Below are positions 1-64,000 of a stretch of DNA of 64,000 nt, piece after piece. The DNA is taken from positions 1,984,001 through 2,048,000 of the forward strand of contig CAWUHX010000010.1 in NCBI GenBank assembly GCA_963922205.1, given 5' to 3'. The first letter of the stretch is position 1. Every line of letters begins with the position of its first letter. The stretch is from Romanomermis culicivorax. Its lineage: Eukaryota > Nematoda > Enoplea > Mermithida > Mermithidae. Position numbers and translations under genes: made by a program. The notes beneath the pieces are model-generated. The model had not been told where the DNA came from and searched no databases. It worked only from the letters and a program-made list of their open reading frames with translations.

Positions 1-218
1 AATGAGTATGCTATTATACCCACGACTGGAGCAACCGCCCATAAATTTTAATAGTTTGACCTTTCAAAGTGCACCAAAACGCATGTTAAAGTGAGGTTTG
101 TTACTTCCCTACTCATTCTGGGCGATATGGTTCATAACTTCATGGTGTCTACTTTTTAGATAATCCAAGTAAAATTTTCGAGCGGTCTTGGATTTCCAAG
201 TTTTTGTAAAGGTCTCAC
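1..218. other. Upstream flank of the PLD gene
   Basis: This stretch precedes the first ATG of the PLD gene. I see no convincing TATA box or coding exon in it. It probably holds the 5' untranslated region and part of the promoter, or the end of an upstream intron if there is a further non-coding exon. Confidence 0.3.
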
Positions 219-3200
219 ATGGCGCAACGCTCACCGGAAGAGTGTGCTGAAAGCGATATCCGTGTGGCCGTTGATAGCGACGAAGATAATCTGACCGTTT
301 CTTCGTCGGAGTTCGACGAATATGAAAAATGCGACTGCATAGTTCAAGATTCGAAGGCGAAATTAGGTGTGTATTCAAACGTCTAAAAGAGACGTGTACA
401 TAGTTTTTTAGAATCAATGGCTTGAACAGTTGATTTCTATTTTTAATTTGTGTAACAGAAAATCTTTTGAAAAATTCATATCTTAAATGATTCAGAAAAC
501 AGTGTACCCGCGAAGGGCAGCTGAAAGTTCAATTCTGTTGAATTTGTTAAGCCGCATTTCCCTATATTTCCTTGTACGATATTGCCCGCGACAACTCACG
601 ACGTCAGTATTTCTTACCCGGTGTTGCATTGAAAGCGACGATAACAAGTGCCCATCGAGATACTGAACATTCGCTTCATTTATTGAACCCCTACATGTAA
701 TTTGATTCATATGTATTTTATTCCGTTTTCATGTTTATCGTCTTGACTATTCTTTTTAGATATTGCATAGATTTAGAACATGGTCCACATAAATGGTCTA
801 TCGAGAAGAAATATACGGATTTTCAAAAGTTACATAATCGTCTATTGATGTACAGGGCGGCGAGTAAATTGGCTGGTCCAATGAGGAAGTAAATAATTTT
901 GATCTCATGCGTATTGTAGATGATTAATGAAATATTTTTCAGGCGGAAACAACTTAAGCCTGGAGAACCAAGGTAAAATAAAAATATTACCATTTATTTT
1001 CTGTCCGTTGGTTTGTTCTACGAAAGTCATCTAATAGAAAGCAGGGCCCTATAAATAGAAATTGCTGTCGGAATTTTTTATTTATAATTTGACAATGGTT
1101 GACATCGCTTGATAGGATTTTAAAAATTCAGGTTTATAGCAAAAAAAATATTTTGGTCAAAAATACTGAAACACAAAATACGGCAAGCGGAAGTCAATTT
1201 TCACATTATGTGTTAATTGGTGTATAATTTCTTATTCAGAAAATGTGGTGTGGCTGATTGTATTAAACATCTCTTGATATGTAATACTTTTGTTTCTTCA
1301 TTAGAACAGTGACTATGCTTTGCTACACAAATAATTGCGGACTTTACGACTGTCCGTTGGACGTTGACGAAAAGTTTGATCCGACTTCGGCTCGCAACTT
1401 TTTCGGTGATACGAATTTTAGCATCAGGGACGATAGCATGTCGGGAAAAAACAATAACGTTGAAGAAGAAAACGACGATAAGACCAAAGCTGCACAGGGT
1501 TGCGATCAAGTGGATGGTAGTGATAAAAAGGGAAAATTTACCACGCACAAAATGCCACATTTTCCTTTATTGCCCGATTCGTTAGTTTTGGCGGGACACG
1601 TGGATCATCGTAGAGTAAGGGGAATATTTGCTTCCGAGATACAGGAAATCCCTATCTCGAATCTAAAATATTCGGCTTACTTGCAGCGAAATCTGTTTGT
1701 TTAGTCAACGAGCTACAGATACTTCTTGACTACTTCTTCTCTATAATATGCTTTTATAGCTTGACAACTCTTCAAGATTTCGTTTCACTAAATCGATTTT
1801 GTGCGTGGCACTAATATATATTTTTTTATAAAATGAAGATTTCCGATACGTCGAATCTAGGCGTGCTGGACCGCTATTTTCTGAATTTGTTGGTTTTTTT
1901 CTCAACTCTTAAATTTACGAATTTAACGATTTTGGCATTTTTGATGTTCTGACATTTGTGCTTAACGTCATATAAAAATGTATCCTCTTTTTTGTCTTAC
2001 TATCTATTCTAAAATTTTGTATAGAGAGTCATTCATTTATAATATTTTAAGGATGAGCTGCAGCGATACCTGTGTAGAATATTGCATATTCCGTCATTGA
2101 GAAATCACCATGAGACGGTAATTTTCATATTTTTCTCGCTAAGTCACTGAATAAACCATAAATTCTAGGCCGAATTTTTGGAAGTAAGTCGCTTGTCGTT
2201 CGTGCACAATTTAGGTGGAAAGTTTAAAGAAGGCATTGTCAAGAAACGCCCAGGAGGTAGATTAGATTACAGAACATTGCGGAGATATTGTTGCGAACAT
2301 TGCGGAAAGTGGAACAAAAGGTATTTGTAGTGCGACTAGAAATGTTGAAGGTTCTTTTCTCAATTTTCTAGCACTGATTGAAAATGCGTTTGACTTCACT
2401 AATCTGAAAAATTTTCTCCAAACAGCTAATTTCTTTATTGTAGCCGCATTTGCAAAAATGTCTTCATTTAGATGGCTTATGGTCAAAGATAGCTTTATTG
2501 CATACATGAATCCGCATAACTGGTCAGTTCATGAAGTTTTACTTTTTGATCCGGACTTTCAAGTCTTGTGTGGCGGTCAAAAAGTCGAAGGCGTTCCTAA
2601 ATCGCTGTCCTTGTCGAATTTGAGTCGGTTAGTTCAATTTTGTATCTACCCTCTTGATCCTGTCATCCGATTTTGATCTTTTTCTACAGTGAATTGATAT
2701 TGAAGTGTGACTCCGAACGGACGGCTAGCCGTTGGCATGACGACATCAAGAAGGTGTTATCCGGACCTGGTAAACAATGGACAAAGACTAATAGATTCGG
2801 GTCATCGTTTCCTGTTCGCGATGCATCATATGCCCAGTGGTGAGTCAAATTTTCGGGTGGTTCAAAAGCAAAGCTTTATATGCCAAATACACAAGTTTTG
2901 AACATTACATGTTCAGTTAGTTTGCGAGGTCAGGCAACTGATTTCTCAAAATTCTATGTCTTCAATCTGTTCCCTTGACAAGAATTTCAGATGTTATGTT
3001 CCTCGATTTCAAGACTTTCTACTTGATTTTTTTATTCATACTGACTGTGAACATTTTTACCAATAATAAAAAGTTCAGAAACTTGGAAATCAAAAATTCT
3101 TGAGGTTCGTCGACGGTGGTCGCTTTATGGAACATGCGGCCAACATGATGGAATTAGCAAAAGAGGAAATTTTCATTACCGATTGGTGGCTAACACCCGA

Positions 3201-6200
3201 AGTTTACATGAAAAGACCTGCTCAAAAAACCGGCGATCCATGGCAACTGATGAACATTCTGAAACGTAAAGCCGAACAAGGTGTACGAGTCTTCGTTTTG
3301 CTTTACAAAGAATTGGAGATCGCACTGGGGATCGGAAGCGCTTACGCGAAACGTATTCTGATGAATTTACACCCTAGAATTTTAGTACGTTTTGGGTCAT
3401 GTGCAGAAACGGTTCCAAAACAATTTTATTAGATATAATTTTCTTGGAAACTTATTTCAATCATTTTGCAGTCTTTTATGCCAAGTTTCTGCAAACTTGG
3501 GATTTTAATGTGAATAGCCAGTTGAGTAATTATTTTTTTCGTCTTATGACGATGATTTTTCAGGTAATGAGACATCCTGAACACATACCTTACCCGTGGA
3601 TGTGGGCTCATCACGAAAAAATTATTGTCATCGATCAAAATATTGCTTTTGTCGGTGGAATCGATCTGTGTTACGGCCGCTGGGATGATCATGGTCACAA
3701 GTAAATATTTGCACAGCTTCCTGGCTCTAGGAGCGTAAGTGGCTGTTTTAATGTAGAGGTTTATCTAATGCGGTCTATTCGGGGAAGGGTCGGAAGGGAC
3801 CCAAAATGAACGAATTCCATCCTCAACATTTGTTGAAAATTACTCAAAAATATGTATGAAAGTCCTTTAAAAAATCATTGAGGGGCTCTTAATGACTTTT
3901 TCACACTTTTTTTAATCCAAATTGACCATTTTTAGTCTGAAAATTTACACTTTCGTAGCTTTTTGCCAGATAATGATGATGCTTCGAACAGCCTCCGTGT
4001 CTTCCTTGACTTTTGGTATCCCGTCGACCCCCGAAGTTTTCATGATAGCACTTTTCAGCCCTAATTATCAATGTATGTGGTCTCCTCGAGACATCATTTT
4101 TTCCTTGATATTTTTTTTTCAGATTTAAACTACTAGTAATAATTTCGCCTTGAAAGTTGCTTTTTTGGGTTTATGCTAAAAACATTCCTTTCAATCGCTA
4201 AATTTTCCTAAATGTATATTTGTACATCTTGCTGAAAGATAAATAAACGATACATATGTACCGGTTATAGGTTAGAAACTAGAATCAACATTCTACTCGA
4301 ACGTTTCCTGAATAGCGAGATTTTTTCTAAACTTCATGGATGTCTTGACTCTAAATGTGTATACATAAAATTATTTATGTTCCATATAGGAATGAACCAA
4401 CTAGCTGCGAAGTTTACAAGTTTCCAAAGCTTTCTTCTAGGAACTAAAAAAATGCTTTTTAAGAAAACCAAGAATGTTTGTTTCTGAAGCCACGAAAATC
4501 AAAAAGTTCAAGTGATTAGTCTGACTCTGTAATTCAGAGTGAAGTTAATTTAGCGGGTCGAAAAAAGTCAAGAATATCGGAGCTGTTATTTTTTAGACTT
4601 GAATTTTGTCGCATTTCAATTATACATTTACAATACAAACATTTCAATTATATAATGATCTTCCTGAATTTGTGAAAAATTTTGGCATAATCGAATATTC
4701 TACAACTTCTCCTCAAAGTGATTCTTCCTTAATTCATCCCATTTCAGACTTGTCGATCTCGGCAACCCATTTTTGCCGACCATCGAATCGCCGGAGCAAG
4801 GCCACCACCCGAAAACTGTCGTCGACGAAATCAAAGCTTTGACCGAAAAACAAAGATCGTCACCGCTTTTAGCTGCCGTCCCGGTGGCGTCCGGCGACGT
4901 TGACGAAACGGACGAAGTTTCCTTTCCTCCTGACGCCGCTACTAGGCGTGTAGCGCTGCAAGCGTCGGCGTCGCCGTCGTCCTCCGTTACGGGTCGTTGG
5001 CGAAACGCTGCTCGTCGCGCCGTCGCGAACGGTCGAAAAACGTTTTTGCGAGCGCCGACTCAAACGCCAATTAATGCGCCTACGACGCGCTTTAATTTGG
5101 CGGATATTGTTGTCCAGGCAATAAATCCACTTTTAAATCATAACGAAAACTATTGTCTTTTGTACTGTTACCTATTAATCTAATATTGCTCGATCAAGTG
5201 ATTTGTGTTAAATTGCTATAATGTATAGGATCTTATAATGATCTTTCTGCCAAAAATTATGGGCCCTGTTCCCCATGTTAGTTTTTTTGCCCTCGAAAGA
5301 AGATCATTTTCTGGCTATGTTTATCAAAACTAGCCATAAAAATTTCGTATTATGAATGTCTAAATGTATTAATATTTCGCAATTTGGTTTCTAAAGGTTT
5401 AGATAATGTTGGGAAACTATCATCTTTGATTCTTCATTTACAGTTCGTTATGCAAATTTCTATTGATGAATATTGTAAAACAATCATGAATCTATCAATC
5501 ATCCTTTTCGGTTAGAGTGATGATCTTCCCTCTGCTGCATGTATTGTTGGATTATTACTGATCCTATATTGCATTTTTTTAGTATCAAAGTTATTTGGAG
5601 AGCGATAAGATGCAGAAAGTTAAAGCAAAAGAAAATACGCCTCCGATGGGACGGAAGAGTAAGATTTCAGTGAGTAAATAATTCAATCTTTTACACCATT
5701 GCTAACTCCAAAAATTTTGAAAAATTCTTAATCTGTGGACTTTTAGTGCTCTTTTGGTTTTCTGTTTGGTGTAAAAATATGAAAAGGCCAGGCCCTACAG
5801 AAAAGTCGTTGAAATGTGCATAATAGTTAAATATGGCTTTTTATTTTAGACTGTCGACAGAATGAAGCATCTTCTAAAACGTGAATCATTAAAGGACGAT
5901 ATATACGGCGAATATGAAGACATGTACGTAAATACGCGTGTTTTTTCGATTTTTCAACCAGTTTAGAAATACATGTTGCTGACAAAGCAAGTTGAAATTG
6001 ATTGAAAATAATGCTTACCACGTACATATGTACACAACGTCCAGATGTTTTTTGTATTAAAATCTAATTTTTTGAAGTTTAGGCTACTCGAAATCGAACG
6101 TCACCAAGATCAATACGAAAAAGATGCGAAAGGAAATTATTGGATAGGGAAAGATTACGTTAATTTCATTTTTAAAGACATCGTCGGTTTAGAACTGCCA

Positions 6201-9200
6201 TATTGCGGTAAAAGTTTGTTGGATGAGTCATCCATCTCAACAAAACTTGAGATGCAGTAACCAGACTAGAAGAAACGACGATTAATAATTAATATTGGAT
6301 TGGATTTAAAATCCTTTAAAATTTAAACATTTAATGAAGAAGTTCAAAAACGTTCACAAAGTCGATTTCAAAAATATTTTTGTAATTTAGTTCTGCTTTC
6401 GCCATTCTATACATTTCTTGACCACTGAAATTCTCAGATTTTCGCAGCATAATAATATTGATTTTTTTCTTTATTTCCGCAGAATCTTGGATTTAGCCGT
6501 TTACTAACACTGCGATACAGCCGATTTATCTGATTAATGAATATCATTGCGACTTGAAATCATGAGGGGAAGTGCCATTGGAACCCCCGAAATTGTCGGC
6601 CATTTTTTGACTCCCAAGATTTGCGGATTACATGGCTGAAATATTTTTATGAATGGAAAAACTGAAAAATGTCAATTTTCAAGTAGAAAATAGTCATTTT
6701 TAACCAAAAAATCCCATTTTTCGGCGCTTCACCCCGCAAATACATATTTTTATGGTTTTTAGATTACTTTTATTTTTTAATCTTTCTGGACGAAATATTT
6801 GATGTTTTCTCTCTTCAATGACTTTTTGAATTTTATTTTGAAAATTTTGAAAATTGAAAATTCAAATGCTGTGTTTATCTGTATGCAGGATTTTTCCGTA
6901 CCGGTCGATCCGTACCGTACGGAAATCTAATCTAGTGAAAAAATTCATGTACCCATTTCCGTACAATCATTATTTTCCACTTGCTTCATAAAAGTTCAAA
7001 GTATACATAGATCGTAAAAGTAGGAACATGCTTGCTCACTCTAAAATTGATGAATTTACTCCACTTTTATCAGAAAAACGATTAAACGCTAATTTTTTTT
7101 AACTTCATTCAAATCGCGTAGTTCTGAACTTTTGCAACTAGATTTAATGGGTTTTGGAGGAAAATAATGAAAAGTCTGGTAAAACGTTCAATTTCAAGGC
7201 TTGTAACATGTTGGAAAATGCATTTTCAGCTTATTCTTATTCAATAGGTTATCGATCGTAATCACTGTTTTTTAGCATAGGTAATAGAGCTTCACACCGG
7301 GTACCCGAATTACCCGGGTATACCCGGGTACCCGGGTAATGGTTTTCATTTTGTACCCGGGTAATGGTTTTCATTTTGTACCCGGGTATACCCGGGTACA
7401 CGGGTAATTCGGGTACCCGTTTTGTATCACGTATAATATGTAGACTTGAGAGTAGAGGTGTATGCATAGTTTTTTTAGCCTTTTACAAGCCATGGCTTGT
7501 TGGACTGACAAAATGGCTTGTAGAATTTTAGTCCAACAAGCAAAAATGGCTTGTCAGAATTTTTTGAGTCATGTGTTTGATCATATCGGATACAGAAAAG
7601 ATGCATTTTGGTGCATTTTAGAAGGTCATAATCTCAAAATTTTCCGGCGCTTCACGCCGGTTATAACTTAAATAAGCATTATTATTTATTTCCTAGCTCA
7701 GGCGCTGCTTCTAACATGTCTACCTTCATTTATCATTTAATCTTTAGTTTTAATCATCTTAAACGTATTATCTCATGTTTTAATTGGTAATCTTCAATAT
7801 TTCATCTTGATATTTAATGAAGATTCACATTTTTCCCTTGACACATTTTTTGAGAAAGATCAATACGTCAAGTCTGTAAACTTTTTGAAGTGGTTATTCC
7901 TTTCTCAACGTAAAATCAATTCAAAAGCTTCATGGAAGTAGTTTCCGGAAACTTCTACTCTTCTTGCTCATATTTGGCCAAGTTCATTAGAGTGTGTGAA
8001 TAAATCATTGATTTTAAAATTTTTCAAACATGAAATTCCAGAAATTACGACCTTTGAACAGAAAATTCGAAACTAATTCTTCAAACAAGTGGTTGGAAAA
8101 TTGATTTTCCAGTATCGCAGAATGTCAATACCCAAAAAAATTTTCCGGCGTTTCAGGCAGGAAAGATTAATAGCTTTTTTGGGCTCTCACTTGTCATCAT
8201 AGACGACTTAACCGTTGATTTCTCATGTAATTCAAAGTCATTATGTTCTTGGATAGTTTGCTGGAAAATTTTTTCCACAATGCTTGTAGATTAGACTTCG
8301 ATCAAACTCAAAAATTTCAAATGTTTCCTGAATTTTAATGAATTAACGGCTCTAAAATGTTATTGAATAAATGTTGAATGACATCTCTTTTTTGATCGAT
8401 TGCCGTGATACTCAATATATACATTTCTTTAAAAAATAACCTAGCATTGGAATTTATTCACGTATACTGATATTATAAAATTGGCTTGCAAAAATTTGGA
8501 ATGGCTTGTAAAATTTAAGGTCAACAAGCCACTTAACTTGTGAGTCGTAGGTCAAAAGAACCCTGGAGGCATGCAAATTTTGCTTTGTCTCGTCAATAAT
8601 ATTGAGCTATCGTGATGTGATGTGTAGTATTTTGCAGCGTAGGTGCGTCGATGATGTGTATCAATCATCATCTCTAGCATTATATTCGCAATATACCTAC
8701 CTATGCAGCCTATTGTATACAACAACACAACCAGTGTTTCAACACAAGTGTTGGAAAATATTATGTAGTAGGGAGGACTACGGAGTGTGTGTAATGCATC
8801 ATTCTATTTTCACAGTGTATCTGTCTAATATTATATATGTACATTAACATTACAACTTATTTTAACATTTACCCGGGTATACCCGGGTAATTCGGGTACC
8901 CGGGTACCCGAGTAATGAATAAACGGGTACCCGGGTACGAAATTTTTGTCGTGTGAAGCTCTAATAGGTAATCATAATAATAAACAGTCTTTTCAGATGA
9001 ATGAAACGATGATAATCAATGTTGAAAAAAATTCAGCTGCAAAAATTCAATCTTTTAGTTGAAAATTGTTAATGCCGGCGCGCAGCGCCGAAAAATTTTC
9101 TAAATTACAATGCTCTGTCATTTTTCTGCTGTGATGATGTTTGAATCATATTTCAAATGGAAAGTTTATGTTCACAAAACAGTAAAATATTCAAACGCTG

Positions 9201-12200
9201 CAAAAGGATCGAGAAAAAGCTTGATTTTTTTCAACTATGTCAAGAAACAATACAAGATCGAACATCATCTACGATGTGATGATGTTCAAAAAATATAAAC
9301 AGAAGATAGGACGACATTTTTCAACCGTGAACCAGAACTAGCATTCAAAATTATAAATTATTTGAATCCGACGCGAGGCGCCGGAAAATTTCCAGGATTT
9401 TTTGTTTTAAAATGCATGAAAATGAATTTCCAGACGGGAAATCCTATAACGTAATCAAAATTATCGTCAGGCTTTAGGTTGCACTGCGCATCAAAAAATC
9501 CGTACGGTATGGAAAACTTGGTAAAAGTTTTCCGTACCAGCCCAAAAAAATCCGTCTGCTAAAACCCCGTCTGTATGTGTGAGCGTATTGTCATTTATTC
9601 GTTTATTTCTTAAACAGACTTAGTCGACAGAAAAATCGTGCCTCGTATGCCATGGCACGATATTTCGTCCGTGGTTTACGGCGAAGCGGCGAGGGACGTC
9701 GCTCGTCATTTCATACAACGCTGGAATGCTTGCAAAGTATATCGAACTGACTTTTTGAATATTTTGCTACATGTACATAATTTTTAAGCAAGAGAAATTA
9801 AAAAAAGTCGAGTTATATCCGTTATTGATGCCAAAATCTTACGAAAGCGTACACGTGCCGCCGATTTTCAGAAAGTTGTCGCATAGTTGTAGTACTCAGG
9901 TAACTTTGATTTAAAAAAATCGTTGTGTTCAGAAATTTTTACGAAAATTAAATTTTTCGGCTTCTCACCTACAAAACTTCAGATTAAGTAGTTTTAAAAT
10001 TAATCTAAAACTGGGGAGACTGCGCTGAGAAATCTAAAATATAGTTATGTTTTTTCCATTAGAAAATAATGTTATCAATTCTTTTCGTCAAATAATTACG
10101 GATTTTTGTAGATGTTTACACTGAAACCTCAAAGCTTTCAATAGTTTTTCTGTAACGCTCTATTTTCTGGCTTAATTATCCTAGTTTTTTGAAATGACCG
10201 CTTTTCCCTGATGTATTTTTTTGCAACGTAGATTTTAAGAAGTGCTAGAAGCTGGTCGTGTGCAATAAATACCGTCGAAGAGAGCATTCATCAAGCTTAC
10301 ATAAAATTGATAGCTAATGCAAAACATTATATTTATATCGAAGTAAGCTTAATAATACTTGACAGCGGAATCGTTTCGTTCAAAAATTGCTTGTTTTCGT
10401 TTCAAGAATCAATTTTTCATTAGTTTAATCAACGGTCGAGAAGTTCGAAATCAAATTGCTCAAGCATTGCTCGGTCGAATAGTAAAAGCTCATAAGTACG
10501 TGTGAAGTTTCTTCTACAGATAGCCATTAAAAAGTGCTCGGTCATTGTCTACACAGCGGTTCGTAGTGTTTTTAATAAGTCAAATTAAAAGTAGAAGTCT
10601 AAGCCTGAAGTTTTCAGTCCCTGTTCAACTTTCCTAGGATGTTTCTAAGAAATTGGTTCAACGTATATTCTTCAAAATACTTAGACCCATAATACGATTT
10701 TAGGCTTGACAGAATGGAATTTCTTTCTGTGTTATGTTATTATTTTTCAGTTATCGACATTTAAATTAAATTTTAATTATTTTATAGTTCAACCCATATA
10801 TGTAACTCGATAATGTTGAAAATCGCTATTTTCGCATAAAAATTAAAATTTCATATCGACTTGAAAACATTATTTACCAAAATTTACTTTTTTAATAGGA
10901 TTGCAGTCATCAGCACTGAGAAAATATTATCTGCAAAAACTTTTTTGATATGATTTTCTCGGCCTTCCAACCTACTACCCTAAAATTCCAAGTATTCTGC
11001 ACTCTGAGTTCCAATTTTTTATATTTCTCTCAGTTAATGAGATCCTTAAATATTGTATATTTTCGATTATTCTTTCACTTTAGCGTCATAGCCTTCTTTT
11101 AGGAGCCGCGAAACTTTCCGAGTATACATTTTAATGCCTTTATTGCCCGCATTCGAAGGCGAATTGGGTGAACCCAGTGGCGCATCCTTGCAAACAATTT
11201 TGCATTGGACGTATAGTTCAATATCGAAAGGGCCCAACAGTTTACTATACAATTTGGAAAAGGAAGGTTAGAAAGACGATCGGAATTCTGGGTGAACGTA
11301 CTATCTGGAGGCTCAAATATCTCTACCTGAACCTTTTAAAATGAAAAACTATCATTCACTCCTATCTAAACTTTGAGGAAATAACAATTTTTCCAAGAAA
11401 TGGGATTATTTGCCAAAATTGGTCGTTTTGAAAATCTTTATTCCTCCCCTAAAATTTCCCTTCTTTACCCTCCACCTACCTGAAAAATTTTAGCCATTTT
11501 TGCGACTGAAGTGTCTCTATTTTTCGACAAAAATCACCGTTTTTGGCGGGTGAAATGAAGTTGATTTCTATGCGCTAAATCGTAATTCCTCAATAGTGCG
11601 CATCTACAGTCAAGACCGATGAACCTATGTGGTGTAAAATCAGCACTAAATCATCTTCAGTAAGAGGTTTTTTAAGAATCAACTCGATCCATGTTAAAGT
11701 GAAGGTTATTTTTCGTATTTTTATTCATTACGACATGGCCTTACTGATTGTTGGGCTATAAGACTATATAATTTTTGGAGCATCCTGTATCCGAGCACAA
11801 ATGTTTCAGTTAGCGATTTTTGGAAATATATACGATTCTATGCTTTACGGACACATACGGATTTGTGCGGTCGATTGGTAAAAAATTTCCGAACATTCGA
11901 ACTTTATTTCCTGTTGATCCTCTCTTTTTTTAGGTCAGCGAATTGATCTACATCCATAGCAAATTGATCATCGTCGACGATAAATTCGCCTTGATTGGAT
12001 CGGCCAACATTAACGATAGATCGCAATTAGGTGACCGCGATTCAGAAGTAAGAATTTCTATTATGACGTCGAAAAGTTATACTTTACCTTGTTGTAGCTA
12101 TTGAAACATAATATGGGTTTACATTAAATGCAATAATCTATTTCATGTTATGAGTCAGACGTTGGGTTCAAAATCTCGAAAATATAAACTTGGTTCGGTC

Positions 12201-13045
12201 TTCACAAATGAAAAAAGTTCATATCGGTGATGTTCTCATAACAGCTCCGAGTGGAGTGATGAATCATCTTCCTAACGTCAAATCTGCTTCATTGCTCATT
12301 TTCATTTATATGCTTTCTTTCCAATTTTGCTTGCATAGGTTGCTCTCTTCGTGGAAGATAAAGAATTTGTGCAGTCGAAAATGAACGGCAACGATTATCT
12401 AGCCGGTAAATTTTGTTCGTCTTTACGTCGGCAATTGTTCGCCGAACATTTGGGTTTTTTGGACGAAAAAATTTCGTCGGCCGATAAAATAGAAAAAGAA
12501 CAAATACGTGACTTGTTGCAAGATCCGATCTGCGACAAATTTTACCAATATTTTACCGATACGGCTAAGAAAAATACAGAAATTTACGACGAAGTAAAGG
12601 GAAAAATAAAATTTTAGTTCTTTCCAAATACTTTTAAAAATTAGCATAAATATTTATTTTTCATGGATTTTGGCGACAGATCTACTTTTCGTTATGTGTT
12701 TCTGGTGAGTCATGCCTTTGGAAGCTACTCTTTATTATCGCCTGAATATTTCCGCAAAAACTTAAATATATGACGGTTTCTTGCTTTGACATTAATCATT
12801 GTTTTGCCCAGATTTTCAAATGTTTCCCGTCCGATCAAGTTCGAACTTGGAGCGATTTGGCAGCTTATAAAAGCGATGCCTCAACGAATTGCCCGGCGGT
12901 TAGCAATCGACTATTGGCCGAGCATAAAATTGAACAACTATCCGGCACATTGGTCGAATTTCCGACCAAATTTTTATGGGACGAAAATTTGGCGCCACAG
13001 ATGTTGTCCAAAGAAGGCTTGGCGCCGGTAACCTTGTTCACCTAG
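219..13045 (+). CDS. Pld: Phospholipase D1-type enzyme (PX-PH-HKD2), 24 exons
   Basis: Hydrolyses phosphatidylcholine to phosphatidic acid and choline at membranes (family knowledge). Exons joined by eye: 219-366, 552-696, 760-888, 943-972, 1305-1614, 2052-2117, 2169-2320, 2472-2627, 2690-2839, 3105-3384, 3564-3700, 4748-5117, 5583-5669, 5850-5923, 6083-6207, 9618-9736, 9789-9899, 10232-10342, 10407-10495, 11103-11266, 11810-11877, 11934-12047, 12339-12593, 12812-13045. The sum is 3624 nt, giving 1207 aa, and splice phases agree throughout. The PX domain spans roughly residues 70-310, interrupted by an acidic insert in exon 5. The PH domain follows (KRWLMVKDS at the exon 7/8 junction). HKD motif 1 is HHEKIIVID near residue 539 and motif 2 is HSKLIIVDD near 1015. 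The protein ends in LFT, close to the hydrophobic PLD1 C-terminus. Exon 2's start and the GC donor at 5118 are the weakest joins. Length is slightly above the usual ~1070 aa because of a low-complexity loop in exon 12. Confidence 0.93.
3701..4747 (+). other. PLD intron 11, nothing recognised
   Basis: AT-rich 1 kb intron between the HKD1 exon and the loop exon. It starts GTAAAT and ends TTTCAG. I saw no inverted repeats, ORFs with family resemblance or RNA gene in it. Confidence 0.6.
6563..6790 (+). repeat. Dispersed repeat copy A in the large PLD intron
   Basis: Starts with GAGGGGAAGTGCCATTGGAA and contains a CGTCGGCCAT-like box and then TTTTCGGCGCTTCACCCCG. A second, diverged copy lies at 60960-61190 with the same order of boxes (GGGGGAAGTGCAATAGAAAC, GTCGTCGGCCAT, TCAATTTTCTCGGCGC). 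Probably an old MITE-like family; no terminal repeats or target duplication could be defined. Confidence 0.5.
6886..9569. mobile_element. Outer hAT-like non-autonomous element in the PLD intron
   Basis: Bounded by the 8-bp direct repeat TCTGTATG at 6878-6885 and 9570-9577, the duplication length of hAT transposons. The left end reads CAGGATTTTTCCGTACCGG. The right end, reverse-complemented, reads CGGGGTTTTAGCAGACGG and continues to GGTACGGAAA. The termini are imperfectly matched, with CCGTACGG palindromes just inside both. No transposase is present. The interior is interrupted by a second element at 7285-8963. Alternative: a chance 8-bp match flanking an older repeat. Confidence 0.55.
7285..8963. 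mobile_element. Inner hAT-like element nested in the outer one
   Basis: Perfect 13-bp terminal inverted repeats TAGAGCTTCACAC, flanked by an exact 8-bp duplication ATAGGTAA (7277-7284 and 8964-8971). Directly inside both ends is an array of ACCCGGGTA-type boxes (7297-7422 and 8868-8937) that form strong inverted repeats. The middle carries several boxes of the kind ATGGCTTGT and CAACAAGCC in both orientations. It has no coding capacity. The structure fits a non-autonomous hAT family, and it inserted after the outer element. Confidence 0.8.
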
Positions 13046-13743
13046 TCTTACTCACGCATCTACATACATTACGCAGTGTTTTTTTAATTGAGCAATTTTT
13101 TTCATCGTCGCTCTGTATGTTTTCTTTGTAGTTCTATGGTTTTTTATCGAACATACCTACGATTTTTGTGAAGTATTTGGGCTTTATGATTTCGCCAATT
13201 TTCTTTCTTCATAATTTGTTATATTTTAAATGCCGTTTAGAGCGCGTTTTAGCTTGATTTTCTGTGATTTATGCGATATTTTAAAGTCAAAAATTGAATA
13301 AAGCGAAATTTAGTTCTAAAGTACCAATCGATCTTTTTCTGACATCTGTGTTTAAACAAATATGTAAAAAATGAGACGCTGCAGTGGAGAAGAAATAATA
13401 GATTTTCAGCATAATAGTTCAATGTTTCGACGGTTGACTATTGTGATAGTGATGGAAAAATAATTTTTTGTGCTGCTCCAACTGCCATAAATCGGTAAAA
13501 TTTTGTTCTGCACACGCTGCCTCCTAGGGTAAGCTTTCCTGATTCGCCAACTAATGATATTATTCCTATTTAAGTCTGAAAAACTTTGCAGATAAAAAAC
13601 GATGGTCCATATTCAAAATGAGCTTTTTGGAAAGCATAAAGGACCTCGTGCAAAGGATAGAGCGGTGAGAATCTCCCGAGGCAATAAATTTCAAATACAA
13701 TGCACCAGATAGCCTAGTCTGTTTTTTATAAAATGCTCATAAA
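13046..13743. other. PLD 3' UTR and spacer
   Basis: Sequence between the PLD stop codon and the target duplication of the giant transposon. The first ~260 bp should be the PLD 3' untranslated region, ending near the AATAAA at 13297. I recognise nothing in the remainder. Confidence 0.6.
13297..13302 (+). terminator. Poly(A) signal of the PLD gene
   Basis: Canonical AATAAA about 250 bp after the PLD stop codon at 13043-13045, on the sense strand. It is the first good hexamer downstream of the stop. Confidence 0.6.
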
Positions 13744-13752
13744 CAGAAAATT
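13744..13752. repeat. Left 9-bp target-site duplication
   Basis: CAGAAAATT, directly outside the left end GGGTAGTACTAAAACCCGG. The identical 9-mer abuts the right end at 47178-47186. Nine base pairs is the signature duplication length of Mutator-like transposons. Confidence 0.9.
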
Positions 13753-13960
13753 GGGTAGTACTAAAACCCGGATCATGTCCACGGATCCGGATCCGGATCG
13801 GGTGTCTAAAACCCGGATCATCACGGATCGGCGGATCGGCGGATCGGGGGTTTGGCTCGCCAAACCATGTTTTTAGGTGTCTAAAACCCGGATTATCACG
13901 GATCACGGCGGATCAGTCCGGTGATCCGGATCCGTGGAAAATTCGTCTAAAACCCGGATT
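13753..13960. promoter_or_regulatory. Left terminal half-site cluster (likely transposase sites)
   Basis: Four copies of the word CTAAAACCCGGAT lie at 13761-13773, 13804-13818, 13879-13893 and 13945-13959, the inner three preceded by GT. They are separated by CACGGATC and CGGCGGATC boxes. The mirror cluster is at 46971-47169. The same word, joined to its inverse, makes the 36-bp palindrome of the internal arrays. Repeated terminal words in a transposon are usually transposase binding sites, so that role is inferred. Confidence 0.65.
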
Positions 13961-14019
13961 TTCATCACGGATCACCCCCCACGGATCGGGTTTGTATGTA
14001 CTAATTTTTGATCGGGAAC

Positions 14020-14300
14020 CCGAATTTTTGATCCGGATCACGATTTTTTGATCCGGATCAAAATTTTTGATCCAAATCAAAATTTTTTGATCTAGATCAA
14101 AATTTTTCGAATTTTTTCGTCGTGATGAGTATTTTCACGTCACATAATCAGAATTTGATCCAGATCAATATTTTTGATCCGGATCAATTTTTTTTTTCAA
14201 ATTTTCACCTGGAGTAAAATTTTTCGTATTTTAACGTCGTGATGAGTAAATTAACGTCACATAATCAGATTTGATCCGGATCAAATTTTGATCCGGATCA
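14020..14300. repeat. Left cluster of GATCCGGATC palindromes
   Basis: Repeated palindromic word TTTTGATCCGGATCAAAA and variants (GATCTAGATC, GATCCAGATC), spaced by T and A runs and by the box TTCACCTNGAGTAAAAT. More copies occur at 14766-14790. The mirror cluster lies at about 46020-46910 in the right arm. Confidence 0.8.
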
Positions 14301-14339
14301 AATTTTTTTTTTTCAAATTTTCACCTAGAGTAAAATATT

Positions 14340-17300
14340 TCAGAAAAGAAAATTTTAAAACGATTGAACCACAACCGTGAATCATCCCGAGCAACTTCTA
14401 TAAGATGTTGAACATCTGATAGAACGGTTGTTAAGCCATTAATATTGACCTCTCGCTTAGTAATTGGATTGAAATTGGATCCATACGGATCTTTAGTCGG
14501 TTGGTTCAATTACATAATGAAGACTATTTTGCAGGTGTATATAAAGAAGAGAAAAGCATTGAAACATCACGTCGACGGGATGATATAGAATAAATGCATG
14601 TTTATTAGGATTTTTTTCATTGCAATTATTTGTACGGATCTGGATCCGTGTATAATGTTAGTTGAGCAACGGTTAAAAATTTTTGTTTTCAAATTTTCAC
14701 CTAGAGTAAAATTTTTGGTATGTTAACGTCGTGATGAGTAAATTAACTTCACATCATCATATTTTGATCCGGATCACGACTTTTGATCCGGATCAAAATT
14801 TTTTTTCTTCAAATTTTCACTTAGAGTAAAATTTTTCGTATTTTACCGTCGTTAAGAGTAAATTAACATCACTTAATCAGATTTCTATCCATCACATAAA
14901 CAGATTTTGATGTGGATCAATATTTCATCAAAATTTTTTTCAAATTTCCACCTAGGGTTAAAGATTTTCGATGTTTGACGAATGTAAATTTTTTGTATTT
15001 TGAATTCGAATAAAATAAAAAACAGTTTTTGAATAAAATAAAAAACGATTGAACCAACCGTTTAGTGATGTTGTTCTAAATTTGACGATTCTTCAAAATG
15101 CAACATCTGATAGAGCAGTCGTTGAACCATTCAGTGGTTATGTTGTTCCGTAATGACGGCACATTCTGCACGTATCCCTACGGGATTCAGATCCCGACGG
15201 GATCATTATTCGGTGGGTTCAATTACATAACTAAGTCAATTTTGCAAATGTATATAAAGAAGAGAAAAGCATTGAAACATCACGTCTACGGGATAACACA
15301 GAATAAATGCATGTGTATTAGTAGTGTTTTTATTGGTTTAGTAGGCTTTTTTATAATAAATGCATGTGTATTAGGATTTTTTTTATTGCAATTATGTGTA
15401 CGGACCTGGATCACTATTTTTGATCAGGTTTGGATAAATATTAAAAATATTTTGAAAAAGAAAATTTTGTAAAACTATTGAACAACAGTGAAGTGAATTT
15501 CCGACTCCACTCAGCATCTGATAGAACAGTAGTTAAGCCATTTCCTGTTTTGTAGTTCGATTAAAATTGGATCCCTACGGGATTATTATTCGGTTGTTCA
15601 ATTACATAATGAAGTCACATTTGCAGGTGTATATAAAGAAGAGAAAAGCATTGAAACATCACGTCGACGGGATGACAGAGAATAAATGCATGTGTATTTA
15701 TTCTGTATAACCGGTTTTACATAGAATAAATTGTATTAGTATTCTTTTTATTGCAATTTTGTGTACTTATCTGGATCCGTGTATAATGCTAGTTGAGCAA
15801 ACATTAATCACTTATTCCAAATGTTTACCCAGCCATGTTTTCCCAGCCATATATGTTTACCCAGCCTTATATGTTTAGGCAGAAAATTTTTTTACGAATC
15901 TGGATCCGTGGAGTGGTTTATTTAAATTTTGTGTACGGATCTGTATCGTTATATGTGAATACGTAAAGTATTTTTATTCGTTAGCCATTTATTGTGCTTT
16001 ATTATGCAATCAAGAGTCGGCATAGTTTTCTGGGCATTAAGTAAAGTAACAGGTTAGTTATTGGTTCCATGACTTTACATATATTTGTGTATAAAAAATT
16101 TAGGAGAAAATGTATTTGAATTTGTATTATGTTAAACTGCACCTAGGTTTGAAAAAAAAAGTTTACGGATCTGGATCCGTGTATATACTTTCTATATGTC
16201 TATGTTTAACTTAAAATGCAAAAGGATTGAACAACCTCAAGGTTCGGTATTGCCGAAATCGATAAAATAAATTTCGATAGAACAGTCGTTTAATCATCAA
16301 TTAAGTTTTTGCCTTTCTGGTTTGTTCAAATCCTAATGAGCCCATATTGGCACACATATATAAATTCGATGAAACTGTAGAAACATCAAATTGACGGGTT
16401 GATTCGAATATTTAACGTGTGTCTAAAACCACATCAAAAGTAGGCAAGTGGAGTCACCAGATCAGTACATTTTGATCTGGCGCCATGTAAATATTCAACT
16501 TAAACTGCAAAAGGATTGACTAACCTCAAGGTTCCATAATTCCATAATCTATCAAGTAAAACTTGAATAGTAGAACAAGTAAACATCGATAGAACAGTCG
16601 TTAAGTCATCGATGTAGTCCTTTTTGGTTAATCAAATCCTAAGAGCCAATAATGGCATATGTATATAAACATGAGGAAACTGTAGGAACATCAAATTGAC
16701 GGGTTGGTGCGAATTTTTAACGTGTGTCTAAAACCACATCAAAAGTAGGCAAGTGGAGTCACCAGATCAGTACATTTTGATCTGGCGCCATGTAAATATT
16801 CAACTTCAACTGCAAAAGGATTGAATAACCTCAAGGTTCCGTAGTCGACGAAATAAATTTTGATAGAACAGTCGTTAAGTCATCGATTATCCATAGTCCA
16901 CGAAATAAACTTTGATAGAATAGTTGTTAAGTCATCGAATTTGTCCTTTTGGTTAATCAAATCCTAATGAGCCAATATTGGCATATGTATATAAACATGA
17001 GGAAACTGTAGGAACATCAAATTGACGGGTTGGCGCGAATTTTTAACGTGTGTCTAAAACCACATCAAAAGTAAGCAAGTGCAGTCACCAGATCGATACA
17101 TTCTGTTGTCAATGCTGGAATACATTTGCAACCCGTCACTTTTATGTTTTATAAGAAAAGTTGAAAATATATACTTTAACTGCTATTTTGTAGTTACGAT
17201 AGAACAGTCGTTAAATCATTGATATAATGTTTAGCCTGTTCTATTTTTGTTTTTTTTTTAATAAAATGGTAATTCAAATGGAAAATATTTTTCCAATAAT

Positions 17301-17770
17301 TCAAACATATTAAAAATGTAAAAAAATATAAAAGAGTGCTCTAACAACAGTTTAATTCTATTAATCTGCTGTTAAACCACGCATACAAAACTGATTCGAA
17401 CTTTTTTATATATCGGTGTTTTTGTTTGAAACATAAAAACTACGGTTTGGAAGAGAAATAATGCATGTAGTCAGAAACCTCATAAAACGAGTTCGAATAG
17501 AGACGGATCATCTATTTTTCAATCAATCACAGGATTCCTGTTATGATTCAATTACCACATTTTATTTACATTTAAACAAACGACTATGTACAGTAAGAAT
17601 AGCCTAAAAACCAAAAAAGATAAAAAAACCCAAATGGAAAAAAATAAAAGGGGTGCTCTAGCAACAGTTTAATTCTATTAATCTGTCGTTAGACCACTCA
17701 TACCAAATTAATTCGGAATTTTTTATATATCGGTGTTTTGGTATGAAACATAAAAACTACGGGTTGGAAG
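14340..17770 (+). promoter_or_regulatory. Left sub-terminal array of TATA-bearing cassettes
   Basis: About eight related units of 290-700 bp. Each has, in order: a hairpin-like box around GATAGAACAGTCGTTAA; a box like GGTTCAATTACATAATGAAG; a TATATAAA or TATATA box; and, roughly 20 bp later, GAAACATCACGTCGACGGG or a variant. The last box occurs near 14561, 15273, 15652, 16380, 16685, 17007, 17428 and 17744. All units point inwards. The first three are followed by AATAAATGCATG and a T run. Two middle units carry a perfect 8-bp stem CCAGATCA/TGATCTGG (about 16460 and 16760). The promoter role is inferred from the spacing only. Confidence 0.5.
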
Positions 17771-18325
17771 AGAATTAATGCATTACGGATCATCTATTTT
17801 TCAGTCAATATCACTGGATTCCTGTTATGTACCAATTATGTACCAAATTTTATTTACATTTAAGCAAACAACTATGTACAGTAACAGAACAAAAGAAAAC
17901 AACAAAAAAAAAGAATAACCAATAAACAAAAAAAGGATAAACCAAAAAAAGTAGGAAAAAAGCCATAAAAAAAAGGTACTTAAAAAAACAAAAAAAAACT
18001 TAAAAAAAGAAAAACGAAAAAAAAATAAAAAAACGGAAAAATGTATACGGAAATACTATACAAACAATCAAAAATACAATAACAATTTAACAATTATTTA
18101 CAGTATGACGAGATAAAATTTATAAAGCGATAAAATTAAAACGAACAATAACGATATAATTTGAACAGTCAGTAACAAACGAGATAAAATTTATAAAGCG
18201 ATAAAACTTAAACGAACAATAACAAGTGAGATAAAATTTTAAAAATTGCACGAGGTAAAACCGGTAAATAAGACACATAAAAAGAGACAAAAATTACAAA
18301 ACAACATTAAAAACAACAACAATAT

Positions 18326-21300
18326 TTAACAATCTAGAAAATACAAGGCATATTGTAAAACATGCCCGTTTGCACTACCTTCTTCTACTCGAACCATTTT
18401 TTCCTGCAAATCGTCGCAAAGGTAATATTCCTTTGATGAAGTTCCTGGTCGAAGGACGATGCATGCGAAGTGGTTGGAGTTATAAACAATAACCGACAAC
18501 AGATGATATCTGAAAAATGTAGAGTTGAAAAAAACAAAACACAACTCCAGTTTGTTTTTACCGTCGTCGATTAAACGTCAACTCCGTCGGCAATGCAAAA
18601 ACGTCATTGAATGGTGCGTTGCACAAATAAATTGGTGGCAACATGAGTAGCTGTTGCATCGTAAAGGTAGGCGCAAAATAAGTTCGTATACCCGGACATT
18701 TTGTCGACCCGTTCTCATGTCTTTGTCCACAAATTTGCTTATGTTTGCGAAGATGTTTATTCGCCAAATTCTCGATCGTTTTATCTTTAATGGTACTATA
18801 ACATAAACGGTAAAGTCCAATTGAGAAAAACAATTTTCGCAAACCTCAAACGTAACTTTTCACTTTAAAACAGAGTGATCCGTAACGGCTTGGTACGGAT
18901 CACCTGAATTTCAGACTCAAAAATGTCGAAAAAAGTTTGCCAACTAGTTCGACATACTAAACAGGGTCAGGGGAACACATTAAAATCAAAATTTTAAAAT
19001 TTTAAAATTTTTTAAAATTTTTTAAAATTTTAAAAAAAAATTTAAAATTTTTTAATTTCGTTATAGAAATGTCCGCCGTACTCAGAAACGTAGGAAAACA
19101 TGTTTCCCCAACCCGGAACACAATTTTTCACTTCAATAATTGAGTGATCCGTGGCTGAGTGATCCGGGTTTTAGACATGCATGTCTAAAACCCGGATTAT
19201 TTTTTCACGGATCACCTGAATTTCAGACTCAAAAATGTCGAAAAAAGTTTGCCAACTAGTTCGACATACTAAACAGGGTCAGGGGAACACATTAAAATCA
19301 AAATTTTAAAATTTTAAAATTTTTTAAAATTTTTTAAAATTTTAAAAAAAATCTAAATTTTTTTAATTTCATCATAGAAATGTCCGCCGTACTCAGAAAC
19401 GTAGGAAAACATGTTTCCCCAACCCGGAACACAATTTTTCAATTCAATAATTGAGTGATCCGTGGCCGAGTGATCCGGGTTTTAGACATGCATGTCTAAA
19501 ACCCGGATTATTTTTTCACGGATCACCTGAATTTCAGACTCAAAAATGTCGAAAAAAGTTTGCCAACTAGTTCGACATACTAAACAGGGTCAGGGGAACA
19601 CTTTAAAATCAAAATTTTAAAATTTTAAAATTTTTTAAAATTTTTTAAAATTTTTTAAAAAATTTTAAAATTTTTTAATTTCGTTATAGAAATGTCCGCC
19701 GTACTCAGAAACGTAGGAAAACAATATTTCCACTTCGAATTGGGTATGCAAACACTTTTTAAAAAGAAAGAACTTTTAACAAGTATCTCAAAACCTAAAG
19801 AGATTAATTAACAAAAGACTTACAGTGCATAGCCGGTTATTTCTTGGGTGTTAATCCGCATAGGGCATTTGGCTACGGAACACTCGCTGCGGCGTTGTAG
19901 AGTGTACAAGGTGTTGATATGGCTCAAGAAGAACTCGTCGGCGGCACCGTATAAATCGATCTTTGTGCCCGAGCCGTCTTTGGTTATATTTTTCTCTTGT
20001 ACCGCATTCTTTTGGTAGCGTATGTAATTCACCCACTCCAATGCAGCTTCCCCGAATTGATGTTCAAGTGCCAATGTCATGGATTTTTTTAACATTGACA
20101 ATTCGATGGGTAGCTGTAAAGTATGAAATTAATTCATGAATGTTATGTAATATAGCATTTAAATTACCTGTCGCAAGAATTTTGGACAAAACTTAGCCTT
20201 AATATAGAAAGTTGTAAGGCCAGGATCGATTGTACAAGTATTCTGAAGTTGATATTTTTGAACAGTCGGCGAATTTCGGAAGTAATGAATAACGAAGCAG
20301 TGCGTGCATTCCCAATAAGATTTGTTTTCGGGTTTTCTTCGATTATTTTTAACCGAAAAATAAATATCGGAAATATTTTCGCAGTCGGGATGATACCACA
20401 TTCGGCAATTTTCGGCAACTTGGGCATCGCATTCAAGCATGCGATTGACGGTTTTATCGACTTGACATTCGCAGAATGTCGGCTTCGCATCTTTCGATTT
20501 TAATGACATGTTCAATAAAGCATCGTCGTCGACATCGCTAAGGCGGTCTAATATTTCCTCATCCTCTTCAGGTTCTAAATTCGAGAGGTTGTTAGTAATT
20601 AGCGTTGATAAGTCCATCTGAATGCAAAAATTAAATTAGTTCAACTAAAAAATAATTCTAAAATAAATTAAATATTACTGGTGGTTTTTGTCGCATTTCC
20701 GGTATTAAATCCGTGTCTTCAATTTCATCGCAGGTTGGAATTTGCGAATCAATTATAATTGTAGTCTCTCTTAAATAGAAAATGGTAATGTGATTAAAAT
20801 AGGTCTGAATATGTAAGTTTACTGAAAGATGTTAGTGCAGATCCTATTTGTTACATGTTTACCTTTTTGTATTTAGAGCTACGGTGGTTTGCGATTGTGA
20901 TTCCACCAAAACTGTCGCCTGGGAGTTGAAATTGGGCGGAGACGCATTACCGATCTTATCGAATAATGATTCGCATTCTTCTTCTATGCGTCTGAATTGA
21001 ATAATATGTAAATTAGATTTTTAACCTCAATGATAACAAGTATACTTTAACCACTTACTCAAGATGTTTCGCATTTAATCGACCGGCATCGTAGGCACAA
21101 TTTGTTGTTTCCTCTGAATGCCCGCGGCAATTCGTAAAATCGCTGTTATTTTTTTCAACGGCATCAGTTTGCGAATCGTAGGCACAAGTAGCTGTATCTA
21201 CTTGAGTGTCGAAATGCAAATCTTTTGTCGCAGGCTTCTGAATTTTGACGTCGTCAACACAAGTAGCTGTTTCTACTTGTTTGTTAGCAGGCTGCCTGAT

Positions 21301-24013
21301 TTCTACGTTCTTATAACAAGTAGCTGTATCTACTTGTGTGTTTGCGGGCTCGTCATCCTCGTCGTCAAATTCAACATCCATAATTTTCGGCTTTACGTTC
21401 GTAAAGTCGTCCTTGCGAGGTCGTTTGCGTCCCAACTTTGATTTACTTATTTTTCGTTTGTCCGCACGTCGCAAAGTTGTGATGTTTCTGGTTGCCTTCA
21501 CGTTAACTGGTAAATTGCACGACAAACAAGCGGCAATCAAGTGGGCGCATGCCTTGTCGCCGCAACCGCAGCTGGTGGGGTTGAATCGAACTAGATACAC
21601 CTGGCCGTTTTCGGTTGCGTTGAAGCACTAAAAAAAATTTGCAAATTAATTTAAAAAAACATAAACTACATTATGAATTATTACTCTTGAAAGGGTGTCG
21701 TGGACCACCTTTCCATTTTCGACCAAAAATTGACCGATTCGGAAATTTGAATCGGCATCTCCGCGGTGATCTAATTTTGGCTCTTCCTTCTGCGGTTGTA
21801 CGTATACTTGGCCAAATCGACAATATTGTAAAACTTTTCCGGGTTCGATTATATCTCGTTTCGGCATTTCGTTGGCAGGCCTCAATGGAATGTGGTCGTT
21901 TAGCTTGAAATCCCCAAGTCCATATTTGGCGCGGTCATAATCGACGTTGTAATAATTAAACAGAGTGTGGAAAGCGAGAACGGCCACGTCGATGGGCATT
22001 TCTCGCCAAGAATTCCAGCTCTTTAGGACTCTGTTGAAACTTTCGCTAGCGTTGGTCGTTATGCCTAAAATACGTATTTAAATTAATTAATGAAAACTAA
22101 AAATTATCAATTAAAAAATATATATTTAAATTATTTAATGAAAACTATAAATTATTAATTAAACAATATATATTTAAATTATTTAATTAAATTTATATAT
22201 TATTTGCTTTAGTAAATTATAACTATAGGCTTTTGACGTATGAAAACATTACGTTTGTTAATATTTGAAATAATATCAAAATTAACATACCTGAGAAGCT
22301 GGAGTAAATTCCGACCGGTTCCAACACCCATTTTCCGCTTGTTCGAACAGCTGGGGCAATGGACGAAAAGTAATATTGTTTGAATTTTTCGGGCCATTTT
22401 TCGCTAAGTTCTTCAGCTTTTAATGCTGCTAGTTTCTCTGAGTCCGATTTTAGAATCGAATACATATCGCTCACTATGTCAACACGCATGTCGTTATTTT
22501 TGGGAAACAAATCGGTAATTTTACGAGTAACGTTGTCGAGTAAATGTCGCCAACAGTAAACGTGAATCGTGTTTGGCGTCAAATTTCGGAAATCAAATTC
22601 GCGATCGGTAATTAGAACGGTTTTGACGGTCCCATTCGTTATACGAATGGGTAGCTGTCGAAAAATTTTTTTTACGAAGCGGCAATGGTTTTCTCTGAAT
22701 TTTTTCTCGTGTATAAGTACGGCGAGTGGGAAAACCGGTTGGCCGGTAAGGCTTTTTTGGCGATAAATTAATACTGACGCATAAAACTCGCCCAATTCAA
22801 ACGTCGTGTCGTAAAGAACGACAAATGGCTCGTTTGGATATTCTGTTATTAATTCGTTGATTATTTCGGGCGTGTCCGGCAACATACAGGAAACCAAAAA
22901 GTCTTGAGGCGTTTGTTCAATGCTCAATATAAATTGGCGTTCATTCTCGCGAATGAACGTGTTTAAATTGTATATGGCGTCCTTTGTCGGCCGAAATTTA
23001 TTTTGAATAACGTATTTGAAGTTTGACATCTAAAAGAGTAATTTTAGTTTGTAACACATTTATACTTTAAAACTATGACTCTTGTAAAAATTGTACTAGT
23101 TGACATATTTATTTAATTATATTTACTTGTTTTCGATCTCTGGCATGTACGATAGCTTCCAGTCCCGGTGGAGCAGGATTGTCTGTTCTAATTTTTTGGT
23201 ACAATTGAGCAGCGGTAAGGTTCGGATCTCTTTGAAGTTCCACTTCTACGAGTTTCTTGATTACTGGAGCATTTCGAATAAAGACTCTGTCACTATTCGA
23301 ATTATAATGCTTTCGCTTGACGCCATATTTTTCATCGCCAACGTAGTGGACTACTCCGACGTGTAGTTTTTCGTCCACTGGTGTTTTTATCTGCCGATAT
23401 TCCATTCTTTTAAATTTCTTCTTTGCTTCGGAATTTCGATCGCAGGCGACAGCGTAGTGAGTAGCTGAATACTTTGGATTAGACCTCGGAAGTTTTCGAA
23501 CTCCATCGTTTACCCAATTAAAACAATCGCAGAGAAAGGTTTCTATGAGGAAGTACAAATATTATATAAGGTTAACATAAATAATGTAACCTGTTAATTA
23601 CTATCTTCTTTGCTGGAGTAAGGAAACAAGTAAACGTCTCCTCCTTTTGGACAAGGTGACGGTTTGTTGATTAATCGTTCTGCGTTAGCCGAACCTTAAA
23701 TATTAGTTACAGTTGGAAAACATACAATACAAACAACTTGTAATTAATTTTGGATGTAAGTTTCACCAAAATAAACAATTAGCTTACCGATTAACTTATC
23801 CAAGTCCTTATATTCTAATCTGCATTGTCTGTTGGTCATAACGGGAATGGCACATCCTGAATTAACTGGCGTATCTTCCGTTTCGGCAGATGTTGCATTT
23901 GCATTTGATTCGATCTTGGGCAGATCATCTTTAGGTTGATCAACTTGCGACGGTAGACTAGGAGTTAGCTTGAAATCGTCGTCGGAGTCGTATTGGTTGT
24001 CGTCCGAATACAT
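18326..24013 (-). CDS. MULE transposase fused to SWIM, PHD and C19-like protease
   Basis: Twelve exons on the minus strand: 24013-23788, 23694-23602, 23542-23127, 23029-22291, 22064-21685, 21627-21059, 20991-20863, 20769-20679, 20617-20168, 20113-19824, 18795-18562, 18509-18326. The sum is 3801 nt, giving 1266 aa, with consistent phases. Residues ~75-245 form a Cys/Trp-containing basic module, likely DNA binding. The transposase core has D319 in YDTTF, D387 in ITDRE, the C404/H407 pair in CWRHLL, and E499 in TNASESFN. The SWIM finger CGCGDKACAH is at 638-647. A PHD-like finger spans 930-988. A papain-fold protease follows, with a Cys box (TCTIDPGL, C1009), a zinc-ribbon-like Cys region and a His box (NHFACIVL, H1218). 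Homology to ubiquitin-specific (C19) proteases is my best guess; a Ulp1-like fold is the alternative. The start at 24013 is the first ATG of an acidic N-terminus. Intron 10 contains the 311-bp array. Confidence 0.88.
18870..19735 (+). repeat. Left internal tandem array, about 311-bp units
   Basis: About three units inside intron 10 of the transposase gene. The marker ACAGGGTCAGGGGAACAC occurs at 18961, 19273 and 19584, a period of 311-312. Each unit contains a TTTTAAAATTTT tract, AGAAATGTCCGCCGTACTCA and the boxes GTGATCCGTGG and CACGGATCACC. Perfect 36-bp palindromes, made of ATCCGGGTTTTAGACATG plus its inverse, sit at 19162-19197 and 19473-19508. The outermost unit has lost the palindrome. 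It is an inverted copy of the array at 41190-42600. Confidence 0.92.
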
Positions 24014-24860
24014 TACTTGAGTAGCTGTGAGCGACTTTGTGAATGTCAATTATTGTTGACTTTGTGAGTAGCTGACAGACAACGAATTTACTGTAAATTC
24101 TAATTGCTACGTCGTGGTCTATATCGACAGAGAATAATTTGGTTGGTGACGTGTGAGTAGCCGAGGTAAAAGCGGAAAATCGTTGAATTTTTAATTTCTA
24201 TCGTAGACGGTGTGAGTAGCTGTGGATCCAATTACGTAATTGCGAAAAAATACAATTTCATTCGTCGTTTGCTAAAGCAAAAAATACGAAAAATAATTAA
24301 CAATCAATAATACCATAAGCATTAACTAAAATTACTTAATACATTAGGCTAACACAAAAAGTAATATTAGTTGTCAATCTTACTTTTAGGCGTCATTCGT
24401 TGTTTCTTTGAAATGCAAGACTCGGGCAAAAATGCGTTGCGTTGCTTGCGCTGTGCGATGAAGAAAGCGCAATATCAATGTTACAGTAAACAGCTACCTG
24501 CAATTTGAAATGCAATATATGTACAAACATGAACACAATTTTATCTAACAGTCACAATATTTATTTCACATGAACAATATGACGACATTTTATCTTCTTT
24601 AGGTTTTCAGGCCAAGATTTCACAATTCTATACATACATGACCCATCAATCCAACCCAAGATTCGTAACATTCTTCATTGCGCAACTTCCTGTCCATTGT
24701 CCACTTGGAATGAGTGACCAGTAAACATTACAGTAGGAAATGAATGTTTACCTTTATGCACAAACATGGACTTTGCCCCTAAGATGCACCTTAATAGAAT
24801 AGTGTATCATTCTTGCTTGAAAGAAGAAGTACTCTACAATTTTTTTTTCACTCACTCGAA
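24014..24860. promoter_or_regulatory. Divergent intergenic region between transposase and Arg-rich gene
   Basis: Separates the minus-strand transposase start from the plus-strand small gene, so it should hold both promoters or leaders. It carries CAGCTAC words on the minus strand at 24021, 24068 and 24216 and on the plus strand at 24491. The polarity of this word flips here. No clear TATA box at a suitable distance was identified. A near-identical copy lies at 33774-34614. Confidence 0.5.
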
Positions 24861-25683
24861 ATGCCTCGCATTCATGTATCAATAAGCATTGGGAGACATC
24901 GAAGAAGAGTGGACAATGCCCGGCGTCATCCACGTCGTTTGCGTAGACGGGCCAGACAGCTACTCAACGGCAATCAAGATCATGTCGTTGGTGTAGCTAA
25001 TCCAATTCCGGAATTTCCCCAACGCGAACCCCCGCAAGACGAACAGCTACTCAACGGCAATGAAGACCCTGTCGTTGATATGGCTAATCCGATTCCAGAA
25101 ATTGACGATGATGATTTGCCATTGATTTTCATAAGAGCACCCCGAAGAGGTAAATAGATTCCACATTGTAACCATAATCATTTGAAAAATATGAAAAAGG
25201 AAGATCATTATGTAAACAGAAGGATAATTATGCTGTATAAAGGAGATACATTGAAAGTTAATAATTGTCCATAATTTTTTTTCCAACGAATGTTCAGCGC
25301 GACGAGGACAACAACATCGGCGACGCAACAATAGACAAATTGGGGTTAGGCGTCGGAACATGAGACGTGGTGCAAACCCTCCACGCCGCGAAGAAAGTCC
25401 AGATAATCTACAGATCGACGAACTTCATCATGTTAATGTTGATCAATTCAACGATGTAATTATGAATGGAATTGGCCAAGGGTTTGCCGAAGTAGAAGAT
25501 CCGCCACCTATATTCGAAAACATGGATGTCGATGCGGACATAAACATTGGCCAACTTCGAGGAGCACGCCGAGTATGCTGGCGAATTGGGGTAAGTTTAT
25601 ACAACAGAGTACGTTGGTGGAATTCCAATGGTTGGGTTCCTTGCCCGCGTAGGTCCTCCTTCAATACTAGTCTAAATTTTTAA
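24861..25683 (+). CDS. Small Arg-rich protein of the MULE, copy 1
   Basis: Two exons, 24861-25149 and 25298-25683 (675 nt, 224 aa). The N-terminal half is strongly basic (RRHPRRLRRRARQ) and contains a 29-residue internal duplication around QLLNGN and ANPIPE. The second exon starts with another Arg cluster, then turns acidic and ends VPCPRRSSFNTSLNF. I do not recognise a family. It lies between the two large genes and shares direction with the helicase. The open frame is preserved almost unchanged in the second copy, but the two may be the same locus. It could be a nucleic-acid-binding accessory protein; that is a guess from composition. Confidence 0.55.
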
Positions 25684-27074
25684 TATTAATGTAGAGTAAT
25701 GTTTATTATTGTGTTTTGTAAGTACTGTGAGTTTTCCATTTTATTGTGATGTGTGCATGTGTTCATTGTTTACTTCTAGTCACAATGTATTCGATGTGGT
25801 TTTTTCCAAATGCTACTTAGGTTGCTATGCTCAAAAGCCTACTGCTGTAGTACAAATTTAACCCGAAACATAACTGAATAATTTTATAATTTGAAACGTA
25901 ACGTAGAAATTTGAATGTTTTAACAATTTCAATTTATAGATACATGTAAGTTTTTGTTTTGGAAGAAACCTTGTTTTGGAAGAAACCACTCTTTGTATAT
26001 ATGTAATGTTAAAATGGTTTAATTTGTGCACGTTAATTTCAATTTTAAGTTTTGTTAACATTTATTTTATTTCTTTATGTTTATGTTTGGTTTTTATGAA
26101 TTTTTTTGTCAAATTAAGTTTTACTTTTTTCCCAATTTGTTAATGTTTTGTTTATTACTTTTTTTTTAATTTTGTTAGGTTTATATTACGCACATTCATA
26201 AAAAAAATTAAAACCAAAAAAAAATAAAAAAAAAAATAACAAAAAAAAATTTTAAAATTAAAAAAACACAAAAAAATTCTTTAATTTCCTAATTCTGTCT
26301 CTATCCGTCTATGTTTTCTAGTCATGGTTGTGTACAATTTTCTTTATATATTTGTTTTATCTTTTGCACGGTTTTTTTTAGTTTTTTAAGTTTTGCACAT
26401 GGCCGTGCGTAACCTCAGGGTCCACGTCCCCACGGCTGGGCACTATTGCATTTAAATTTGCAATAGTGGCAAATGGAGGAGTTGAGTAGAAAAATACTGC
26501 TCGGTTTTGAAATATTTTACCGACATTCATTATAAGTGACTAAAACCTTTCATTGTTGGTTCATGGTAACGCGAAAGTGCATAAAACTATAATATGCATT
26601 TTGTGTTATGACAAACAAGTTATATCCGAATCCTGAAAATAAAAGAATAAGATGAATAGTTTACTGTAAATCCATCACTCACAATTCGCAAAACTTTTTT
26701 CCAAAACTCCGTTCCAATTCAACGCCGCCCCCCGCCACCAAATCATCATCGCTTCGCTGGTGCAAAACGGGAAGCCGAGATCAAGTGTCAAAGCTTATCG
26801 CAACCTTCAGAACAATAGGTAACCATTAATTATGACGGGGGGGATATTGGCGATTTACGTAACTTTTTTAGACAACGTTGTGAAAACGTGTTACACAGCT
26901 ACTCGTTTTACAACAACCAACCTTTACGTACGATTTATTATTTCTTTCGTTGATTGTTGGCGAAGCAACTTTTTGTACAGCTACTCACGTTTACAACGAT
27001 AAACGTGAGGCCTCATTTTATTTATTTATCGTTGAACAAGCGGTCGTGTTTCCTGTTTCTTCACGACAACTAAT
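25684..27074 (+). other. Spacer before the helicase gene, copy 1
   Basis: AT-rich spacer with long A and T runs (26170-26280). At about 26441-26468 there is a hairpin with a 10-bp stem CACTATTGCA/TGCAATAGTG. Just before the helicase ATG lie two CAGCTACTC words (26896, 26978), probably in the leader. No ORF of interest. Confidence 0.5.
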
Positions 27075-30000
27075 ATGTCCTATTCGCACTCACATATCGA
27101 CGAGCCTGCGCCGTTTGAGGTAACTTGTCTTTAAAAATCAAACATTAGTGATAATTCTAAGTTGTATAATTATTTGTTAGCCTCCGATCAACGCCGAAGT
27201 TGAGGAGGACTTTGATGAATTAGACGCCGTAGAAGTACACTACGAAGAATTCCATGAACCTCAAGAACCAATAAAACATATTGCGCCGAATACTGTGTCG
27301 TACGACCACAATAATGTGAAATGCAGTTTTGATTACGAAACTGGATTCAGCGCTTTTGTGGAGCGGACAGTCGACGAATCAGACGAATTTGAAAAACCAT
27401 GTCAGAAAGCTGCGTAAGTCCTTCGTTATTTTTTTCCGTTCGTGATCTTGTCGGTCTACAGTTCCACGCATACCTGTAGGACCTACGATCAGTCAGGGGG
27501 GGGTAAATGCGAAATTTTGGGAGACCTCCGCTCCGACCAGTTGGTGGGGGGGGGGGGTTGGAAAAAGTCGAAATTTTCCCCAAAAAAGGCCAAAAAACAT
27601 ACACTTTTTGACAAATTTTGTTAATTTTTTCCCAACTGGGGGGGGGGGGGGTTGTGGGGGGGGGAAATGATTTTGGGTATAGGGTTGGCCGAGTTGGGGG
27701 AGGGGTCCCCCCCAGCCCCCCCCAAGTACAGGTATGGTTACACATTGTATTTACCGCAAAATTCCCCCAAAAAAACCCTGTTTTATTGTTGATTATTTAC
27801 AACTGATTTTAGGTATCATTCGCCGAACGAATATTACAATACTTTTTTACACTGGATAAATCAACAAGCCGACGATAATGATAAAATGTTGTTGGCGTTC
27901 AGCAAACACTTTCAGTCAATCGAGTACTTGCTAGATCCGCCTTCATACGCCACAGGAAAATTGGACTTCAGCGGGCTGCTACCCAATTGTGAGTTGATAT
28001 GTCATTTTGACCTCATTGCAATTCAAATCCAACATATATCTTTAGTCGTTCGTCCGAATCAAAAGATTCAATTGACGATTTTGGAGCTTGGAGGTGATGG
28101 CAGATGGTACGAAACTGATGCGTATTGCGACGCAACGCTACTCAATGTACCCGATAGTGAGTAATCGAGTAGAATAAAATTTAATAAAATTTATTACTTG
28201 CAATTGTTTTTAGATAGAAGCGCCAATTTAGTCGTCGACATCCTCAAGTTTCGCATAAACAAGTTGCAAAAGTGGATGGCATCGAAACATGCACCATTCG
28301 ATACTGATGCCGAAGATCAAGACGATGCAGAAGACCTGGAATGGGACCAAGATGCCGCCAATGCCCTAGGAAAATTTGTCGAATCAAGTCGCCAACCGGG
28401 CCGCAAAATGTGCAACATCCTTTGGAAAGGAGATGATACGGCGATGCAAAGGTATAGGTGTATAAAGCATTCATATTTATTTTTTGGGTTCCTAGACCTT
28501 CAAATTTTTTGTCGTTGAGCATCATCGTTTATTTAGAACACTAAACTGCCTCAACACCATAAAGCACTTGAGCATGGTGGACTCCAAACACCGCAATGTG
28601 GCGGTTAAAGTTGAAAGAAAAAGAGATGGGCCACTATGTATATTGATGAAGCCTCCGGAATGCCGCTCCCGACCTCTCAATGAAACAGCACCACAGATTA
28701 GCGAACCCATTCGTGATCTATTGATTCGTGGAAAACATCGTGATCCCACAGCTACTTGTCGATATCGCGATATAGGCGCAAATCGCAATGACCTGTTTGA
28801 CTCTTGCCGTCTGAACATGTCTCAAAAAGAGGCCGTTCGCCTTTCAGAATCGAATTTTATTTCGATAATACAGGTGATAATATCAAGATATTTATATCTT
28901 TCAACTCTTACACTTAACTTGTTTGTACAGGGCCCGCCTGGAACGGGAAAAACATCCACAGCTACTTGTATTATTAGACGAGCATTAGCCCTTGATCAGG
29001 GTCAAAAAATATTGATAACGGCGCCTTTCAAACACTGCCGTGGACAATATCATACGAGCACTTTTGAAAAGTGTTGAAATGCAGGCAATGAAAAAGAACG
29101 CGTTCAAAATAACATCGTGCGCCTTACCAGCCGAGCTAAGTACTACCAGCCGGACGATGATATTCGACCCTACACAATGCGAGCCGTAGCAATGCAGGCG
29201 GAAAATTTGGCATTTTGGTAAAGATATCTAAACTTTATAATACATAATTTGTTTCCGTCTGTTTAACATTGTACTTGTTTCTATATTTTCAACTTCAGCA
29301 AAACAAACTGGAGGCAATGCATCGAAATGAAGTATGGTGAACACTCACGAAAGACACCACTCACGAAAGACAAAGACAAAAAAGCAGATGCGTGCCTATT
29401 CAAATACGAAAAACAGCTACTCAGGTGCAAATATCGTATAATCTTTACGACTTGCAATGGAGCAGCCGATGCCCGCCTAAAAGCATGCTTTTTCAAACTG
29501 GTATTGATCGACGAAGCAGCCCAGGATACTGAACCAACCACCTTGATTCCGGTTACAAGACTTCACATAAGTGGAAGGGTAATGAACTGTTAGATATTTC
29601 CCTTCCAAGTACTATGTTTTCGTTCATTTTCGCTCTTTCAGGTAACCCTTTTAGGCGATCCTTGCCAATTAGGGCCGTGTGTGACTTCCAAAGAAGCGGA
29701 ACGAAAAGGATTCAGTCATACCCTGTTTGAGCGGTTACACAACATGAACATGCCGTACAAATTATTGAACCAACAATATCGAATGCACCCGACAATTGGA
29801 AGCATAGTCAGTAGTTTGACGTACGAAAATCGGGTACAAAATTGTACCACCAAAGGTAACAATATGACTCAGTATAGGGACAATGTTTAAAATGATTTGA
29901 GTACTAGTAAATTTTATCGTTTCAACATTTGTGCTTATAGAACAACGCATGCTGCAACTTCCGAAATCATTTCCGACAATGATGACTGGATATCCCGTAG

Positions 30001-30972
30001 CTTGGATTCATATAGCGAAAGAAGAATGCGCCGACGATAATTCGAGATCACTGCAAAATATAGGCGAAGCAATTGCATGTGTCAATCTAGCGGCTTCCTT
30101 AATTGGACAATACAAAATGCGCTGCGACAACATAGTTATTATAACGTCGTACAGCGCACAGGTTAAACAACTACGAGCAAAAGTAGAGGAAGCATGCAAA
30201 GCCATTTTAAATGGCACATATTTGCAGAATCAACAGCTACTCACGTAGCGAATTATTCGTTGAAGATCTACGCAAAATTCGAATTGGAACAGTAGACGGG
30301 TTTCAGGTGGTAAATTATGATTACTACTTAACTCACTATACATTACTTTAGGGTTTTTAACAGGGTCAAGAATCCGACATTGTCATCTACGACATCGTGC
30401 GATCAAATCAATATCTGACCATCGGATTCTTGGAAAACTTTAAACGTTTAAATGTCGCAATAAGCCGTGCGCGATGCTTGCTTATTGTCGTTGGCAACGC
30501 TACTATGTTTCCATCGTTGGAAGCAGGAAAGTGTTTCATTGTAAACAAAGATCAAATCAACACGGAGGGCCGACGACATTGGCGTAAATTGTTAGAATGG
30601 TAGGCAAAACTGATCAATTTATAACCTTATTTCAATTATAGTATATTGCAGTGCAGTATGTTTTAGTGCATTTTAGTGTAGTTATTTTTTCTAAACTTTG
30701 ATGTTTAGGTGTATTAACCATCGCTGCATACTCGATGCCGTTGGCAAAGAAACATCGCTTCCATTTGAAGCCACTTGGCCCTGCATAGGCGACCAACACG
30801 AATTGGTGTTGGTTAGAAGTAAGACAGATTGAGTTATTTTAAGCATATACTAATTTTAAAGTTGCATTTATATCTCTGTGTTAAGAAATGATGTCGACGC
30901 AATATGCACTGACCGTAGGCATACGCGAACATCTAGTAAACGAATTTCGTCACGTCGTTATGCCTATTTTGG
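27075..30972 (+). pseudogene. UPF1-type helicase, copy 1, broken by frameshifts and the gap
   Basis: Same exon layout as the complete helicase at 36830-43028 but not open throughout. Relative to that copy it has one-base insertions in the exon after 28530 (TCCAAACACC against TCCAACACC, GGGCCAC against GGGCAC, CTCCCGA against CTCCGA). It also has +1 and -1 changes near 29026 and 29079, just after the Walker A exon start, and an extra A near 30232. All are small length changes, several in homopolymers. It stops at the N gap inside exon 12, lacking the C-terminal exons. Either a decayed duplicate or, more likely, an unpolished alternative contig of the same gene. Confidence 0.7.
27469..27736. 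repeat. G/C-run MITE-like insert in helicase intron 2, copy 1
   Basis: Bounded by a perfect 10-bp inverted repeat, CATACCTGTA at 27469-27478 and TACAGGTATG at 27727-27736. Inside are G runs of 7 to 13 (27497, 27546, 27639, 27655) and C runs near the right end. The run lengths differ from those of the second copy at 37224-37489. The G runs could form quadruplexes on the transcript. No target duplication found. Confidence 0.6.
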
Positions 30973-31072
30973 NNNNNNNNNNNNNNNNNNNNNNNNNNNN
31001 NNNNNNNNNNNNNNNNNNNNNNNNNNNNNNNNNNNNNNNNNNNNNNNNNNNNNNNNNNNNNNNNNNNNNNNN
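30973..31072. other. Assembly gap (100 N)
   Basis: Exactly 100 undetermined bases, the conventional size for a gap of unknown length. Left of it the sequence stops inside helicase exon 12. Right of it the sequence resumes inside transposase exon 6 (equivalent to 21313). This is the joint between the two near-identical core copies. Confidence 0.99.
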
Positions 31073-33773
31073 ATAACAAGTAGCTGTATCTACTTGTGTG
31101 TTTGCGGGCTCGTCATCCTCGTCGTCAAATTCAACATCCGTAATTTTCGGCTTTACGTTCGTAAAGTCGTCCTTGCGAGGTCGTTTGCGTCCCAACTTTG
31201 ATTTACTTATTTTTCGTTTGTCCGCACGTCGCAAAGTTGTGATGTTTCTGGTTGCCTTCACGTTAACTGGTAAATTGCACGACAAACGAGCGGCAATCAA
31301 GTGGGCGCATGCCTTGTCGCCGCAACCGCAGCTGGTGGGGTTGAATCGAACTAGATACACCTGGCCGTTTTCGGTTACGTTGAAGCACTAAAAAAAATTT
31401 GCAAATTAATTTAAAAAAACATAAACTACATTATGAATTATTACTCTTGAAAGGGTGTCGTGGACCACCTTTCCATTTTCGACCAAAAATTGACCGATTC
31501 GGAAATTTGAATCGGCATCTCCGCGGTGATCTAATTTTGGCTCTTCCTTCTGCGGTTGTACGTATACTTGGCCAAATCGACAATATTGTAAAACTTTTCC
31601 GGGTTCGATTATATCTCGTTTCGGCATTTCGTTGGCAGGCCTCAATGGAATGTGGTCGTTTAGCTTGAAATCCCCAAGTCCATATTTGGCGCGGTCATAA
31701 TCGACGTTGTAATAATTAAACAGAGTGTGGAAAGCGAGAACGGCCACGTCGATGGGCATTTCTCGCCAAGAATTCCAGCTCTTTAGGACTCTGTTGAAAC
31801 TTTCGCTAGCGTTGGTCGTTATGCCTAAAATACGTATTTAAATTAATTAATGAAAACTAAAAATTATCAATTAAACAATATATATTTAAATTATTTAATG
31901 AAAACTATAAATTATTAATTAAACAATATATATTTAAATTATTTAATTAAATTTATATATTATTTGCTTTAGTAAATTATAACTATAGGCTTTTGACGTA
32001 TGAAAACATTACGTTTGTTAATATTTGAAATAATATCAAAATTAACATACCTGAGAAGCTGGAGTAAATTCCGACCGGTTCCAACACCCATTTTCCGCTT
32101 GTTCGAACAGCTGGGGCAATGGACGAAAAGTAATATTGTTTGAATTTTTCGGGCCATTTTTCGCTAAGTTCTTCAGCTTTTAATGCTGCTAGTTTCTCTG
32201 AGTCCGATTTTAGAATCGAATACATATCGCTCACTATGTCAACACGCATGTCGTTATTTTTGGGAAACAAATCGGTAATTTTACGAGTAACGTTGTCGAG
32301 TAAATGTCGCCAACAGTAAACGTGAATCGTGTTTGGCGTCAAATTTCGGAAATCAAATTCGCGATCGGTAATTAGAACGGTTTTGACGGTCCCATTCGTT
32401 ATACGAATGGGTAGCTGTCGAAAAATTTTTTTTACGAAGCGGCAATGGTTTTCTCTGAATTTTTTCTCGTGTATAAGTACGGCGAGTGGGAAAACCGGTT
32501 GGCCGGTAAGGCTTTTTTGGCGATAAATTAATACTGACGCATAAAACTCGCCCAATTCAAACGTCGTGTCGTAAAGAACGACAAATGGCTCGTTTGGATA
32601 TTCTGTTATTAATTCGTTGATTATTTCGGGCGTGTCCGGCAACATACAGGAAACCAAAAAGTCTTGAGGCGTTTGTTCAATGCTCAATATAAATTGGCGT
32701 TCATTCTCGCGAATGAACGTGTTTAAATTGTATATGGCGTCCTTTGTCGGCCGAAATTTATTTTGAATAACGTATTTGAAGTTTGACATCTAAAAGAGTA
32801 ATTTTAGTTTGTAACACATTTATACTTTAAAACTATGACTCTTGTAAAAATTGTACTAGTTGACATATTTATTTAATTATATTTACTTGTTTTCGATCTC
32901 TGGCATGTACGATAGCTTCCAGTCCCGGTGGAGCAGGATTGTCTGTTCTAATTTTTTGGTACAATTGAGCAGCGGTAAGGTTCGGATCTCTTTGAAGTTC
33001 CACTTCTACGAGTTTCTTGATTACTGGAGCATTTCGAATAAAGACTCTGTCACTGTTCGAATTATAATGCTTTCGCTTGACGCCATATTTTTCATCGCCA
33101 ACGTAGTGGACTACTCCGACGTGTAGTTTTTCGTCCACTGGTGTTTTTATCTGCCGATATTCCATTCTTTTAAATTTCTTCTTTGCTTCGGAATTTCGAT
33201 CGCAGGCGACAGCGTAGTGAGTAGCTGAATACTTTGGATTAGACCTCGGAAGTTTTCGAACTCCATCGTTTACCCAATTAAAACAATCGCAGAGAAAGGT
33301 TTCTATGAGGAAGTACAAATATTATATAAGGTTAACATAAATAATGTAACCTGTTAATTACTATCTTCTTTGCTGGAGTAAGGAAACAAGTAAACGTCTC
33401 CTCCTTTTGGACATGGTGACGGTTTGTTGATTAATCGTTCTGCGTTAGCCGAACCTTAAATATTAGTTACAGTTGGAAAACATACAATACAAACAACTTG
33501 TAATTAATTTTGGATGTAAGTTTCACCAAAATAAACAATTAGCTTACCGATTAACTTATCCAAGTCCTTATATTCTAATCTGCATTGTCTGTTGGTCATA
33601 ACGGGAATGGCACATCCTGAATTAACTGGCGTATCTTCCGTTTCGGCAGATGTTGCATTTGCATTTGATTCGATCTTGGGCAGATCATCTTTAGGTTGAT
33701 CAACTTGCGACGGTAGACTAGGAGTTAGCTTGAAATCGTCGTCGGAGTCGTATTGGTTGTCGTCCGAATACAT
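31073..33773 (-). pseudogene. Transposase gene, copy 2, exons 1-6 only (cut by gap)
   Basis: Contains the start ATG at 33773, the N-terminal exons, the complete DDE core exon (31983-32789 region), the exon with the catalytic Glu, and the SWIM exon up to the gap. The PHD and protease exons are absent because the sequence ends at the N gap. The proteins are practically identical to copy 1; for example, the 32,000-32,790 exon encodes the same residues. Best read as part of the same gene assembled twice. Confidence 0.8.
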
Positions 33774-34614
33774 TACTTGAGTAGCTGTGAGCGACTTTGT
33801 GAATGTCAATTATTGTTGACTTTGTGAGTAGCTGACAGACAACGAATTTACTATAAATTCTAATTGCTACGTCGTGGTCTATATCGACAGAGAATAATTT
33901 GGTTGGTGACGTGTGAGTAGCCGAGGTAAAAGCGGTAAATCGTTGAATTTTTAATTTCTATCGTAGACGGTGAGTAGCTGTGGATCCAATTACGTAATTG
34001 CGAAAAAATACAATTTCATTCGTCGTTTGCTAAAGCAAAAAATACGAAAAATAAATAACAATCAATAATACCATAAGCATTAACTAAAATTACTTAATAC
34101 ATTAGGCTAACACAAAAAGTAATATTAGTTGTCAATCTTACTTTTAGGCGTCATTCGTTGTTTCTTTGAAACGCAAGACTCGGGCAAAAATGCGTTGCGT
34201 TGCTTGCGCTGTGCGATGAAGAAAGCGCAATATCAATGTTACAGTAAACAGCTACCTGCAATTTGAAATGCAATATATGTACAAACATGAACACAATTGT
34301 ATCTAACAGTCACAATATTTATTTCACATGAACAATATGACGACATTTTATCTTCTTTAGGTTTTCAGGCCCAGATTTCACAATTCTATACATGACCCAT
34401 CAATCCAACCCAAGATTCGTAACATTCTTCATTGCGCAACTTCCTGTCCATTGTCCACATGGAATGAGTGACCAGTAAACATTACAGTAGGAAATGAATG
34501 TTTACCTTTATGCACAAACATGGACTTTGCCCCTAAGATGCACCTTAATAGAATAGTGTATCATTCTTGCTTGAAAGAAGAAGTACTCTACAATTTTTTT
34601 TTCACTCACTCGAA

Positions 34615-35437
34615 ATGCCTCGCATTCATGTATCAATAAGCATTGGGAGACATCGAAGAAGAGTGGACAATGCCCGGCGTCATCCACGTCGTTTGCGTAG
34701 ACGGGCCAGACAGCTACTCAACGGCAATCAAGATCATGTCGTTGGTGTAGCTAATCCAATTCCGGAATTTCCCCAACGCGAACCCCCGCAAGACGAACAG
34801 CTACTCAACGGCAATGAAGACCCTGTCGTTGATATGGCTAATCCGATTCCAGAAATTGACGATGATGATTTGCCATTGATTTTCATAAGAGCACCCCGAA
34901 GAGGTAAATAGATTCCACATTGTAACCATAATCATTTGAAAAATATGAAAAAGGAAGATCATTATGTAAACAGAAAGATAATTATGCTGTATAAAGGAGA
35001 TACATTGAAAGTTAATAATTGTCCATAATTTTTTTTCCAATGAATGTGCAGCGCGACGAGGACAACAACGTCGGCGACGCAACAATAGACAAATTGGGGT
35101 TAGGCGTCGGAACATGAGACGTGGTGCAAACCCTCCACGCCGCGAAGAAAGTCCAGATAATCTACAGATCGACGAACTTCATCACGTTAATGTTGATCAA
35201 TTCAACGATGTAATTATGAATGGAATTGGCCAAGGGTTTGCCGAAGTAGAAGATCCGCCACCTATATTCGAAAACATGGATGTCGATGCGGACATAAACA
35301 TTGGCCAACTTCGAGGAGCACGCCGAGTATGCTGGCGAATTGGGGTAAGTTTATACAACAGAGTACGTTGGTGGAATTCCAATGGTTGGGTTCCTTGCCC
35401 GCGTAGGTCCTCCTTCAATACTAGTCTAAATTTTTAA
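34615..35437 (+). CDS. Small Arg-rich protein of the MULE, copy 2
   Basis: Exons at about 34615-34903 and 35052-35437. The product matches copy 1 apart from rare substitutions, with the same internal duplication around QLLNGN. See the copy at 24861 for the description. If the core duplication is an assembly artefact, the two entries are one gene. Confidence 0.5.
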
Positions 35438-36829
35438 TATTAATGTAGAGTAATGTTTATTATTGTGTTTTGTAAGTACTGTGAGTTTTCCATTTTATTG
35501 TGATGTGTGCATGTGTTCATTGTTTACTTCTAGTCACAATGTATTCGATGTGGTTTTTTCCAAATGCTACTTAGGTTGCTATGCTCAAAAGCCTACTGCT
35601 GTAGTACAAATTTAACCCGAAACATAACTGAATAATTTTATAATTTGAAACGTAACGTAGAAATTTGAATGTTTTAACAATTTCAATTTATAGATACATG
35701 TAAGTTTTTGTTTTGGAAGAAACCTTGTTTTGGAAGAAACCACTCTTTGTATATATGTAATGTTAAAATGGTTTAATTTGTGCACGTTAATTTCAATTTT
35801 AAGTTTTGTTAACATTTATTTTATTTCTTTATGTTTATGTTTGGTTTTTATGAATTTTTTTGTCAAATTAAGTTTTACTTTTTTCCCAATTTGTTAATGT
35901 TTTGTTTATTGCTTTTTTTTAATTTTGTTAGGTTTATATTACGCACATTCATAAAAAAAATTAAAACCAAAAAAAAATAAAAAAAAAAAATAACAAAAAA
36001 AAATTTTAAAATTAAAAAAACACAAAAAAATTCTTTAATTTCCTAATTCTGTCTCTATCCGTCTATGTTTTCTAGTCATGGTTGTGTACAATTTTCTTTA
36101 TATATTTGTTTTATCTTTTGCACGGTTTTTTTTTAGTTTTTTAAGTTTTGCACATGGCCGTGCGTAACCTCAGGGTCCACGTCCCCACGGCTGGGCACTG
36201 TTGCAATTAAATTTGCAATAGTGGCAAATGGAGGAGTTGAGTAGAAAAATACTGCTCGGTTTTGAAATATTTTACCGACATTCATTATAAGTGACTAAAA
36301 CTTTTCATTGTTGGTTCATGGTAACGCGAAAGTGCATAAAACTATAATATGCATTTTGTGTTATGACAAACAAGTTATATCCGAATCCTGAAAATAAAAG
36401 AATAAGATGAATAGTTTACTGTAAATCCATCACTCGCAATTCGCAAAACTTTTTTCAAAAACTCCGTTCCAATTCAACGCCGCCCCCCGCCACCAAATCA
36501 TCATCGCTTCGCTGGTGCAAAACGGGAAGCCGAGATCAAGTGTCAAAGCTTATCGCAACCTTCAGAACAATAGGTAACCATTAATTATGACGGGGGGGAT
36601 ATTGGCGATTTACGTAACTTTTTTAGACAACGTTGTGAAAACGTGTTACACAGCTACTCGTTTTACAACAACCAACCTTTACGTACGATTTATTATTTCT
36701 TTCGTTGATTGTTGGCGAAGCAACTTTTTGTACAGCTACTCACGTTTACAACGATAAACGTGAGGCCTCATTTTATTTATTTATCGTTGAACAAGCGGTC
36801 GTGTTTCCTGTTTCTTCACGACAACTAAT
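35438..36829 (+). other. Spacer before the helicase gene, copy 2
   Basis: Second copy of the AT-rich spacer at 25684-27074. The hairpin stem is damaged here (CACTGTTGCA on the left side). The CAGCTACTC words ahead of the helicase ATG are kept. Confidence 0.5.
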
Positions 36830-39800
36830 ATGTCCTATTCGCACTCACATATCGACGAGCCTGCGCCGTTTGAGGTAACTTGTCTTTCAAAATCAAACAT
36901 TAGTGATAATTCTAAGTTGTATAATTATTTGTTAGCCTCCGATCAACGCCGAAGTTGAGGAGGACTTCGATGAATTAGACGCCGTAGAAGTACACTACGA
37001 AGAATTCCATGAACCTCAAGAACCAATAAAACATATTGCGCCGAATACTGTGTCGTACGACCACAATAATGTGAAATGCAGTTTTGATTACGAAACTGGA
37101 TTCAGCGCTTTTGTGGAGCGGACAGTCGACGAATCAGACGAATTTGAAAAACCATGTCAGAAAGCTGCGTAAGTCCTTCGTTATTTTTTTCCGTTCGTGA
37201 TCTTGTCGGTCTACAGTTCCACGCATACCTGTAGGACCTACGATCAGTCAGGGGGGGGGTAAATGCGAAATTTTGGGAGACCTCCGCTCCGACCAGTTGG
37301 TGGGGGGGGGGGTTGGAAAAAGTCGAAATTTTCCCCAAAAAAGGCCAAAAAACATACACTTTTTGACAAATTTTTTTAATTTTTTCCCAACTGGGGGGGG
37401 GGGGTTGTGGGGGGGGGAAATGATTTTGGGTATAGGGTTGGCCGAGTTGGGGGAGGGGTCCCCCCCAGCCCCCCCCAAGTACAGGTATGGTTACACATTG
37501 TATTTACCGCAAAATTCCCCCAAAAAAACCCTGTTTTATTGTTGATTATTTACAACTGATTTTAGGTATCATTCGCCGAACGAATATTACAATACTTTTT
37601 TACACTGGATAAATCAACAAGCCGACGATAATGATAAAATGTTGTTGGCGTTCAGCAAACACTTTCAGTCAATCGAGTACTTGCTAGATCCGCCTTCATA
37701 CGCCACAGGAAAATTGGACTTCAGCGGGCTGCTACCCAATTGTGAGTTGATATGTCATTTTGACCTCATTGCAATTCAAATCCAACATATATCTTTAGTC
37801 GTTCGTCCGAATCAAAAGATTCAATTGACGATTTTGGAGCTTGGAGGTGATGGCAGATGGTACGAAACTGATGCGTATTGCGACGCAACGCTACTCAATG
37901 TACCCGATAGTGAGTAATCGAGTAGAATAAAATTTAATAAAATTTATTACTTGCAATTGTTTTTAGATAGAAGCGCCAATTTAGTCGTCGACATCCTCAA
38001 GTTTCGCATAAACAAGTTGCAAAAGTGGATGGCATCGAAACATGCACCATTCGATACTGATGCCGAAGATCAAGACGATGCAGAAGACCTGGAATGGGAC
38101 CAAGATGCCGCCAATGCCCTAGGAAAATTTGTCGAATCAAGTCGCCAACCGGGCCGCAAAATGTGCAACATCCTTTGGAAAGGAGATGATACGGCGATGC
38201 AAAGGTATAGGTGTATAAAGCATTCATATTTATTTTTTGGGTTCGTAGACCTTCAAATTTTTTGTCGTTGAGCATCACCGTTTATTTAGAACACTAAACT
38301 GCCTCAACACCATAAAGCACTTGAGCATGGTGGACTCCAACACCGCAATGTGGCGGTTAAAGTTGAAAGAAAAAGAGATGGGCACTAAGTATATCGATGA
38401 AGCCTCCGGAATGCCGCTCCGACCTCTCAATGAAACAGCACCACAGATTAGCGAACCCATTCGTGATCTATTGATTCGTGGAAAACATCGTGATCCCACA
38501 GCTACTTGTCGATATCGCGATATAGGCGCAAATCGCAACGACCTGTTTGACTCTTGCCGTCTGAACATGTCTCAAAAAGAGGCCGTTCGCCTTTCAGAAT
38601 CGAATTTTATTTCGATAATACAGGTGATAATATCAAGATATTTATATCTTTCAACTCTTACGCTTAACTTGTTTGTACAGGGCCCGCCTGGAACGGGAAA
38701 AACATCCACAGCTACTTGTATTATTAGACGAGCATTAGCCCTTGATCAGGGTCAAAAAATATTGATAACGGCGCCTTCAAACACTGCCGTGGACAATATC
38801 ATACGAGCACTTTTGAAAAGTGTTGAAAATGCAGGCAATGAAAAAGAACGCGTTCAAAATAACATCGTGCGCCTTACCAGCCGAGCTAAGTACTACCAGC
38901 CGGACGATGATATTCGACCCTACACAATGCGAGCCGTAGCAATGCAGCCGGAAAATTTGGCATTTTGGTAAAGATATCTAAACTTTATAATACATAATTT
39001 GTTTCCGTCTGTTTAACATTGTAATTGTTTCTATATTTTCAACTTCAGCAAAACAAACTGGAGGCAATGCATCGAAATGAAGTATGGTGAACACTCACGA
39101 AAGACACCACTCACGAAAGACGAAGACAAAAAAGCAGATGCGTGCCTATTCAAATACGAAAAACAGCTACTCAGGTGCAAATATCGTATAATCTTTACGA
39201 CTTGCAATGGAGCAGCCGATGCCCGCCTAAAAGCATGCTTTTTCAAACTGGTATTGATCGACGAAGCAGCCCAGGATACTGAACCAACCACCTTGATTCC
39301 GGTTACAAGACTTCACATAAGTGGAAGGGTAATGAACTGTTAGATATTTCCCTTCCAAGTACTATGTTTTCGTTCATTTTCGCTCTTTCAGGTAACCCTT
39401 TTAGGCGATCCTTGCCAATTAGGGCCGTGTGTGACTTCCAAAGAAGCGGAACGAAAAGGATTCAGTCATACCCTGTTTGAGCGGTTACACAACATGAACA
39501 TGCCGTACAAATTATTGAACCAACAATATCGAATGCACCCGACAATTGGAAGCATAGTCAGTAGTTTGACGTACGAAAATCGGGTACAAAATTGTACCAC
39601 CAAAGGTAACAATATGACTCAGTATAGGGACAATGTTTAAAATGATTTGAGTACTAGTAAATTTTATCGTTTCAACATTTGTGCTTATAGAACAACGCAT
39701 GCTGCAACTTCCGAAATCATTTCCGACAATGATGACTGGATATCCCGTAGCTTGGATTCATATAGCGAAAGAAGAATGCGCCGACGATAATTCGAGATCA

Positions 39801-42800
39801 CTGCAAAATATAGGCGAAGCAATTGCATGTGTCAATCTAGCGGCTTCCTTAATTGGACAATACAAAATGCGCTGCGACAACATAGTTATTATAACGTCGT
39901 ACAGCGCACAGGTTAAACAACTACGAGCAAAAGTAGAGGAAGCATGCAAAGCCATTTTAAATGGCACATATTTGCAGAATCACAGCTACTCACGTAGCGA
40001 ATTATTCGTTGAAGATCTACGCAAAATTCGAATTGGAACAGTAGACGGGTTTCAGGTGGTAAATTATGATTACTACTTAACTCACTATACATTACTTTAG
40101 GGTTTTTAACAGGGTCAAGAATCCGACATTGTCATCTACGACATCGTGCGATCAAATCAATATCTGACCATCGGATTCTTGGAAAACTTTAAACGTTTAA
40201 ATGTCGCAATAAGCCGTGCGCGATGCTTGCTTATTGTCGTTGGCAACGCTACTATGTTTCCATCGTTGGAAGCAGGAAAGTGTTTCATTGTAAACAAAGA
40301 TCAAATCAACACGGAGGGCCGACGACATTGGCGTAAATTGTTAGAATGGTAGGCAAAACTGATCAATTTATAACCTTATTTCAATTATAGTATATTGCAG
40401 TGCAGTATGTTTTAGTGCATTTTAGTGTAGTTATTTTTCTAAACTTTGATGTTTAGGTGTATTAACCATCGCTGCATACTCGATGCCGTTGGCAAAGAAA
40501 CATCGCTTCCATTTGAAGCCACTTGGCCCTGCATAGGCGACCAACACGAATTGGTGTTGGTTAGAAGTAAGACAGATTGAGTTATTTTAAGCATATACTA
40601 ATTTTAAAGTTGCATTTATATCTCTGTGTTTAGAAATGATGTCGACGCAATATGCACTGACCGTAGGCATACGCGAACATCTAGTAAACGAATTTCGTCA
40701 CGTCGTTATGCCTATTTTGGTCCAAAATGGTTGTCACGTCTACATGGCTCCCGTTTCCACCTATGTTGCCGGTTGGGCTGAAATTGTTGTGTCAGATGTA
40801 CAACAGAGCCTCCACAACCACGTTGTCAACATAATTACGAACAATCTGCGAAATTACGACGAAATGCGAGTCTGTAAGTACTATTAAATGGGACATGTTA
40901 TAGGATTTCCATTACACTAACAATTTTAACAGCTACAAGAAATTGCTTCGTAAACCCGTCGGAAGCTAATCGGGGTGTCGCTTGTCGATCTTGGAAATCG
41001 CAAATTTTCAAGAACGATTTACAGCTACCCAATTTTATGGACAACTGGCATTATCGGGATGCACATTACGCCGTATCGCACGGCATAAAAGGTATTTATT
41101 TGCTTTTTTATGGATATGTTTTCTGTTAGATAGATTTATTAGATTCTTCATAATCAATATTATCTTTTCTGAGTCCTGAAACATTTTCGCCGGACATTTC
41201 TATGACAATTTTGAAAAAATTTAAGATTTTTTAAAAAATTTTAAAAAATTTTAAAATTTTAAAATTTTGATTTTAAAGTGTTCCCCTGACCCTGTTTAGT
41301 ATGTCGAACTAGTTGGCAAACTTTTTTCGACATTTTTGAGTCGGAAATTCAGGTGATCCGTGAGAAAATAATCCGGGTTTTAGACATGCATGTCTAAAAC
41401 CCGGATCACTCGGCCACGGATCACTCAATTATTGAAGTGAAAAATTGTGTTCCGGGTTGGGGAAACATGTTTTCCTACGTTTCTGAGTACGGCGGACATT
41501 TCTATAACGAAATTAAAAAATTTTAAAATTTTTTTTTAAAAAATTTTAAAAAATTTTAAAAAATTTTAAAATTTCAAAATTTTGATTTTAAAGTGTTCCC
41601 CTGACCCTGTTTAGTATGTCGAACTAGTTGGCAAACTTTTTTCGACATTTTTGAGTCGGAAATTCAGGTGATCCGTGAGAAAATAATCCGGGTTTTAGAC
41701 ATGCATGTCTAAAACCCGGATCACTCGGCCACGGATCACTCAATTATTGAAGTGAAAAATTGTGTTCCGGGTTGGGGAAACATGTTTTCCTACGTTTCTG
41801 AGTACGGCGGACATTTCTATAACGAAATTAAAAAATTTTAAAATTTTTTAAAAAATTTTAAAAAATTTTAAAAAATTTTAAAATTTTAAAATTTTGATTT
41901 TAAAGTGTTCCCCTGACCCTGTTTAGTATGTCGAACTAGTTGGCAAACTTTTTTCGACATTTTTGAGTCTGAAATTCAGGTGATCCGTGAGAAAATAATC
42001 CGGGTTTTAGACATGCATGTCTAAAACCCGGATCACTCGGCCACGGATCACTCAATTATTGAAGTGAAAAATTGTGTTCCGGGTTGGGGAAACATGTTTT
42101 CCTACGTTTCTGAGTACGGCGGACATTTCTATAACGAAATTAAAAAATTTTAAATTTTTTTTTAAAATTTTAAAAAATTTAAAAAAATTTTAAAATTTTA
42201 AAATTTTGATTTTAATGTGTTCCCCTGACCCTGTTTAGTATGTCGAACTAGTTGGCAAACTTTTTTCGACATTTTTGAGTCTGAAATTCAGGTGATCCGT
42301 GAAAAAATAATCCGGGTTTTAGACATGCATGTCTAAAACCCGGATCACTCGGCCACGGATCACTCAATTATTGAAGTGAAAAATTGTGTTCCGGGTTGGG
42401 GAAACATGTTTTCCTACGTTTCTGAGTACGGCGGACATTTCTATAACGAATTAAAAAATTTTAAAATTTTTTAAAAAATTTTAAAAAATTTTAAAATTTC
42501 AAAATTTTGATTTTAAAGTGTTCCCCTGACCCTGTTTAGTATGTGGAACAAGTTGGCAATCTTTTTCCGACATTTTTATGTCTGAAATTTGGGTGATCCG
42601 GGAGTATCGGATCCGGGTATTCTAAAAACTCATTATAATTTATTTCAGTTCTTTCGCGACACATTGTTGTGTGGCATATACATTTACGCCACGATATTTT
42701 CCGATTGATGGTGGGGCAATTAACCAAACCGCCCTATTCAATTTATGACGAATATAAGAAACACCATATTCGGTTGATAACCGAAGACGGACAAATCGCC

Positions 42801-43028
42801 ACGGTGTACGAATTTATGTGCGGATATTTGACGACGACGCGAGGTTACAGGCCGAAAGCAGATTGGAGCCTCGAAACGGCTTACAATTATTTCGTCCACT
42901 GCTTGCGGGACCTATTGCTCAAATGGGAAAGAATGAACAAAAATCAACAGGCGAGGAAGGAGGCCGATGATTTGGCCAATATAGCCCGTCAAAGGGGTAT
43001 ACACGTCCCGATGGACGTATTCTATTAG
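36830..43028 (+). CDS. UPF1-type SF1 helicase of the MULE, complete
   Basis: Fourteen exons: 36830-36874, 36936-37168, 37566-37909, 37967-38204, 38290-38623, 38681-38967, 39049-39328, 39392-39605, 39691-40055, 40113-40348, 40457-40566, 40634-40873, 40933-41091, 42649-43028. The sum is 3465 nt, giving 1154 aa. SF1 motifs in order: I GPPGTGKT (~399-406); Ia TAPSNTAVD; II DEAAQ (~565); III GDPCQLGP (~592); IV NQQYRMHP (~634); V VDGFQGQESD (~777); VI LNVAISRAR (~809). Motifs II-VI are of the UPF1/SMUBP2/SETX type, which unwinds RNA or DNA 5' to 3' (family knowledge). The N-terminal 398 residues and the C-terminal ~290 residues are not recognised. Intron 13 contains the 311-bp tandem array. Transcribed away from the transposase gene. 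Confidence 0.9.
37224..37489. repeat. G/C-run MITE-like insert in helicase intron 2, copy 2
   Basis: Same 10-bp inverted ends CATACCTGTA and TACAGGTATG as at 27469-27736. The G and C runs have different lengths, as expected for homopolymers between alleles or between sequencing errors. Confidence 0.6.
41190..42610 (-). repeat. Right internal tandem array, about 311-bp units
   Basis: Five units inside helicase intron 13, in inverted orientation to the left array. The marker CCCTGACCCTGTTTAGTATG recurs at about 41287, 41602, 41913, 42224 and 42526. Perfect 36-bp palindromes lie at 41371-41406, 41686-41721, 41998-42033 and 42310-42345. The last unit is degenerate (ATCCGGGTATTCTAAAAAC). The intron donor is at 41092 and the acceptor ends at 42648, so the array is spliced out of the helicase message. 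Confidence 0.92.
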
Positions 43029-43449
43029 TTTTTGTATTTTTCCGTATTTTTTTGTTATTGTTTTTGTTACTAGTCTACCGGTGTTCCGGGTGCCGTTTTC
43101 GTTTGTATTCCACTTTTTGTATTAGTTTTTGTACATACTAGTCCAACGCGATTTTTCTTTCAAGTAAATTAAGTTTCACATTCTTATTTACGGAGGGAAA
43201 CTGTAGGGTTGATAGTGTAAATAGTAATAGGTAAACTACATATATGAATAATATCATACAAATATAATTCACAGTTTACTGAATTGGAATTTTTCAACTT
43301 GAGGACGTTAGTATTTCAGTGATTCATTATATTCTAACTAATAATGTACGAATCAGATGCTGAACAAACTTATTTTTATACAACAATGTATTTGTATTTG
43401 CCCATGATCGGATATTACGGATCACACTATAACTGAAAAGGCACATGCA

Positions 43450-46320
43450 AAATAATTCTTCCAACCCGTAGAAATAATGTTCCATTCGAATGCAGCAAAT
43501 AGATATACCGAACATGAATATTGTTGTCAAACAGTAGAACAACCCTCGGTTCTGTTAATCTGCAGTTAAACCACGCCAATTATCAAATCACAATTAATGA
43601 ATTCTATTATTCTGCAGTTAAACCACACCTATTATAAAAGCGCAGGTCCTCAAGTTTGGGTGGACTACTGTTTTCTTTAAAATTCCTTTAAACCTATTTT
43701 TATACAACATTCACAACCATCTATAAACACATGCTAAATAGTTTTTTCAACCCGTAGAAATAATGTTCCATTCAAATTAAGCAGATTCATATAACAAACG
43801 TGAATAAAACAACCAACAGTAGGTCGGGCTCTGTTAATCTGTCGTTAAACCACTTTTCCTCGTCGAAAAGTGAAAAGCAGGTTTCAAATGCTAAGGGCGA
43901 AAAACGAAAAGCAGGTTCGACTACTGTTTTTTAAAATTTGTTGCATTGCAACCTATTTTTTGCATTGCGACCTATTGTGATAAGACGGATCACACTACAA
44001 ACCAAATACTCATGCTGAACTTTTGTTCCAACCCGTAGAAATAATGTTTCACTTGAATCCAGTGGATATATCATGTCATGGACAGAAATGCTAACAAGAT
44101 AATTGGACCAGTCTGTTAATCTGTCGTTAGACCACACTCAGCATATAGCTGTAAGTGGCTTGTAAGGCCAAAGACTAAGCTAAAATTGGCTGGTCCAAAT
44201 TATCTTCTTTTCTTCTTTTCACTTTTAAAACTTTTTTTCTTAATTTTTTTCCATTTCAAACCATATTCCGAATAAGACGGATCACACTACAATGTCGGAT
44301 AAGACGGATCACTCTACAAACATAATACTCATGCTAACCTTTGATTCCAACCCGTAGAAATAATGTTTCACTAATTTCAGGTGGATATATTATGTTGTCG
44401 ACATGAATGCTAAAAAGGTAATTGGACCAGTCTATTAATCTGCCATTAGACCACTCTCAATGAAAAGCTGTAAGCGGCTTGTAAGGCCCAACAGCAAAAA
44501 GCAAGTTCACTGGTCCAAATTACCTTTTTTCTTTGTTATTGTGTTATGTGAATGTCGGATCATACGGATCACACTACAATGTCGGATCAGACCAATCATA
44601 CTACAAACCAAAAACACATGCTACATTTATGTTCCAACCCGTAGATATAATGTTTCACTCAAATCCAGTGGATACATATAGTCCTCATCGGGAATAATGG
44701 CAAGGCAGTAGAACAGCCGTATTGATCTGTTGTTAGACCACAATTTATTGAGCAACCAAATGCTCTTCCTTCGGTTGACTACTGTTTTGCTAAAACTGTA
44801 TTTTGATTTGATCCAAAATACTATATCAGTGAGGTGAAATCCAGAAAACGACAATTATATGGATCCATATGACATACATTTATTCTTAATCGACCCGTCG
44901 GCATGATGTTTCAATGCTTTTCTCTTCTTTATATACACCTGCAAACGAGACTACATTATGTAATTGAACATACCGAACAAGGATTCCGTATGAATCCCAT
45001 TTTGATCCCACAACAAAGCAGGAAATGGCTTAACTACTGTTCTATCAGATGTTGAACATCTTCTAGATGTTATTCGGGATAATGTCACGGTTGTTGTTCA
45101 ATCGTTTTACAAAATATTCCTTTTCAAAATTTTTTTCAAACTTTCCAAATAAACTTACAATACTTTTTTCTAACCCGTACAAATAATGTTTCAATGAATT
45201 GCAGGAGATACATATAGCAAAAATGAATTAAATTGTCAAACAGTAGAACACTAGGATGATTAATCTGAAGTTAAACCACACCTAAATGACGAACAATCTT
45301 GGCTGGACTACTGTTTTTGAATTTTTTCTCAATAAAACTATGAAAAAATTTCCTTACTCATAACGAAGGAAAAATAGAAAATAGAAGAAGAAAGCTTTTC
45401 TTTACGTATTCATAAAGACACGGATCCGTACACAAAATTTAAATAAACCACTCCACGGATCCAGATTCGTAAAATAATTTTCTGCCTAAACATATAAGGC
45501 TGGGTAAACATATATGGCTGGGTAAACATACATGACTGGGTAAACACAGTTATTTGCAATAAAAGAGGTTAATGTTTGCTCAACTAACATTATACACGGA
45601 TCCAGATCCGTACAATAAAAAAAATCCTAATACACATACATTTATTCTATATCATCCCGTCGACGTGATGTTTCAATGCTTTTCTCTTCTTTATATACAC
45701 CTGCAAAAGAGACTTCATTATGTAATTGAACCAACCGACTAAAGATCTGGTACAGATCCGATTTTGATCCAATAACGAAGAAAGAAAGCAACATCAACGG
45801 CTTAACTACTGTTCTATCGGATGTTGAACGTCTTCGGGATGTTATTTGGGATCATGTCACGGTTGTTGTTCAATCGTTTTACAAAATATTTCTTTCCAAA
45901 ATTATTTTGGACTAGAAATTGGACTACTGTTTTTGAATTTTTTCTCAATAAAACTATGAAAATTTTACTACCATGGTAAAATACGAAAAATTTTACTCTA
46001 GGTGGAAATTTGATAAAAATTTTGATCCGGATCAATAGTCATGATCCAGATTAAAATGTGATTATGTGACGTTAATTTACTAATCACCAAGGAAAAATAT
46101 AAACATATATGGCTGGGAAAACATAATGGCTGGGTAAACACGGTTATTCGCAATAAAAGTGGTTAATGTTTGCTCAACTAACATTATACACGGATCCAGA
46201 TCCGTACAAATAATTGCAATGAAAAAAATCCTAATAAACATGCATTTATTCTATATCATCCCGTCGACGTGATGTTTCAATGCTTTTCTCTACTTTATAT
46301 ACACCTGCAAAAGAGACTTC
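43450..46320 (-). promoter_or_regulatory. Right sub-terminal array of TATA-bearing cassettes
   Basis: About nine units reading inwards on the minus strand. The box that reads CAACCCGTAGAAATAATGTT on the + strand occurs near 43460, 43750, 44032, 44349 and 44636. Related forms occur near 44900, 45175, 45660 and 46260. Each is followed on the + strand by a TATATA-like box 25-50 bp away, then ACATTATGTAATTGAAC or a TCTGTTAATCTGTCGTTA hairpin-like box. The arrangement mirrors 14340-17770. The promoter role is inferred. Confidence 0.5.
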
Positions 46321-46910
46321 TTCATGTAATTGAACCAACCGACTAAAGATCCGTACGGATCCAATTTTGATCCCATAACTAAACAAGAGGTCAATATTAA
46401 TGGCTTAACAACCGTTCTATCAGATGTTCAACATCTGATAGAAGTTGCTCGGGATGATTCACGGTTGTGGTTCAATCGTTTTACAATTTTCTTTTCTGAA
46501 AAATTTTACTCTAGGTGAAAATTTGAAAAAAAAATTCGATCGGTATCATTATGTGACGTTAATTTACTCATCACGACGGTAAAATACGAAAAATTTTACT
46601 CTAGGTGAAAATTTGAAAAAAAAATTTTGATCCGGATCAAAATTTTGATCCGGATCAAAATATGATGATGTGACGTTAATTTACTCATCACGACGTTAAA
46701 ATACGAAAAATTTTACTCTAGGTGAAAATTTGAAAAAAAAAATTGATCCGGATCAAAAATATTGATCTGGATCAAATTCTGATCATGTGACGTGAAAATA
46801 CTCATCACGACGAAAAAATTCGAAAAATTTTGATCTAGATCAAAAAATTTTGATCTGGATCAAAAATTTTGATCCGGATCAAAAAATCATGATCCGGATC
46901 AAAAATTCGG
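46020..46910. repeat. Right cluster of GATCCGGATC palindromes
   Basis: Many copies of TTGATCCGGATCAAAA and variants with the spacer ATTTTACTCTAGGTGAAAAT and GTGACGTTAATTTACTCATC. Mirrors 14020-14300. Confidence 0.8.
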
Positions 46911-46970
46911 GTTCCCGATCAAAAATTAATACATACAAACCCGATCCGTGGGGGGTGATCCGTGACGAAA

Positions 46971-47177
46971 ATCCGGGTTTTAGACGAATTTTCCACGGAT
47001 CCGGATCACCGGACTGATCCGCCATGATCCGTGATAATCCGGGTTTTAGACACCTAAAAACATGGTTTGGCGAGCCAAACCCCCGATCCGCCGATCCGCC
47101 GATCCGTGGTGATCCGGGTTTTAGACACCCGATCCGGATCCGGATCCGTGAACATGATCCGGGTTTTAGTACTACCC
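46971..47177. promoter_or_regulatory. Right terminal half-site cluster
   Basis: Inverted copies of the terminal word (ATCCGGGTTTTAG) at 46971-46985, 47037-47051, 47112-47126 and 47157-47169, then the end AGTACTACCC. Mirrors the left cluster nearly base for base. Confidence 0.65.
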
Positions 47178-47186
47178 CAGAAAATT
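47178..47186. repeat. Right 9-bp target-site duplication
   Basis: CAGAAAATT, identical to 13744-13752 and directly adjoining the right end of the element. Confidence 0.9.
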
Positions 47187-48252
47187 GACAAAAATAGACA
47201 CCACCCTGAAAATTGTTTGTAACAAAGCCTTTTACTACTCAAAAATTGAAAGGGTAGTCGAGTCAATCTGTGACGATGCGCAAAAGGTGCCGTCGTGCAT
47301 TTCCCTCTGAACCCGTAGACTTGATGTTGCTCATTCAAGTCACGTCCCCAGATCTGGATACTTTTGACGGGCACGGCTGCAGTCGCAACGGGCTGTGCAG
47401 TCGGCGGTAGAGAGGCTACCACCCAGTGTGCGAGAACCATCACAAATCCACTTTGGAGAAATTTTATTCAAAAATTTATTCTTATTTGACATCAGTTTTT
47501 ATGCAGAGTTGTGGCATCCTGCATACCAGCATGACCATTTGTGCGAAAAATATGGAAACTCCGTGAAATCCATCTCTTACAAATTCCGGAGTGTTTTTTT
47601 TCAAGCATACATCAAATGTAAAATTCTTCACTAAAATGGGGATCGCGCGTACAGGCAAGATTTTGAACTGCTTGATGAATTCCATTGCTTCTGAAGTACA
47701 CTGTAGACATGACCCACTAAATTTTCATCTCACTCATCACATGGATTAATAAAGCCTGCAATATTCCTAGATCATGATCAACCTAGAGAAAAATTATTGC
47801 TTGCAACTTGAACTATTTTAACGCTTGACATGACGCCACCGCGCATAAAAAGATAACACGACGAATCCAAAAATTTCAATATTAGATAAGAGAACTAATT
47901 CCGACGATTAATTTTTAGAATTAATTCACTATGGAATTCGATAGGTTATAAAGTGCATAAGTACCGAAAAATCAGTAGGCAATACTGACGCTTGTATCTC
48001 CATTCCCCGACCATCCTTTTTCCCCGACCAATGCTTCCCGATTCCCCGAGCAATGTAAAGTTTCTCGGACGACTGAATTTTTGTAATGATCCCGATTCCC
48101 TGAGCATTGAGCACATTTTTTGTTTGAAATTTCTTAATCAAGAAAGCAATTACATACATGATGTTTCATGAAAAAAGATGCACATTGTTGTTTCGTTGCA
48201 GAGTAAATCAGAATGTAAAAGTTTGATATAGCTTCGACAGATAACCTTTTAC
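47187..48252. other. Spacer between the MULE and the LTR element
   Basis: The first 250 bp is GC-richer, with an open minus-strand frame that I could not assign. The rest is AT-rich. At 48005-48029 there is a CCCCGACCATCC-type repeat whose inverted copy lies beyond the LTR element at 58334-58359. No gene recognised. Confidence 0.4.
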
Positions 48253-48256
48253 ATAT
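48253..48256. repeat. Left 4-bp target duplication of the LTR element
   Basis: ATAT immediately before the 5' LTR; the same four bases follow the 3' LTR at 57798-57801. Four base pairs fits Ty3/Gypsy integration, but such a short AT word could match by chance. Confidence 0.6.
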
Positions 48257-49143
48257 TGTCAAGGAGTGCAAAAATTTGTATAATTTTTATGTAAGTTTTC
48301 GCGAAAATATTTATTCCTCATTTTCTCATCACATGTACAATAATTAGAAATCCATTAGTGTTCTCTATTGTTTTCAAGAGTCTGGTTTCCTAGTTGGAAA
48401 CCAGACTATTTTTCAAGTACTTTGTTATTGTCACATATTTTCGTACTCGTAATTTACTCAGCAGGAAACGAAGAGATTGGCACATGTTAAAAACAAAAAA
48501 CACTTTTCCTCAACATACAAAAATGGGTTCATATGTTTTGAACCCTCCGACAAATTGGAAACTAATTATGCACAGCGGGGCTCCCAGAACCACGCCCCAA
48601 GAAAGTGGATGTTGACTCGAAAATGGAAGAAGAGTGGTTCTTCTTTCAGTCTTTTGGTTCTGCAGTTTTCGAGTTGGCTGGTTGGACTTTACGCGATTAC
48701 GCTCGCTGTTTTAGTTTGCTGGTACATTACGCGACTTCGTTCGCTGCTTTGGTTGGTTGATCTTTACGCGACTACGCTCGCTGCTCCAGTTGGTTTGTCG
48801 TTACGCGACTTTGCTCGCTCGCACCTTACAGTCCGTCGGACTTTGAAACGATTTACGTTTTGGTTTGAGGCAATTGCATTGCCTATACTTTACGGGACTC
48901 GGGCTTCGATACCAGCCGCTTCCCTGCTTCCAAATTGTCATCCGATACCCGGAAAACGAACATTTATTTTCAAGTAAATTGTGCCAATCTTTTACGCCCA
49001 ATCGCTACGCGCCACCCTCGCGCCTTTTTGTCACGCCTTTGTAAGTATTGCCTTATCCACGTTATTTACTGTAAGTTATCTAATAAATATCAAAAAACCC
49101 CAGTTCTACAGTAATTCACTTAAACTCAAGAAAGGTCGTGACA
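48257..49143 (+). repeat. 5' LTR
   Basis: Starts TGTC and ends GACA. Contains a TATA-like TTTGTATAATTTTTATG near the left edge, AATAAATATC (poly(A) signal) about 60 bp from the right edge, and four imperfect copies of a 20-bp word TTACGCGACTACGCTCGCTG at 48688-48820. The 166-codon open frame at 48477-48977 runs across these repeats and is probably incidental. Confidence 0.93.
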
Positions 49144-49150
49144 TAAATCT

Positions 49151-49168
49151 TGGTGACCTAATAACAGG
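49151..49168 (+). other. Putative tRNA primer-binding site
   Basis: TGGTGACCTAATAACAGG, seven bases after the 5' LTR, begins with the TGG expected of a tRNA 3'-end complement. I could not assign the tRNA. The spacing of seven is larger than usual, so the call is tentative. Confidence 0.4.
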
Positions 49169-49482
49169 GGGCAAAGTTAGAAAAACAACGAACCTTTTCG
49201 AATTTTGGTGGGGACATATTTGATCGTCCCCCTCTTTCTAAAAAAAAAAAGAAAAACAAACATATTTTTGTCTTTTTCCGATTTTCTGATAATCGGCGTG
49301 GAAAAATCAATTCGATTTCTCCCCTTGCAAAAACAAGACAACTTCTCGATTCACATAAGCTTTTTTTGGGTATCATAACTGGGTTTTCGAGCATACCAAA
49401 TCTGGAAAGTAAACGTGCCGAAACCCTAAGTGAAACATTTCTGCGCATTGAACAAGAAGCTAAAAGCCAAATTATTGGAAAA

Positions 49483-52400
49483 ATGTCTTTTCAAAATCCA
49501 GACCCACTTGGTCATGTTGTTCAGGATGCATTAGCTGCGGTCTTGGATCAGAGGCTTCAAAATCTTGAAGCCCAAATGAACAGAAAAGCAGCCCATACAG
49601 AATCAACCATGAATGAAATTCGAGTAAATCACTTGCGTGGTGACATGCTTTCTGCCAAAATTAACGATTTTCCGTTCTTTTCTGGGCTGCCCCATGAAAA
49701 CTTTACTGAGTGGGCCAAAAAACTCGAAAAACAGATGATTTTGAAAGGGATAAAAAACGAGGATGATCAGTTGAAAAGAATTTTTTTGGAGTTTCACCTT
49801 AAAGGTGATGCCCTCACGAAATTTGAAAATATTTCGAGTTCCGAGGATCCACCCACTGACTATGAACAATATAAAGTTGCTTTGGAGAGGGCATTCCCCA
49901 GCCAACGGGACGCCCTGTTTCACAGACAAAGTTTGAAAGATCGTAAGCAAAAAAGAACAGAAACAGTAACCGCGTATTTCAATGAACTTGAAAAGATGGG
50001 AAGGCTTGCCTACCCTACTCTTGACACAAATGCAAGAAATACGGTTCTTGAATCAATTTTTTTAGATGGGCTTCAGGCGGACGTCCGAAAAGCCCTAAAA
50101 TTCAAACGTTTCACTAATCTGAATCATTTAATTGAGGAAGCAACTTTTGTGGAACAGGAAATTCTGCGGGATGAGGCCAATGTGGTCTTTTCCCCTTCGG
50201 CAAGGTACAATGTTGGGTTGCAAGAGCCCGTTCTTGCTTTGCAACCCTCAGGAAGTAGTACAAACAAACAAATCGATGAAATAAATGAAAAATTGAATAA
50301 ATTATGCCTACAGATGCAGCAAAACGTACCACCAAAACAACATACAAATAGAAAACCCATCACTTGTCATACGTGTGGCAAGGCTGGTCATTTTGCCCGA
50401 GAGTGCAGGTCTAGACTGCAATGCGAAATTTGTGGGCGAAATGGCCACTTAAAAAATGACTGCAAATCAAAATGCTTTCACTGTAAAAAAACGGGACACA
50501 AGAGCAGATTTTGTAGGCAAGTGAGAGATGCCGAATGCTACACATGCAAAGGAAAAGGGCACATGAGCAACAGTTGCCCCCAAAAATCAAGAAATGCCCA
50601 AAATAACATTCAAGGGTGCCCAAATGGGTACCCTCTTGATGGTGATGACCCTGATTTAGTTGCAGAAGTCAATAATTCATCGCAACATTGCTTTTTTGTA
50701 GGGTCTTTATTATCGATAATGTTCGACGACGGGTCTGAATCACTTGACTACGATGATTCACCGACCCCAACATCCAACATAGGCGTGGGCCGCCCGGCAA
50801 GTCAATCGCCCGACAGCCGCCCACCAACTACACCACGCTCGTCCTGTTCCGATGACGAAACGGAAATAATACCAGAGGGCGAAAAAGAAAACCGCGCCCC
50901 ACAATTGGAAGCGCCACAAGTAGACAGCAACGGGCCGGACGAAAAGCCAAACGTGGCCCCGCGGCCCGAAAAATATCGAATCCCAAAAATTAAAAGACAA
51001 CCCAGGGTTCCATTATTGGAACCTGGCTCTTTGGAACCAAACGTGGCCGCCTTGCGGGAGGAAGCTCCCCAAATGCCTATTTGGAGACGGTTAGGTAAAA
51101 TTGATCGCAACAACAGAAACTCGCATGCACATACGATAAAACAAAAATTTTTTCAGGGTGTAGCGGAAATGACCGTTATTGCCCTTGTAGCCAATGCAAA
51201 GGCAAACGCACGCAGGCCCGCAAGAACCGACGAAAGGCCGCTAAGGCCAGAAAGGCACGATGAAATTAAAAAATTCGTGCAAGGATTTTTTTTTCATTTA
51301 TGCATACTTTTGTGTGTATTTTTGTGCCCCGTGGAGGGCGGACAAATAAAAACCTTTCAACTTTGTGGAACTTCGACCAGTGGGCATGCCATAGAAATCC
51401 CAAAAACTGTTGCATGTGTTAGGCCACCTTCGAGTGAAGCTCCAACTCTTGTCACAGGACAGGTCTATACACCCCTGGCCAAACCGAAACATACAACAGG
51501 GTTCAAGTGTACCCTTCGGACACGAAAAATCTGCACACAAGTTGGGTTTTTCGGCTCAAAAAGTATAACTTTTGACCAAATTTCCATGAAAACTTTGACC
51601 CCTTTTGAATGCAAAATAGCAATGGAAACGAAAACCTTCCAGGGTCAGTTTGTGAATGAAACTATCTCCGGCATTTGGTCAACAAACAATAAACTTGACC
51701 TACAGTATAAGTGGTGCTGTTTCGATAACTGTCAGACAGTAGAAAATTTGATTGTCGAAGAGGGACAAGTTGCCTCTTGGGACGGCAACAATCTTATCAG
51801 CACCCTTGGAGATTTAGGTGGTTGTAAAGCAAACGCCGGCCATTGCGTCATGGCCGACGGTGTCGTAGTGTGGGATGAAACCCCTTTAGAAAAAATTTGT
51901 CCATTCGAACTCAAAAACTCGTACAAAATCAAAATAAGTGGGTCCCATATGGTCATTGATGATATACAAGCAGCATTTTTTGTTACAAATAACTCGTTTG
52001 AGCACCCAAATTGCCCAGAACTAAAAAACGCACTTTACACTGAGCAGGGCATTGTGGTTCGGTTTGACCCATCAAATCTTACCCAAGGTGAATCCAGTAA
52101 ACAAATAAGGGCTCTTTCTATGCATGATAATGTAGAGTTTGACCCCATAAATTTAAAACTCAATTTTCTTGAAGAAAAAATACGTGATTTTGAACTGCAA
52201 AGTTTTCAAAATGTGTGGAATGAACTTTGCCGCCAAGCTCAGCGCCATCTGGACTTGATATGGCAGTTGTTGCGCCTGGACGCAACCCTTGGAGCAAGAG
52301 CTTTTCTCCAACGAACTGACATCACAGCAGAATTTACAGGAGAGGCCATAACCCTATGGCCCTGTCATCAGATCAATGCGTCTGTGGTGTATAAAAATCA

Positions 52401-55400
52401 CAAAATTAATGGGACTTGCTTCAAAAATCTACCAGTGGTGGTCAATAACAAACTCATGTTTGTGACCCCAGGTGGCACTGACCTCATGGAAGAAAGTCAG
52501 AAGGTCGACTGCAACCATATGCACGTGCCCCTTTTCAAAATTAATAACACTTGGTCCAGTAAAACAGGAAAAACCCATGTTAGCAAGATCCCACTTGAAG
52601 TGATTTGGAACGGCAGCTTCACAGTATTCCATTTCAATGCACCACCCCTTTTTCATGATAAGCTGGCGGCAGTGTCCACTAGTTTGATTTTTTTGAAGCA
52701 GTACATGTACAAAACACACAACCTAGAACAAGTTGTGAACAGACTAATCAATTACACATCAGAAATGTCTCTTCACTCCAGCTCCATGTATGAAGTTCTT
52801 TCAGGGAGCGGCCAAGCTATTGGTCACACCCTTTCAGGGGCCGGTCAAGCCCTAGAACACGTAATTGTCGGTACCCAACAAGGTATGACACAGGGTTTAA
52901 ACAATTTGCTCAAAGGACCCCTTCAAATGTTGATTAATTTGGTGGTCATAGTTGCAACTATAGTTGGAACCCTCTATCTGTGCTTTTGGTTAAAGGGATG
53001 CTTAAACCTTACGAAACAAAAAAGAAACATCACGTATGAGCTACCAACAAGACCTCAAAATCGATCACAAACGCAACCCCTACCACCCAGTTTGGGTCAA
53101 GCACTCTTAGAACTGGCAAATATGCGAAGTCCCCATGCTAGCCATAGATATATTGCAGTACCGGATCACCAAGCTCCTTCAGCCCCGAAATTGGAATACA
53201 TAAACAGTATGAAACTACATGATCAGAGAACCCCTCACATAAACGTAATTGTAAATAAGCGGGTTCTAGCTAATGCCATGGTTGATTGTGGAGCTACTTA
53301 CACGATAATCGACAAGAAAATCACAGATAAGATTGAAGATATTGAAATTAACCCAACAACTGTTGTGCCCATAGCAGCCAATAATTTAGGTGTGGAACTT
53401 GTCGGTTCGGCTTTCATCACTGTGCAAGCAGGCACAGAAAGTCAAACCCTGTTAGCATACGTACAAGAAAATTGCGCTGCTGACCTACTTTTGGGTTCAA
53501 ACTTCTTGTTTCGTTTTAGAGAATGGGCGATAAACAATGAAAAAAGTTTTGTGCGACTGGGAAACACGACCATCCCATGCACTGGCGTACAGTACCATCC
53601 CTTACGAAGACGTGGTGGTATTCATTTGGATCAAAATCTCATTTTGCCGCCCCGTTCCGTTATTCAATTGTCCGTTCCCGTTTCGGACATGTATAAAGGC
53701 GTGCCTGTGGTTCAGTTTGAACCCAGCAACACCCTAGTTCAAAAAGCAGGAGCCTGTTTTGCAGCTTCAGTTTCGCCGAATATTGAGGGCAGAATTCGAA
53801 TCTCGGTTATGAATCCCCTAGCGGATGAAATAAAGCTTTTTCAAAACACTTGTGTGGGCAGCATAAAAAATTTCGCTTCAAAAACAGAAAAAATTCACAG
53901 CATGCAACCTGAAGTAGCAAAAACCGAAAACATAAATGAAAAGCCAAATTTCAAGAACTGGTTGGTTGATAATATCAATTTGACCAATACTGACCTCAAT
54001 GAAGAAGAGAAAAACATGATTGTGGAAATTCTAGCCCAATATCCCAACCTGTATGCTACTGATAAATCCGATGCGGGTCGTACTTCCTTAGTTGAACACA
54101 CGATTGATACCCAGGGTAATACACCAGTGAAACGACCCCTTTTTCGTACTGCCCCCAAAGAAAAAGAAATAATTCAAGAAGAAATCAACAAACTTAAGCA
54201 AAGTGGGATCATCAGCGAAAGCCAATCCCCTTGGTGTACTAATACGATTTTAGTACGGAAAAAAGATGGTGGTTACCGTCTTTGCATTGATTTCCGTGGG
54301 TTGAACAATGTGACTAAAAAGGACACATACCCTTTACCTCGCATCGATGACATTTTTGATGCCTTGCGGGGTATGCGTTACTTCACAACCCTTGATCAGG
54401 CCAATGCATATTACACCATCCCCATCGCGGAGGGCGATCGGGAAAAGACGGCATTCAATTGCCCTTCGGGCCAATACCATTTCAATTATTTGCCCTTTGG
54501 CCTATGCAATGCACCAGCTAGTTTTCAACGCCTAATGGACGTTCTTCTGTCGGGTTTACAGTGGCAGACATGCCTTGTTTACCTGGATGACGTTCTTATT
54601 TTTGCAAAAACTCACAAAGAAATGCTTATGCGCCTAGATGACATTTTGGGCCGCTTGGACAAAGCTGGCCTTAAACTAAGGCTTGGAAAATGCAAATTCT
54701 CACAGTCATCTGTCCAATATTTGGGACACATCATAAATGAAACCGGAATCCTGCCTGATCCACAAAAGGTTAAAGCAATTCTGGAAATTCCAGCTCCAAG
54801 AACTGTCAAAGAAGTGAAGTCATTCCTGGGGCTACCATCTTATTATCGGAGGTTCATTCGGAACTGCTCACAAGTTGCTAGCCCTTTGACAAAACTTCTC
54901 AAAAAAGATGCTACTTTTCAATGGGGCCCAGATCAACAAAAAGCATTCGAAACTTTGAAGGCACACCTCACATCAGCCCCCGTCTTGCATCATCCAAATT
55001 TTTCAAAACCGTTCATACTCCAAACGGACGCTTCCCTTTTAGGTGTGGGAGCCGTCCTTAGTCAATACGGGGATGATTCCTTGGAACATCCCATTGCTTT
55101 TGCTAGCAGAGGATTGAAACCTGCTGAAAAAAACTATCCAATAACCGAACTCGAAACTCTTGCAGTCGTCGAATTTGTAAACTATTTTCGACCCTATCTT
55201 TTTCAGCAGGAGGTCATTATTCACACTGACCACACTGCGGTTAACGCGGTTCTCAAGAAAGAGAACCCCAATTCCCGAATCGTTCGGTGGGGACTTGCAT
55301 TGGCAAGTTTCAAATTGAATATCCAGCCCAAAAGGGGCTCGGCCAATAGAAATGCAGATGCAGTTTCCAGGTTCCCATTAAAAGATGCGGAACCAGCATT

Positions 55401-56901
55401 TGATATCGAAAATTTGGAAACTAGACCAGAATTAAATATGATAGACATCGAACCTGAAAACAGAATCCTTGCCCTTGGATATGGGCTTGAGGATGAAATT
55501 GACGAAAATCAGGAGATAATCAAAAACTTAGCGGAACTTCAACTTTCTGACCCTGACACACGACAAATCATCAATGAAATTAATAAGGGTCCAGATGCAA
55601 AAATAAACGACGTTTACATCATCCAAAATAATCTGTTATACCGGAAATTCGAAAATGAATATAAAATCTACGTTCCAAAATCATTCCGCCCGGAAATCCT
55701 AAAATCGCATCACGATAGCAAATTTGCAGGCCATTTTTCCTCCCGGAAAACTTATGAAAATGTGCGACAACGATACTTTTGGCCTCAAATGCGGAAATTT
55801 GTGGAAGAATATTGCCAAACTTGTCAGAAGTGCCAATTCAACAAGCCCACTAGACATGCGATCAAAGCCGATTTGGTTCCAGTTCGGGCTTCACAACCAT
55901 TTGAGCGAGTGGGATTGGACTGCATGGGTCCTCTCCCCATTTCCAGCAATGGAAACCGTTATGTTGTAGTTTTCATCGACTATTTTACTAAATACGTGGA
56001 AGCCTTTGCTACCCCTAACATAACGTCACAGACCATCGCTTCTCTTTTTGTCGAAAAAATCGTTTGTCATCATGGAGCCCCAAGAATCATTCATTGTGAC
56101 AGGGCTTCCGATTTCACATCACAACTTTTTACAAATATTACAAAGTTATGCAACACAGAAAAAGTACACACTACCCCCTATCATCCGATGGGTAATGGAG
56201 AAGTAGAAAGGTGCAATCAAACCCTCGTTACCCGTATTCGCATGTACGTGAATGAAAATCATTCAGATTGGGATGATTATCTTCCATTCGCGGTATTTTC
56301 TACAAATGTTCATAAAAATGAAAGCACGGGTTATTCACCTTTCCAACTCGTGTATGGGCGACAACCCTTGCTGCCATCTGATGCAGCATTCAGTTTCAAA
56401 AAGTCACCCTATATGGTTGATCTCAGCGAATATGCCAACGAAATAAAAAATCACTTGTCAAAAGCATTTGAAAACGTACAGGCCACCCTGTTGGCTTCAC
56501 AGAATCGGTACTCAGAACAGTACAACAAAAAATCACACAATGTACAATATCAAACTGGAGATCTAATCCTTCGGAAAACTAGACTCGTTCGTAAAAATCA
56601 GAGTCCTAAGCTAATCTCGCAGCAGCATGGACCGTACAAAGTCGTCAAAGTGGCATATCCAAATGTCGAAATCGAGCACCCGGATACACGGAAACTTTAC
56701 AAATTGCACGTTAATGACACTGTCCGGTTCCATCCCCGCATCTCTGCCGTCCATCGTACCACATCATCTAACCGGTCCAGCAACGTCAAACGTGTCAGAC
56801 ATCATCAACAATCAGTCGGCTCGATTTGGCGTCATTGCTTTAGTCGGCACGGCGTCAAAACCATGGGAGAAGGTTGCGACCGAGGGCGTTCGCCTTTGTA
56901 A
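49483..56901 (+). CDS. Gag-Env-like-Pol polyprotein
   Basis: Single ORF of 2472 codons. The first ATG is at 49483; the frame is open upstream without an ATG. Gag capsid-like residues ~40-260. Four CCHC zinc knuckles ~294-366. Acidic Pro-rich linker to ~560. Then an envelope-like part: a hydrophobic leader ~603-619, a Cys-rich region with several N-X-S/T sites, and a membrane segment ~1150-1172. Protease with active-site VDCGA (~1267). Reverse transcriptase with YLDD (~1700). RNase H starting at TDAS (~1848). Integrase with an HHCC finger (~2075-2110), D ~2144 (LDCMG), D ~2205 (HCDRA), E ~2240 (GEVERC) and a GPY module ~2382. All catalytic residues are present. The stop codon overlaps the purine tract. 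The envelope-like assignment rests on topology, not on a recognised family. Confidence 0.93.
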   Translation: MSFQNPDPLGHVVQDALAAVLDQRLQNLEAQMNRKAAHTESTMNEIRVNHLRGDMLSAKINDFPFFSGLPHENFTEWAKKLEKQMILKGIKNEDDQLKRIFLEFHLKGDALTKFENISSSEDPPTDYEQYKVALERAFPSQRDALFHRQSLKDRKQKRTETVTAYFNELEKMGRLAYPTLDTNARNTVLESIFLDGLQADVRKALKFKRFTNLNHLIEEATFVEQEILRDEANVVFSPSARYNVGLQEPVLALQPSGSSTNKQIDEINEKLNKLCLQMQQNVPPKQHTNRKPITCHTCGKAGHFARECRSRLQCEICGRNGHLKNDCKSKCFHCKKTGHKSRFCRQVRDAECYTCKGKGHMSNSCPQKSRNAQNNIQGCPNGYPLDGDDPDLVAEVNNSSQHCFFVGSLLSIMFDDGSESLDYDDSPTPTSNIGVGRPASQSPDSRPPTTPRSSCSDDETEIIPEGEKENRAPQLEAPQVDSNGPDEKPNVAPRPEKYRIPKIKRQPRVPLLEPGSLEPNVAALREEAPQMPIWRRLGKIDRNNRNSHAHTIKQKFFQGVAEMTVIALVANAKANARRPARTDERPLRPERHDEIKKFVQGFFFHLCILLCVFLCPVEGGQIKTFQLCGTSTSGHAIEIPKTVACVRPPSSEAPTLVTGQVYTPLAKPKHTTGFKCTLRTRKICTQVGFFGSKSITFDQISMKTLTPFECKIAMETKTFQGQFVNETISGIWSTNNKLDLQYKWCCFDNCQTVENLIVEEGQVASWDGNNLISTLGDLGGCKANAGHCVMADGVVVWDETPLEKICPFELKNSYKIKISGSHMVIDDIQAAFFVTNNSFEHPNCPELKNALYTEQGIVVRFDPSNLTQGESSKQIRALSMHDNVEFDPINLKLNFLEEKIRDFELQSFQNVWNELCRQAQRHLDLIWQLLRLDATLGARAFLQRTDITAEFTGEAITLWPCHQINASVVYKNHKINGTCFKNLPVVVNNKLMFVTPGGTDLMEESQKVDCNHMHVPLFKINNTWSSKTGKTHVSKIPLEVIWNGSFTVFHFNAPPLFHDKLAAVSTSLIFLKQYMYKTHNLEQVVNRLINYTSEMSLHSSSMYEVLSGSGQAIGHTLSGAGQALEHVIVGTQQGMTQGLNNLLKGPLQMLINLVVIVATIVGTLYLCFWLKGCLNLTKQKRNITYELPTRPQNRSQTQPLPPSLGQALLELANMRSPHASHRYIAVPDHQAPSAPKLEYINSMKLHDQRTPHINVIVNKRVLANAMVDCGATYTIIDKKITDKIEDIEINPTTVVPIAANNLGVELVGSAFITVQAGTESQTLLAYVQENCAADLLLGSNFLFRFREWAINNEKSFVRLGNTTIPCTGVQYHPLRRRGGIHLDQNLILPPRSVIQLSVPVSDMYKGVPVVQFEPSNTLVQKAGACFAASVSPNIEGRIRISVMNPLADEIKLFQNTCVGSIKNFASKTEKIHSMQPEVAKTENINEKPNFKNWLVDNINLTNTDLNEEEKNMIVEILAQYPNLYATDKSDAGRTSLVEHTIDTQGNTPVKRPLFRTAPKEKEIIQEEINKLKQSGIISESQSPWCTNTILVRKKDGGYRLCIDFRGLNNVTKKDTYPLPRIDDIFDALRGMRYFTTLDQANAYYTIPIAEGDREKTAFNCPSGQYHFNYLPFGLCNAPASFQRLMDVLLSGLQWQTCLVYLDDVLIFAKTHKEMLMRLDDILGRLDKAGLKLRLGKCKFSQSSVQYLGHIINETGILPDPQKVKAILEIPAPRTVKEVKSFLGLPSYYRRFIRNCSQVASPLTKLLKKDATFQWGPDQQKAFETLKAHLTSAPVLHHPNFSKPFILQTDASLLGVGAVLSQYGDDSLEHPIAFASRGLKPAEKNYPITELETLAVVEFVNYFRPYLFQQEVIIHTDHTAVNAVLKKENPNSRIVRWGLALASFKLNIQPKRGSANRNADAVSRFPLKDAEPAFDIENLETRPELNMIDIEPENRILALGYGLEDEIDENQEIIKNLAELQLSDPDTRQIINEINKGPDAKINDVYIIQNNLLYRKFENEYKIYVPKSFRPEILKSHHDSKFAGHFSSRKTYENVRQRYFWPQMRKFVEEYCQTCQKCQFNKPTRHAIKADLVPVRASQPFERVGLDCMGPLPISSNGNRYVVVFIDYFTKYVEAFATPNITSQTIASLFVEKIVCHHGAPRIIHCDRASDFTSQLFTNITKLCNTEKVHTTPYHPMGNGEVERCNQTLVTRIRMYVNENHSDWDDYLPFAVFSTNVHKNESTGYSPFQLVYGRQPLLPSDAAFSFKKSPYMVDLSEYANEIKNHLSKAFENVQATLLASQNRYSEQYNKKSHNVQYQTGDLILRKTRLVRKNQSPKLISQQHGPYKVVKVAYPNVEIEHPDTRKLYKLHVNDTVRFHPRISAVHRTTSSNRSSNVKRVRHHQQSVGSIWRHCFSRHGVKTMGEGCDRGRSPL
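51146..51157 (+). promoter_or_regulatory. Candidate splice acceptor for an envelope message
   Basis: The tract ATTTTTTCAG ends at 51156, twelve bases before an in-frame ATG at 51169. That ATG would start a protein with the hydrophobic leader and the membrane anchor. A second T-rich AG (CTTTTTTGTAG) ends at 50701. Spliced env messages are usual in retroviruses, so this is a plausible route. No matching donor was proven. Confidence 0.35.
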
Positions 56902-56910
56902 GGAGGGGAA
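56900..56910 (+). other. Polypurine tract
   Basis: AAGGAGGGGAA directly abuts the 3' LTR at 56911, the expected place for the plus-strand primer of an LTR element. Confidence 0.85.
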
Positions 56911-57797
56911 TGTCAAGGAGTGCAAAAATTTGTATAATTTTTATGTAAGTTTTCGCGAAAATATTTATTCCTCATTTTCTCATCACATGTACAATAATTA
57001 GAAATCCATTAGTGTTCTCTATTGTTTTCAAGAGTCTGGTTTCCTAGTTGGAAACCAGACTATTTTTCAAGTACTTTGTTATTGTCACATATTTTCGTAC
57101 TCGTAATTTACTCAGCAGGAAACGAAGAGATTGGCACATGTTAAAAACAAAAAACACTTTTCCTCAACATACAAAAATGGGTTCATATGTTTTGAACCCT
57201 CCGACAAATTGGAAACTAATTATGCACAGCGGGGCTCCCAGAACCACGCCCCAAGAAAGTGGATGTTGACTCGAAAATGGAAGAAGAGTGGTTCTTCTTT
57301 CAGTCTTTTGGTTCTGCAGTTTTCGAGTTGGCTGGTTGGACTTTACGCGATTACGCTCGCTGTTTTAGTTTGCTGGTACATTACGCGACTTCGTTCGCTG
57401 CTTTGGTTGGTTGATCTTTACGCGACTACGCTCGCTGCTCCAGTTGGTTTGTCGTTACGCGACTTTGCTCGCTCGCACCTTACAGTCCGTCGGACTTTGA
57501 AACGATTTACGTTTTGGTTTGAGGCAATTGCATTGCCTATACTTTACGGGACTCGGGCTTCGATACCAGCCGCTTCCCTGCTTCCAAATTGTCATCCGAT
57601 ACCCGGAAAACGAACATTTATTTTCAAGTAAATTGTGCCAATCTTTTACGCCCAATCGCTACGCGCCACCCTCGCGCCTTTTTGTCACGCCTTTGTAAGT
57701 ATTGCCTTATCCACGTTATTTACTGTAAGTTATCTAATAAATATCAAAAAACCCCAGTTCTACAGTAATTCACTTAAACTCAAGAAAGGTCGTGACA
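56911..57797 (+). repeat. 3' LTR
   Basis: 887 bp, same length as the 5' LTR and no difference seen by eye. The two 73- and 166-codon open frames in both LTRs translate identically. Confidence 0.93.
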
Positions 57798-57801
57798 ATA
57801 T
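57798..57801. repeat. Right 4-bp target duplication of the LTR element
   Basis: ATAT, matching 48253-48256. Confidence 0.6.
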
Positions 57802-60800
57802 CTACAAAAAAAGATTTTGTGGAAAGGAACCGATTATTTTCTAAATCGGCTATGGAACATTCGGCACAGCAGGACATATTATTATTACATATTCATGGCG
57901 AAGAATCAATTGTTGAGAAGTTGGTGATTTGACATACCTTTATGTAGCAACTTCGATTTGCTTTGATTCGGGGCCATGTTTTTTGCATTACCATACGTTT
58001 TTATCATTGCGACACATTTTTAAAAAGTGGGTACGTAAGATCTATTCTTTTGAAAAAGAAAAAAGTGATTCGGATAAGCCAAACTCTCTCATTTTAATAA
58101 ATTCCATTTTCGATGTTGGTAAGAATAAATGTTGCAGGACCATGATCTTCCATTTTTGAGAAGAACTAAGACTTAACTAATCAGACATTCTTTGCTTTCC
58201 TGCTGTGGGCTCGAAGTTTTGTAAAGCACTGTGGGAAAACATCCGTGGGAAAATGTGTAGCTCCGTTTAAATTTTCTTGGAGGCAAGTTTTTACAATAAG
58301 GCATCAATTTTTCTTACTTTATTTTTAGCAGTAGTCGGGGAAAAGGGATGGTCGGGGAAAGTGCACACAATCATAATAAACTGTTTAAATTCAAATTTAT
58401 TAAAAATTCAAGAAATCATCGTAAAATGCCAATTTATAGGAAAATGTATAAAAATATTTATAAAACGGGTGTCGAACCAATATTCGGCAAGACGATGAAC
58501 AACCTGAAATCAAGTGCATTTTGCGCAATCAATTTTTCAAATTTTACGATCAAACCGAAAGTTACGAATCAAATTTGATTAACAACAGCGATAAAAACGT
58601 TTTCCATTATTTACAGTGTATGTTCAAAAAGTATGCGTTCGTGTGCGCAAATTCTGTATATAAAGTTGCCCGTATTCGTGAATAGCAGGTATTTAATCTG
58701 GCACCTGGCATTCGGTGAGTATAATTATTGTCGACGAAAATACTTTTCTACATTCGATGCGCTGAAAAATTTGAGAAATAAACTAAATTTACTCTGGAGA
58801 AGATTGAATTCTCAAAAATTCTGCTTACTGTAAATCAGGTTTGGTTGTAAAACACGTAAAAATTATGTGTAGTTTTGCCTCACGTGCAGGAGCTCAGACC
58901 CGTTCACAAAGGGTAAAACCTTGTTTTGAGGGAGGGGTGAGTAGAATAACCCAAATTTTCAGGCGAGAGGGTTTCTTCGGCATTTTGATCGTCTAAAGTA
59001 CACTAAAGTGTAAAGTTGTTCCTGATTCTTAGGAGTCCTAAGGCACGCACTTGTTTCCGATCAATATTTGAAGACATAAACTGTTAAAACCAAAAGTCAA
59101 TGTTTTCACTTTTTCAACGTTGACCGCAGACTAATAATTTTGGCAGGAGTCCCAACATCTGGATATATGGTTCAGGTTCAGACCCGCTGGGCTGAAGATC
59201 CTCGCTCCAATCCCACGTAACTAAACGTATAGATAAGGTACTTTTTTCACTGAACCTACCGACTAAATTTTAAAAGTCGTAAGATGATTCTATTTTCGAA
59301 AGATTAAACCTATTTGAAAAATTGAAAAAGTAAAACTTTTCTTACCAATACCACCGTTTTCTTTATTTGTTGGCGGAATTTGGTTTTGTCCGTTCGAAGG
59401 CTCAATAATTACACCTGACAAGGCGTTATGGTTTTCGAGCAAAAGCTTCTTCGATGGGCTATCGCAGGAATCCGACTTATAATTTTGCGCGTTCCGGTTC
59501 AAAGACCGAGTTGTATATCTGAAAAATGCACTCTACATATATTCGACTTCAGAATGACGCTAAAAACCACAATCAGAATCTTATATCTGAACCCCTATTG
59601 GTGTCTAAAATCCAGAATGTAATTGCATTAAAAAAATAATCGTTAAAAACCGGAGAATTCCGAGGTATATCACGGATGAAAATTGTAATCGAAGCTACCG
59701 GAACAGAAATAACATTTCAAGTTTCCTGAACCTGGTCTGTCCGATTTTGAAGAAAAAAACTTGCAGAGATATCGATCATGGCGAAAAATTGTTTCTCAGC
59801 ATTACAGGACACAGATTCTTTACAAAATATGAGCAAAACTACACACGAAAGAAAGCAAATAGAAAACTAAAAAATGAAAGCATAATACCGGGAACAAAGA
59901 GAAAATAACAAGTGATGAAAGATCGAGTTCAAAAAGCGACAGTCGGTTTCACGGACAGTTGTGAGGCTTCAGCACCAAGATGACTCGTGTTTGAGGTACA
60001 ATAACCAGAAAGATAAGTACCGCAAAATGTTCGACTAACCGCAAATCTCTTCATTATATTTTCGGATCCCTAAAGATTTATCTGCATCAAACAAAACTGT
60101 ATTATGAAAATCTAAAAAACTGAAAAGGTCACAAAAATAAGAGGATTACAGAGAAAGAAACAAGATGCCTGAAAAAGCGGAAACAAGCGAAAAAGAGTAG
60201 CAAATACAGAGTGGTTAAAAAACAACCCTCTTAAATTGCCTCCGGTATTTCAGCCTTGTTTGGGTTTTGCTCTTCACATAGAATCTAATTAAGCTTCTCA
60301 CCTAAAATTTTCATCTATAGATACAGTATACCATGAGCATTCACAATAAACCACTAATTTATGATGCTAATTTTCAATCTACTTTAAAAATTAAGTAAAC
60401 ATTGCGAGCCTGCTGTAAAAATGCTTGAACGTCAATGAACATTGAACGGACTTAGCAGTGAATGACTGATCTAAGCTGCAGCCGTTGATTCTGATGATCA
60501 TGAGCAATACTGATTTTCTCAAATTGAAAACTGCTGAACGATCCGAAATTGGGTTTAAAACGAATTGGGAACAAATTTTCATAGACCTCATTAAGGAGTT
60601 TTCATTGGATGCAAACTTTAAGCCGATTTTCCGTTGAATTATTGATTTTCCTGGAACTTGTCAAGAAATAATCAATGAAAAATCAGAAGAATGAGTGGTT
60701 TTGCCTAATAAACCAACCGGTCTGTGATTTTCGAACATACATGAAGTCTACTGTAATCTCCTTTTCTTGAAATGCATGTAAAAAAATAACAGTGGAAAGC

Positions 60801-60959
60801 GAGTGATATTTTCTATTTTTAAGATCTGCCGCTGAAATATGTTGCAAAAGAATGAAAATTTGTGAGCAAATTTAAACGATTTCAACGACAGTGTGAACAT
60901 TTATTGTTTTTCTATTTGCAAGCATTTTCTAAAAAGTATGCTCCATACATATATATAAT
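57802..60959. other. Spacer with no recognised gene
   Basis: AT-rich DNA with only short open frames. A CCCCGACC-type inverted repeat lies at 58334-58359 (partner at 48005-48029). An open 64-codon stretch at 58491-58685 is considered and not accepted as a gene. Confidence 0.4.
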
Positions 60960-61190
60960 TGGAGGGGGAAGTGCAATAGAAACTCCCCCGGAAGTCGTCG
61001 GCCATATAGCTAGCTATTGAATAATCCTCCCCAGAATTTTCCAGTCCTATAGCTGATGAACAATGTGGATTTTTGAACAAGAAAATGGTCAAAAATGTCA
61101 ATTTTCTCGGCGCTTTGCGCCATGAATACTTTTTATGCAGTTTTTTAGATTTTCTTCGTGAAAAAGCGAATTTTTTTTCTCTCAGGAACC
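60960..61190 (+). repeat. Dispersed repeat copy B
   Basis: Second copy of the family at 6563-6790: GGGGGAAGTGCAATAGAAAC, then GTCGTCGGCCAT, then TGTCAATTTTCTCGGCGC with the small inverted pair GGCGC/GCGCC. Diverged from copy A. Confidence 0.5.
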
Positions 61191-61534
61191 AACTAAAACT
61201 TTGGGGAATCGGCGAACCCCAGACGTCGTGGCTTCGTTACATATATGGCCCTATGAAGTAAAATTGTTATTAAAGGCAAAAGACTGGAACCCCAGATCTA
61301 TTCTGATTACTGTATAGTAGTATTTTAGGAGGATCGTTTTTCTGGACCACGCTGTATTTCAAAACAAAAAATTTGCCAAACCTGAGTGGTTTGGAATTTC
61401 AAGAATGAATGAAAAATGGTTTTCACAACTTAAGGGTAGGAAACTTTGATTTCTTAGCAATTCGTACTTACAGCGGCTACCCAGTGTTAAACGGTAAGTT
61501 CGGCAACTACACACTTATCAGCATCAGTTGTATA
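61191..61534. other. Spacer downstream of the membrane-protein exon
   Basis: AT-rich; would contain the 3' untranslated region of the minus-strand gene. No poly(A) hexamer was identified confidently. Confidence 0.35.
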
Positions 61535-62038
61535 TTAAAATTGATTAATCAACCTGTCGTTTGACGTCCTATTAGGATTGAGTTTGATCATTTGTTCTTC
61601 CGTTTTCCAGCCGTAGTTCATTTCTTCGTCGCCACCGTAGGATTGTCGATGCCGAGAGCCGGCCATCGCTGACCTGGTCGGCATTCCGCCCATCGTGACC
61701 GACGACGGCGCTCCGTTGGAACGACCGGCGGCGCCGTTGTTCCGCTGCCGCCTATTATTTATACACAAATATAGTCCGTACAAAAGAATGCCCACGTAAC
61801 CGGACACCGTTAAGGCTACGAAACATAGACGAATATCGTTCAAATAGAATTTTATGTCGTGCAAATCGTCGGCCAAACGTACGAATTTATGAGCTTCGCG
61901 AATCACTGTCTCCAAACTTCCCATGGCTGCTTGATCCGAAACCACTTTCAATAATTTTTGACCAGTTTTGATGGCCAACGATGGGTCGAAATTTTTTACA
62001 ACTGCCGATGGGTCGTAATCGAAGTCGGGATCGATGCT
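61535..62038 (-). CDS. Last exon of an unrecognised single-pass membrane protein
   Basis: Open minus-strand exon after the acceptor TCCTTGCAG (62039-62047), ending at TAA 61535-61537, about 167 codons. It begins with an acidic Tyr/Asp-rich stretch and continues as an amphipathic helix-rich region (HKFVRLADDLHDIKFYLNDI). One membrane segment, roughly VALTVSGYVGILLYGLYLCI, follows. Then comes a basic, Gly/Ser/Ala-rich cytoplasmic-like tail with NNRRQRNN and a Tyr-Gly motif. Codon use and composition look coding, with GC clearly higher than the flanks. I do not recognise the family. Upstream exons must lie beyond 62048 or outside the window; none could be joined. Confidence 0.65.
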   Translation of the reverse strand, partial: SIDPDFDYDPSAVVKNFDPSLAIKTGQKLLKVVSDQAAMGSLETVIREAHKFVRLADDLHDIKFYLNDIRLCFVALTVSGYVGILLYGLYLCINNRRQRNNGAAGRSNGAPSSVTMGGMPTRSAMAGSRHRQSYGGDEEMNYGWKTEEQMIKLNPNRTSNDRLINQF

Positions 62039-62047
62039 GCAAGGATA

Positions 62048-64000
62048 CAATCAGTTTTCAGAACAAATACGAAATTATGATTTTTAAACTTTGTCAGGCT
62101 TCAACTGCGTCCTATTTTTCACAACGAATTCCACGCAAAAATTATTTTTTACGCTAATTACCGTGAAAAGTATTATCCATCGTTATTTATTTTGGTTGGT
62201 CAATCAATAAAACTTGAAGAATTTACCGAGTTGTGTCACAAAATTAGTAAAAATTTGCTTTTTCATCCGCTCACTATAAGTTGCTGGAAGTATTACTACT
62301 GTGAAATCGGGGCTAAATCGATCGAATTTGGCCGAAATCAATTTACATATGATGAAGCAGTAGACGACGTTTTACATTTTCATTACACGTAAATTAGTAG
62401 ACTAATATTCGACTGCATATTTTTCTACTTTATTTGATTTCGGCATTTTACTAAGACATTCACGATTGATATGATTATACATAGAATATTTGCTTTACAG
62501 CAAAAAAGCCAATCTTTCAATAAAATTTCTGTGAAAATATAATCATAGGTTCATGAAACTTCTATCGTTAGAAATCAAATTATTCGTAAAAGAATGAATT
62601 TTTCACACTACTAATTCCACGAACGGAATTATATAGTGCATAACTATGGTAACTTCCCTGAACAAAAGTGAAAGAAGTTCAGTCAGGCACAATAAAGAGG
62701 GAAAGGATTAAGTTAATCTACTCAATGTTGTACATGAAAGATTTTTACGTTTTGAAGTCACAGAATATATATCCACTGTCTTCAGTAGATTGAAGTTGGC
62801 TACAAAAGGAACAAACTTTCCAGAAATTGACAACTTTACCATTAGCGAGTACAAAAAATTGAAGTTTCGAGTAGATTACCTACCCGGAGTGCACTACATT
62901 TCTTGATTAAAAAATAAGTATGGCATTAGCATGTGTACTCCAGGGAAAGCAAACCGCTGGAATATTTCATTAGAAAGATGCTTATGATCTAAAATATTCA
63001 CCATGATAAACCTACAAAAGAATGGAATATCTACTATGTCAAAAGCATAAATGAAAAACGTACAATGAGGAGCTAGCATTCAGCAGGCGATTTTCCGGAT
63101 GATTATTTCAAAATGAGCAGTTTTAGCAGAGTCGCCTAACTACTAGCAGAAATTACTTGTTGATCTACCAAGGACGAAAAAGTTTTACTGAAAAATTTAT
63201 GCATCGTCGATGGGCTACTTGCATTTTTGAGCTTTGACATTGAATATTTTTTCATAAAATGATTTCATTAACTTCGGATTTATTCAAGAAATTATTCATT
63301 TTTTTGTATGACACAATTTCTTTTCGTATCGCACAAAAATTTTTCATTCTTTATTCTTGAAACGTAACAGATATTGATAATGGGCAGTTCCGAGAATATT
63401 GACAAGTTAATACAACTAAATCAGTTTTCGAATGAGATGCTTACGTCATTTGATAACAGAAAAATCCATTACAAATCCAAATTCGGAGTTCTTAAAAGAC
63501 AAGATGTCTAGGTTAGTTTGTAGACTTCCGATTAAAATGTCCAGTAATAACGACCCTCCGTCCGTAAGGATTTGCCAATTATATGACTGAAATAAGCCAG
63601 CAGTTGGAATCTCATCCTTTTGATCAAAAAACGCAAAAATATCAATTGTTTCTAGAAAAAGAGAATATTTCAATAATTTTGAATTTTTGGAAGACTTTTT
63701 ACATATGAAATATTCAGAACTAATGTTGGCTAAATTTGCAATATTTTCCGCTTAATCAACTTATTATTTTTTCTCGTCGTCAGTCAAGAGAATCGCATTT
63801 CATCAACAATATGGCACGATTGAGACTGCAGATCGTTGCCTCTTCAGTCACTCCTATTCCATTCCAAGTCGAGAAATGATACTAAAAGACCAACAGATTT
63901 ATTGTCACGAGACATCTTCTAGACTGGAGAAAGAAAGAAGCAATCAAGAGAGGCTAAACTACTTCTGAGATATCGAATTACAGATTCTTGAGGGAAAATC
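62048..64000. other. Probable intron of the minus-strand gene, nothing recognised
   Basis: AT-rich sequence upstream (minus sense) of the membrane-protein exon. I scanned both strands and found only short open frames without recognisable motifs. Confidence 0.4.

Follow-up and report, generated by a model that had tools for sequence, protein, structure and literature searches.

A giant MULE of about 23 kb pairs a DDE transposase gene with a UPF1-like helicase gene

Introduction

Target site duplications of 8–11 bp serve as a criterion for recognizing MULE transposons. In the accessible part of a survey from 2026, which covers 322 MULEs of arthropods, the elements are 1.4–10.0 kb long and carry terminal inverted repeats (TIRs) of 13–1193 bp, with one table row reaching 1527 bp, and the word helicase is absent from its main text to the extent available (PMC13359780). 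The word is likewise absent from the available main text on Rehavkus (PMC6446971) and on Tm1, a Mutator/Foldback element of Meloidogyne (PMC3169594), and the available text on the Arabidopsis VANDAL/VANC system makes no mention of a helicase (PMC5735166). Among the papers listed by our searches of openly licensed full text in PMC, which holds neither preprints nor Repbase reports, no title or abstract opening describes a MULE with a helicase.

Here we describe a giant, probably once-autonomous MULE of about 23 kb that carries genes for a transposase, a small basic protein and a UPF1-like helicase. Our confidence in this description is high; it applies to the element and the genes it carries and does not extend to the task of the helicase.

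Results

The element and its ends

The window, that is, the whole 64,000-nucleotide stretch analyzed (G000:C10:1984001-2048000), belongs to a searched genome of 359 Mb in 595 contigs. The DNA transposon occupies positions 13753-47177 of the window, 33,425 bp as assembled, between two exact copies of the 9-bp target site duplication CAGAAAATT (13744-13752 and 47178-47186). The sequence GGGTAGTACT starts the element at 13753, and its reverse complement lies at 47168-47177. The outer TIRs (left, 13753-14341, plus strand; right, 46588-47177, minus strand) are 97.3% identical over 591 aligned columns. Both the perfect duplication and the inverted ends had been pointed out in an earlier note on this DNA, and both were recovered here. 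The same note described mirrored arms of about 4 kb; the arms are indeed inverted, but their extent differs, each being about 6 kb long, with a best colinear chain that aligns about 2.2 kb. Strong likeness between the arms is found in the outer 591 bp and in a tandem array at the inner edge of each arm, formed on the left by 2.7 copies of a 311-bp unit (18895-19731, plus strand) and on the right by 4.4 copies of a 312-bp unit (41229-42604, minus strand), the left array matching 41461-42300 in inverted orientation at 97.6% over 841 bp. The middle of each arm is a diverged mosaic.

GGGTAGTACT matched the genome 1844 times, versus 538 for the reversed control. Of 100 places listed, 48 were examined; four were element ends and most others lay in other repeats, so GGGTAGTACT by itself is no marker of the element.

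Other copies and the size of the element

Comparison with other genomic copies, a check put forward in the earlier note to define the ends, identified a second element with the same ends and genes. This copy, C1 (C1:1560405-1582964; 22,560 bp), holds all three genes in the order and orientation seen in the window, has its own 9-bp duplication, CACTACTTT, on both sides, and lies in flanks with zero similarity to those of the window. It is decayed: a single stop interrupts its transposase, and its helicase has lost 28 bases and shows small shifts; the helicase of another copy, C2a, is damaged as well. A query with 300 bp of the element end gave 98–100% identity at all 40 places scored (of 243 candidates), and among these places seven further two-ended elements were found, bringing the number to nine with the window and C1. 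Four of the seven carry duplications of 9 bp (C138, 22,879 bp; C9, 26,422 bp; C303, 11,921 bp, with a helicase and no transposase among the matches listed) or 8 bp (C10b, 19,629 bp), and C178 (33,806 bp) carries one of 10 bp. In C105 (22,561 bp) and C2b (22,675 bp) matching duplications were looked for and none was found. Perfect duplications of 8–10 bp thus flank seven of the nine elements (9 bp in five, 8 bp in one, 10 bp in one), and six of the eight elements other than that of the window measure 19.6–26.4 kb.

The assembled length in the window is inflated by a direct duplication of 9.66 kb, whose halves (21313-30972 and 31073-40720; 99.4% identical) both abut a 100-N assembly gap at 30973-31072. 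The doubling is absent from C1, whose sequence was covered in full, and C2b, C138, C9, C105 and C10b each have one transposase and one helicase locus among the matches listed; we therefore take it to be, probably, an assembly or haplotype artefact. Two transposase loci were listed for C178. Without the doubling, the 33.4 kb shrinks to an element of about 23.7 kb, in line with the earlier estimate of about 24 kb (33 kb as assembled).

A MULE-type transposase gene

The transposase gene (19820-24013, minus strand) was modeled with 10 exons encoding 1128 aa. A protein search returned two relatives only, P0001 and P0002 (E = 1.9e-56 and 7.1e-48), which cover 95% of the query at 29% identity. Both carry PF10551; P0002 combines Ulp1 (PF02902), MULE (PF10551) and PHD (PF00628) domains. 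Direct Pfam scans of the window transposase and of its exons gave no PF10551 match. The DDE blocks YDTTF, ITDRE and S/N-x-SE, whose aligned residues we take to be catalytic, align in all three proteins, and a CxC..CxH pattern identified by eye is kept in the alignment with the relatives. The C-terminal exon 20168-20617 matched PF00628 when scanned singly (E = 7e-4, below the Pfam cut-off); PF00628 was not reported for the whole protein, and the Cys/His pattern aligns with PF00628-bearing P0002. These two blocks presumably merit the names SWIM-like and PHD-like. The window protein seems to lack the Ulp1 part. Together with the 8–10 bp duplications, the PF10551-bearing relatives and aligned DDE blocks bear out the earlier identification of a MULE DDE transposase.

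The basic protein and the helicase

Both remaining genes are encoded on the plus strand. The first, for an Arg-rich basic protein of 224 aa without a match in a Pfam scan, was modeled on 34615-35437 and placed by offset at 24861-25683 in the first assembled copy. The helicase gene was modeled on the second assembled copy (36830-41205), where 15 exons encode 1019 aa with zero internal stops; the first copy (27075-30972, start placed by offset) is cut by the gap and differs from the second by small indels that disturb the frame. Matches to PF13086 (1e-38) and PF13087 (1e-49), together with the open reading frame of this model, agree with the full SF1 helicase reported earlier. Among PDB entries, the best match is NAM7/UPF1, an RNA-decay helicase, over core residues 357-807/808 (E ~2e-48), and further matches include DNA2 and SMUBP-2, which we take to be DNA-acting helicases. 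The UPF1 N-terminal zinc-binding (CH) domain was absent among 20 Pfam families at E up to 1, and we therefore call the protein UPF1-like rather than a true UPF1 orthologue. For residues 90-830, the top-scoring of 7995 candidates scored was 31% identical, and a database search with residues 100-370 found no relative.

Transposase and helicase are paired across the genome

Exon queries yielded 151 transposase matches, of which 150 rows were used (150 of 190 candidates scored), and 120 helicase matches (126 candidates, all scored). These merged into 125 transposase and 109 helicase loci, each count being raised by one by the doubling in the window. Pairing was called from coordinates alone; the DNA between the paired genes was covered in the window, in C1 and largely in C2b (minus its 3.5-kb middle). 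A transposase lay within 10 kb of 71 of the 109 listed helicase loci, where by our arithmetic about one such pair is expected by chance, and 70 of the 71 pairs were divergent, mostly about 6.9 kb apart, at dozens of loci; the single non-divergent pair is the doubled stretch in the window. The earlier note had proposed asking whether the two genes co-occur elsewhere, and had held that finding them in separate elements would speak against a single unit: with a divergent transposase within 10 kb at 70 of 109 helicase loci, they do co-occur, and the objection was not confirmed.

Pairing extends well beyond close copies. Within 25 kb, partners were found for 44 of 54 helicase loci with at least 85% identity to the window (43 divergent), 12 of 19 at 60–85% (12 divergent) and 21 of 36 below 60% (20 divergent). 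In the divergent pairs of the last class, helicases are 45–55% and transposases 37–47% identical to those of the window. Since pairs persist at about 37–55% protein identity, the pairing is old. Among the matches listed, no partner was seen within 25 kb of 32 of 109 helicase loci (10 of 54 in the closest class) or of 48 of 125 transposase loci, nine of the latter lying on contig C5 at 66–78%. Some of these loci may be deletion derivatives, cut contigs or a consequence of listing limits, some distant helicase matches may be host genes, and other loci may represent helicase-free relatives.

The helicase is under purifying selection

Synonymous and nonsynonymous differences were counted between copies, skipping codons with gaps, stops or uncovered exons, and the site fractions of the window–C1 pair were applied to all helicase pairs for P values, which refer to the depletion of nonsynonymous changes. 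Synonymous changes prevailed for window–C2b (11 versus 2 nonsynonymous, 926 codons, dN/dS 0.05, P = 2e-6), window–C2a (20 versus 5, 750 codons, 0.07, P = 7e-10), C2b–C2a (27 versus 7, 750 codons, 0.07, P = 8e-13) and window–C1 (60.5 versus 53.5, 1003 codons, 0.23, P = 2e-13). The comparison of the window helicase with its own doubled copy (3 versus 3; 0.27) is excluded from this range. For the transposase, dN/dS was 0.44 against C1 (P = 2e-7) and 0.54 against C2b (P = 0.055), and the basic protein gave 0.39 in the comparison with C1 (P = 0.005); constraint on the helicase exceeds that on the transposase (Fisher P = 0.009 for C1 and 0.002 for C2b). Helicase splice sites are kept in nearly all exons compared. 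Given a dN/dS of 0.05–0.23 across the window and three other copies, the helicase is no mere passenger.

A repeated sense-strand motif

The motif CAGCTACT occurs at 29 sites in the window (16 with the doubling counted once), all within the element, and at 18 sites in a 50-kb region around C1, all within the copy. At 29 of 29 and 18 of 18 sites, respectively, its orientation is that of the nearest gene, minus to the left of the center and plus to the right; the shorter core GCTACT departs from this rule once, in C1. Outward and sense orientations coincide, which is compatible with a mark on DNA or on RNA. Ten sites are coding, distributed over three reading frames (6, 3 and 1), which suggests constraint on the nucleic acid rather than on the protein. 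C1, with an overall identity of 92–95%, keeps every one of the ten intact, by itself weak evidence, and several CAGCTACT sites lie within small tandem repeats. Across 198 kb of other loci we found 18 sites, 13 of them in three loci that hold element parts, as recognized by end sequence and protein matches; about 168 kb outside element-bearing loci contained five. Genome-wide, ACAGCTACTCAC was found 445 times versus 36 for the reversed control, including many positions away from the loci described here.

Discussion

The inverted ends, the duplications and the unrelated flanks argue for movement as a whole unit. The DDE transposase would recognize the long inverted ends and move the element by staggered cut-and-paste, giving rise to the 8–10 bp duplications, as the chemistry of the family predicts. 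The divergently transcribed helicase is a lasting part of the element rather than a passenger, and may serve as an accessory factor whose target is the transcripts or the DNA of the element itself.

That the locus is a segmental duplication or assembly artefact and no mobile element at all is hardly credible: an artefact of this kind probably explains the 9.7-kb doubling at the N gap, and C2b and C105 lack matching duplications, yet the copies are dispersed, the flanks of the window and C1 are unrelated, and distinct perfect duplications accompany seven of nine elements. It is nearly as improbable that two transposons, each supplying one of the two enzymes, lie nested or side by side. Single-gene loci do occur, and C303 is two-ended with a helicase and no transposase among the matches listed; however, C303, which is 11.9 kb long and bears the same ends, is consistent with an internal deletion, the duplications flank the outer ends, and the spacing of about 6.9 kb recurs with divergent orientation at dozens of loci. 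A third view, that a host gene was captured once, in the manner of Pack-MULEs, and rides along without function, draws on described capture of host sequences by MULEs in the available parts of two sources (PMC6446971, PMC6431247), on the loci listed without a partner within 25 kb (10 of the 54 close ones for the helicase, 48 of the 125 for the transposase) and on the damaged helicases of C1 and C2a. We consider it very unlikely, because amino-acid changes are strongly depleted between copies, splice sites are kept in nearly all exons compared, pairing persists at loci of about 37–55% identity, and the top-scoring database match is at 31% identity (residues 90-830), with none found for residues 100-370.

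The choice between RNA and DNA as the substrate of the helicase is closer. We tentatively rank first, at somewhat less than an even chance, an action on element transcripts that protects them from RNA decay or silencing, above a role in DNA repair or replication. The latter, with the element as described and the helicase assisting synapsis of so long an element, the restart of replication or the repair of gaps left by excision, is a sizeable possibility: DNA2 and SMUBP-2 are among the PDB matches, a 23-kb element may need help with repair, and the motif points outward from the element center, as DNA sites might. On the other side, the best matches are to NAM7/UPF1, an RNA-decay helicase, and a sense-strand motif with 10 of 16 single-unit sites in coding exons fits transcripts at least as well. 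More speculatively, and on balance doubtful, the helicase of an old giant-MULE lineage could recognize the element's own transcripts through the repeated exonic tag ACAGCTACT and protect them against RNA decay by the host or silencing by small RNAs. If true, the element would possess an anti-silencing system with sequence specificity, based on an RNA helicase.

The element extends both the length and the gene content observed in cut-and-paste MULEs, and shows that selection has maintained a full-length helicase within a DNA transposon across long divergence. As a single genome holds dozens of paired loci and several subfamilies, it becomes possible to test why a DNA transposon keeps an RNA or DNA helicase, and the repeated sense-strand motif gives access to the question of self-recognition.

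By homology, DDE triad, duplications and ends, the element is assigned to the MULE superfamily, and it resembles MULE/Mutator elements in its PF10551-related transposase, DDE blocks, 8–10 bp duplications, long inverted ends and SWIM-like finger. Unlike the arthropod MULEs in the accessible part of the survey (PMC13359780), it measures about 23 kb rather than 1.4–10.0 kb and has a UPF1-like helicase aboard, and its arms reach about 6 kb (with a strictly matching end of about 0.6 kb) versus TIRs of 13–1193 bp. Some traits resemble those of Rehavkus: 9-bp duplications and, possibly, a PHD finger in the transposase and tandem repeats beside an inverted end (PMC6446971, in part). The Rehavkus table in that source, however, gives one ORF and TIRs of 26–400 bp. 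A minisatellite before the 3' TIR is a further Rehavkus trait; 311-bp arrays, long for a minisatellite unit but possibly comparable, line the inner edge of both arms here. Tm1, in the available text, shares composite foldback-like inverted repeats, a MULE transposase and duplications of 8–10 bp, mostly 9 bp, but its transposase has 496 aa with FLYWCH and MULE domains, in contrast to 1128 aa here (PMC3169594). VANDAL elements, as far as the accessible text goes, are likewise MULEs with accessory genes and a short, dense motif in one orientation, YAGTATTAY; VANC-bound motifs are described from noncoding regions, while 10 of 16 sites per unit here fall in coding exons (PMC5735166). The helicase core (residues 357-807/808) resembles that of the UPF1/NAM7 SF1 helicases; the protein differs from them in that the CH domain was not matched and no relative was found for residues 100-370. 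The enlarged En/Spm (CACTA) elements of Chondrus crispus are also large DNA transposons, of 16–20 kb with 4–5 ORFs (cited in the available part of PMC6431247), but belong to a transposase superfamily other than MULE.

Relatives and recurring sequences of the giant MULE

A 33.8-kb element on another contig of the same genome (G000:C178:293584-327389), bounded by both terminal ends of the giant MULE and carrying a 10-bp duplication, contains two transposase loci (matches to one exon of the gene) with 8.3 kb between them, perhaps reflecting another local doubling. A shorter two-ended relative of 11.9 kb (G000:C303:226751-238671), with a 9-bp duplication, carries a helicase and has no transposase among the matches listed; it is likely an internal-deletion derivative. 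On G000:C5, nine related transposase loci (66-78% identity) have no helicase within 25 kb among the matches listed, and could represent a helicase-free sister family.

Within the giant MULE (window 13753-47177) and its independent 22,560-bp copy (C1:1560405-1582964), the motif CAGCTACT recurs in gene-sense orientation, its sites using three reading frames. The terminal 10-mer of the element, GGGTAGTACT, is also found in other repeats in differing contexts (genome places L001-L007 and L015-L034), where it is followed, for example, by TTGAAATATGCC or AGAGGTAAAAATGC.

Sequences flanking the giant MULE

To the left of the element, window ~1300-13042 contains open frames that we take to be candidate exons of a phospholipase D gene of the host. 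The insertion point lies ~0.7 kb beyond the apparent 3' end of this phospholipase D-like gene.

To the right, a Gypsy-type LTR retrotransposon occupies window 48257-57803, with LTRs of ~894 bp each that are 99.8% identical. One ORF of 2472 aa encodes gag zinc knuckles, then a stretch (residues 880-1037) with a match to PF24664 (Monjiviricetes fusion glycoprotein; E = 4e-19), and then protease/RT/integrase. To our knowledge, the location of an envelope-like domain between the gag zinc knuckles and protease/RT/integrase is unusual.
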